Of a DNA stretch of 39,116 nt, positions 1 to 39,116 are shown one piece after another. Position 1 is the stretch's first letter; each line of letters begins with the position of its first letter. The notes beneath the pieces are model-generated. The model had not been told where the DNA came from, made no database searches, and was given only the letters and a program-made list of their open reading frames with translations. The position numbers and the translations under genes were made by a program. The DNA lies in contig NZ_JAQGJD010000401.1 in assembly GCF_028290785.1 (NCBI RefSeq), forward strand, positions 1-39,116, written 5' to 3'. Source of the stretch: Tardiphaga sp. Lineage in GTDB: Bacteria > Pseudomonadota > Alphaproteobacteria > Rhizobiales > Xanthobacteraceae.

Positions 1-672
1 CGCTCGGCCCATGAAGAGTTCGCCAGCCTGCCGGTGCGGCGCGCGGCACCGCAGTCGATGTTCCCAAAGCAGCAGCCCGAGGCGCCGCCGACGCTGGCGA
101 TGCTGCGATTCGAGCCCCCCGAGATAACGCCGTCCGCACCCGTGGCTGAAGCCACCAGGGGGGCACCGCAAGAGTCACTGCCGACCTCCGTTACGCCGGT
201 GGAGGCGCAAGCCACCGCCGAGCCCGACAAGCAGGCGGCCCTTGGCGCGGCCGGGGCGCCGGAGGGTACGCCGGCCGAAGTCGCGAAGCCGGAGCCGACG
301 AAGCTGGAGACGCCGACGACCGTCGCTTTGGCGCCGGTGGCTGCCGCGCCGCCCGCACCGGCTCCCGAGATCGCCGCGTCAGCGCCGGCCGCCATCTTGT
401 CGGTGGAAACACCCGCGGTCGATCAGCCGGCGACCACGCTGACCGACGCCGACACCAAACTGGCTTCGACGAAGATCGCGACGCTGGGCGGCCCGCCGGT
501 CACCATCGAGCAGCCGGTAGCCACCAAGCCCGTGGTCGCGCGCGCGGTCGCTCCGGTGAAGAAAAAAGCCAAACCGGCTCCCGCCAAAAAACACCGCGTG
601 GCAGCACGGGCGACATCCACCGCCGCCGCACCGGCGCAGACCGATCCGTTCGGGCAGCCGTTCCCGCGCTAG
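1..672 (+). CDS. C-terminal part of a Pro/Ala-rich protein of unknown function (5' end outside the window)
   Basis: The frame is open from the first base to the TAG at 670-672, so the start lies upstream; an internal GTG at 34 could be read as a start but has no clear ribosome binding site. The visible 223 residues are low complexity: long stretches rich in Ala, Pro, Thr, Val and Glu, then a basic Lys/Ala/Pro block near the C terminus and a short tail ending FGQPFPR. This composition is typical of flexible linkers or periplasm- and envelope-spanning tails. I see no catalytic motif or folded domain. It converges with the sulfurtransferase gene, leaving only 4 bp between the two stop codons. 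Whether the missing N-terminal part carries a signal peptide, SH3-like or other domain cannot be judged here. Confidence 0.55.
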   Translation, partial: RSAHEEFASLPVRRAAPQSMFPKQQPEAPPTLAMLRFEPPEITPSAPVAEATRGAPQESLPTSVTPVEAQATAEPDKQAALGAAGAPEGTPAEVAKPEPTKLETPTTVALAPVAAAPPAPAPEIAASAPAAILSVETPAVDQPATTLTDADTKLASTKIATLGGPPVTIEQPVATKPVVARAVAPVKKKAKPAPAKKHRVAARATSTAAAPAQTDPFGQPFPR

Positions 673-676
673 GCGT

Positions 677-1534
677 TCACGCCGGTCCGGTGGCCACCGG
701 CGGGCCGTCGGCCTGGCCCCAATCGGCCCAGGAGCCGTCGTACAGTGCCGAGCCACGGACGCCGAGCCGATACAGCGCCAGCGTCAGCACCAGCGCCGAC
801 ACGCCGGAACCGCAGGTGGTGACGATCGGCTTGCCGAGATCCACCCCCGCTCCCGTGAACGCCGCGCGCAACTCGTCGAGCGACTTCATCGTGCCGGTGC
901 TGGCGTCGAACAGCCTCGCATAGGGCACGTTACGGCTGCCGGGAATGTGGCCGGCGCGAAGGCCCGGCCGGGGCTCCGGTACGCTGCCTTCGAAACGCGG
1001 TTGCGGCCGCGCATCGATCAGTTGCTCTGCCCGGCTGTCGAGATTGCCGACCACCTGCTGCCGGCTGCGCACGAAGTTCGCATCGAAGCTTGCGTCATAG
1101 CTGGCCGGCTCCGGGTCGGCTTCGCCGCTCTCGACCGGGCGGCCTTCGGCGCGCCATTTCTGCAAGCCGCCGTCGAGCACGCGCACGTCGGCATGGCCGA
1201 AAGCGAGAAACATCCACCACGCGCGCGGCGCAGCCACCCAGCCGCCGGCATCGTAGATCACCACCGTGTCCGCGTTGGAGATGCCGAGCGCGCCGACGCC
1301 ATCGGCGAAGTGGCCCTCGCTGGGAAACATGTGCGGCAGCGCGATGCCGTGATCGCTGATGACATCGACATCGAAGAACGCCGCGCCGGGGATGTGTGCT
1401 CCGAGAAAGTCTTCCTTCGGCAACGGAGTGACGCCCGGCAGCTTGAATGATGCGTCGAGCACCTTGACGGAGGGGTCATTGAGGTGGTCGGCAAGCCATT
1501 CGGTGGAGACGAGCGGATCGGTGATGGTGGTCAT
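677..1534 (-). CDS. sseA: 3-mercaptopyruvate sulfurtransferase (tandem rhodanese domains)
   Basis: A 285-residue protein with two rhodanese domains, roughly 8-130 (inactive) and 165-280 (catalytic). The active-site loop is CGSGVSA with Cys241, which matches the CG[ST]GV[TS]A pattern of mercaptopyruvate sulfurtransferases rather than the CRKG-type loop of thiosulfate-specific rhodaneses. Conserved family stretches include HIPGAAFFDVD near 47-57 and HIPGSRNVPY near 196-205. The enzyme moves sulfur from 3-mercaptopyruvate to a thiophilic acceptor and probably acts in the cytoplasm, as no signal peptide is visible. The ATG at 1534 gives the usual family length. The gene is transcribed away from a palindromic repeat at 1581-1698. 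Thiosulfate could be an alternative donor; sequence alone does not settle the preference. Confidence 0.88.
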   Translation of the reverse strand: MTTITDPLVSTEWLADHLNDPSVKVLDASFKLPGVTPLPKEDFLGAHIPGAAFFDVDVISDHGIALPHMFPSEGHFADGVGALGISNADTVVIYDAGGWVAAPRAWWMFLAFGHADVRVLDGGLQKWRAEGRPVESGEADPEPASYDASFDANFVRSRQQVVGNLDSRAEQLIDARPQPRFEGSVPEPRPGLRAGHIPGSRNVPYARLFDASTGTMKSLDELRAAFTGAGVDLGKPIVTTCGSGVSALVLTLALYRLGVRGSALYDGSWADWGQADGPPVATGPA

Positions 1535-1580
1535 GGCGTCCCTTAATCATTTGCTTCGATGGAGAGTTGTCACTGAGCCC

Positions 1581-1698
1581 GCCGTCGTCCTTCGAGGCCT
1601 TCGCTGCGCTCGGCACCTCAGGATGACGACTATCAGGACCTGTCGGAGCCGTCATCCTGAGGTGCTCGCCGGCTTCGGCGAGCCTCGAAGGACGGCGG
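1581..1698. repeat. Large imperfect palindromic intergenic repeat (type E)
   Basis: The left arm (1581-1628) and right arm (1650-1698) are near-perfect inverted copies. The outer parts share GTCCTTCGAGGC and its complement; the inner parts share CACCTCAGGATGACG and its complement. A transcript of it would fold into a long hairpin. It sits between the rhodanese 3' end and the sseA start, so it may terminate or stabilise the rhodanese message. Only one copy of this type is seen in the window. Confidence 0.8.
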
Positions 1699-1706
1699 CG
1701 GTGAAC

Positions 1707-2123
1707 TCAATCCTTCGCCTTGCGCGGCTCGACCTTCTCGACGGCGCCGCCGGCGTCGAGCCAGGCGGCGAAGCCGCCGGCCATGTGGGCCACCGGAGAG
1801 AGGCCCATGTCGTGCGCGGTCTTGGCGGCCAGCGCGGAACGCATCCCGCCGGCGCAGTGAAAAATGAACTTCTTGTTCTCCTGAAACACCGGCTTGGCAT
1901 AGGGGCTTTCCGGATCGATCCAGAATTCCAGCATGCCACGGGTGCAGGAGAACGCACCGGGTATCCGGCCGTCGCGCTCGATCTCCCGGGGGTCGCGGAT
2001 GTCGATCAGGATCACGTCGGACTTTTTTGCAGCCTCGATCGCCTCCGCCGCGCTCATCACCTCGACCAGCGCGTTGGCCTCGTCGATCATCGCCTTGATG
2101 CCGCGAATGATGGTCTGCGTCAT
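1707..2123 (-). CDS. Single-domain rhodanese-like sulfurtransferase
   Basis: A 138-residue protein with one rhodanese domain at about 20-130. The loop CAGGMRSA carries Cys90, the expected persulfide-forming residue. Upstream features of the fold are visible as LIDIRDPREIERDGRIPGA (39-57) and the end as HMAGGFAAWLDAGG. The ATG at 2123-2121 overlaps the TGA of the VWA gene (ATGA), so the two are probably translationally coupled and work under one transcript. The substrate is not predictable; single-domain rhodaneses serve thiosulfate metabolism, sulfur delivery or persulfide handling. No signal peptide or membrane segment is seen. Confidence 0.82.
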   Translation of the reverse strand: MTQTIIRGIKAMIDEANALVEVMSAAEAIEAAKKSDVILIDIRDPREIERDGRIPGAFSCTRGMLEFWIDPESPYAKPVFQENKKFIFHCAGGMRSALAAKTAHDMGLSPVAHMAGGFAAWLDAGGAVEKVEPRKAKD

Positions 2124-3301
2124 GATTTTCGCACCAGTTCTTTCATCGCGGCTTCCAGGCCCTCGATGGTCAGCGGATACATCCGCTCGGAAAACAGCCG
2201 CCGAATGAGGGTGGTGGATTCCGAATAGTCCCAGTGCCGCTTGGCCACCGGATTGAGCCAGATCGCGTTGGGATAGGTTTGCGTAACACGTTCGAGCCAG
2301 ACCGCACCGGCCTCCTCGTTGACGTGCTCGACCGAGCCACCCGGCACCATCACCTCGTAAGGCGACATCGAGGCGTCGCCGACGAACACGACTTTATAGT
2401 CATGCGGATATTTGTGCAGCACATCCCAGGTCGGCGTGCGGTCGGTGAAGCGGCGGCGGTTCTGCTTCCACACGCCCTCATAGAGGCAGTTGTGGAAATA
2501 GAAATATTCCATGTGCTTGAATTCGCTCTTCGCCGCCGAGAACAATTCCTCGACTTGCTCGACATGGGAATCCATGGACCCGCCGATGTCGAAGAACACA
2601 AGTACCTTGACCGCGTTGCGCCGCTCCGGCCGCATGTGGACGTCGAGATAACCGTGGTTGGCGGTTTCCTTGATGGTGGTGTCGAGATCGAGTTCGTCCG
2701 GCGCCCCGGTGCGGGCGAATTTTCGCAAGCGCCGCAGCGCCACCTTGATGTTGCGGATGCCGAGCTCGACATTGCCGTCGAGATCCTTGAACTCACGGCG
2801 GTCCCAGACTTTTACGGCGCGGCGATGCCGGCTTCTGTCCTGGCCGATCCGCACGCCCTCGGGATTGTAGCCTTCGGCGCCGAACGGCGAGGTGCCAGCG
2901 GTGCCGATCCACTTGCTGCCGCCCTGGTGGCGGCCCTTCTGTTCCTTCAGCCGCTCGCGCAGGGTTTCCATGAGCTTGTCCCAGCCCATCGCCTCGATCT
3001 GCTTCTTCTCTTCCTCGGTCAGGTATTTTTCCGCGAGTTTCTTCAGCCATTCGGCGGGGATTTCGGCCTTGTCGATACCATCGAGCAGGCTTTCCAGCCC
3101 CTTGAATACCGTGCCGAACACCCGGTCGAACTTGTCGAGGTTGCGCTCGTCCTTCACCAATGCGGTCCGGGACAGATAATAAAAATTCTCGATCGACTGC
3201 TCCGCCAGGTCGGCGTTCAGCGCCTCCATCAGCGTGAGGTATTCGCGCAGCGTCACGGGGACCTGCGCATCGCGCAGCGATGTGAAAAATTGTAGGAACA
3301 T
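2120..3301 (-). CDS. CoxE-type VWA domain protein, partner of a MoxR AAA+ ATPase
   Basis: A 393-residue protein. The N-terminal half (1-200) is helical and charged, with Lys/Glu-rich stretches near 95-120. The C-terminal half is a von Willebrand A domain with a metal-ion-dependent adhesion site at FFDIGGSMDSH, and a later GDASMSPYE segment in the position of the third metal loop. The first Ser of the classical DxSxS motif is Gly here. CoxE-like VWA proteins act with MoxR-type ATPases in metal-centre or complex assembly (the CoxD-CoxE pair is the best known), and a MoxR gene lies divergently at 3865, with one small gene between. It overlaps the rhodanese by 4 bp (ATGA). The client of this pair is unknown; sulfur chemistry is suggested only by the coupled rhodanese. 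Confidence 0.8.
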   Translation of the reverse strand: MFLQFFTSLRDAQVPVTLREYLTLMEALNADLAEQSIENFYYLSRTALVKDERNLDKFDRVFGTVFKGLESLLDGIDKAEIPAEWLKKLAEKYLTEEEKKQIEAMGWDKLMETLRERLKEQKGRHQGGSKWIGTAGTSPFGAEGYNPEGVRIGQDRSRHRRAVKVWDRREFKDLDGNVELGIRNIKVALRRLRKFARTGAPDELDLDTTIKETANHGYLDVHMRPERRNAVKVLVFFDIGGSMDSHVEQVEELFSAAKSEFKHMEYFYFHNCLYEGVWKQNRRRFTDRTPTWDVLHKYPHDYKVVFVGDASMSPYEVMVPGGSVEHVNEEAGAVWLERVTQTYPNAIWLNPVAKRHWDYSESTTLIRRLFSERMYPLTIEGLEAAMKELVRKS

Positions 3302-3516
3302 GTCGCGCAGTTTGCCCGCGCGCGCCTGCCCGTCAAGGGCAGCGGCGGAATTCCTGCCAGAACCTCACCGCTGATGCCGCGGGGCGGGAAATGGCCGGAC
3401 CGGCGGTCTGGACCTGCGTGGTTTTTCATCTAGTGTTGAGACCGCGCGGCGGGCATCGTCATGCCACTCCTGGCGGCATTGCAGCGCGCGCCGGCGCGTC
3501 ATTTCAGGGGGAAGAC

Positions 3517-3768
3517 ATGGGAATTGAATCAATCGTCGTATGGCTGATCGTCGGCGCGGTTGCCGGCTGGCTGGCCGGGCTGATCGTCACCGGGGGCGGC
3601 TTCGGCCTGATCGGAAACATGGTCATTGGCATCATCGGCGCGGTCGTAGCCGGCTGGTTGCTGCCGCAGCTCGGCGTTAATCTCGGAAGCGGCATCGTTC
3701 GCGCCATCATCAATGCCGCGATCGGCGGCGTGATCGTGCTCGTCGTGCTCGCCCTCATCAGGCGCTGA
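3517..3768 (+). CDS. GlsB/YeaQ/YmgE-family small membrane protein
   Basis: An 83-residue, very hydrophobic, Gly-rich protein with three predicted membrane segments (about 4-24, 28-50 and 58-80) and a short basic tail (IRR). The opening MGIESIVVWLIVGAVAGWLA and repeated small-residue stretches match the family named transglycosylase-associated or GlsB/YeaQ/YmgE, often stress-induced. ATG 3517 is chosen because a purine-rich AGGGGGAAGA precedes it at good spacing; the frame stays open further upstream, but without support. It lies between the divergent VWA gene and the MoxR gene. A role in stress response is a family-level statement; nothing in the sequence shows a catalytic function. Confidence 0.8.
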   Translation: MGIESIVVWLIVGAVAGWLAGLIVTGGGFGLIGNMVIGIIGAVVAGWLLPQLGVNLGSGIVRAIINAAIGGVIVLVVLALIRR

Positions 3769-3790
3769 CGCCCACTCGCCAAGTCACTGC

Positions 3791-3815
3791 GACCGCCGTC
3801 CCGGCGGTCGTTTCA
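3791..3815 (+). terminator. Candidate hairpin terminator after the GlsB-like gene
   Basis: GACCGCC (3791-3797), a 5-nt loop, then GGCGGTC (3803-3809) form a 7-bp GC stem followed by GTTTCAT. The T-run is short, so termination may be partial and allow read-through into the MoxR gene. Confidence 0.5.
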
Positions 3816-3864
3816 TGTCCAGACGCCGCCACCCCGCGCGACAAGTACAACAAGGCAACTCTCG

Positions 3865-4707
3865 ATGAAATTCACCGGCACCAAGAACTATGTCGCCACC
3901 GACGACCTCAAGGTCGCGGTCAATGCCGCCATCGTGCTGGAGCGGCCGCTGCTGGTGAAGGGCGAGCCCGGCACCGGCAAGACCGTGCTGGCCGAGGAAG
4001 TAGCGAAGGCTCTCGGCGCGCCGCTGCTGACCTGGCACATCAAGTCCACCACCAAGGCGCAGCAGGGCCTGTACGAATACGACGCGGTGTCGCGGCTGCG
4101 CGACAGCCAGCTCGGCGATGCCCGCGTCTCGGACATCGGCAACTACATCAAGCGCGGCAAATTGTGGGAGGCGTTCACGCATCCCGAGCGCCCCGTGCTG
4201 CTGATCGACGAGATCGACAAGGCCGACATCGAATTCCCCAACGATCTCTTGCTCGAACTCGACCGCATGGAATTCCACGTCTACGAGACCGGCGAGACCA
4301 TCAAGGCCGTCAAGCGCCCGATCGTGATGATCACCTCGAACAACGAGAAGGAACTGCCCGACGCGTTCCTGCGTCGCTGCTTCTTCCACTACATCAAGTT
4401 CCCTGACATCGAGACCATGAACCAGATCGTCGAGGTGCATTTCCCGGGCATCAAGCAGCGGCTGGTAGCGGAAGCGATGCGGATCTTCTTCGAAGTCCGC
4501 GACGTGCCCGGCCTGAAAAAGAAGCCATCCACGTCCGAACTGCTGGACTGGCTGAAGCTGCTGCTCAACGAGGACATGACGCCGGAAACGCTTCGGGAGC
4601 GCGACCCGCGAAAACTGATCCCGCCGCTGCACGGCGCGCTGCTGAAGAACGAGCAGGACGTGCACCTGTTCGAACGGCTGGCGTTTCTGAACCGAAGAGA
4701 AGTTTGA
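3865..4707 (+). CDS. MoxR-family AAA+ ATPase
   Basis: A 280-residue AAA+ protein. Walker A is GEPGTGKT at 33-40, Walker B is LLIDEIDKAD near 112-121, and a sensor-1-like ITSNNEKELPDAFLRRC follows, with the arginine-rich end typical of the second region of homology. MoxR ATPases are chaperone-like and work with VWA-domain partners; the divergent CoxE-type gene at 2120-3301 is the obvious partner. The ATG at 3865 is preceded by AAGG at a somewhat long spacing. The gene ends about 230 bp before a strong terminator at 4941-4970. The activated client is not identifiable from the window. Confidence 0.87.
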   Translation: MKFTGTKNYVATDDLKVAVNAAIVLERPLLVKGEPGTGKTVLAEEVAKALGAPLLTWHIKSTTKAQQGLYEYDAVSRLRDSQLGDARVSDIGNYIKRGKLWEAFTHPERPVLLIDEIDKADIEFPNDLLLELDRMEFHVYETGETIKAVKRPIVMITSNNEKELPDAFLRRCFFHYIKFPDIETMNQIVEVHFPGIKQRLVAEAMRIFFEVRDVPGLKKKPSTSELLDWLKLLLNEDMTPETLRERDPRKLIPPLHGALLKNEQDVHLFERLAFLNRREV

Positions 4708-4726
4708 GCCTAATGTCGGCGCGGCC

Positions 4727-4811
4727 GTAGGATGGGTTGAGCGTCTTCGCGAAACCCATCTATCCCACCCGGCACCGTTGATGGGTTTCGCAAGGGCTCA
4801 ACCCATCCTAC
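4727..4811. repeat. Palindromic repeat type A, copy 1
   Basis: Outer arms read GTAGGATGGGTTGAG at the left and CTCAACCCATCCTAC at the right; inner arms GCGAAACCCATC and GATGGGTTTCGC are also inverted. Three more copies occur at 7921-7997, 19722-19817 and 32493-32568. All lie between genes. Confidence 0.85.
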
Positions 4812-4845
4812 GCGCAACGCGCTCCAGCGCGGTGCCGAAGCGCGC

Positions 4846-4920
4846 CATGCCCGGCCTCGTGCCGGGCATCCACCACGGCGCGGAACATCGTGGATGGCCG
4901 GGACAGACCCGGCCATGACG
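4846..4920. repeat. Palindromic repeat type C, copy 1
   Basis: The element runs from CATGCCCGGC to GGCCATGACG, with internal inverted blocks (GCCGGGCATCCACCA, TGGTGGATGGCC-like) that fold into a multi-hairpin structure. Related elements are at 14615-14703 and 28542-28643. Confidence 0.75.
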
Positions 4921-4940
4921 CGGAGAGGACGACGCAAATA

Positions 4941-4970
4941 GCCGCTTCCGGTATCCGGAGGCGGCTTTTT
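4941..4970 (+). terminator. Strong intrinsic terminator downstream of the MoxR gene
   Basis: GCCGCTTCCGG (4941-4951), a TAT loop, and CCGGAGGCGGC (4955-4965) form an 11-bp stem with one G-U pair, followed by TTTTT (4966-4970). It closes the moxR transcript and insulates the vanA promoter region downstream. The 4708-5102 gap holds, in order: repeat A1, repeat C1, this terminator, and two candidate VanR operators. Confidence 0.85.
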
Positions 4971-4997
4971 CGTGCCTGAGGCCATAAACACGCCATT

Positions 4998-5015
4998 CCA
5001 GTATACATAAACTGG
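4998..5015. promoter_or_regulatory. Candidate VanR operator 1 upstream of vanA
   Basis: CCAGTATACATAAACTGG: arms CCAGT and ACTGG are inverted, and the site contains the octamer GTATACAT. The same octamer recurs at 5064-5071, 63 bp away, which is six turns of the helix. FadR-subfamily GntR regulators commonly bind short GTATAC-type palindromes. The assignment to the linked vanR product is inferred. Confidence 0.5.
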
Positions 5016-5062
5016 CTTTCCAAACCGAAAAGACCGAGATATCCTGCCTCTAATCGATTTCC

Positions 5063-5071
5063 TGTATACAT
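5063..5071. promoter_or_regulatory. Candidate VanR operator 2 upstream of vanA
   Basis: TGTATACA (5063-5070) is a perfect 8-bp palindrome within CCTGTATACATC, about 32 bp before the vanA start. With the octamer at 5001-5008 it forms a phased pair, which suggests cooperative or looped binding of a dimeric GntR regulator. Confidence 0.5.
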
Positions 5072-5102
5072 CTTGAATTCTACATATTCGGAGGACGCCG
5101 CG

Positions 5103-6152
5103 ATGACCGCTCCCTTCCCCATGAATGCCTGGTACGCCGCCGCCTGGGATATCGACATCAAGCACGCGCTTTTTCCGCGCACGATCTGCAACAAGCATGT
5201 GGTGATGTACCGCAAGGCCGACGGCAACATCGCCGCGCTGGAGGATGCCTGCTGGCATCGCCTGGTGCCGCTGTCCAAGGGCCGGCTCGACGGCGACACC
5301 GTGGTCTGCGGCTATCACGGGCTGAAATACAACGCGCAGGGCCGCTGCACCTACATGCCCTCGCAGGAGACCATCAATCCGTCCGCCTGCGTGCGTTCTT
5401 ATCCTGTCGTGGAGCGGCATCGTTTCGTCTGGCTGTGGATGGGCGATCCGGCGCTGGCCGATCCGGCTCTGGTGCCGGACATGCACTGGAACGACGATCC
5501 GCTGTGGGCCGGCGACGGCAAGACCATCCACGCCAAGTGTGACTGGCGCCTGGTGGTCGACAATCTGATGGACCTGACCCACGAGACCTTCGTGCACGGC
5601 TCCAGCATCGGCCAGGAAGACGTCGCCGAAGCGCCGTTCGACGTCAGCCATGGCGACAAGACGGTCACCGTGACGCGCTGGATGAAAAACATCGAGCCGC
5701 CGCCGTTCTGGGCCGCGCAGCTTGGCAAGACCGGCCTGGTGGACCGCTGGCAGATCATCCGCTTCGAGGCCCCGGCCACGGTCAACATCGACGTCGGCGT
5801 GGCGCCCGCCGGCACCGGCGCGCCGGAGGGCGACCGTTCGCAGGGCGTCAACGGTTTCGTGCTCAACACCATGACGCCGGAGACCGAGACCACCTGCCAC
5901 TACTTCTGGGCTTTCGTGCGCAACCACCGCATCACCGAGCAGAAGCTCACCACGGAAATCCGCGAAGGCGTCTCCGCCATCTTCCGCGAGGACGAGATCA
6001 TCCTGGAAGCGCAGCAGCGCGCCATGAGCGAGAATCCGGACCGCGTGTTCTATAATCTCAACATCGATGCCGGCGCGATGTGGACGCGAAAAGTCATCGA
6101 CCGCATGGTCGCGAAAGAAGCCACGCCCAAAGCGCTGCAGGCGGCGGAGTAG
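5103..6152 (+). CDS. vanA: Vanillate O-demethylase, Rieske oxygenase subunit
   Basis: A 349-residue Rieske non-heme iron oxygenase. The [2Fe-2S] Rieske ligands are Cys50, His52, Cys69 and His72 (CWH ... CGYH). The mononuclear iron site is seen as DLTHETFVH with Asp157 (electron bridge), His160 and His165; the third ligand is probably the Asp in REDEIILEAQQ near the C terminus. VanA with VanB removes the O-methyl group of vanillate as formaldehyde, giving protocatechuate. ATG 5103 is chosen because GGAGGA precedes it by about 8 bases; an upstream in-frame ATG at 5073 lacks this and would overlap the operator-like sequence. It is followed at 4 bp by the GntR regulator and then by vanB. Related methoxybenzoates (syringate, veratrate) are possible alternative substrates. 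Confidence 0.9.
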   Translation: MTAPFPMNAWYAAAWDIDIKHALFPRTICNKHVVMYRKADGNIAALEDACWHRLVPLSKGRLDGDTVVCGYHGLKYNAQGRCTYMPSQETINPSACVRSYPVVERHRFVWLWMGDPALADPALVPDMHWNDDPLWAGDGKTIHAKCDWRLVVDNLMDLTHETFVHGSSIGQEDVAEAPFDVSHGDKTVTVTRWMKNIEPPPFWAAQLGKTGLVDRWQIIRFEAPATVNIDVGVAPAGTGAPEGDRSQGVNGFVLNTMTPETETTCHYFWAFVRNHRITEQKLTTEIREGVSAIFREDEIILEAQQRAMSENPDRVFYNLNIDAGAMWTRKVIDRMVAKEATPKALQAAE

Positions 6153-6156
6153 CATC

Positions 6157-6912
6157 ATGAGCGAGCGCGAATCCGAGCGTTCGGTGTCCCAGACCGTGCG
6201 CGCCCAGATGGCGCTGCGCGACCTGATCCTGTCCGGCAGCCTGCGGCCCGGCGAACGCATCAGCGAATTGCAGGCGGTAGAGATCACCAGCGTGTCGCGC
6301 ACCCCGGTGCGGCTCGCTCTGGTGCGGCTGGAGGATGAAGGCCTGCTGCAGGCGATCCCGTCTGGCGGCTTCATGGTGAAGGCGTTCTCCGAACGCGACA
6401 TCCTCGATTCCATCGAGCTGCGCGGCACGCTGGAAGGCCTTGCCGCGCGCTTCGCCGCCGAGCGTGGCGCCAGCGCCCGCAGCCTCGAGCCGCTCAAGGA
6501 ATGCCTCGCCGACCTCGACCAGCTGGTGCGGCAGGACCCGATCTCGGTGGAAGCGTTTTCGGCCTACGTCACTTTGAACGCGCGATTTCACGCGCTGCTC
6601 ACCGAACTCTCCGGCAGCGCGCCGGTGATCCGGCAGATCGACCGCGCCTCGGCGATGCCATTCGCCTCGCCAAGCGCCTTCGTGATGGCGCAGTCGGCGC
6701 TGCCCGAGGCGCACAACATCCTGCTGATCGGGCAGGAACACCATCGCATCGTCGTCGATGCCATCGAGAACCGCGAGGGCGCGCGCGCCGAGGCGATCAT
6801 GCGCGAGCACGCCCGGCTCGCGGTGCGCAATCTGCGGCTGGCGCTGCGCAACCGCAACCATCTCGATTTGCTGCCGGCGCTGGCGCTGCTGACATCGGCA
6901 ACATCGGACTGA
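6157..6912 (+). CDS. vanR: GntR/FadR-family regulator of the vanillate operon
   Basis: A 251-residue regulator: N-terminal winged helix (about 10-75, with the typical SRTPVRLALVRLEDEGLL segment) and C-terminal FCD ligand-binding domain (about 85-235), all-helical with several His and Asp residues that could hold a metal, as in other FCD proteins. In known vanillate operons such a regulator represses vanAB and releases on binding vanillate. ATG 6157 starts 4 bp after the vanA stop, so the genes are co-transcribed and the regulator is likely autoregulated from the vanA promoter. The location between vanA and vanB, rather than beside them, is unusual. Two phased GTATACAT sites upstream of vanA are its probable targets. 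Confidence 0.82.
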   Translation: MSERESERSVSQTVRAQMALRDLILSGSLRPGERISELQAVEITSVSRTPVRLALVRLEDEGLLQAIPSGGFMVKAFSERDILDSIELRGTLEGLAARFAAERGASARSLEPLKECLADLDQLVRQDPISVEAFSAYVTLNARFHALLTELSGSAPVIRQIDRASAMPFASPSAFVMAQSALPEAHNILLIGQEHHRIVVDAIENREGARAEAIMREHARLAVRNLRLALRNRNHLDLLPALALLTSATSD

Positions 6913-6924
6913 TCGGAGAACGCC

Positions 6925-7905
6925 ATGCGCTTTGCCGAACACTGGATGGGATGCACGGTCGCCGCCTTGCGCGACGTCGCACCCAGCATTCGCGAGATCA
7001 CGCTGAGCCCAGATGCGCCAGTGGCGCCCTACCCGCTCGGCAGCCACGTCAATGTCGGCCTGCTGATCGACGGCCAGCCACAGACGCGGTCCTATTCGCT
7101 GGTCGGCGAACGCCAACCCGATCGCCTGCGCATCGCCGTGCGGCTGGCGCCGGACAGCCGCGGCGGCTCGCGGGCGATGTGGAATTTGCAGCCGGGCGCG
7201 CGGCTAGAAGTCTCCAGCCCGTCGTCGCTGTTCGAAATCGACTGGACCCGCAACACCTACTGCCTGATCGCCGGCGGCATCGGCATCACACCCATTACTG
7301 GAATCGCCGGAGCTCTCAAGCAGAGGGAAGGCATCGATGTCCGGCTGCACTATGCGGTGAAGTCGCGGGCCGAGGCGGCCTATCTCGAGGAATTATCCGA
7401 ACTGCTCGACGACCGCCTGATCGTTCATGCCAGCGACGAGACCGCGCGACTGGACTTTGCGGCCACCTTTGCGGCCCTGCCCGCCGACGCCATCGCCATC
7501 CTGTGCGGACCGATGCGGATGCTGGAAGCGGCGCGGCGCGCCTGGAACGACGCCGGCCGCGCACCGACCGACCTGCGCTACGAGACGTTCGGCTCCAGCG
7601 GACTGCTGCCGACCGCAGAGTTTCGCGTCCGCCTGAAAGACTCCGGCGCCGAGATCGTCGTACCGCAGAACCGCTCGATGCTCGCTGCCTTGAACGACGC
7701 CGGCTATGAGGTGATGTCGGACTGCGAACGCGGCGAATGCGGCGTCTGCGCCATCGACGTGATCGCGATCGACGGTGAGATCGACCACCGCGATGTGTTC
7801 TTCAGCGACCACCAGAAACAAGAGAACGCGAAAATCTGCCCGTGCGTCTCGCGCGCCATCGGCACTGTGACGGTGGATACGCTGTATCGGCCTGACGCGA
7901 TCTGA
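6925..7905 (+). CDS. vanB: Vanillate O-demethylase, ferredoxin-reductase subunit
   Basis: A 326-residue class IA-type reductase. Domain order: flavin (FMN) barrel at about 5-105 with the RSYSLVGE flavin-binding motif; NAD(P)H domain at about 110-225 with the GGIGITPI pyridine-nucleotide motif and CGP near 192; and a C-terminal plant-type [2Fe-2S] ferredoxin domain with the CERGECGVC cluster loop and the final Cys in ICPC. It passes electrons from NAD(P)H to the VanA Rieske centre. ATG 6925 follows the vanR stop by 12 bp with GGAGAA upstream. Transcription is probably ended by the palindromic repeat at 7921-7997, which is shared with the convergent MFS gene. Confidence 0.9.
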   Translation: MRFAEHWMGCTVAALRDVAPSIREITLSPDAPVAPYPLGSHVNVGLLIDGQPQTRSYSLVGERQPDRLRIAVRLAPDSRGGSRAMWNLQPGARLEVSSPSSLFEIDWTRNTYCLIAGGIGITPITGIAGALKQREGIDVRLHYAVKSRAEAAYLEELSELLDDRLIVHASDETARLDFAATFAALPADAIAILCGPMRMLEAARRAWNDAGRAPTDLRYETFGSSGLLPTAEFRVRLKDSGAEIVVPQNRSMLAALNDAGYEVMSDCERGECGVCAIDVIAIDGEIDHRDVFFSDHQKQENAKICPCVSRAIGTVTVDTLYRPDAI

Positions 7906-7920
7906 TCCCTTTCAAGATAT

Positions 7921-7997
7921 CGTAGGATGGGTTGAGCTCTTTGCGAAACCCATCGGCAGAGGGTGATGGGTTCGCAAAGAGCTCAACCCATCCTACG
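7921..7997. repeat. Palindromic repeat type A, copy 2
   Basis: The most symmetrical copy: CGTAGGATGGGTTGAGCTCT on the left, with its complement AGAGCTCAACCCATCCTACG on the right, plus the inner GCGAAACCCATC / GATGGGTTCGC arms. It lies between the convergent vanB and MFS genes and could act as a two-way terminator. Confidence 0.88.
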
Positions 7998-8011
7998 CCC
8001 GATGATCCCGT

Positions 8012-9187
8012 TTAGGGAGTTGTCCGAGACAGGGCCAGCAACGAAACGAGCGACAGCAGCAGCACCGCAGCGCCGTAGCTAAAGGCCACGTTGTCCAGCC
8101 CGATCAGCGGGACCGACAAGCCGGCGATTACGGCTGGCAGACTGAAAGCCAAGTAGGATTGCACGTAGAACGTCGACAGCAGCCCGGCGCGCTGGTCGGG
8201 ATGCGCCGTGGGCAGCAGGGTGCGCAGCGTGCCGGAGAAGGTGGCGCCAAATCCGACGCCGGCAATCATGGTGCCGCCGAGCAGCGCGGCCACCTGCTGC
8301 TGCTGGATTCCGAGCAGGGAAACGGCGACGCCGAGCGCCAACGCGCCGGTGCCGAACATCAGCAGGCGCCGCGCCGGCCAGTTTCTCAGCGTCGCCACCG
8401 CGACCGCCGCGGTCAGCATCAGCGCCGACACCACCACGCCGCCGGTCCATGGCGACACCACATGCATGGTCGTCGCGACCACCGTCGGCATCAGCGACAG
8501 GTAGAAGCTGCCCAGCGCCCAGCCCGCCACGTTGGCGGGCGTCAGCCGCAGCAGGACCGGCCGCGATTGCGCGGGCACGCTGAATTGCGGCCATAGCGAC
8601 GCCAGCGCACCGGCCTTTCGCGAACCGCTCTCCGCCATGAACCACAGCAGCACGATCATCACCACGGTGAGCCCGAATAATACTTCATAGACCGCATGCA
8701 ACGGGTCGGGCGCGAACGTCAGCAGCACCACGGCACCGAGCGATCCTGCCGACAGTCCCAGAAAAGCGGTGATGCTGTTGAGCAAGGGTCCGCGTTCCCT
8801 GTTGGTATCGAGGATCGCGGCGCCCAGCGCCGTCGTCCCGATGCCGACGCAGACCCCCTGGACGGCGCGGGCCAGTATCAACTGGCCGAGTCCGGCAGCT
8901 TCGGCGAACAGCACCATCGCCACGGCGTTAATGAGCAGCGCTGCCAGGATCACCGGCTTGCGTCCGACATAATCGGACAGCCCGCCCACCGTCAGCAGCG
9001 CCGCGAGCAGGCTGACGACGTAGACCGCGAACACCACCGTGATCCAGAACGGCGTCAGATGCATCGTTTCCTGATACAGCCGGTACAGCGGCGTCGGTGC
9101 GCTGCTGCTGGCCCCGATCAGAAGCGCGCCCAGAAAGCTGTAGATCGTCATGGCACCGTGAGACAGCCTGCGCGACGCAGCTATCAC
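8012..9187 (-). CDS. MFS transporter, probable drug- or metabolite-efflux type
   Basis: A 391-residue protein with 12 predicted membrane segments. The loop between segments 2 and 3 reads GGLSDYVGRKPV, the major-facilitator signature. The substrate is not predictable. I chose GTG 9187: its first bases overlap the stop of the acetyltransferase gene (GTGA), and GAGAAGG lies just upstream. An ATG at 9238 in the same frame would overlap that gene by 55 bp and has no ribosome binding site; ATG 9152 is a shorter option. It is the last gene of a probable three-gene operon (SMP-30, GNAT, MFS). Confidence 0.75.
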   Translation of the reverse strand: MIAASRRLSHGAMTIYSFLGALLIGASSSAPTPLYRLYQETMHLTPFWITVVFAVYVVSLLAALLTVGGLSDYVGRKPVILAALLINAVAMVLFAEAAGLGQLILARAVQGVCVGIGTTALGAAILDTNRERGPLLNSITAFLGLSAGSLGAVVLLTFAPDPLHAVYEVLFGLTVVMIVLLWFMAESGSRKAGALASLWPQFSVPAQSRPVLLRLTPANVAGWALGSFYLSLMPTVVATTMHVVSPWTGGVVVSALMLTAAVAVATLRNWPARRLLMFGTGALALGVAVSLLGIQQQQVAALLGGTMIAGVGFGATFSGTLRTLLPTAHPDQRAGLLSTFYVQSYLAFSLPAVIAGLSVPLIGLDNVAFSYGAAVLLLSLVSLLALSRTTP

Positions 9188-9771
9188 CGCGCCTTCTCGT
9201 TCAGTTGGTAGGTCAGGTGCGCTTTCACTGTCGGCCATTCGCTGGCGATAATGCTGTACACCACGGTGTCGCGCAGCGTGCCGTTCGGCGCGATCTGGTG
9301 GTTGCGCAAGATGCCATCGTATTTGGCGCCGAGCCGCTCGATGGCGCGGCGCGACTGCTGGTTGAAGAAGTGCGTGCGGAATTCCACCGCGATACAATCC
9401 AGCGTCTCGAAAGCATGACCCAACAACAGCAGCTTGCACTGGGTGTTGAGTGCGGTGCGCTGCACCCGCTTGGCATACCAGGTCGAGCCGATCTCGACGC
9501 GGCGGTTGGCGGCATCGACATTCATGTAGGTGGTCATGCCGGCGACCTTGCCGTCGACATCCAGCACGGTGAACGGCAGCATTGCGCCGGAAGCCTGCAG
9601 GGCCAGCCGGCGCTCGATCTCGGCTGGCATCTTCTCCGCCGTGGGAATCGCGGTGTACCAGATCGCCGAGAGGTCGCCGATGGCCTCGATCAGGCCATCG
9701 CGCTGGTCGGCTGAGAGAGGAACGAGCCGGGCATGAGGGCCAGAGAGCGTTACAGGTTCAAGCCACGGCAT
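9184..9771 (-). CDS. GNAT-family N-acetyltransferase, RimJ/RimL type
   Basis: A 195-residue protein with the features of the Acetyltransf_3 / RimJ-RimL group: an N-terminal LSGPHARLVPLS segment, the central strand region VEIGSTWYAK, a TALNTQCKLLLLGHAFE helix after the acetyl-CoA loop, and NQQSRRAIERLGAKYDGILR towards the end, which is typical for the group. Known members acetylate protein N termini, amino acids or small molecules; the substrate here is unknown. ATG 9771 has AAGGA upstream and begins 10 bp after the SMP-30 gene. It is coupled to the downstream MFS gene by a GTGA overlap, which suggests the acetylated product and the transporter could be functionally linked. Confidence 0.78.
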   Translation of the reverse strand: MPWLEPVTLSGPHARLVPLSADQRDGLIEAIGDLSAIWYTAIPTAEKMPAEIERRLALQASGAMLPFTVLDVDGKVAGMTTYMNVDAANRRVEIGSTWYAKRVQRTALNTQCKLLLLGHAFETLDCIAVEFRTHFFNQQSRRAIERLGAKYDGILRNHQIAPNGTLRDTVVYSIIASEWPTVKAHLTYQLNEKAR

Positions 9772-9781
9772 CGAGCATCCT

Positions 9782-10717
9782 TCATCTATTCAAGAAATTC
9801 AGCGGCAGGCCGCCGCGCGGCCAGTCCATCGCAATCAGTTCGCCCTTGCCCGACAGCGTGATGTAGGCGGTCTTCAGTTCGGGGCCGCCGAACGCGATGT
9901 TGGTGGTGACGCGGTCACCGGTAGGCACCTGTTCCACCAATTTTCCGTCCGGCGCAATCACCGAAATGCAGCCGCTCACCAGGGTTGCGACGCAGACATT
10001 GCCGGAGGCTTCGACGCCCATGGAATCGAACATCTGGTAGCCGCCGAGGCCGGCGATCGGACGTCCGCGCTCGCCACGATAGATCACATCGCCAGGCTTC
10101 ACTTCACCGGGCGCCGAGAGGTCATAGGCCCACAGCCGCGCGGTCGGAGTTTCCGCGATGTACATGGTTTTCTCGTCGGGTGAGAGCCCGATGCCGTTGG
10201 CCGGCAGCACGCCGAACACCTGCTCGGTCAGCCCGGTCGCACCGGGCTTCATGTAATAGGCGGCGCCGACATCCATATCGCGGGCGCGACGCTTGCCGAG
10301 ATCGCTAAACCACAGTCCGCCCTGCCGGTCGAATACCAGGTCGTTCGGTCCCTTCAGGGGATGCTCGCCGCATTTGTCGAACAGCGTCTCGACCTTGCCG
10401 GATTGCAGATCGACGCGCTGGATCGAGCCGCCGATATATTCGTGCGGCTCCGGCGCGCCGGGCATGATGGTGCCACGCGAAGGCACCCAGCCGAAGCCGC
10501 CATTGTTGCAGATGTACATCTTGCCGTCCGGGCCGAGCGCCGCGCCATTCGGTCCCCCGGGAATCTTCGCGACGATTTCCTTGCGGCCATCGGGCCACAC
10601 CCGGGTCAGTTGCTGCGCCCGGATTTCCACCAGGATCACCGAGCCGTCCGGCATCGCCACCGGGCCTTCGGGAAAAGCGAGATCGGTGGCAAGCACGCGG
10701 ATGTTGGGCGTGGACAT
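9782..10717 (-). CDS. SMP-30/gluconolactonase/LRE family protein (lactonase-like beta-propeller)
   Basis: A 311-residue predicted six-bladed beta-propeller. Family hallmarks are FPEGPVAMPDGSVILVEI near the start (metal-ligand Glu in the first blade), GGPNGAALGPDGKMYICNNGG, PNDLVFDRQGGLWFSD, and ANGIGLSPDEKTMYIAET, whose Asn and Asp residues normally complete the calcium site. Family members hydrolyse aldonolactones and similar lactones. AAGGAGG lies 6 bases before ATG 10717, which fixes the start over the ATG at 10723 that abuts the Shine-Dalgarno. It is first in an operon with GNAT and MFS genes, and divergent from an ABC solute-binding protein, sharing a 272-bp intergenic region. The substrate is open. 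Confidence 0.82.
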   Translation of the reverse strand: MSTPNIRVLATDLAFPEGPVAMPDGSVILVEIRAQQLTRVWPDGRKEIVAKIPGGPNGAALGPDGKMYICNNGGFGWVPSRGTIMPGAPEPHEYIGGSIQRVDLQSGKVETLFDKCGEHPLKGPNDLVFDRQGGLWFSDLGKRRARDMDVGAAYYMKPGATGLTEQVFGVLPANGIGLSPDEKTMYIAETPTARLWAYDLSAPGEVKPGDVIYRGERGRPIAGLGGYQMFDSMGVEASGNVCVATLVSGCISVIAPDGKLVEQVPTGDRVTTNIAFGGPELKTAYITLSGKGELIAMDWPRGGLPLNFLNR

Positions 10718-10989
10718 GGGCATCCTCCTTGTTCTTGTTGCTTGCAGGCGGATACCAGGGCGATCCCGCGCGTGCGGCATGTTGCTTGCCGGCGATGGTA
10801 GGCAACTCGCCCTCCATTGCCAAGCGAGCGAAAATTTCGCGCGATGGCAATTCCGCACTGCGATGCGCAGCGCCGCACACCTTGCTGGCAACGCCCATGC
10901 ATTCGTGCATACTCGCCCTGCATTTGCGCCGACGGCTCACCATCCGCGAAGACGGAGGGAGCCGCGGTTAAACCTCAGGGAGGACGACG

Positions 10990-12216
10990 ATGCGACCCCA
11001 CGCCAGAACTGGAATGACTGCGACGCTTGCCGCGCTGCTGCTCGGCGCCATGGCCGTATCCGCCCATGCGCAGAAGAAATACGACACCGGCGCCACCGAT
11101 ACCGAGATCAAGATCGGCAACATCATGCCGTATAGCGGCCCGGCCTCTTCCTACGCCACCATCGGCAAGACCGAGGCGGCGTACTTCAAGATGATCAACG
11201 AGAAGGGCGGCATCAACGGCCGCAAGATCAACTACATCAGCTATGACGACGGCTACAGCCCGCCGAAGACGGTGGAGCAGGCTCGCAAACTGGTTGAGAG
11301 CGACGAGGTGCTGTTCATCCTGAATCCGCTCGGCACGCCCGGCAACACTGCGATTCAAAAATACATGAACACCAAGAAGGTGCCGCAACTGTTCGTCTCG
11401 ACCGGCGCCGCGAAATGGGCCGACCCGAAGAACTATCCGTGGACCATGGGCTGGCAGCCGAGCTACCAGGCCGAAGCGCGGATCTACGCGCAATACATCA
11501 TGAAGAATCACCCGGACAAGAAGGTCGGCGTGCTGTTCGCCAATGACGATTTCGGCAAGGATTACCTGGTCGGCCTGCATGAGGGCTTCGGCAGCAAGGA
11601 CAAGGACTATATCGTCAGCGAAGTGCCCTATGAGACCAGTTCACCGACGGTGGATTCGCAGATCGTGCAGATCAAGGCGGCCAATCCCGACATCTTCATC
11701 AACATAGCGACGCCGAAATTCGCCGCGCAGGCCATCAAGAAGGTCGGTGAGATGGGCTGGAAGCCGATCCACATCGTCAGCAACGTTTCGGCCTCGGTCG
11801 GAGGCGTCATGAAACCCGCCGGCTACGCCAATTCGCAGGACGTGCTCAGCGCAGCCTACTTGAAGGATCCCAAAGATCCGACCTGGAAGAACGATCCTGG
11901 CATGTTGGAGTGGAGCGCCTTCATGGACAAATACTATCCCGAAGGCGACAAGGAGGACAGCGCTACCGTGTTCGGCTACGGCGTTTCGCAAGGCATCGTG
12001 CAGGTCCTGACGCAATGCGGCGATGACCTCACCCGCGAGAACATCATGAAACAGGCCGCCAATCTCGATATGGAGATCGGCATCTACCTGCCGGGTACCA
12101 AGATCAAGACCAGCCCGACCGACTTCAGCCCGCTCGACCAGTTGCAGATGATGCGCTTCAAGGGCGAGAGCTGGGAGTTGTTCGGGCCATTGATGTCTGG
12201 AGGGAAGGAGTCGTAG
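10990..12216 (+). CDS. Branched-chain-amino-acid-type ABC transporter solute-binding protein (orphan)
   Basis: A 408-residue periplasmic protein of the type I Peripla_BP_6 (LivJ-like) group. A signal peptide covers residues 1-28 (hydrophobic ATLAALLLGAMAVSA, cleavage after AHAQ). The mature part begins with the typical EIKIGNIMPYSGPASSYATIG segment and contains NEKGGINGRKI, the usual second landmark. In soil bacteria such proteins bind amino acids, amides or aromatic acids. GGGAGG precedes ATG 10990. No permease or ATPase gene is adjacent, so it must use components encoded elsewhere; the divergent SMP-30 operon is the only close neighbour. A hairpin at 12227-12277 ends the gene. Confidence 0.85.
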   Translation: MRPHARTGMTATLAALLLGAMAVSAHAQKKYDTGATDTEIKIGNIMPYSGPASSYATIGKTEAAYFKMINEKGGINGRKINYISYDDGYSPPKTVEQARKLVESDEVLFILNPLGTPGNTAIQKYMNTKKVPQLFVSTGAAKWADPKNYPWTMGWQPSYQAEARIYAQYIMKNHPDKKVGVLFANDDFGKDYLVGLHEGFGSKDKDYIVSEVPYETSSPTVDSQIVQIKAANPDIFINIATPKFAAQAIKKVGEMGWKPIHIVSNVSASVGGVMKPAGYANSQDVLSAAYLKDPKDPTWKNDPGMLEWSAFMDKYYPEGDKEDSATVFGYGVSQGIVQVLTQCGDDLTRENIMKQAANLDMEIGIYLPGTKIKTSPTDFSPLDQLQMMRFKGESWELFGPLMSGGKES

Positions 12217-12226
12217 GCAATCGCAG

Positions 12227-12277
12227 CTTCTTCCCTTCTCCCAGCGCGAAACTTCGCTCGGGGGAGCGGGAAGGAAG
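12227..12277. terminator. Inverted repeat between convergent genes, probable two-way terminator
   Basis: CTTCTTCCCTTCTCCC on the left pairs with GGGGGAGCGGGAAGGAAG on the right around a GCGAAACTTCGC core. It separates the solute-binding-protein gene (+) from the small secreted protein gene (-). Confidence 0.55.
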
Positions 12278-12281
12278 CCCC

Positions 12282-12620
12282 CTACTTCGCCGCGCCGTCC
12301 TTCGCCGGCGCGGCGGTGGCGGCCGGCGCCGGCTTCTTCTGCGCCGCCTGCAACTCCTCAACCGACTTCTGCAGCGTCGCCATCACCCCCTTCAGCGCCT
12401 CGATCTGCCGGTTGGCAGCGTCGAGCTTCTGCTGGTTGTCGATGCCGAGCTTGCCGATCGTTTTCTGCAGGAAGTTGACGTTGCTCTGCAGGCAACTGGT
12501 GCGACGCTCCATGGTTTTTTCCACGGTGCAGATCTCGATGCCCGGCACGTCCTGCGCCTGCGCGTGGCCGGCGCCGACAACGAACATCAGCAGCATCATC
12601 GCAAATCGGGTCTGGCGCAT
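12282..12620 (-). CDS. Small secreted coiled-coil protein of unknown function
   Basis: A 112-residue protein. The first 23 residues form a signal peptide (basic start, hydrophobic MMLLMFVVGAGHA, probable cleavage after AQAQ). The mature protein has two cysteines (near 32 and 43) that could pair in the periplasm, then a heptad-like helix about 50-93 (QKTIGKLGIDNQQKLDAANR onwards), and a disordered Ala/Pro/Lys tail. It resembles small periplasmic proteins of unknown role common in Bradyrhizobiaceae. It converges with the upstream solute-binding protein; no operon partner is visible. Confidence 0.65.
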   Translation of the reverse strand: MRQTRFAMMLLMFVVGAGHAQAQDVPGIEICTVEKTMERRTSCLQSNVNFLQKTIGKLGIDNQQKLDAANRQIEALKGVMATLQKSVEELQAAQKKPAPAATAAPAKDGAAK

Positions 12621-12737
12621 CGGGACCTCGTCGTTTCCATGAAGTTGGCACAGCCAAGCGGCGCAGACGCGCGGCTGTCAACCGTCCGGACGGAACCACG
12701 ATGCCCGGCCGCCGTTATGTTCCCGGAGTACCCCGAC

Positions 12738-12947
12738 ATGGCAACACGCGAACGACGACTGGCCGAGTTCAATGGCCAGGGCGACCCGATGCCCGATCAG
12801 AGGGTGGAGGTGCTGTGCGAAGACCACAGCGGCACCTATCAGTTGCCGTTTCCATGCAAATTCGTCGATGGCGAATGGAAGAACGCGGAATCCGGCAGCG
12901 TAGTCGAGGCCAAGGTGATCGGCTGGCGGCTGCCGCGGTTCGGTTGA
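12738..12947 (+). CDS. Small conserved-looking hypothetical protein
   Basis: A 69-residue, soluble, acidic protein starting MATRERRLAEFNGQGDPM and ending GWRLPRFG. It has two cysteines (in VEVLCEDH and FPCKFVDG) and a compact beta-rich look (GTYQLPFPCKF, EAKVIGWRLP). GGAG lies nine bases before ATG 12738; an in-frame ATG at 12717 is an alternative. Coding bias and the well-formed, low-Ala composition make it more credible than overlapping frames. I do not recognise the family. The 285 bp after it show nothing that I can assign. Confidence 0.5.
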   Translation: MATRERRLAEFNGQGDPMPDQRVEVLCEDHSGTYQLPFPCKFVDGEWKNAESGSVVEAKVIGWRLPRFG

Positions 12948-13232
12948 ACGTCCGCGCCGGCGTCGATGCAGCGACCAGGTGTCTCATTCTGCGACGCAGA
13001 ATACCGCCGGGTTAATGATTGGAACGCGGGCGGAACGAACCGCGCCCGAATCGACGGTTCTGATTCGCGCGGTGGGTATGCACACGCATCTGGTGCCGCG
13101 CCTGCCGGACAGCACCACATGCAGAGAGACCGCAAGCCTGGTGCCCGCCGATTCCCGCCCAATATTAACTTTTCGCCGCCTTGCGACGATCAGCCAGCTT
13201 TGAGCAGTAACGGGCGCCGGTCCGGCCGGCCC

Positions 13233-14372
13233 TTACGCGTATAAATACCCGACCGGTCTGCCTTCGGTACGCAGCGGACGAATGTCCTTTTGCGTGATGA
13301 TCTTGGCCGCCAGACCATCGATCTCGTCGCGCTGCGTCGGCGTCCAGCTACGAAGCTGCTCCATGCCTTTCAGAAGGCCGAGCCGTAGAACCTGGGTATT
13401 TTCGCCTAGCCCGACCAGACTGGTCGCGTTCTTGCCCGCCGTCACCACATCGCCAGCCGCCAGCTCAAACGTCTTCCCCGCACTGTCCGTGAATTCGGCG
13501 GTGCCGCGAATGACGCGATAGATAACCACCTCGCCTTTCGCGAACGAAGCGACGTCTACCGCCGCCGAAGAGCTCTTTGGCAACAGGGACTGGCCGCGCG
13601 GATCGGTGGCAATGATGTGTCCTGTCACCAGATGACCGCTCGGCACCTCGATTCCGATATCCCGCACGTAAACCGGTGTGGCGGACTTAATGGCACTGTC
13701 GGCCAGCGGCTTGAATAGCGCATCCAGCGCCAGCGGGTCCTGCAGCCAGAAGCCGGCATCGGCCGGACGATCGTGCATCGCATGGGTCCAGGCCACCCGC
13801 GGCGTTTCGGCCTCGTCGATCTGATCCGGGCCGACGATGGTCGGGTTCGGGAAAGTCGTCGGGTCGGTCACGAACGCTTCGAGAAACTTGCCGGAGTAGC
13901 CCATGGACATCGCGTCCGGTACCACCGTCTGCGGCGTCTTCAGGTTCTCTTCCGTGGACAGGCCAGACCAGGTGTAAAATAGCTGACGATGCACGATCGC
14001 ACTTTGCAGCATCACCGCGCCGGGGCCGACATTGTAGAAGCGCCCATCGTAATCGAAAGTGAACATGCCCGATGTGACCAGCACAAGCTGGAAGCCGCCC
14101 GGTGGAAGATGAAGATGGAAATCGGTGGGGCCGGTATCTTCGCGGTAGATCGGCAGATTGGTCGCGACCTCGTGGAGCAGGAAGGTTTCGTTGTTGGCGT
14201 GAAACCCTTCGTTGGCGCGGCTGTAGAGAGCCTGCGGGCGATACGTCGCTTCGTATGTCGTATCCTTGTGGCGATCGATGGCGACGAAATCCTGATGGTT
14301 GAGGCGGAGAGGATCGCCGTTCGGGCGGGTCAGGCCAGGCGATTTGAGATCGACGGTAGCATGCACATTCAT
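13233..14372 (-). CDS. Double-cupin-like protein of unknown function
   Basis: A 379-residue protein. Two beta-rich segments look cupin-like: one at about 80-155, with FHLHLPPGGFQLVLVTSGMF and a following YNVGPGAVMLQ; one at about 275-350, with VVIYRVIRGTAEFTDSAGKT and FELAAGDVVTAG. The classical two-His/Glu metal signature is only partly present in the first (HLHLPP) and absent in the second. I therefore cannot call it a dioxygenase. ATG 14372 is preceded by GGAGG at good spacing; a TTG at 14384 is the other possible start. The gene stands alone with a 341-bp upstream gap. It may be sensory or structural rather than enzymatic. Confidence 0.55.
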   Translation of the reverse strand: MNVHATVDLKSPGLTRPNGDPLRLNHQDFVAIDRHKDTTYEATYRPQALYSRANEGFHANNETFLLHEVATNLPIYREDTGPTDFHLHLPPGGFQLVLVTSGMFTFDYDGRFYNVGPGAVMLQSAIVHRQLFYTWSGLSTEENLKTPQTVVPDAMSMGYSGKFLEAFVTDPTTFPNPTIVGPDQIDEAETPRVAWTHAMHDRPADAGFWLQDPLALDALFKPLADSAIKSATPVYVRDIGIEVPSGHLVTGHIIATDPRGQSLLPKSSSAAVDVASFAKGEVVIYRVIRGTAEFTDSAGKTFELAAGDVVTAGKNATSLVGLGENTQVLRLGLLKGMEQLRSWTPTQRDEIDGLAAKIITQKDIRPLRTEGRPVGYLYA

Positions 14373-14713
14373 GGCATCCTCCAATCAGGCGGGGCGCTCG
14401 GCCCAATTGCTTCTGCAATGCACCATGCGAATTTCACGCCAGCCGGCTGAAGTGGAGTTTTGGTACCAGACAGCGCGAAAGCGACGGATTTCGCGGACTG
14501 GCGCGCCAATTCGCGGCTGCGACGTCACAACCTCTGGATACAAGTTGAGCAAGCTCTGCCCTATCTATGGGCCGTACACCCATGCCCGGCGCACCGTCAT
14601 TGAATGTGGAGTTCGTCGTGCCCGGGCTTGTCCCGGGCATCCACGACCTCGAGCGTTGCTACCAGAAAGAACGTGGGTGGCCGGGACAAGCCCGGCCATG
14701 ACGTCGCCCGGTC
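14373..14713. other. Intergenic region upstream of the double-cupin gene
   Basis: 341 bp between the starts/stops of two minus-strand genes. It contains repeat C2 (14615-14703) next to the GST stop codon, and about 240 bp that should hold the double-cupin promoter. I cannot pick a convincing -35/-10 pair, and see no RNA gene. Confidence 0.5.
14615..14703. repeat. Palindromic repeat type C, copy 2
   Basis: It starts CGTCGTGCCCGGGCTTGTCC and ends GGGACAAGCCCGGCCATGAC, its near-complement. It abuts the 3' end of the GST gene and may terminate or protect that message. Confidence 0.8.
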
Positions 14714-15367
14714 CTAGTACTCCACCTCGAGCTCTTCGATGTCCTCGTGCTCTTCCTTTGCCGCGGCGACCCATTCCTGCATTTCCGGCAGCGCCATCAC
14801 CATGCTGGCATAGGCGGATAGCTGCGGATCGAGCTTGACGTCGTAAGTCATGAAGCGCGTCACCACCGGCGCGTACATGGCGTCCGCCATGCTGCGCTGA
14901 CCGAACAAAAACGGGCCGCCCGACTTCGCCAGGCACTCGCGCCAGATCGTGCAGACACGGTCGATATCCGACTGCGCCCGCGACCAGATCTTGAAATTCG
15001 GGAAGTGGCCCTTGAGGTTGACCGGCAGGGACGCGCGCAGCGTGGTGAAGCCGGAATGGATCTCGCCTGATATCGAGCGGCAATGCGCCCGCAGGATCCG
15101 GTCCTGCGGCAGAAGCCCTGCTTCCGGCATGATCTCGTTGAGATATTCGGCGATCGCCAGGGTATCCCAGACCACCGCGCCCTCGTGGCGCAGGCAGGGC
15201 ACCAGAATCGACGACGACAGCAGCAGGATCTCGGCCTTGGCCGAGGCGTCATCCGGCGAGGTGATGATCTCGTCGAACTCCAGCCCGGAGAACTTGGTCA
15301 GCAGCCAGCCGCGCAACGACCACGACGAGTAGTTCTTGCTGCTGAGTGTCAGTGTCGCTTTCGCCAT
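14714..15367 (-). CDS. Glutathione S-transferase family protein
   Basis: A 217-residue two-domain GST. The N-terminal thioredoxin-like domain (about 3-80) carries SSKNYSSWSLRGWL, where Ser/Trp-Ser in the first helix is the likely glutathione-activating region, then ILVPCLRHEG with the cis-Pro, and VVWDTLAIAEYLNE, the Glu/Asp-Ser-type motif (here Asp-Thr). The helical C-terminal domain follows. ATG 15367 is preceded by GGGGAGAAGG. It is divergent from phaZ. Some GSTs near aromatic genes are maleylacetoacetate/pyruvate isomerases, but this one lacks evidence for that; a general detoxification role is equally possible. Confidence 0.82.
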   Translation of the reverse strand: MAKATLTLSSKNYSSWSLRGWLLTKFSGLEFDEIITSPDDASAKAEILLLSSSILVPCLRHEGAVVWDTLAIAEYLNEIMPEAGLLPQDRILRAHCRSISGEIHSGFTTLRASLPVNLKGHFPNFKIWSRAQSDIDRVCTIWRECLAKSGGPFLFGQRSMADAMYAPVVTRFMTYDVKLDPQLSAYASMVMALPEMQEWVAAAKEEHEDIEELEVEY

Positions 15368-15504
15368 GGCCTTCTCCCCTTTGCCGTACTGGCCAGTCCG
15401 AAGCGGCGGCCGGGCCCGGCTGCCTGCTGCATGGGCTGCCCGCATATTATACAGCAAACCATGTGCCAGTTTTAGAGACTGTTTGACTCCGCGCTGGCTT
15501 CGAT

Positions 15505-15517
15505 ATTGCATAGCAAT
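15505..15517. promoter_or_regulatory. Candidate PhaR-type site upstream of phaZ
   Basis: ATTGC-ATA-GCAAT is a perfect inverted repeat 20 bp before the phaZ start. The core TGC-N3-GCA matches the TGC-rich operator described for PhaR, the regulator of PHB granule genes in Paracoccus. No phaR gene lies in the window, so this is an inference from the motif. Confidence 0.4.
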
Positions 15518-15537
15518 AAAGCAGGGAAGAAATCCGG

Positions 15538-16761
15538 ATGATGTCGATGATGTATCAGGCCTACCAGAACCACATGGATCTGACGGCGCCGTGGCGCACC
15601 GGGGCGGCGGCGGCCCTGAAATACCTCAACCTGGTACCCGCCGGCACCTCGGAAAAGATGTTCGGCCGCCTGGCCTCCGCGCTGGAGCTTATCTCGCGCA
15701 CCGCCCTTACCTATAAGCGGCCGGAATTCGCGATAGGCAAGGTGATGGTCGGCAATAGCGAGCTGGAGGTCACCGAGGAGGTGGTATTCTCCACCCCGTT
15801 CGGATCGCTGCTGCACTTCAAGAAGGAAAACTCGCCGCTGCAGCCGAAGATGCTGCTCGTGGCGCCGATGTCCGGCCATTTCGCGACGCTGCTGCGCGGC
15901 ACCGTGAAGACGTTGCTACAGGACCACGACGTCTACATCACCGACTGGCACAATCCGCGCGACATCCCGCTCGACCAGGGCAAGTTCGGCCTCGACGAAT
16001 ATACCGAGCACCTCATTACCTTCATGAACGAACTCGGCCCGCGCTCGCACATGGTGGCGATCTGCCAGCCATCGGTATCGGCGCTGGCCGCCGCCGCCAT
16101 CATGTCGGAAGACAATCACCCGGCGCGGCCGGCCAGCCTGACGCTGATGGCAGGGCCGATCGATACAAGGATCCAGCCCACCAAGGTCAACGACTTCGCC
16201 AAGAGCAAGCCGTTGAAATGGTTCGAGCAGAACCTGATCAACTACGTGCCGTTCCAGTGCAAGGGCGCGTACCGGCAGGTCTATCCCGGCTTCATCCAGC
16301 TCACCGCCTTCGTCTCGATGAACCTGGAACGCCACATCAAGTCTCACGTCGATCTCGCCGACCATCTCGCCAAGGGCGAGACCGAGAAGGCCGAGATCAT
16401 CAAGACCTTTTACGACGAGTACTTCGCTGTGATGGATTTGCCGGCGGAGTTCTACATCGAGACCATCCGTGACGTATTCCAGGAGCATCTGCTGCCGCTG
16501 GGCAAGCTTACCTACAAGGGACGGCCGGTCAATCCGGGCTCGATCAAGCGCATGGGCCTGATGACGGTGGAAGGCGAGAAGGACGATATCTGCTCAATCG
16601 GGCAGACGCTGGCTGCCCAGGATTTATGCACCGGCGTCCGCGCCTATCGCAAAGTCCATCACATGCAGGCCGGCGTCGGCCACTACGGCGTGTTCAGCGG
16701 ACGCCGATGGAATAACGAGATCTATCCACTGCTGCGGGATTTCGTCCACGTCAATTCGTGA
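15538..16761 (+). CDS. phaZ: Intracellular poly(3-hydroxybutyrate) depolymerase
   Basis: A 407-residue alpha/beta hydrolase of the intracellular PhaZ1 (Ralstonia-type) group. The nucleophile is the Cys of ICQPSVSALA (Cys176), which replaces the Ser of a lipase box as in characterised PhaZ1 enzymes. Family landmarks include PMSGHFATLLRGTV, VYITDWHNPRDIP, and the late histidine region HMQAGVGHYGVFSGRRWNNE. No signal peptide, as expected for an enzyme acting on granules in the cytoplasm. It releases 3-hydroxybutyrate units from stored polymer. The start is ATG 15538, with the adjacent ATG 15541 equally likely. A TGC-N3-GCA palindrome lies 20 bp upstream, and a strong terminator about 200 bp downstream. 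Confidence 0.92.
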   Translation: MMSMMYQAYQNHMDLTAPWRTGAAAALKYLNLVPAGTSEKMFGRLASALELISRTALTYKRPEFAIGKVMVGNSELEVTEEVVFSTPFGSLLHFKKENSPLQPKMLLVAPMSGHFATLLRGTVKTLLQDHDVYITDWHNPRDIPLDQGKFGLDEYTEHLITFMNELGPRSHMVAICQPSVSALAAAAIMSEDNHPARPASLTLMAGPIDTRIQPTKVNDFAKSKPLKWFEQNLINYVPFQCKGAYRQVYPGFIQLTAFVSMNLERHIKSHVDLADHLAKGETEKAEIIKTFYDEYFAVMDLPAEFYIETIRDVFQEHLLPLGKLTYKGRPVNPGSIKRMGLMTVEGEKDDICSIGQTLAAQDLCTGVRAYRKVHHMQAGVGHYGVFSGRRWNNEIYPLLRDFVHVNS

Positions 16762-16955
16762 CGGCGGCGTTGTATACAAATAAATATGAGGCCGTCACCC
16801 AAATGGGTGACGCGCATATCCAGGCATTCGCCTACTTCGATACCGGGGGAATTTTTTGCAGGCTGCGCAGGCAGCATGTTGATGGTTCCGATTATCGCTT
16901 CGGCGGACCGTATATTGACAGGCTGCAAGACTTTCAGTGGGGCATATTTCGTATC
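16762..16955 (+). other. Structured 194-bp stretch between phaZ and its terminator, possible small RNA or long 3' UTR
   Basis: The phaZ stop codon is separated from the terminator by nearly 200 bp that carry an AT-rich perfect palindrome TTGTATACAA (16770-16779), a strong hairpin CGTCACCC-AAAT-GGGTGACG (about 16793-16812), and CTGC-GCAG-GCAG (16863-16874), which fits the CTGC-N4-GCAG form of the PhaR site. No convincing protein is encoded. The arrangement would suit a 3'-UTR-derived RNA or an independent small transcript. Confidence 0.3.
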
Positions 16956-16983
16956 GAGGCCGGCCGGCGGGCCGGCCTTTTTC
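16956..16983 (+). terminator. Strong intrinsic terminator downstream of phaZ
   Basis: AGGCCGGCC, a GGCG loop and GGCCGGCCT form a stem of about 9 bp, followed by a run of five T. It lies 10 bp before the stop of the convergent LuxR-type gene; the T-run is on the plus strand, so it serves phaZ or a transcript starting between. Confidence 0.85.
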
Positions 16984-16993
16984 GTGCGCGGCC

Positions 16994-18064
16994 TTATACA
17001 ACCCGGACCCGCCGCTGCCCCAGCAGCCGGGCCAGATCGACCTGACGATCGACTCCGGTTTTCGCGAACACCGATTTGAGCTGGGTGCGGACCGTGTTCA
17101 GGCTGACGCCCTGCAATTTGGAGACTTTGGTGAGCGAATGGCCGTCGATCAGCATGCTGGCGATGCGCGCTTCCGCCGGCGTCAGATCGAAGAGCGTTTG
17201 CAGCAGCTCCGGCGGCGGACTGCCCTGCTGGTTGATCGCAACCACAAAGACGATCGAGACGGCGCCGGTAAAGACATCGAGACCGGCCAGCCGCAACGGC
17301 AGTACATGGACGATCAGCGGTGCGCTGGCTGACGTCGCCGCGATGGGAATCGAGCGGCCGGTTCGGGCGAGCGAGACCGGTGTGTCCAGAGCTTCCACAA
17401 ACATCGTCTGGATCGCAGGCGCGCTGAACTGCACATGATCGCGGGCACCAATGCCGACGGTGGCGCTGACGCTCTGAAAAGCCGAATTGGCGGCGACCAC
17501 TCGGCCGTTGCGGGTTACGGCGGCGGCCGGCAACTCGATCATCTCCAGCGTAGCGATGGCCGTGCGGGCGCGATCAACGCCGAGGCGGCCCGCCAGAATC
17601 GCAGAGCGCGCCAGATGCGGACGCAACCGGTCAAGCTGCTCCGCGGTCTCACGCGGCACCGGCCCCTTGGCGTAGGCCTTTTCCACCGACAGCACGAGCA
17701 TGTCGCTGGATGGCACTCCGATCGAGGTGCCGACGCACCAACCCAGTCCGTCCGGCCGAAGAACCTCGGTATAAAACTTCTCTTTATCCAGTTCCTCGAG
17801 GGTAAACCGATCGAGATCGGTCAGGAACCGCGTTTCAATGTTCGAAAACAGTCGTTCGCTGCGCGGGTTGTTCTGCGCGAAGGGACTCCTGGTCCATCGA
17901 TCGACACGCTCGTGGATCGCGGCCGACGAACACCATCGCGGCATACCCGGCGCGGCAGCAAAGATCATTGCACCTTCGCCCTCGGCGATGCCGGCGAGCT
18001 TATCGAACACCTGCGGCCAGCGCTCTGGCACTACGCCCGCTTCGTAGATTTCGTCGACCAGCAT
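16994..18064 (-). CDS. LuxR-type transcriptional regulator with a long N-terminal sensory region
   Basis: A 356-residue protein. The last 60 residues are a LuxR/GerE helix-turn-helix: FDLTPAEARIASMLIDGHSL followed by SLNTVRTQLKSVFAKTGVDR, the recognition helix region. The N-terminal 290 residues look like a helical segment plus a PAS-like part (LEMIELPAAAVTRNGRVVAA, a typical PAS opening, near 195-215). No phospho-acceptor receiver domain and no autoinducer-domain signature are seen. ATG 18064 is chosen; an in-frame TTG at 18127 would add 21 residues. The gene is convergent with phaZ, and the position is suggestive but not proof of a link to storage polymer control. The ligand is unknown. Confidence 0.78.
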   Translation of the reverse strand: MLVDEIYEAGVVPERWPQVFDKLAGIAEGEGAMIFAAAPGMPRWCSSAAIHERVDRWTRSPFAQNNPRSERLFSNIETRFLTDLDRFTLEELDKEKFYTEVLRPDGLGWCVGTSIGVPSSDMLVLSVEKAYAKGPVPRETAEQLDRLRPHLARSAILAGRLGVDRARTAIATLEMIELPAAAVTRNGRVVAANSAFQSVSATVGIGARDHVQFSAPAIQTMFVEALDTPVSLARTGRSIPIAATSASAPLIVHVLPLRLAGLDVFTGAVSIVFVVAINQQGSPPPELLQTLFDLTPAEARIASMLIDGHSLTKVSKLQGVSLNTVRTQLKSVFAKTGVDRQVDLARLLGQRRVRVV

Positions 18065-18430
18065 CTCGACGTTTATATAATCCCGCAATGCATCTCTCGG
18101 TTGATATCTGGCACGGGACGTGTGCAATTAGGACGCTCATTGTGATCTACACCGTCGTTATCAAAAAATTCCGGACGATCACGATTACTTCGGTCGATGG
18201 CGCGGTCCAACGACATGTTGTCGTGCACGACGTGCTCGGCAGGAGTGACCCTTATGGTCTACAGCGCAGTGCGGCAGACAGAGCGCAATCACGCGCGCAC
18301 ATCCTCTGGATGCGGTTTCCTGAATCGCAAAGAGACTCTACACCGCATCGCGCGCGAAGCGAAGCAAAGCGATGGCGATAACATCGCGAACGAAGTTCGC
18401 GGTATCACAATCTGATGTTGCAATGACGGT
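18065..18430. other. Intergenic region upstream of the LuxR-type gene
   Basis: 366 bp. The part near 18065-18180 is AT-rich relative to its surroundings (TTATATAA at about 18073; ATCAAAAAATTCC near 18158) and should hold the LuxR-type promoter. The part near 18290-18400 has short repeats of GCGATCGC-like and GAAGC units, and looks like a degenerate intergenic repeat. I see no gene. Confidence 0.45.
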
Positions 18431-19603
18431 TTAGCTCGCCTTTGCGGCCGGCAGTTCAGGCGGCAGGATCAGCGCTGCGACAATCACCAGGATGCACAGC
18501 GCCGAGAACGAATGCAGCATCAGCATGAAGCCGCCCTGGTCGTACAGCCACGCCACCAGTCCAACCGAGGCGCCCGCCGCGCTGAATCCGACGAAGTAGC
18601 GCACCGCATAGGCGCGCGAGCGCCACTCCTCGCTGGTATACTTGCCGACCATCGCCTCGTTGACGGTGATCTGCCCGAAGAGGCCGATGATGATGCCGAT
18701 CGCCACCACGATCAGCGATACGTTGGACAGCGTCGCCGCAAAGTACAGGAACGGCGCTGTCACGAACGACAGCGGCACGCATACCGCCTTCAGCGAATAG
18801 CGGTCGATCATCCGGCCGATATTGTACTGCGTCAGTGCACCGAACACATAGACGCACGCGGCAATCACGCCGAGCAGCGCCGGACTGTGGGTGAGGTCGG
18901 ACAGGCGCTCGGAAAACAGTTTCGGCAGCGCCACCGTGATGGCGTTGAAGGTGGTGGAGATCGCGATCACCGTGATCAGCAGCGCCAGGATCACGCGCCA
19001 CATGTCGGACTTGGCAACGCGCGACTGCGCCGCCGCCTGCTTGAAGCCGGAGCGGTCTTCATGGGCCACGCCACGCATGAACGCCACGCCGGCCGCCAGC
19101 GTGACGATGCCCGGGAGAATGAACGCCCAGCGCCAGCCCAGGAATTGTCCGACCACGCCGGTGACCAGCGCCGACGACGCCACGCCAAAATTGCCCCAGA
19201 CGCCGTTGATGCCCATCTCGCGGCCGAGCTTGTCGGCATAGGAGACGATCATTGCGGTGCCCACCGGATGGTAGATCGAGGCGAATACGCCGATCGAGAA
19301 CAACGCCGCGCCAAGCTGCAGCGGCGTCTGCACCAAGCCCACCGCGATCATCGAGAGGCCGATGCCGAAGAAATAGATCACCATCATGTGGCGCCGGCTC
19401 CAGCGGTCGCCGAGCCAGCCGGTGATCAGCGAGCCCGCGCCGAACGCGATGAAGCCCGGCGTCGCATAGGGCAGCAGTTCGGAATAGGTCATGCCCATGG
19501 TCGGGCCCATGACGATCACCGCGGCGGCAAAGATCAGCATCGCGTAGTGATCGATGAAATGGCCGACATTGACGAAGGTGATGACCCGGGCGGGGACGTT
19601 CAT
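18431..19603 (-). CDS. MFS transporter, FSR/efflux-like or metabolite type
   Basis: A 390-residue protein with 12 predicted membrane segments. The N-terminal half contains FVNVGHFIDHYAMLIFAAAV, reminiscent of the fosmidomycin-resistance-like and related MFS groups, and the loop GWLGDRWSRRHMM, a version of the major-facilitator signature. ATG 19603 is chosen because AGGAA precedes it at good spacing; an upstream extension to 19687 is basic and unlike the family. It lies downstream of ligase and RidA genes in the same direction, separated by repeat A4, so it could take up the aromatic acid or export an intermediate. The substrate is not predictable. Confidence 0.75.
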   Translation of the reverse strand: MNVPARVITFVNVGHFIDHYAMLIFAAAVIVMGPTMGMTYSELLPYATPGFIAFGAGSLITGWLGDRWSRRHMMVIYFFGIGLSMIAVGLVQTPLQLGAALFSIGVFASIYHPVGTAMIVSYADKLGREMGINGVWGNFGVASSALVTGVVGQFLGWRWAFILPGIVTLAAGVAFMRGVAHEDRSGFKQAAAQSRVAKSDMWRVILALLITVIAISTTFNAITVALPKLFSERLSDLTHSPALLGVIAACVYVFGALTQYNIGRMIDRYSLKAVCVPLSFVTAPFLYFAATLSNVSLIVVAIGIIIGLFGQITVNEAMVGKYTSEEWRSRAYAVRYFVGFSAAGASVGLVAWLYDQGGFMLMLHSFSALCILVIVAALILPPELPAAKAS

Positions 19604-19721
19604 GAAGCGATTCCTGCGGTGCGCGTGCAACCACAGATGCTCATTGTGCGCGCGGGCCGTCAATGCGCGGATAGGCAGGGCAATCATGACGCTGCGGTGC
19701 AGAATTGGTCCGGCACAGGCC

Positions 19722-19817
19722 GTAGGATGGGTGGAGCGAAGCGATACGCATCATGCCAAAGCTCCGATGGGTATCGCCGAAGCCGCGCAAGCGCGCCTTC
19801 GGCTCCGCCCATCCTAC
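19722..19817. repeat. Palindromic repeat type A, copy 4 (diverged)
   Basis: Outer arms CGTAGGATGGGTGGAGC and GGCTCCGCCCATCCTACG match the other type A copies, but the interior differs (GCGAAGCGATACGCATCATG and a GCGCAAGCGCGCC hairpin). It ends 5 bp before the RidA stop codon and separates ridA-like from the MFS gene. Confidence 0.8.
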
Positions 19818-19821
19818 GCGA

Positions 19822-20280
19822 TCAGCGCGGCACCACCGCGGTGGCTTCGATCTCGACGCGGGCGGCGAGTTCGACCAGCCGCACTACCTGGACCAGGGCC
19901 ATGGCTGGATAATGCGCGCCAAAAATCTCTCGATAGATCTTGCCGAGCGCCTTGAGGTTGCCGAGGTACTCTTCCATATCGACGACGTACCAGGTCAGCC
20001 GCACCAGATGCTCCGGCCTGGCGCCGCCTTCGGTCAGGATCGCCGCGATGTTGCTGAGCGCCTGCTGCACCTGGCCGATGAAATCCGCCGCCAGTTTTTC
20101 TTCGGCGTCCCAGCCGATCACGCCGCCGGTGACGACGAGGCGGCCGTCGGCGGCCATGCCGTTGGCATAGCCCTTCGGCGCCGGCCAGCCCGCCGGCTGC
20201 AGCACGCGCGGTGCGGACAGGTGGGCGTCGACTTTCGAACTCGGAACCACGGTCAGCGTGGGGCTCTTTGGCGCGGTCAC
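19822..20280 (-). CDS. RidA (YjgF/YER057c/UK114) family enamine/imine deaminase
   Basis: A 152-residue member of the RidA family, a little longer than the usual 130 because of an N-terminal extension. Family features: VVTGGVIGWDAEEKLAADF, the QVQQALSNIAAIL helix, VRLTWYVVDMEEYLGN, and near the end ARVEIEATAVV, whose Arg (141) is the carboxylate-binding residue of active RidA proteins. Family members hydrolyse enamines or imines to ketones and ammonia. GTG 20280 is chosen because GAAGGAG lies eight bases upstream; ATG 20301 is upstream of that ribosome binding site. It sits 34 bp after the aryl-CoA ligase in one operon, and the fusion monooxygenase/reductase encoded nearby is expected to make an enamine, so a pathway role is inferred. 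Confidence 0.82.
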   Translation of the reverse strand: MTAPKSPTLTVVPSSKVDAHLSAPRVLQPAGWPAPKGYANGMAADGRLVVTGGVIGWDAEEKLAADFIGQVQQALSNIAAILTEGGARPEHLVRLTWYVVDMEEYLGNLKALGKIYREIFGAHYPAMALVQVVRLVELAARVEIEATAVVPR

Positions 20281-20314
20281 CGGCAATTCTCCTTCAAGCA
20301 TACGTCGTGAAACT

Positions 20315-21979
20315 TCATTCCGCGGCCATCGCCACCTGGCGCAGCGCGAAGCGCTTCAGCTTGCCGGTCTCGGTCTTCGGCAACTGGGTGACGAACTCGA
20401 TGGCGCGGGGATATTTGTAGGGTGCGATCTCGCGCTTGACGTGGTTCTGCAGTTCCAGCGTCAGCGCGTCGTCGCCGGTGAAGCCCGGCGCCAGCACGAT
20501 ATAGGCCTTGACCAGCATGCCGCGGGCTTCGTCGGGCGAGCCGACCACGCCGCAATCGGCCACCGCCGGATGGGTCAACAGCGCCGCCTCGACATCGGGG
20601 CCGGCGATGTTGTAGCCGGCCGAGACGATCATGTCGTCGGAGCGCGACTTGTACCAGAAGTAGCCATCCTCATCCATGATGAAGGTATCACCGGTCAGGT
20701 TCCAGCCGTTCTGCACGAACTTGAGCTGGCGTGGATCGGCGAGATATTTGCAACCGGTCGGTCCCTTCACCGCGAGGCGTCCCATCGTGCCTGGCGCGGC
20801 GTCGTTGCCCTCGTCGTCGATGATTTTGGCGATATAGCCCGGCACCGGTTTGCCGGTCGAACCCGGCCGGATCTCTTCCTCGGTGGCGCAGATAAAGATA
20901 TGCAGCATCTCGGTGCCGCCGATGCCGTCCATCAGCTTAATACCGGTGGCCTTCAGCCAGGCGTCATAGGTGCCCTTGGGTAGCGTCTCGCCGGCTGACA
21001 CGCATTTGCGCAGGCTGGAAATATCGTGCGAGCCCAGCTTGGCGAGCATCGCGCGATACGAGGTCGGCGCGGTGAAGCACACCGTCACCTTAAAGCGCTC
21101 GATCGCGACAGGCAGCTCATCCGGACCGGCCTTTTCCATCACCACAAACGACGCGCCGATATGTAGCGGAAACAGCACGCCGCCGAAGCCGAAGGTGAAG
21201 GCCAGCGGCGCCGAGCCGATGAACCGGTCTTCCTTCGACGCGCGCAGGACGTTGTGCGCAAAGCCGTCGCACACCGCGAGCATGTCGCGGTGAAAGTGCA
21301 TGGTGCCCTTGGGATCGCCCGTGGTTCCGGAAGTAAACGCGATCAGGCAGATATCGTCGGACGCCGTATCGACCGCGGTGAAATCCGGACTGGCGTCGGC
21401 GATCAGCGCCTCCAGCGAGTCCGCGCCTTCGACGCCCCAATAAACGATGCGCTGCAATTCGGGCGCAGCGGCTTTCGCCTTCTCCATTTCGTCGGCCAGC
21501 TTGCCGTCGCACAGCGCCAGCGCGATCTTTGCCTTCTGGATCGGATAGGCCAGTTCCTTGGCGCGCAGCAGCGGCATCGTCGCCACGCAGACGCCGCCGG
21601 CCTTGATGACCGCCAAATAGGTCGCGACCATCATCGGATTGTTGGCCGAACGCAGCAGCACGCGGCCGCCGGGGACGAGACCGAGCCTGTCGACCAGCAC
21701 GTTGCAGATCCGGTTCACCAGCGCCTGCAGCTCGCGATAGGTGTAGCTGTCGGTCAGGCCGAACATGCACGGCGCGTCGCCATGGCCCTCCTCGACCCAG
21801 CGGTCGAGAAACGGCACCACGCAATTGACGCGCGGCGGATAGTGAAATTCGGGCCGGGTGAACAGAAACTCCGGCAGCTGCTCCGGCGGCGGCATGTTGT
21901 CCCGCGCAAAGGTATCAACGTGGGCCGTATAGGATTGGGCGGTGTACGCCTCTGTGAGGTGAGCCTCGGCGGTGGCCAT
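20315..21979 (-). CDS. abmG: Aryl-CoA ligase, probable 2-aminobenzoate-CoA ligase
   Basis: A 554-residue ANL-superfamily acid:CoA ligase of the benzoate-CoA ligase group. Motifs: the ATP-loop AFTSGTTGDPKG at about 214-225; DGIGGTEMLHIFI, the aryl pocket and adenine loop; TGDTFIMDEDGYFWYKSRSDD, with the hinge Asp; and PKTETGKLKR near the C terminus, with the adenylation Lys. It activates an aromatic acid with ATP and CoA. Anthranilate as substrate is inferred from the neighbouring 2-aminobenzoyl-CoA monooxygenase/reductase; benzoate or salicylate are the alternatives. ATG 21979 has AGGAG six bases upstream. A promoter and a TTTTA-GACT-TAAAA palindrome lie 46-73 bp upstream. It is followed by RidA and perhaps the MFS gene. 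Confidence 0.8.
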   Translation of the reverse strand: MATAEAHLTEAYTAQSYTAHVDTFARDNMPPPEQLPEFLFTRPEFHYPPRVNCVVPFLDRWVEEGHGDAPCMFGLTDSYTYRELQALVNRICNVLVDRLGLVPGGRVLLRSANNPMMVATYLAVIKAGGVCVATMPLLRAKELAYPIQKAKIALALCDGKLADEMEKAKAAAPELQRIVYWGVEGADSLEALIADASPDFTAVDTASDDICLIAFTSGTTGDPKGTMHFHRDMLAVCDGFAHNVLRASKEDRFIGSAPLAFTFGFGGVLFPLHIGASFVVMEKAGPDELPVAIERFKVTVCFTAPTSYRAMLAKLGSHDISSLRKCVSAGETLPKGTYDAWLKATGIKLMDGIGGTEMLHIFICATEEEIRPGSTGKPVPGYIAKIIDDEGNDAAPGTMGRLAVKGPTGCKYLADPRQLKFVQNGWNLTGDTFIMDEDGYFWYKSRSDDMIVSAGYNIAGPDVEAALLTHPAVADCGVVGSPDEARGMLVKAYIVLAPGFTGDDALTLELQNHVKREIAPYKYPRAIEFVTQLPKTETGKLKRFALRQVAMAAE

Positions 21980-22024
21980 TGCATGCTCCTGTCACTTGAT
22001 ACGCCCGGCAGCGCGACGGATATC

Positions 22025-22052
22025 ATTTTAGACTTAAAACATTTGGGCGCAA
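22025..22052 (-). promoter_or_regulatory. Promoter and operator (site 1) of the ligase operon
   Basis: Read on the minus strand: -35 TTGCGC (22052-22047), 16 bp, -10 TAAAAT (22030-22025). The palindrome TTTTA-GACT-TAAAA at 22026-22039 has perfect 5-bp arms and covers the -10, so a bound repressor would block RNA polymerase. The same layout recurs at 34980, 36885 and 38818. Confidence 0.7.
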
Positions 22053-22128
22053 CTGGCCGGGCCTGCGGCGCGTCGGATTTTTTCGATTGGGAGCCCGAAC
22101 CGCCGCGGGAAGTTTAGGCAAACGCCGC

Positions 22129-22947
22129 CTAACGCTGCGCCAGTTGCTTCAATCGCAGCGTCATCGGCGATGGCGGATCGGCCAATGGCGCAATCGCGGT
22201 AAAATGATTGGCGCCGGGGATCGGCTCGAACCGCGTCGGGATGGTAACGCTCCAGACATCGACGATGGCCTGGCTTTGCCGAAAGTACTCCGCGCTCTCG
22301 TCGCCGCCAACCACCGCGTCGAGGCTGCCGCGCGACGGCGCCGGCCAGAACAGCGGGCTGACCTCGCGGGCACTGAGATCGTTCAAATGCAACGGACTGT
22401 TGATCGAGGTCGGCACCAGCGGCCCCAGGTCGAACAGGCCGGAGATCGTATAGGCCGCACCGACCAGATCGGCGGGCAGCGTCGCGTCGAGCGCGCGCCA
22501 TTCCGTTGCCAGCATGCAGGCGGCCAAATGACCGCCGGCGGAATGGCCTGATATCACCAGCCGCCGACCGAGCCTGGCCAGCTCGCGGGTCATGTGGCGC
22601 ATCTGCTCGATGATATCGCCGACCGACACCGCCGGGCAGAGATCGTAAGAAGGTATCGCGACGCTGACGCCATGGGCGTTGAGACCGGCGGCGAGATGGC
22701 TGAAGAACGAGGAATCCAGCGCCTGCCAGTAGCCGCCATGGATGAAGACGACGATCGGGCCGCTGTCCTCGGCCGGGAAGAAATCGATGGTGTGGCGCGC
22801 GCCGGCCCCGTAAGGGATCACGCGCCAGCCCGAATGCGCCTCGCGATAGGCTTTGGCGTCGCGCGCCCAGCCGGCGATCAGCGCTGGATTCTCAGGCACC
22901 CGCGCACGGTTGTTGTACTCGACCTCGTAGTCGATCGCCGTGGTCAC
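22129..22947 (-). CDS. Alpha/beta hydrolase resembling kynurenine formamidase (arylformamidase-like)
   Basis: A 272-residue alpha/beta hydrolase. The oxyanion motif is HGGYW (70-74), the form typical of eukaryotic-type kynurenine formamidases and relatives. The nucleophile is Ser136 in GHSAGG; Asp216 (VVGGDES) and His248 (GANHF) complete a plausible triad. The usual bacterial KynB is a different metal enzyme, so this is an independent type. Known members hydrolyse aryl formamides; here a formylated anthranilate, N-formylkynurenine or an ester are possible substrates. GTG 22947 overlaps the TGA of marR (GTGA), which couples their translation. Its link to anthranilate catabolism is an inference from context: kynurenine yields anthranilate. 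Confidence 0.75.
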   Translation of the reverse strand: MTTAIDYEVEYNNRARVPENPALIAGWARDAKAYREAHSGWRVIPYGAGARHTIDFFPAEDSGPIVVFIHGGYWQALDSSFFSHLAAGLNAHGVSVAIPSYDLCPAVSVGDIIEQMRHMTRELARLGRRLVISGHSAGGHLAACMLATEWRALDATLPADLVGAAYTISGLFDLGPLVPTSINSPLHLNDLSAREVSPLFWPAPSRGSLDAVVGGDESAEYFRQSQAIVDVWSVTIPTRFEPIPGANHFTAIAPLADPPSPMTLRLKQLAQR

Positions 22948-23450
22948 AGCGCCTTGCCGTTCGCAGGCTTCTGCGCGGCCTTCTGCGCCGAGCCCTTGGT
23001 CTTGGCCAAAAGGCGCATCAACTCGCGGACATCCTTGGGCGTCAGGTCGGTAAAAATCTCGGCGATCCAGGTTTCGTGCTCTTCCGCCATCTTGCGAAAT
23101 TCGGCACGGCCGAGCTTGGTCAGCCGGATCACCTGAACCCGCCGGTCGGTATCGGACGTGCGGCGATCGACATGGCCGGATTCCACGAGGCGCTCGACCA
23201 GCCCGGTGACATTGCCGTTCGACACCATCATCCGCTTCGAGACGTCCGACAGCGTCATGCCGTCCGGCACCTTGTCGAGCTGCGCCATCAGGTCGAAGCG
23301 CGGCAACGTGACGTCGAAACGCTCGCGCAGGCGACCGCGGACCTCGCCCTCGATCAGGGTGGTACAGGTCAGGAGCCGCAGCCATAGCCGCAACTCGTCG
23401 CCGTGATCATCGGGAAGCTCGACGGCCTTGGTCTCTGAATCCAGAATCAT
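22944..23450 (-). CDS. MarR-family transcriptional regulator, probable regulator of the aromatic regulon
   Basis: A 168-residue MarR protein: dimerisation helices at both ends, and a winged helix at about 60-125, with MTLSDVSKRMMVSNGNVTGL (helix-turn-helix), LVESGHVDRR, TDRRVQVIRLT (the wing) and LGRAEFRKMAEEHETW. A Lys/Ala-rich tail follows. MarR proteins near CoA-dependent aromatic genes (BadR, CouR, HcaR and similar) are usually repressors released by the acid or its CoA thioester. ATG 23450 gives the usual length; a longer frame to 23546 would overlap the operator-like site. It is divergent from the ABC importer, and two operator-like palindromes lie in the 326-bp gap between. Control of the TTTTA-N4-TAAAA sites is inferred. 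Confidence 0.85.
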   Translation of the reverse strand: MILDSETKAVELPDDHGDELRLWLRLLTCTTLIEGEVRGRLRERFDVTLPRFDLMAQLDKVPDGMTLSDVSKRMMVSNGNVTGLVERLVESGHVDRRTSDTDRRVQVIRLTKLGRAEFRKMAEEHETWIAEIFTDLTPKDVRELMRLLAKTKGSAQKAAQKPANGKAL

Positions 23451-23466
23451 GATGCCATCATACCTG

Positions 23467-23480
23467 TCTGAGACTTCAAC
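23467..23480. promoter_or_regulatory. Weak operator-like palindrome upstream of marR (site 6)
   Basis: TCTGAGACTTCAAC keeps the GACT centre and right half TTCAA of the other sites (compare TTTTAGACTTCAAG at 36886), but the left half is degraded. It lies 17 bp before the marR ATG, a place where autorepression would act. The gap 23451-23776 holds this site and site 5, and nothing else I can assign. Confidence 0.4.
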
Positions 23481-23610
23481 GGTAGCAACGCGGACGGAAA
23501 TCCCCAACTGCATACCGCCCCGGTCGCCCGATGCTTTGACCTTCAAGGATTAATCCGGCGACTGCAAGTCAAAACGCCGCAGCCAGCCGCCTGCCGAATT
23601 CCGGATATTT

Positions 23611-23624
23611 CTTTAAGGTTCAAA
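23611..23624. promoter_or_regulatory. Operator-like palindrome upstream of the ABC importer (site 5)
   Basis: CTTTA-AGGT-TCAAA; in reverse it reads TTTGA-ACCT-TAAAG, matching the shared arms with one mismatch on each side. It lies about 150 bp before the first importer gene. I do not see a clear -35/-10 around it, unlike sites 1-4. Confidence 0.5.
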
Positions 23625-23776
23625 CAAATTGGCCTGCCCCTTGCATAGCCATTGTCGATAGTTTGCCGCAGGATAGCGATGCTTGCGGCGGCTGCCATCC
23701 TCAGAATAAGCTGAGGCGAGACACGCTGGGTTGGCGGGATTTTCGGCCGTATGAGGCGGCGGACAGAGGAGAGATC

Positions 23777-24949
23777 ATGAAGCAGCAGATCAAATTGGCC
23801 GGCCTGGCCGTCCTGATGAGCGTCGCGGCCCAGCAGGCCGCTGCGCAGGAAAAGATCAAGGTCGGCGTGATTGTATCGCTGTCCGGCGCCGGCGCCGTGC
23901 TCGGCCAGCAGGCCCGCGACGGCTTCAACCTCGCCGTCAAGGACCTCGGCGGCAAGATGGGCGGCAAGGACGTCGAAGTCATCGTGGTCGATGACGAGTT
24001 GAAGCCCGATGTCGCCGTCACCAAGGTCAAGGGGCTGCTGGAGCGCGACAAGGTCGACTTCGTGGTCGGCCCGATCTTCTCCAACATCCTCGGCGCCATC
24101 CACAAGCCGGTGATCGAGAACAAGACCTTTCTGATCTCGCCAAATGCCGGTCCGTCCAGCTTCGCCGGCAAGGAATGCAGCCCGTACTTCTATGTCACCT
24201 CGTACCAGAACGACCAGATCCACCAGATCCTCGGCAAGGTCGCGCAGGACCGCGGCTACAAGAAGGTCTACCTGCTGACGCCGAACTACCAGGCAGGCAA
24301 GGACTTCGTCGCCGGCGTCAAGATGGACTTCAAGGGCGAGATCCTGGAAGAATCCTACCTGCCGCTCGGCACCCTCGACTTCCAGGCCGAACTGTCCAAA
24401 ATCGCTTCATTGAAGCCCGATGCGGTGTTGACCTTCATGCCGGGAGGCATGGGCGTGAACCTCGTGAAACAGTACAAGCAGGCCGGCCTGCTCGACCGCA
24501 TCCCGTTCCTGTCCACCTTCACCGTCGATGAATCCACCCTGCCGGCGCAGCAGGACGCGGCACTCGGCATGTTCGGCGGCTCGAACTGGGCGCCGACCCT
24601 CGACAATCCGCAGAACAAGAAGTTCGTCTCGGAATATGAGAAGACCTACAACAGCGTGCCCGCGACCTATGCCTTCCAGTCCTATGACGCGGCGATGCTG
24701 ATCAACAGCGCGGTCGTGGCACTGAAGGGCGACCTCTCCGACAAGACCAAGGTGGCCGCGGCCATGAAGAAGGCCGACTTCACCTCGCTGCGCGGCGGCT
24801 TCAAGTTCAGCGCCAACGGCTATCCCATTCAGGACTTCTACCTGACCAAGGTCGCCAAGCGCGCCGATGGCAAGTTCCAGACCGAGATCGTGGAGAAAGT
24901 GTTCACCAACTACGCCGATCGCTACGCCGCGAGCTGCACACCGCAGTAA
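23777..24949 (+). CDS. HAAT-type ABC importer, solute-binding protein (probable aromatic acid)
   Basis: A 390-residue periplasmic protein of the Peripla_BP_6 group. A signal peptide of about 24 residues (LAGLAVLMSVAAQQAAAQ) precedes IKVGVIVSLSGAGAVLGQQA, the family's usual start. In the middle, ISPNAGPSSFAGKECSPYFY and TSYQNDQ belong to the ligand-cleft region. GAGGAGAG precedes ATG 23777. It is the first of five importer genes in the order binding protein, two permeases, two ATPases. Family members in this genomic context (for example in Rhodopseudomonas) bind benzoate-like acids; a preference for anthranilate is inferred from the neighbours. A palindromic repeat at 24992-25114 separates it from the permease. 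Confidence 0.87.
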   Translation: MKQQIKLAGLAVLMSVAAQQAAAQEKIKVGVIVSLSGAGAVLGQQARDGFNLAVKDLGGKMGGKDVEVIVVDDELKPDVAVTKVKGLLERDKVDFVVGPIFSNILGAIHKPVIENKTFLISPNAGPSSFAGKECSPYFYVTSYQNDQIHQILGKVAQDRGYKKVYLLTPNYQAGKDFVAGVKMDFKGEILEESYLPLGTLDFQAELSKIASLKPDAVLTFMPGGMGVNLVKQYKQAGLLDRIPFLSTFTVDESTLPAQQDAALGMFGGSNWAPTLDNPQNKKFVSEYEKTYNSVPATYAFQSYDAAMLINSAVVALKGDLSDKTKVAAAMKKADFTSLRGGFKFSANGYPIQDFYLTKVAKRADGKFQTEIVEKVFTNYADRYAASCTPQ

Positions 24950-24991
24950 GCGACGCGCAACGGCCATCGAATGGCGATGGCCCATCAACAT

Positions 24992-25114
24992 GTCGCCCCC
25001 GCGAAAGCGGGGACCCATAACCACCGTCGATATAGTTGAAACGGCTTGCTTACGTCTCTGCCGTTTCGGCTTCCAATTCAGCGTGTATGGGTCCCCGCTT
25101 TCGCGGGGACGACG
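24992..25114. repeat. Palindromic repeat type B, copy 1
   Basis: Left arm GTCGCCCCCGCGAAAGCGGG and right arm CCCGCTTTCGCGGGGACGAC are inverted; each arm is itself a hairpin (CCCCGCGAAAGCGGGG). The position between a binding-protein gene and its permease resembles REP elements in other importers, which protect the upstream message. A second copy is at 37465-37587. Confidence 0.88.
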
Positions 25115-25156
25115 TCTGAGAGTTCTGCGCCGCCTGCGCAAGAAAACATTGATCGC

Positions 25157-26077
25157 ATGACCCTCACCCTTGCCCTCGTCCAGATCCTGAATGGCCTGCA
25201 GTTCGGGCTGATCCTGTTTCTGATCGCCGCCGGCTTGACGCTGGTGTTCGGTGTGATGGATTTCATCAACCTGGCGCACGGCGTGCAGTACATGGTCGGC
25301 GCCTATTTCGTCGCCGCCTTCACCGCCATGACCGGCAGCTTCCTGTATGGCCTGGCGCTGGCGCTGCCCGCGGCGCTGGGGTTCGGGCTGCTGCTCGAGG
25401 TGCTGATCTTCCGGCACCTGTATGACCGCAGCCATCTCGACCAGGTGCTGGCCACCTTCGGCGTCATCATCTTTCTCAACCAGGCGGTGAAGTTCGTCTG
25501 GGGCGCCGCCCCCCTCAACGTGCCGATCCCCGACGCGCTGTCCGGCACCATCGAGATCGCCGACGGCATGCTGTATCCGGTGTATCGCCTCGTCATTATC
25601 GCCGTCGGCCTCGGCGTCGGCCTCGCGTTGTACCTCGTTGTCAACAAAACCAAACTCGGCATGCTGGTGCGCGCCGGCGCCAGCAATGCGGCCATGGTCT
25701 CCGCGCTTGGCGTCAACATCCGGCTGCTGTTCACCATCGTGTTCGGCGTCGGAGCCATGCTGGCCGGCTTTGCCGGCGCCATGGTGGCGCCGATCCTCTC
25801 GGTGGAGCCCGGCATGGGCGACAACGTGCTGATCCTGGCCTTCGTGGTGATCGTGATCGGCGGCATCGGCTCGATCCGCGGCGCCTTCATCGCCGCCCTG
25901 CTAATCGGCCTGGTCGATACGCTCGGCCGCTTCTTTGCACCGACGCTGCTCAAGTTGCTGTTGGATCCTTCCACCGCCAGCCAGACCGGCCGCGCCATTG
26001 CGCCGATGCTGATCTACATCCTGATGGCTGCGGTCTTGTTCTTCCGGCCGTCCGGCCTGTTCCCGTCGAAGCACTAG
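25157..26077 (+). CDS. HAAT-type ABC importer, permease (LivH-like)
   Basis: A 306-residue membrane protein with about eight segments. It begins LALVQILNGLQFGLILFLIA and contains GLTLVFGVMDFINLAHGVQY, the opening hallmark of LivH permeases, and FVVIVIGGIGSIRGAFIAAL, the ATPase-coupling loop (the EAA-like region). The C terminus ends FRPSGLFPSKH, as in the family. ATG 25157 is taken because the family starts just before this first membrane segment; the frame extends into the repeat upstream. It is 6 bp from the second permease gene. Confidence 0.9.
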   Translation: MTLTLALVQILNGLQFGLILFLIAAGLTLVFGVMDFINLAHGVQYMVGAYFVAAFTAMTGSFLYGLALALPAALGFGLLLEVLIFRHLYDRSHLDQVLATFGVIIFLNQAVKFVWGAAPLNVPIPDALSGTIEIADGMLYPVYRLVIIAVGLGVGLALYLVVNKTKLGMLVRAGASNAAMVSALGVNIRLLFTIVFGVGAMLAGFAGAMVAPILSVEPGMGDNVLILAFVVIVIGGIGSIRGAFIAALLIGLVDTLGRFFAPTLLKLLLDPSTASQTGRAIAPMLIYILMAAVLFFRPSGLFPSKH

Positions 26078-26083
26078 CGGGAC

Positions 26084-27073
26084 ATGGCCGTGAACGATCT
26101 CATCGACCTCAACGCTTCCCCTGCCCTCGGCGTTCCCGCGCGCGCGCGGCGCGTCGTCATCCTGCCGCTGATCATCTTTGTGCTGTTCGCTCTGGTGCCG
26201 TTGGCCGGCCTGTGGGGATCGCAGGGTTTTGTGCTCTCCATCGTCACCCGCATCATGGTGCTGGCGCTGGCCGCGATGTCGCTCGATCTCCTGATCGGCT
26301 ACGGCGCCATGATCTCGTTCGGCCATGCCGCCTTCGTCGGCCTCGGCGCCTACAGCGTCGCGATCCTGTCGAGCCACGGCATCACCGACGGTTTTGTGCA
26401 TCTCGGCGTGGCGCTGTCCGTCTCTTTCGTGTTCGCGCTCATCACCGGCGCGATCTCGCTGCGCACCAAGGGCGTCTACTTCATCATGATCACGCTGGCG
26501 TTCGGCCAGATGCTGTACTTTCTGGGCACCTCGCTCGCCGCCTATGGCGGCGACGACGGGTTGACGCTGGCGTCGCGCAGCACGCTGCTCGGCTCAAAGC
26601 TCCTGAAGAACGACGTCGTGCTGTATTACGTCGTGTTCGGCTTTCTGCTCGGTGCCTACCTGCTGCTGCGCGGCATCGTCGCCTCGCGCTTCGGCCGGGT
26701 GCTGCGCGGCATCCGCGAGAACCCGGTGCGCATGGAAGCGATCGGCTTCGCGCCGTACCGCTATCAGCTCACCGCCTATGTCATCGCCGGCATGATCGCC
26801 GCGGTGGCCGGCTGCCTGCTCGCCAACCAGACCGAATTCGTCAGCCCGGCCTATGCCAGCTGGCAGCGCTCCGGCGATCTGATCTTCGCGATCGTGCTCG
26901 GCGGCCTCGGCTCGCTGCACGGCGCGATCATCGGCGCCGCGGCGTTCAGCCTGCTGGCGGATATCTTGTCGCATTACACGGAGCATTGGGCACTGCTGTT
27001 CGGTCCGATCCTGATCCTCGTCGTGCTGTTCGCGCGCGGCGGTATCGGCGGCCTACTGGGGAGCAAGTCATGA
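26084..27073 (+). CDS. HAAT-type ABC importer, permease (LivM-like)
   Basis: A 329-residue membrane protein with 8-10 segments. Landmarks are MSLDLLIGYGAMISFGHAAF, the typical LivM opening, LRTKGVYFIMITLAFGQMLY, and SGDLIFAIVLGGLGSLHGAI, the coupling loop. Its stop codon overlaps the start of the ATPase gene (ATGA). It pairs with the LivH-like permease as a heterodimeric channel. The first 25 residues are a polar cytoplasmic extension. Confidence 0.9.
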   Translation: MAVNDLIDLNASPALGVPARARRVVILPLIIFVLFALVPLAGLWGSQGFVLSIVTRIMVLALAAMSLDLLIGYGAMISFGHAAFVGLGAYSVAILSSHGITDGFVHLGVALSVSFVFALITGAISLRTKGVYFIMITLAFGQMLYFLGTSLAAYGGDDGLTLASRSTLLGSKLLKNDVVLYYVVFGFLLGAYLLLRGIVASRFGRVLRGIRENPVRMEAIGFAPYRYQLTAYVIAGMIAAVAGCLLANQTEFVSPAYASWQRSGDLIFAIVLGGLGSLHGAIIGAAAFSLLADILSHYTEHWALLFGPILILVVLFARGGIGGLLGSKS

Positions 27074-27822
27074 GCATCGCGCCCCTGCAATTGAAGAACC
27101 TGCGCAAAAGTTACGGCGCGCTCGTCGTCACCGACGACGTTTCGTTGAACATCGAGGCCGGCGAATTGCATGCCATCATCGGGCCGAACGGCGCCGGCAA
27201 GACCACGCTGATCCACCAGATCTCCGGTCTGGCAAAATCCGACTCCGGCCGCATCATCTTCGACGGCGACGACGTGTCGAAACTGCCGATGAACGCCCGC
27301 GCCAAGCTCGGCCTGGTGCGCTCGTTCCAGATCACCTCGATCCTGCCGCGTTTCTCAGCGCTGGAGAATGTCGCGCTCGCAGTGCAGGCGCGTTCGGGCT
27401 CCAGCTTCTCGTTCTTCGGCAACGCCGCGGCGGAACCCGAGCTCAACGACATTGCGATGGCGCTGCTGGCCCGCTTCGGCCTCGCCTCGCGCGCCGACGT
27501 CCCCGCCGGCCAGATGTCGCACGGCGAAAAGCGCCAGCTCGAAATCGCCATCGCGCTCGCCGCCAAACCAAAACTGCTGCTGCTCGACGAGCCACTCGCC
27601 GGCACCAGCCATGATGAATCGCAGCGCCTCATCAACACGCTGCAGGAGCTGCGCCGCGAATTGCCTATCGTGCTGATCGAGCACGACATGGACGCCGTGT
27701 TCGCGCTGGCCGATCGCGTCTCGGTGCTGGTCTATGGCCGCATCATCGCCTCCGGCACGCCGCAGAGCATCCGCGACAACCCGGATGTGCGCGCCGCCTA
27801 TCTCGGCGAGGAGGCGCTCTGA
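27070..27822 (+). CDS. HAAT-type ABC importer, ATPase (LivG-like)
   Basis: A 250-residue ABC ATPase. Walker A GPNGAGKT (38-45), Q-loop in SFQITSILPRFSALENV, signature MSHGEKRQLEIA (the LivG form of LSGGQ), Walker B LLLLDEPLAG, and H-loop in VLIEHDMDAVF. The C-terminal VSVLVYGRIIASGTP matches the family. ATG 27070 overlaps the permease stop; its own TGA overlaps the next ATG (TGATG), so the genes are tightly coupled. Confidence 0.92.
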   Translation: MSIAPLQLKNLRKSYGALVVTDDVSLNIEAGELHAIIGPNGAGKTTLIHQISGLAKSDSGRIIFDGDDVSKLPMNARAKLGLVRSFQITSILPRFSALENVALAVQARSGSSFSFFGNAAAEPELNDIAMALLARFGLASRADVPAGQMSHGEKRQLEIAIALAAKPKLLLLDEPLAGTSHDESQRLINTLQELRRELPIVLIEHDMDAVFALADRVSVLVYGRIIASGTPQSIRDNPDVRAAYLGEEAL

Positions 27823-28520
27823 TGCTCGATGTCACCAACCTGCAGGCCGCCTACGGCGCCGCGAAAGTGCTGTTCGATATCTCGCTGAATATCGCCGCCG
27901 GCGAAGTCGTGACCCTGCTCGGCCGCAACGGCATGGGCAAGACCACCACCATCAACACCATCATGGGGCTGCTGCATCCGACCGGCGGCAGCGTTTCGTT
28001 CGACGGCCAGAAGCTCACCGGCCTGCCGTCCTACAAGATCGCCCAGGCCGGCATCGGCCTGGTGCCGGAAGGCCGCCAGATCTTTCCGACGCTCACCGTG
28101 GAGGAAAACCTGCTGGCCACCGCCGCGGTGCGCCGCCCGCCGGCGCGGTGGACGTTGACAGACATCTACGAGCTGTTTCCGCGGCTGAAGGAACGCCGCA
28201 GCAATCTCGGCACGCAGTTGTCCGGCGGCGAGCAGCAGATGCTGGCGGTCGGCCGCGCGCTGATGACCAATCCGAAACTCCTGATCCTCGATGAAGCGAC
28301 CGAGGGTCTCGCGCCCTTGATCCGGCTGGAAATCTGGAACTGCCTGAAGAAGCTCAAGGCCGAGCACCAGTCGATCCTGGTCATCGACAAGAACGTCGAT
28401 GCCCTCGCCGCGTTCGCCGACCGTCACGTCATTATCGAAAAGGGCCGCGTGGTCTGGACCGGCACCACGGCCGAACTGAAGGCCGATCCCACCATCAAGG
28501 ATCGGTTTCTGCATGTATAG
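27822..28520 (+). CDS. HAAT-type ABC importer, ATPase (LivF-like)
   Basis: A 232-residue ABC ATPase. Walker A GRNGMGKT (34-41), the LivF-specific VPEGRQIFPTLTVEENL, signature LSGGEQQMLAVGRAL, Walker B LLILDEATEGLAP. At the H-loop position the sequence is SILVIDKNVDAL, with Lys-Asn instead of a His; this replacement is common in LivF proteins, which form an asymmetric pair with LivG. It ends 162 bp before the first cupin gene, with a palindromic repeat between. Confidence 0.92.
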   Translation: MLDVTNLQAAYGAAKVLFDISLNIAAGEVVTLLGRNGMGKTTTINTIMGLLHPTGGSVSFDGQKLTGLPSYKIAQAGIGLVPEGRQIFPTLTVEENLLATAAVRRPPARWTLTDIYELFPRLKERRSNLGTQLSGGEQQMLAVGRALMTNPKLLILDEATEGLAPLIRLEIWNCLKKLKAEHQSILVIDKNVDALAAFADRHVIIEKGRVVWTGTTAELKADPTIKDRFLHV

Positions 28521-28541
28521 TTACAAACGCATACTATCTGT

Positions 28542-28643
28542 CGTCATGGCCGGGCGAACGCGAAGCTCCGCTTCGCGCGATGTCCCGGCCATCCACGATG
28601 TCACGCGCTGGCGTGGATGCCCGGCATAACGCCGGGCATGACG
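28542..28643. repeat. Palindromic repeat type C, copy 3
   Basis: It runs from CGTCATGGCCGGGCG to CGCCGGGCATGACG, with inner inverted blocks CCATCCACG and CGTGGATGCC. It separates the importer genes from the cupin gene and may reduce read-through. Confidence 0.78.
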
Positions 28644-28682
28644 GCCGAGAGAAGCGCGCTCAATTACTAAAGGGAGAACCAA

Positions 28683-29138
28683 ATGAAAACCGAAACCGCT
28701 GGCATCACGCGCGCCAACGAGGGCATGCAGGGCATTACCTGGCACATCCTCGGCCAGACCTATGTGCCGAAGACCTGCACCGAGGATTCTTTCTCGTGGC
28801 ACGCTACCTTCCCGCCCGGCACCTTCGTGCCGCCGCACATCCATCCCGACCAGGAGGAGTATCTGTACATCCTCGAGGGCAAGCTCGACTTCATGCTGGG
28901 TGGCGCCGACGCGCAGGCCACGCCGGGCGACCTGGTGCGGCTGCCGCGCGGCGTGCCGCACGGCATTTTCAACAAGTCGGACCAATCCGCCAAGGTGCTG
29001 TTCTGGGTATCGCCAACGCGCCGGCTCTACGACCTGTTCTGGGGCATCCATAACATGAAGGACCAGAACCCCGGCGACGTCGTGGCGCTGGCCGCCGAGC
29101 ACAACATCCACTTCCTGCCGCCGCCTCCGGGCGCCTGA
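28683..29138 (+). CDS. Single-domain cupin, paralogue 1
   Basis: A 151-residue cupin. Motif 1 is GTFVPPHIHPDQEEYLYILEG, here His52, His54 and Glu58; motif 2 is GDLVRLPRGVPHGIFN with His93. All four usual metal ligands are present. It shares with the gene at 36993 the positions of every ligand, the start of the fold (W-x-ILGQ) and the end (LAAEHNIHFLPPP against VSAEHEVNFLPPE). Cupins of this size may be dioxygenases, isomerases, decarboxylases or ligand sensors. AGGGAGA precedes ATG 28683. It follows the importer operon, and is likely part of the same regulon. Function is not predictable from the fold, but both copies flank the aromatic genes. Confidence 0.8.
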   Translation: MKTETAGITRANEGMQGITWHILGQTYVPKTCTEDSFSWHATFPPGTFVPPHIHPDQEEYLYILEGKLDFMLGGADAQATPGDLVRLPRGVPHGIFNKSDQSAKVLFWVSPTRRLYDLFWGIHNMKDQNPGDVVALAAEHNIHFLPPPPGA

Positions 29139-29152
29139 GCCAACACGACTGG

Positions 29153-31039
29153 CTACCTGCAGCTATAGCTGCTGGCCTGTGTCGCCGGCCCGCTGCCGTT
29201 CCAGGTCGTCATCTGCGGATAGACGCAGACCGGATAGGTGACGCTGTTGTCGCGTGACGTCAGCACGATCTCGCCGGGCGCGGATCCCTTCTCCACCCAA
29301 TCGACCAGGGCGGTGAATAGCTGATCCTGCTCCCGCGTCGGGGTCTGGTTGGCGTTGCCAGGCAGTTTCGGCAGCGGCACCGTATCATTGCGGCCGTTCA
29401 CGGTGTAGCCGCGGCCCTGCGAGCTGTGCGCCACGCCCGGCAGCAGGTACATCCGCATGAACTTTTGCACCTCATCATGGCCGCCCATCGCCGCCGCCAC
29501 GCGCTCATGATAGTTGACGCTGCCAGCCGGCGGAATCGCGTCATCGGCCAGACCGTTATACACCACCACCTTGCGGCCGAGATCGCGCAGCCTGGTCAGG
29601 TCCGTCTTGTCCGTACCGAGGTCGCTGAACAAGGTCGGCTGCAAGGCGACGTACTTGTTCATGACGTCGGCGAGGCCGCGATAGTCGAGCTGCTGCCACT
29701 TGTTTCTGACCGCGGTCGATGCGTTCGTGATCGGGATCGCCGATGTCGCACTGGCGTCGGCAGCGTATCCGACATCCTGCAGCGCCATGGCGGTGCCGTC
29801 CGTGGACGCGCTGGTGATCAGCAGGCCAATCGCCGTCCCCTTGGTGAAGGTCCACCATAACTGCCCGGCGCCAAGCGATTTGCCGCCACGGCTGGCCGGC
29901 GTCTGCGTTGGGTCGAAGCTGCCGTCGACGGTGGCGCCAAACCAGATCTTGTCCAGCGCAATCGCTTCCTTGAGGCTCATGCAGGTCGCGGCATCGGCGT
30001 TGCTGCCTGTCACGCCGGTGCCGGCCACGCCGGCGCACAGGGCAGCGGCGTCGCGCGCCGGGTCGTAATCGCACGCGAACGGATTGAGCAGAAAACCGAG
30101 CCCTGCCTTGTCGCATGCCGCCACAGCGCGTTTGTTCGCCGCATCCACTTTCGCGGCAAAGGCCGCGGCCTCGGGCTTGTTCGCCGCCGTATAACCGAGG
30201 TCGGTCTTCATGACGAGCTGGGCGTACAGAACGGTCGTGCTGAACTTGGGGATGCTCAACGCCGGCGCGGCGATCATGTAGCCGTCGTAGAGTTCGGGGT
30301 ATTCCTGGACGATCTTGTAACCCTGCCGGCCACCCTGGGAATGACCGTCGTAGTACGTAAATTTCGGCGTCTTGCCGTAATACAGCGTGGTCAGTTGCTT
30401 GGTCTTGACCGCCTGTTCGACCATCGCGCGCACGGAGAAATCGCGCAGGCCTTCGGCATTGACCTTGCCGTCCGACAGAAACGCGAACGAGCCGTCCTGG
30501 TACCAGGGCTGCCCCGCATCGGTGGTGCCCGACGCGTATCCGATATTGGCATTGACGATAGCCGGCACCTTGCTGCCGATCTTGTCGGCAAAGCGATGTC
30601 CGCCGCCCACCCAGCCGCCGCCGCCATAATTGCGAATGCGTTCGTTCCAGTTGACATGGGTCGGCAGCCACACCTCGATGCCGATGCCGGCAGAATAGGA
30701 GCGCGCGGTCGGATCTTTTTCCGCGGTGACGCCCGGCCCGACCAGCAACTTGACCAGGCAGAGGTCCGCAGCGGCGGTCACCGGCTTGGCCGCATCGGGC
30801 GACTGCAGTTCCTCCCCCTTTTTCACGAGGCGGACGGCGACAACGCTTGTATCTTTGTCCGGATGGAAGGCCGTCTTGATACCATCGTCGCAGGCGAGCG
30901 GATCCGCAAGCGCCGGCGCCACGCCAAAGCTGGCTGCCAGTAGCAGCACCGCGGCCTGCGCGAACCGGCGTGCTTGCCGCAACCCGGCGACGGGGTTGTC
31001 GAAATTCGAGGACGAGCGAGTCGCGTTTTGATAGTTCAT
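29153..31039 (-). CDS. Tannase/feruloyl-esterase family secreted hydrolase, lacking the family disulfide
   Basis: A 628-residue protein with a signal peptide at about 22-46 (AQAAVLLLAASFGVAPALA), preceded by a polar N terminus. The body is a tannase-family alpha/beta hydrolase: nucleophile Ser234 in GHSQGGRQG, acid Asp499 or Asp500 in YNGLADDAIPP, base His538 in LPGVAHSSQG. In typical members the residue before the Ser and the one after the His are Cys and form a disulfide (the CS-D-HC motif); here they are His233 and Ser539, so that bond is missing. Family enzymes hydrolyse gallate, ferulate or related aryl esters outside the cytoplasm. ATG 31039 is preceded by GGGGTG; ATG 31054 is the alternative. 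It is convergent with cupin 1. Confidence 0.78.
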   Translation of the reverse strand: MNYQNATRSSSNFDNPVAGLRQARRFAQAAVLLLAASFGVAPALADPLACDDGIKTAFHPDKDTSVVAVRLVKKGEELQSPDAAKPVTAAADLCLVKLLVGPGVTAEKDPTARSYSAGIGIEVWLPTHVNWNERIRNYGGGGWVGGGHRFADKIGSKVPAIVNANIGYASGTTDAGQPWYQDGSFAFLSDGKVNAEGLRDFSVRAMVEQAVKTKQLTTLYYGKTPKFTYYDGHSQGGRQGYKIVQEYPELYDGYMIAAPALSIPKFSTTVLYAQLVMKTDLGYTAANKPEAAAFAAKVDAANKRAVAACDKAGLGFLLNPFACDYDPARDAAALCAGVAGTGVTGSNADAATCMSLKEAIALDKIWFGATVDGSFDPTQTPASRGGKSLGAGQLWWTFTKGTAIGLLITSASTDGTAMALQDVGYAADASATSAIPITNASTAVRNKWQQLDYRGLADVMNKYVALQPTLFSDLGTDKTDLTRLRDLGRKVVVYNGLADDAIPPAGSVNYHERVAAAMGGHDEVQKFMRMYLLPGVAHSSQGRGYTVNGRNDTVPLPKLPGNANQTPTREQDQLFTALVDWVEKGSAPGEIVLTSRDNSVTYPVCVYPQMTTWNGSGPATQASSYSCR

Positions 31040-31070
31040 CGAACGACACCCCATCGAGCCAAACTAACAA

Positions 31071-31087
31071 CCGCTATGCCGTAGCGG
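31071..31087. other. Short perfect inverted repeat upstream of the tannase-family gene
   Basis: CCGCTA-TGCCG-TAGCGG, 6-bp arms, located 32 bp upstream of the tannase ATG and 129 bp downstream of the flavin monooxygenase stop. It could be an operator or a weak hairpin; there is no T-run. Confidence 0.35.
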
Positions 31088-31215
31088 GCGCCGCAGGAGA
31101 TGGAGAGATCGGGGACTTTGTCAAGCGGGCCAGACGACCGCCATCTTTGCACTGCAACATGAGCGGCAGCGCAGCCAGTCGCCCAGGACGGGTCCGGTGC
31201 TCGCGCAGGCGCAGC

Positions 31216-32466
31216 CTATCCCCCCACCACCGACAATCCCGGCAGCGCCGCGAACCCCGCCTTGCTGGCGTAGCCGCGCACGATGGCTTCGCGTTGCGCG
31301 TAGCTCAGCACGTGATCGACATGGTCGAAGCCGTCCGGCGCCAGTTGCTCCACGGCGTCGATGACGCCTTCGGGGCCGCCGCGGCGGTTAGCGCGGACGA
31401 TCTCGGCGGTCATCGGCAGCCGCTTCTTCTCATAGGCCACCAACGCGTGGCGCGGATGCTCGGCATAGGCCAGCGCATCAGCCAGCGCGCGGGCATCCAG
31501 GATCGCCTGCGAGGCGCCGTTGGAGCCGACCGGATACATCGGATGCGCGGCGTCGCCGAGCAGTGTGACGCGGCCGCTCGACCAGTACGGCAGCGGATCG
31601 CGGTCGCAGCACGGATATTCCCAGAACTCCGGCGTCGCCGTGATCAAAGCGGGCACGTCGATATGCGGCACCTTGAAGCGCGCCACATGCGGCATCAGTT
31701 CGTCGCGCTTGCCGGGGCGCGACCAGTCCTCGCGGCGCGGCGGCAACGTGCCGCCTTCGCCGATCTTCACCAGCACCGCCCAGTTGGTCAGCCGGTTGCC
31801 CGGCGTCAGCCCCTCGGCGATCGGATACACCACCACCTTGGCATGCAGCCCGCCGGCGACGATCATCGAATCGCCGGTGAGGAATTTCGGCCAGTCGCGC
31901 GCGCCGCGCCACAACATCAGCCCGTTCCAGACCGGCGCGCCCTCCTCGGGAAACAGCGTGCTGCGCACTTTCGAGTGAATGCCGTCGGCGCCGATCAGAA
32001 TGTCGCCGCGGACGGTTTCCACATGCGCGCCGGAACGGTCGAAGAAGTGCGCGGTGACGCCGCCCTCGTCCTGGCTGAAGGCGCCGAGCCGGCGTCCGGT
32101 GTGGATCGCGTCCTTGCCGAGACGCGTTTCGACGGCAGCGTGAATGACGCTCTGCAGCCGGCCGCGGTGGATCGAGAATTGCGGCACGTCATGGCCGGCA
32201 CCATAGCCGCGGGTCTCGCGCCAGACTTCCTGGCCGTGGCGGTTGAGGTAGTGCAGTTCGTCGGTGCGGATCGCCACGGCATCGAGCGCATCGAGCAGGC
32301 CGAGCCCGGCGAGTTCGCGGATCGCATGCGGCAGCGTGTTGATACCGACGCCAAGTTCGCGGATCGATTCCGACTGCTCATAGAGCTCGCAGTGGATGCC
32401 CCGCGCCCGCAACATGAGTGCGGTGGTGAGCCCGCCGACGCCGCCACCCACGATGATCGCTTTCAT
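31216..32466 (-). CDS. Flavin-dependent aromatic monooxygenase (PhzS/salicylate-hydroxylase-like)
   Basis: A 416-residue class A flavoprotein monooxygenase. FAD-binding motif GGGVGG at 7-12, then ELYEQSESIRELGVGINTLP, the middle GADGIHSKVR (DG motif), and LLGDAAHPMYPVGSNGASQA (GD motif). The group includes PhzS, salicylate and 6-hydroxynicotinate hydroxylases, and uses NAD(P)H and O2 to hydroxylate an aromatic ring. ATG 32466 is the natural start, since the FAD motif follows at once; an upstream extension would run into repeat A3. It follows the fusion enzyme gene in the same direction, separated by that repeat. Its place in the pathway is unclear: it might feed in a related aromatic acid. 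Confidence 0.8.
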   Translation of the reverse strand: MKAIIVGGGVGGLTTALMLRARGIHCELYEQSESIRELGVGINTLPHAIRELAGLGLLDALDAVAIRTDELHYLNRHGQEVWRETRGYGAGHDVPQFSIHRGRLQSVIHAAVETRLGKDAIHTGRRLGAFSQDEGGVTAHFFDRSGAHVETVRGDILIGADGIHSKVRSTLFPEEGAPVWNGLMLWRGARDWPKFLTGDSMIVAGGLHAKVVVYPIAEGLTPGNRLTNWAVLVKIGEGGTLPPRREDWSRPGKRDELMPHVARFKVPHIDVPALITATPEFWEYPCCDRDPLPYWSSGRVTLLGDAAHPMYPVGSNGASQAILDARALADALAYAEHPRHALVAYEKKRLPMTAEIVRANRRGGPEGVIDAVEQLAPDGFDHVDHVLSYAQREAIVRGYASKAGFAALPGLSVVGG

Positions 32467-32492
32467 CGGTCTACTCCACTGAGAGTGATGCC

Positions 32493-32568
32493 GTAGGATG
32501 GGTTGAGCCCTTGCGAAACCCATCGACATCGGCTGATGGGTTTCGCGAAGACGCTCAACCCATCCTAC
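32493..32568. repeat. Palindromic repeat type A, copy 3
   Basis: GTAGGATGGGTTGAGCCCTT at the left and CTCAACCCATCCTAC at the right, with inner GCGAAACCCATC / GATGGGTTTCGC arms. It is 27 bp after the stop of the fusion enzyme gene. Confidence 0.88.
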
Positions 32569-32595
32569 AATCTTCCGCTAGCCTCGCATGCAGCC

Positions 32596-34947
32596 CTATT
32601 CCGCCGCAAGCGGCTTGGCCGCCTCCGCGCGCAGCTCGGCCCTCGTCTTCGGCTTAGCCTTAATTTTCAGGTCGTCGAAATCCTGCTTGTCGCGGACGCT
32701 GTTGCGGAAGATCTGCTCCTTGCCGGGCATGTATTGCGGCGGGCAATAGGCATCCTTGGCGCCGTACCAGGCCGCGGCCTTGATGGTGAAGGAGGGATCA
32801 ATCAGGTGCGGACGGCCGAGCGCCACCAGGTCGGCGCGGCCGGCGGCCAGGATGGTGTTGACCTGATCCGCACTGGTGATGTTGCCGACGCACATGGTGG
32901 CGACGCGGCCCTCGTTGCGGACCTGTTCGGAGAACGGCGTCTGAAACATGCGGCCGTAGATCGGCGATGCATCGCGCACGGTCTGGCCGGTGGAGATATC
33001 GACCAGATCGACGCCGTGCTCGGCGAAAGCGCGCGCGATCAGCACGGCATCGTCGCCGGTAACGCCGCCCTCGGCCCAGTCGGTGGCGGAAATGCGCACC
33101 GACATCGGCTTGTGGGACGGCCACGCCGCGCGCATCGCCTCGAATACTTCGAGCGGGAAGCGCAAACGGTTGTCCAGCGAGCCGCCATATTCATCGGTCC
33201 GCTGATTGGTCAGCGGCGAGATGAAGCTGGCGAGCAGGTAGCCGTGCGCCGCATGCATCTCCAGCATGTCGAAGCCGCAGGCATCGCCGCGCAGCGCCGC
33301 CGCCACGAACTCCGCCTTGACCGCATCCATCGCAATGCGGTCCATCTCACGCGGCACCTGGCTGTCCGGATAATACGGAAGCGGCGAGGCCGACAGCACG
33401 TCCCATGCGCCCTCGCTGAGCGGACGGTCCATGCCGTCCCACATCAGTTTGGTCGCGCCCTTGCGGCCGGCGTGACCGAGTTGCAGGCAGATTTTCGCCG
33501 CCGAGTTGCCGTGCACGAAATCGACGATGCGCGTCCACGCCGCCTGCTGCTCGTCGGTCCACAACCCGGCGCAGCCGGGCGTGATGCGCGCATCGCGGCC
33601 GACACAGACCATCTCGGTGAACACCAGCCCGGCGCCGCCGATCGCGCGCGAACCGTAATGCACCAGATGGAAATCGCCTGGCACGCCCTCTTTCGCGGAG
33701 TACATGCACATCGGCGATACCACGGCGCGGTTGGCCAGCACCATGTCGCGCAGTTTCAGCGGCTGGAACATCGGCGCGGCCGGCTTTTTGGTATCGACGT
33801 CGAAGCCCTTGGCCTGCACCTGCAACGCAAACGCCTTATCGACCTCCTTGACGAACTCCGGCGCACGCAAGGTGAGGTTATCATAGGTGATCGCCTTGGC
33901 GCGCGTCATGACGCCGAAGGCGAACTGCACGGGGTCGAAATCCCAGAACCGATCGACATGCTCGAACCACACCAGCGAGACATCCGCGGAGTGCTGGATC
34001 TTCTCGGTCTCCTCGCGGCGGCCATGCTCGTAATCGTTCAGCGCGGCTTCCACCGTTGGCGCCTTGGCCATCGACTCGTACAGCGCAATCGCATCTTCCA
34101 TCGCCAGCTTGGTGCCGGAGCCGATGGAGAAATGCGCGGTCGCCTTGGCGTCGCCGAGCAGCACCATGTTGTCGCGGACCCAGCGCTTGTTGCGGATCAT
34201 CGGGAAATTGCGCCACATCGAACGGTTGATCAGCAGCTTGTGGCCCTCGAGGAACCAGCCAAAAATTTCCGCCATGCGATCGGCGGATTCCTGCTCGCTC
34301 AGACCTTCCAGCCCGGCGCGCTTGAAGGTCTCCGGATCGGTCTCGAAAATCCAGGTCGAACGCCCCGCCTCGTACTGGTAGGCGTGCGCGATGAACGGAC
34401 CCCACTCGGTTTCCTCGAACAGGAAGGTGAAGGCGTCGAGCGGACGGGTCGAGCCCATCCAGGTGAACTTGTTGGAGCGCAGATCGACTTCCGGCTCGAA
34501 GTGCTCGTTGTACTTGTTGCGGAAGTGGCTGTTGATGCCGTCGGACAGCACCACCAGGTCGGCATCGGCGAACTGCGCTTCGTCGGTGATATCCACTTCA
34601 AACAGCAGCCGGCAGCCGAGTTCCCGGGCGCGCTCCTGCAGGATCATCAAGAGCGTGCGGCGCGAGCAGCCGCAAAACCCGTTACCGCCGACGCGGTGCA
34701 CGGTGCCGCGGAAATGCACGGCAATGTCGTCCCAATAGGCGAATTCCTGGGTGATACGCTGGTAGCTCGGCAGGTCGTATTTTTCGAAGTTGTCGAGGGT
34801 GGCGTCGGAGAACACCACGCCGAAGCCGAAGGTGTCGTCGGGCCGGTTGCGCTCGTAGACGGTAATATCCGCCTGCGGCCGCTGCTTCTTCAGCAGGATC
34901 GCCGAATAAAGCCCCGCAGGCCCGCCACCGATGATCGCGATCTTCAT
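32596..34947 (-). CDS. Bifunctional 2-aminobenzoyl-CoA monooxygenase/reductase (flavin monooxygenase fused to Old Yellow Enzyme)
   Basis: A 783-residue fusion. The N-terminal half (1-370) is a class A flavin monooxygenase: GGGPAG at 7-12, SDG at 135-137, [16 protein letters not shown] with the GD motif at 265-266. The C-terminal half (about 393-745) is an Old Yellow Enzyme-type reductase: SPMCMYSA at 411-418, LGHAGRKG near 490, the catalytic-pocket HAAHGY at 565-570, and [14 protein letters not shown]. In Azoarcus evansii such an enzyme hydroxylates 2-aminobenzoyl-CoA at C5 and reduces it to 2-amino-5-oxocyclohex-1-ene-carbonyl-CoA. The same architecture is often annotated as salicylyl-CoA 5-hydroxylase/oxidoreductase, so salicylyl-CoA is the alternative. 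A regulated promoter (site 2) lies 33-60 bp upstream. Confidence 0.85.
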
Positions 34948-34979
34948 GCCAGCCTCCGCAGTCGAGCTTCAACCGAGAT

Positions 34980-35007
34980 ATTTTAACCCTAAAGCAATTT
35001 CGCGCAA
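34980..35007 (-). promoter_or_regulatory. Promoter and operator (site 2) of the fusion enzyme gene
   Basis: Minus strand: -35 TTGCGC (35007-35002), 16 bp, -10 TAAAAT (34985-34980). The palindrome TTTTA-ACCC-TAAAG (34981-34994) has one arm mismatch and overlaps the -10, as at site 1. Confidence 0.68.
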
Positions 35008-35010
35008 GCC

Positions 35011-35182
35011 TGTTTGGGCGGCATGGAGTGCCGCCAACGCAGGCCCTCGTTCCCCGGACGCTGCGCACTGGCCCGCTCTTGCGGGCTGGTGCGCTGCTGA
35101 TCCGGGGTCCCGGTTTCTTGCGACAAGCCACCGGGATCCCGGATCTGCGGAGCGGCACAAGAGTGCCGCACCGCGTCCGGGA
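35011..35182. repeat. Palindromic repeat type D, copy 1
   Basis: It contains TTTGGGCGGCATGGAGTGCC, then CCCGGACGC at the left and GCGTCCGGG at the right, around GGGTCCCGGTTTCTTGCGAC and ACCGGGATCCCGGATC. Related blocks recur at 38891-39000. It separates the SDR-crotonase operon from the fusion enzyme promoter and may terminate the former. Confidence 0.7.
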
Positions 35183-35203
35183 AACGAACTTGCCTACCTT
35201 CCT

Positions 35204-36040
35204 TCAATTGCCTTCAAACTTGGGCTTCGCCTTGTTCGCAAATGCATAAAACGCCCGGGCAAAATCCTCGGTGGTCATGCACAAAGCCTGCGCCACGGCT
35301 TCCGCCTCGATCGCCTCTTCCACCGACATCGCCCATTCCATCGCCAGCATGCGCTTGGTCATGGTGTTGGCAAAGGTCGGGCCTTCGGAAATTTGTTTGG
35401 CCAGTAGCTGCGCCTGCGCCAGCACTTCGGTCGGCGCCACGACGCGGCTGAAGAAGCCCCAGCGCTCGCCCTCCTCGGCGGTCATGAAGCGGCCGGTATA
35501 GAGCAGCTCCGAGGCGCGCGACTGGCCGATGATGCGCGGCAGGATCGCGCACGCCCCCATGTCGCAGCCGGCAAGACCGACCTTGTTGAACAGGAAGCCG
35601 ACCTTGGCGCCGGTGGCGGCGATCCGCAGGTCGGACGCCATCGCCATGATCGCGCCCGCGCCGGCGCAGATGCCCTCGACCGCGGCAATCACGGGCTGCG
35701 GGCAGGCGCGCATCGCCTTGACGAGGTCGCCGGTCATCCGCGTAAACGCGGTGAGGTCCTTGGTGTTCATCTCGACCAGCGGCCCGATGATTTCGAACAC
35801 GTCGCCGCCCGACGAAAAGTTGCCGCCGGCGCCGGTGACCACGATGGTCTTGACGTCGTCGTCCATGGCGCAGGCGCGGAAGAAATCGGTGAGTTCGCGA
35901 TAACTCTGGAAGGTCAGCGGGTTCTTCCGCTCCGGCCGGTTCAGCGTGACGGTGGCGATGCCGTCTACAACTGCGAGCAGGAAATGCTGCGGCGCGTAGT
36001 CGATCAGCGGCAGCGTGACGGGATTGGCGAACTTTTGCAT
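35204..36040 (-). CDS. Crotonase-superfamily protein with both hydratase glutamates replaced; possible ring-opening hydrolase
   Basis: A 278-residue crotonase-fold protein. The CoA/oxyanion region is FSSGGD (75-80) with [18 protein letters not shown] later. In classical enoyl-CoA hydratases two Glu residues add water; here the first falls at Ile131 (GAGAIMAM against GGGCELAM) and the second in FLFNKVG, also not Glu. An Asp (160) is present in GLAGCDMGA. The protein is therefore unlikely to be a standard hydratase. BadI, a crotonase that hydrolytically opens 2-ketocyclohexanecarboxyl-CoA, is an attractive comparison given the pathway. AGGGAG precedes ATG 36040. It is 46 bp after the SDR gene in the same operon, under site 3. 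Confidence 0.78.
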
Positions 36041-36086
36041 GATAGCTCCCTGTAGCGTTTCGTTCTTGGCGCTCGATTGCGCTGGA

Positions 36087-36845
36087 TCAAATCTCGCCGC
36101 CGGCGACCGCAAGGCTCTGACCGGTGACCGCGCCGGCGCCCGGCCCGCACAGATACAATACGGCATCGGCGACTTCCGTGGGGGTCACCAGCCGGCCCTG
36201 TGGATTGTGCTTGGCGAGTTCGGCAAGCGCCTGCTCGCGGGTGCGGCCGGTCTTGCTGATGATGTTGTCAATGCTCCCTTCCAGCAGGTCGGTCTCGGTG
36301 AAGCCGGGACACACCGCATTCACCGTGACGCCCTTGGACGCTACTTCCAGCGCCAATGAGCGCACCAGTCCGATTACCGCATGTTTGGCGGCGGCGTAGG
36401 CGCTGACATAGGCATAACCTTTCAGGCCGGCGGTGGAGGCGACAGCAACGATGCGACCTTTCTTCGCCGCCACCATGCCCGGCAGCACGGCCTGCGCGGC
36501 GAACACCACGCCCAGGAAGTTGACGTTCATCATCCGCTGAAACAGCGCCGCGTCGGATTTGATGAACGGCGAGGATTCCGCGGCGCCAGCATTGGCGACG
36601 AGAATATCGATCGGCTGCCGGCCGGCTGCTTCCGCGATCGCTGCCGACAGGGCCGCTTGATCGGACACGTCGGCGGCGATGGCGTGATGCGCCTCGCCCG
36701 CGGCGATCACGTCGTTCAGCGTGTCGAGATTGCGGCCCATGATGGTGACGGTGGCGCCGGCCTTCGCCAGCGAAGCCGCGATGGCCCGGCCGATGCCGCG
36801 GCCGCCGCCGGTGACCAGCGCGTGGGAGCCTGACAAGCGGGACAT
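36087..36845 (-). CDS. Short-chain dehydrogenase/reductase, probable hydroxyacyl-CoA dehydrogenase type
   Basis: A 252-residue classical SDR. Nucleotide motif TGGGRGIG (12-19), NAG at 85-87, and catalytic Ser137, Tyr150 and Lys154 (YAAAK). Asn109 (NVNF) completes the tetrad. C-terminal AVAGGEI is the common ending of this group. In place of an acidic residue, MGRN follows the second strand, which suggests NADP(H) preference. It would oxidise or reduce a ring or chain hydroxyl/keto group of the CoA ester. It is the first gene of the operon with the crotonase. The gap to the divergent cupin 2 holds site 3. Confidence 0.82.
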
Positions 36846-36884
36846 GGGCAGTCTCCTGGAACGCGAAACGGGCCTTCCCGATAT

Positions 36885-36911
36885 ATTTTAGACTTCAAGC
36901 TTTTGCAACAA
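36885..36911 (-). promoter_or_regulatory. Promoter and operator (site 3) of the SDR-crotonase operon
   Basis: Minus strand: -10 TAAAAT (36890-36885) with TTGTTG at 36911-36906 as -35 (15 bp spacing; shifting one base gives TTTGTT and 16). The palindrome TTTTA-GACT-TCAAG (36886-36899) covers the -10. Lying in the gap shared with cupin 2, it may also affect that gene. Confidence 0.6.
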
Positions 36912-36938
36912 ACCCGCAGGTGCGGCATCTCCAGCCGC

Positions 36939-36966
36939 TTGACTCGCCATTCGCCAAAGGTAGCCT
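36939..36966 (+). promoter_or_regulatory. Candidate promoter of the second cupin gene
   Basis: TTGACT (36939-36944), 16 bp, TAGCCT (36961-36966), giving a leader of about 20 bases to ATG 36993. The -35 matches well, the -10 poorly. Confidence 0.4.
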
Positions 36967-36992
36967 TCGACCTTCAATGTGAGGATAGACAG

Positions 36993-37442
36993 ATGGCAGC
37001 GCTCGAAAAAGGCATCACGCAGGTCGGCACCGGCTATGGCGGCACCAGCTGGAATATTCTTGGCCAGGTGTATTTCCCCAAGGCGGTGACCGACTCCACC
37101 TTTGCCTTCGAGACCAACAGTGATCCCGGCCAGTTCGTGCCCGTGCATGTGCATCCTACCCAGGAAGAGTTCATCCTGGTGCAGGAAGGCACGCTGGATC
37201 TGAAGCTCGACGGCGAGTGGGTCAAGGCCCATGCCGGCGATCTCGTCCGCCTGCCGCGCGGCATTCCGCACGGCTACTTCAACAAGTCCGACAAGCCGGC
37301 GCGGGCGCTGTTCTGGGTATCGCCGACGGCGAAACTGGAGGCCTTGTTCAAGCAATTGCATAATATGACGGATATCGAAGCGATCGTGCGCGTTTCGGCA
37401 GAACACGAAGTGAATTTCCTGCCGCCGGAAGCGAACGAGTAA
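36993..37442 (+). CDS. Single-domain cupin, paralogue 2
   Basis: A 149-residue cupin with the same metal-ligand positions as the gene at 28683: His52, His54, Glu58 (VHVHPTQEE) and His93 (GDLVRLPRGIPHGYFN). Its N terminus is MAALEKGITQ, followed by the shared W-x-ILGQ-V/T-Y stretch; a shared FWVSPT follows motif 2. GAGG lies eight bases before ATG 36993. It is divergent from the SDR-crotonase operon and convergent with the acyl-CoA dehydrogenase gene. The metal site argues for an enzymatic or ligand-binding role on a pathway intermediate, but no reaction can be named from sequence. Confidence 0.8.
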   Translation: MAALEKGITQVGTGYGGTSWNILGQVYFPKAVTDSTFAFETNSDPGQFVPVHVHPTQEEFILVQEGTLDLKLDGEWVKAHAGDLVRLPRGIPHGYFNKSDKPARALFWVSPTAKLEALFKQLHNMTDIEAIVRVSAEHEVNFLPPEANE

Positions 37443-37464
37443 TCTGGTTACTGGAACCTCTCCT

Positions 37465-37587
37465 CGTCGTCCCCGCGAAAGCGGGGACCCGTACACGCTG
37501 GTGAACTCGCGCGGCGCTATAATCGTGGCTCTGCCGCTTTAATTGTGCCGACCGAGGTTATGGATCCCCGCTATCGCGGGGACGACG
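37465..37587. repeat. Palindromic repeat type B, copy 2
   Basis: Left CGTCGTCCCCGCGAAAGCGG and right CCCCGCTATCGCGGGGACGACG are inverted, each arm a hairpin. It lies between the convergent cupin 2 and acyl-CoA dehydrogenase genes and may end both transcripts. Confidence 0.88.
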
Positions 37588-37607
37588 TCGGATAGGCCTG
37601 AGGCGGA

Positions 37608-38786
37608 CTACTTCGCTCCAGCCTGCGCGGTCTTGATCAGTTCGCGGCCGATGATCACCTTCTGCACTTCGGTCGCGCCTTCATAGATCCGCAGCGCGCG
37701 GATCTCGCGGTACAGTTCCTCCACCTTGACGCCGGACTGCACGCCCATGCCGCCAAAAATCTGCACGGCGCGGTCGATCACTTTTTGCGCGGCTTCGGTG
37801 GCGAACATTTTGGCCATCGCGGCTTCGCGCGTGATGCGCGGCGCGCCCTGGTCCTTGGTCCAGGCCGAGCGGTAGATCAGCAATGCCGATGCATCGATGT
37901 CGGTCGCCATCTCGGCGAGCCCGGCCTGCGTGAGCTGCAGGTCGCCGAGCGTATGGCCGAACATTTTTCGCGTCGCCGAGCGATGGATCGCCTCGTCGAG
38001 CGCGCGGCGGCCGAGCCCCAGCGCGGCGGCGCCGACCGTCGAGCGAAACACGTCGAGCGTGGCCATCGCCACCTTGAAACCTTCGCCGTCGCGGCCGATG
38101 CGGTTGGCGACCGGCACGCGACAATCCTCGAATTTCAGCGTCGCCAGCGGATGCGGCGCGATCACATCGATGCGCTCGGCGATCGTGAGGCCCGGCGTAT
38201 CGGCATCGACCACGAAGGCGCTGATGCCGCGGGCGCCGCCCTCGCCGGTGCGCACGAACACCACGTAGTGGTCGGCGATACCGCCGTTGGAAATCCAGGT
38301 CTTGGCTCCGTTGATGCGGACGTGGTCGTTACCATCCGGCACCGCGCTCGTCGTCATCGCCGCGACGTCGGAGCCGGCATCGGTCTCGGACAATGCGAAG
38401 GCCGCAATGGCTTCGCCGCGGGCCACGCGCGGCAGATAGCGCGCCTTCATCTCTTCCGAACCGAACAGGCTGATCGGCCCGGTGCCCAGTCCCTGCATCG
38501 CAAACGCAAAATCCGCGAGCCCGCTGACATAGGCCAGCGTCTCGCGCACCAGGCACAGCGCGCGCACGTCGAAATTCGGATACAGCCCGCCATGGCTGGC
38601 CGGCACCGCGACGCGCAGCCAGCCGGCGTCGCCGAGCGCGCGCACCAGCCGCTTGCAGGAGCCATCGGTGTCGTGGTGATCGATGAGGTCAGGCACATTC
38701 GCCGCCGCCCATTGCGACAGCTCCGCGGACAGCTTGCGGTGATGATCGTCAAAAAACGGCCACGACAAAAACGATTGATCGGACAT
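37608..38786 (-). CDS. Acyl-CoA dehydrogenase
   Basis: A 392-residue acyl-CoA dehydrogenase. The FAD/substrate loop is [11 protein letters not shown], then [15 protein letters not shown], the middle-domain signature; the C-terminal helical domain includes [15 protein letters not shown] and [11 protein letters not shown], and the base is Glu369 in [10 protein letters not shown]. It would make a 2,3-enoyl-CoA from a saturated CoA ester, passing electrons to ETF. As this is the only such enzyme in the window and it shares the operator with the ligase and fusion enzyme, I place it after ring opening. ATG 38786; the promoter (site 4) is 32-59 bp upstream. Confidence 0.88.
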
Positions 38787-38817
38787 GGTGGGTTTTCCTG
38801 CGTTCCGGCAACAAGAT

Positions 38818-38845
38818 GTTTTAAACCTAAAATGATTGCGGGCAA
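38818..38845 (-). promoter_or_regulatory. Promoter and operator (site 4) of the acyl-CoA dehydrogenase gene
   Basis: Minus strand: -35 TTGCCC (38845-38840), 16 bp, -10 TAAAAC (38823-38818). The palindrome TTTTA-AACC-TAAAA (38819-38832) has perfect 5-bp arms and covers the -10. Confidence 0.7.
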
Positions 38846-38890
38846 GAGGCAGCAGATATCACTCAAGTGGGACGTCGTTCACGGGAGCCG

Positions 38891-39000
38891 TTTCCCGGAC
38901 GCGGTGCACTGCGCCGGCTCTGACGATGCGTAGCATCGTTTGGGCGGCGTGGTGCGCCGCAGAGCCGGGGTCCCGGTCACTTGCGGAGAAACCGGGATCG
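38891..39000. repeat. Palindromic repeat type D, copy 2
   Basis: It shares with 35011-35182 the blocks TTTGGGCGGC, CCCGGACGC, GGGGTCCCGGT and ACCGGGATC, in a rearranged order. Inner hairpin CGATGCGTAGCATCG. Confidence 0.65.
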
Positions 39001-39116
39001 TAAGTCTGCGTGCGTCGGTTAGGATGGTGCCGGCCGGGGCGGGCGTTACGGGATTACGGGAAGGTCGTTGGCGGCCGTCGGGATCTCGCACCCCGCCTCG
39101 TTTGATCGAAGGGCCG

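Follow-up and report, generated by a model that had tools for sequence, protein, structure and literature searches.

A candidate MarR operator shared by the promoters of an aromatic-CoA gene island in Tardiphaga

Introduction

CouR of Rhodopseudomonas palustris and Rhodococcus jostii, and FerC of Sphingobium SYK-6, are described as MarR repressors that are released by hydroxycinnamoyl-CoA (PMC5487221). In Bradyrhizobium japonicum, the auxin breakdown controlled by the regulator IadR is reported to end in anthranilate (PMC11630574, PMC9613470). As for the enzymes, the account of the aerobic 2-aminobenzoate pathway of Azoarcus evansii (Schuhle et al. 2001, as described in PMC4539516) names an aminobenzoate-CoA ligase, a monooxygenase/reductase and beta-oxidation, a set that the locus studied here resembles by description. 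A ligase from Arthrobacter pAL1 has anthranilate-CoA ligase activity according to PMC3534580.

In this work, we have analysed a stretch of 39,116 nucleotides from Tardiphaga sp. (contig NZ_JAQGJD010000401.1, hereafter the window), in which a MarR repressor is predicted to serve an aromatic-CoA pathway. A system of this kind is already known: it would be like CouR and FerC, by their description, in the MarR family, the operator DNA and a catabolic pathway via CoA thioesters. On the other hand, CouR and FerC serve another pathway, and release by the CoA ester is described for them. Our literature search, with subscription papers mostly beyond its reach, found no description of the operator or of the MarR protein. 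The locus offers a concrete candidate operator and regulon for an anthranilate degradation route in Bradyrhizobium-type bacteria, in which anthranilate would come from the breakdown of tryptophan and auxin.

The regulator and the genes of the island

The proposed repressor is a protein of 168 aa encoded at 22944-23450 on the minus strand, and it carries the winged-helix MarR domain (Pfam MarR_2, PF12802, 47.9 bits with a cut-off of 27; PF01047, 37.3 bits with a cut-off of 24.6). The closest solved sequence is 3boq, also of the MarR family (E 3.6e-22), whose helix TNGNVSG is like the putative recognition helix NGNVTG of the local protein. IadR likewise belongs to the MarR regulators and comes from a similar host, but a close kinship was not found, since the IadR entry 7kym reaches only E 0.001 (22.5 bits), far behind 3boq.

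Downstream of marR lies an alpha/beta hydrolase gene (22129-22947, minus strand, Pfam Abhydrolase_6/_3). An aryl-CoA ligase, probably an anthranilate-CoA ligase, is encoded at 20315-21979 on the same strand (TIGR02262, 371.5 bits, just under the cut-off of 375.25), and a RidA-family protein (19822-20301, minus strand, TIGR00004, 58.1 bits, below the cut-off of 106.25) probably closes the ligase operon. Divergent from marR, on the plus strand, runs an importer operon with a UrtA/LivK-type substrate-binding protein (23777-24949, TIGR03407, 114 bits, below the cut-off of 492.75; the ATG start is from the sequence), UrtB/UrtC-like permeases (25046-26077 and 26084-27073) and a UrtE-like ATPase (27822-28520), the permeases and the ATPase also scoring below their family cut-offs. 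It ends with a cupin gene (28683-29138, WbuC family, below cut-off), whose homologue adjoins the binding-protein gene in relatives; profile search gave no identification for the importer stretch at about 27074-27822.

The remaining genes are again on the minus strand. A flavoenzyme of 783 aa (32596-34947) joins an FAD monooxygenase and an old-yellow-enzyme reductase in one protein (Pfam FAD_binding_3 and Oxidored_FMN; NF006101, 1123 bits with a cut-off of 1078), and is followed by an FAD monooxygenase of the PRK07538 subfamily (FMO, 31216-32529, 575 bits, cut-off 400). An SDR dehydrogenase (36087-36845, Pfam adh_short) is the first of a pair with an enoyl-CoA hydratase (ECH, PRK08258, 35204-36040, 464 bits, cut-off 330), and an acyl-CoA dehydrogenase is encoded at 37608-38786 (Pfam Acyl-CoA_dh domains).

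The substrate of the pathway

Judged from gene content and similarity, the likeliest pathway is anthranilate breakdown via 2-aminobenzoyl-CoA, and the two-domain flavoenzyme is read as a 2-aminobenzoyl-CoA monooxygenase/reductase. This enzyme is 51% identical to its homologue on Arthrobacter pAL1. Its database name in NCBIfam, from a match above the curated cut-off, is salicylyl-CoA 5-hydroxylase/oxidoreductase, which would suit a pathway serving salicylate via salicylyl-CoA instead. We consider that unlikely, in view of the reductase domain and the beta-oxidation enzymes alongside (ECH, SDR and acyl-CoA dehydrogenase). The ligase is 51% identical to the anthranilate ligase beside the homologous enzyme on pAL1, and the neighbours in relatives also argue against salicylate: a kynureninase lies at most 5 kb from marR in Aminobacter, and in Ruegeria a tryptophan dioxygenase belongs to the unit that runs divergently from the monooxygenase.

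Palindromes at the promoters

A sequence check found all five 14-mers quoted in the original prediction where it had placed them. Four of these predicted operators are strong sites in front of minus-strand genes: O1 (TTTTAGACTTAAAA, 22026-22039) ends 46 bp before the ligase start at 21979, O4 (TTTTAACCCTAAAG, 34981-34994) 33 bp before the monooxygenase/reductase start at 34947, O5 (TTTTAGACTTCAAG, 36886-36899) 40 bp before the SDR-ECH pair at 36845, and O6 (TTTTAAACCTAAAA, 38819-38832) 32 bp before the acyl-CoA dehydrogenase start at 38786. That is, the palindromes do precede start codons as predicted, at measured distances of 32-46 bp.

Direct reading also agrees with the predicted overlap of the strong sites with a -10 box. 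In plus-strand letters, the O1 promoter consists of a -35 box GCGCAA (22047-22052) and a -10 box ATTTTA (22025-22030) overlapped by O1, with a spacer of 16 bp; the O4 promoter has its boxes at 35002-35007 and 34980-34985 (16 bp), the O5 promoter reads CAACAA (36906-36911) and ATTTTA (36885-36890) with a spacer of 15 bp, or 16 bp, and the O6 promoter GGGCAA (38840-38845) and GTTTTA (38818-38823) with 16 bp. In the coding sense the pattern is TTGCG/TTGCC, 16 bp (15-16 bp at the third site) and TAAAAT/C. An E. coli sigma-70 scan called none of the proposed promoters (3 found, 2.9 expected); the promoter reading is supported because TTGCG is kept at a fixed distance before the ligase and the monooxygenase in relatives.

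An operator over the -10 box and spacer is in a place for repression, according to PMC5487221, and the sites take this position at four promoters of the window. The MarR protein could alternatively be an activator or a dual regulator, as the sites at the importer, and those of distant clades with their median distance of 65 bp to the start, have no assigned position relative to a promoter; given the four promoters, we hold this to be distinctly unlikely and prefer the repressor.

The weaker site predicted in front of the importer, O3 (CTTTAAGGTTCAAA, 23611-23624), is present in the divergent marR-importer gap, at 160 bp from marR and 152 bp from the importer operon, and its mechanism may differ because it lies far from both starts. 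The site formerly assigned to marR at 23467 scores only 12 of 14 and was dropped as the second site of this gap in favour of the predicted operator O2 (CTTTGACCTTCAAG, 23534-23547, 83 bp before marR), which scores 13 of 14.

Conservation of the sites in relatives

We have looked for sites matching at least 13 of the 14 positions in 80 named relatives, with gene starts extrapolated from alignments. Among these close relatives, whose conservation is partly due to shared ancestry, a site precedes the ligase in 27/27 close orthologues, and also in 46/46 ligases of 50-57% identity; it precedes the monooxygenase/reductase in 52 of 56 named orthologues and the SDR in 46 of 47. Within 200 bp, 76 of 78 named relatives have a site at the importer gene and 79 of 80 at marR, two counts that are not independent since their windows overlap; the gap between these genes contains two sites in 45 of the 78 and one in 33. 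No site stands upstream of ECH (0/48), FMO (0/71), RidA (0/64), cupin (0/74) or hydrolase (0/43), where the FMO and RidA control windows may be off by tens of bases, the extrapolated triplet often being no start codon.

For the monooxygenase upstreams in the family, 59 of 74 have a site, versus a mean of 1.4 and a maximum of 5 after resampling by a first-order Markov chain and 1 of 74 in a gene-interior control; the other 15 of 74 have none of at least 13 of 14. When dyads are counted without a prior motif in 58 non-redundant upstreams, TTTAAG-CTTAAA ranks first (11, versus at most 2 in 100 resamplings). The regulator itself follows the enzyme: of 149 family genomes, 76 have MarR relatives (E <= 1e-20), 73 have both MarR and monooxygenase/reductase, 3 and 1 have a single one, and 72 neither.

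It might be argued that the 14-mers are no operator and simply reflect the -10 box and spacer of promoters conserved between related operons, with the right half overlapping TAAAAT and TTGCG at its fixed distance. This is hardly probable at all, since the left half, which lies in the spacer, shows about the same conservation as the right half, and the dyad also occurs between marR and the importer and in those distant clades that have no conserved TTGCG. In distant relatives the commonest form of the palindrome is about TTTTAAGCTTAAAA, within a longer A/T-rich dyad.

The predicted operator also appears to survive where the ligase or the monooxygenase belongs to another type. In 7 Bradyrhizobium loci with a monooxygenase and ligase only 50-53% identical, a 13-of-14 site is found in 14/14 upstreams. 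Outside the family, all 8 alphaproteobacterial plasmid loci examined (Rhizobiaceae, Phyllobacteriaceae, Rhodobacterales) score 12-13 before the enzyme and have MarR close by; six of them, from Rhizobiaceae and Phyllobacteriaceae, have no good site before marR itself (best 10-12). The Arthrobacter locus scores 11 and has a PaaX gene, with marR not annotated in its 12-kb stretch. Overall, many bacteria that live in soil or with plants have the same palindrome next to these genes.

Proposed control

In our view, the MarR protein encoded at 22944-23450 very probably has the palindrome as its operator, from which an aromatic inducer would release it. This is argued by the position-specific conservation with clean negative-control genes, the near-perfect co-occurrence of MarR and monooxygenase/reductase, the survival of the operator through exchange of the ligase or monooxygenase type, and the putative recognition helix, which is common to close and distant MarR groups. 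For the window's group, palindromic sites are found both in target promoters and at marR. From the observed sites, their positions, promoter overlap, conservation and co-occurrence, we infer that MarR would sit on the palindromes and repress the operator-bearing units, and that the inducer, most likely 2-aminobenzoyl-CoA or anthranilate, would free the operator of MarR. Comparison gives strong support to two points of the original prediction, namely that the local MarR has its operator in these palindromes and that they define a single aromatic-CoA regulon. Repression by MarR is proposed from the way in which the sites cover the -10 box and the spacer.

The regulator-operator pair could be used to sense anthranilate or the corresponding CoA ester. 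More tentatively, and with the balance slightly against it, the uncharacterised MarR subfamily with the helix NGNVTG and an operator close to TTTTAAGCTTRAAA may be an ancient dedicated 2-aminobenzoyl-CoA sensor in Alphaproteobacteria, which was kept with its operator through ligase/monooxygenase exchanges and links the dearomatisation of anthranilate with the breakdown of tryptophan or auxin.

Genome-wide occurrence and the extent of the island

The exact pattern TTTTANACYTNAAR has 4 matches in 5.28 Mb, 3 of them inside the window (reversed control 0). The degenerate pattern YTTKARNNYTMAAR has 11 (reversed control 6), with 5 in the window and 3 on contig C414, so that 8/11 fall on two contigs making up 1.2% of the genome. 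The in-window counts are partly circular because both patterns were drawn from window sites; the C414 sites and those in relatives are independent of this derivation. A loose scan with 2 mismatches showed no enrichment (89 matches versus 240 for the reversed control) and is uninformative, the background exceeding the signal. The strict matches are not a matter of chance.

Genome-wide site counts were in excess where MarR is 82-100% identical (116 versus 53 in the reversed control), but not for more distant MarR (71 versus 81 at 54-70% identity, 15 versus 22 at 31-55%), and we have rejected them as a marker for the distant groups. In genomes without MarR the baseline is lower still (35 versus 111).

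Sister genomes show that C414 continues the window's island. In one of them (G066), the C414 genes adjoin the window genes, the counterpart of O6 is separated by 122 bp from a second, facing operator that belongs to a divergent operon (here on C414), and 7/11 pattern matches lie within 26 kb that contain marR; in another (G159), 8/14 lie within 28.5 kb containing the C414-type dehydrogenase gene. The regulon, originally described as scattered, is rather one contiguous island running past the window and including the C414 genes. The operator can be used to find missing pathway members, such as the C414 operons.

C414 has, beside its three sites, a flavin reductase with a fused MarR domain, and such a protein could be the binder of the palindrome instead of the local MarR. 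We rate this as very unlikely. The fused domain is without the NGNVTG helix, and its similarity is to the reductase family of p-hydroxyphenylacetate hydroxylase (NF045919, 184 bits, below the cut-off of 340). The sites of G066 stand, though a search of the 35 kb around its island gave no match to the fusion gene, and in the 12-kb stretches of Paracoccus and Ruegeria no regulator other than MarR is annotated. The local MarR remains the preferred binder.

An ORF at C414:7462-8637 had been named a LysR gene, a name that we dropped as it has no Pfam match. Among the matches elsewhere, C232:1367 was set aside, as we take it to be a CIRCE element in front of groES-groEL, and C61:10077 presumably precedes an efflux membrane-fusion gene. 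The matches at C61:10077 and C164:7773 lie inside conserved blocks of sister genomes (3 and 1 compared, respectively).

Operator sites and promoter geometry

The original prediction placed one 14-bp palindrome, as the operator of the local MarR protein (22944..23450, reverse strand), before several putative aromatic-CoA genes. We have found its four strong copies (22026, 34981, 36886 and 38819) and the weaker one at 23611 exactly there in the window, which is contig C256 of the draft genome (5.28 Mb). By sequence reading, the strong sites end 46 bp before the start codon of the ligase (20315..21979), 33 bp before that of the monooxygenase/reductase (32596..34947), 40 bp before that of the SDR (36087..36845) and 32 bp before that of the acyl-CoA dehydrogenase (37608..38786; all reverse strand). 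Their overlap with the -10 boxes was likewise confirmed, with spacers of 15–16 bp. Column conservation among relatives shows that the ligase and monooxygenase promoters have TTGCG fixed 5' of the site, TAAAAT at its right half and a 16-bp spacer, and that the A/T flanks are symmetric outside the 14-mer. Such interleaving of operator and promoter fits the expectation for repression by occlusion.

Conservation among relatives

We have counted sites of at least 13/14 within 200 bp of the start in the best 80 of 390 MarR relatives, most of which have a syntenic catabolic cluster. Genes that were absent, with a late-starting alignment, a short flank or identity under the limit were excluded, and the acyl-CoA dehydrogenase was not part of the counts (0 rows). 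A site precedes 27/27 ligases of at least 75% identity and 46/46 more distant ones (50–57%), 52 of 56 monooxygenase/reductases and 46 of 47 SDRs. The values for the importer gene (76/78) and marR (79/80) come from overlapping search windows; the gap between these two genes holds two sites in 45/78 relatives and one in 33/78. No such site was found upstream of the control genes, i.e., ECH (35204..36040, 0/48), FMO (31216..32529, 0/71), RidA (19822..20301, 0/64), cupin (28683..29138, 0/74) and hydrolase (22129..22947, 0/43).

In seven Bradyrhizobium loci, the monooxygenase and ligase of the same cluster are each just 50–53% identical to those of the window (these ligases are also among the 46 distant ones). 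All 14 upstreams carry a 13-of-14 site, which is TTTTAAGTATAAAA in 13 and a variant in one. That is, the predicted operator is kept even where it precedes a different type of gene. In loci L042–L111, importer permeases and ATPase were not found in any at the identity limits applied. The binding protein adjoins the cupin wherever both are seen, an arrangement that would suit an orphan binding protein under the same putative operator. In L078 (Bradyrhizobium sp. Ghvi), a second marR copy has neither the catabolic cluster beside it nor a site of at least 13 upstream.

Overall, the prediction of a MarR repressor acting on operators that overlap the -10 box is well supported. Control of this kind is ordinary, here with notable evolutionary depth.

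Family-wide and genome-wide tests

Among 149 family genomes, a MarR relative (E <= 1e-20) is present in 76 and the monooxygenase/reductase (E <= 1e-150) in 74: both in 73, MarR alone in 3, the enzyme alone in 1 and neither in 72 (Fisher p ~1e-37, not corrected for kinship). A site precedes the enzyme in 59 of all 74 loci (15/16, 24/29 and 20/29 by identity class), against a resampled mean of 1.4 and 1/74 in gene interiors; a MarR relative lies inside the stretch examined at 52/74. With no prior motif, the top dyad in 58 non-redundant upstreams is TTTAAG-CTTAAA (11, versus at most 2 in resamplings).

The exact TTTTANACYTNAAR occurs four times in the whole genome, three of them in the window. 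YTTKARNNYTMAAR has 11 matches, versus 6 in the reversed control: five in the window, three on contig C414 and three elsewhere. Eight of the 11 thus fall in 1.2% of the genome (~1e-13 by arithmetic, with five of those having defined the pattern); outside the window, three of six fall on the 24-kb C414, 0.46% of the genome (~2e-6 by arithmetic). A whole-genome scan with two mismatches gave no enrichment (89 vs 240 reversed). In 22 genomes with a MarR 82–100% identical, 116 sites were counted versus 53 reversed, and among the classes counted the excess is limited to this one: there is none at 54–70% (71 vs 81), at 31–55% (15 vs 22) or in genomes without the MarR (35 vs 111). Operator-like palindromes were also seen at C61:10077 (L020) and C164:7773 (L006), with surrounding blocks conserved in sister genomes; they are possibly further regulon members, or sites of another regulator.

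Loci outside the family

In eight alphaproteobacterial plasmid loci, picked from match lists, MarR lies directly before the monooxygenase/reductase (Sinorhizobium, Aminobacter, Mesorhizobium, Shinella and two Ensifer) or two genes past it (Ruegeria, Paracoccus). The top score before the enzyme is 12 in Sinorhizobium and 13 in the other seven, and a 13-of-14 site lies 210 bp (Sinorhizobium) or 120 bp (Mesorhizobium) upstream of an AMP-ligase gene. The marR upstreams of the first six loci score only 10–12, which counts against the operator reading.

Regulator and substrate

The VSNGNVTGLVERL stretch of MarR, which we take to be at the recognition helix position of the fold, recurs, slightly changed, in both the close and the distant MarR groups and also in Ruegeria (VSNGNVTGIIERL); this putative helix varies in Paracoccus (VSNGNATAVVDRL) and Sinorhizobium (VSPGNITVLVERL).

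The two-domain enzyme at 32596..34947 bears the database name salicylyl-CoA 5-hydroxylase/oxidoreductase, a curated name that is possibly wrong for 2-aminobenzoyl-CoA monooxygenase/reductases across many genomes. Both this enzyme and the ligase share 51% identity with neighbouring genes of Arthrobacter pAL1, whose ligase is reported to have anthranilate-CoA ligase activity (PMC3534580); the gene tags of that paper were equated with RefSeq tags by inference from adjacency. In a 12-kb stretch of pAL1, no marR is annotated, a PaaX-type gene is present, and the top score before the enzyme is 11. Kynureninase (Aminobacter) and tryptophan 2,3-dioxygenase (Ruegeria) genes lie close to the cluster, and passages of a review give the same pathway steps for Azoarcus evansii (PMC4539516). 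Together with the pAL1 likeness, these make anthranilate the likeliest substrate. As for the effector, parts of another article state that CouR and FerC are released by CoA thioesters and that the free acid is the ligand of other MarR proteins (PMC5487221). Anthranilate and its CoA ester are equally candidate effectors here. The hydrolase past marR matches the HaHSL hormone-sensitive-lipase family at 205.8 bits, versus a cut-off of 320.

Continuation of the island on C414

C414 (L030, L031) encodes a hydrolase, an acyl-CoA-dehydrogenase-like protein, an AMP ligase, an octopine-DH-like protein and a 3-hydroxyacyl-CoA dehydrogenase, and further a malonyl-CoA decarboxylase, a cyclase-family protein, an amidohydrolase and an ABC importer, with operator matches at 1295, 8580 and 16400. 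Its flavin reductase-MarR domain fusion (L030:8631-9626), without the VSNGNVTGLVERL stretch, resembles the p-hydroxyphenylacetate hydroxylase reductase family below its cut-off.

Six genomes named Tardiphaga have a MarR with 95–98% identity to that of the window. In six sister genomes (G066, G140, G124, G107, G026, G088), the dehydrogenase-like C414 gene lies ~17 kb from marR. G066, assembled in two contigs, has the C414-type operon (hydrolase, dehydrogenase-like, AMP ligase, octopine-DH-like, 3HCDH), then two operator sites 122 bp apart, and then the window's acyl-CoA dehydrogenase, cupin, SDR, ECH, monooxygenase/reductase, FMO, importer, marR, hydrolase, ligase and RidA. The mid-C414 genes (fusion, decarboxylase, cyclase, amidohydrolase) have no match in the 35-kb G066 island stretch. 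By the gene order in the sister genomes, C414 continues the window's island to the right. The contig break may lie there because C414 starts with what is presumably a transposase-like gene. In the 7.6-Mb genome G159, 8 of 14 pattern matches lie inside 28.5 kb.
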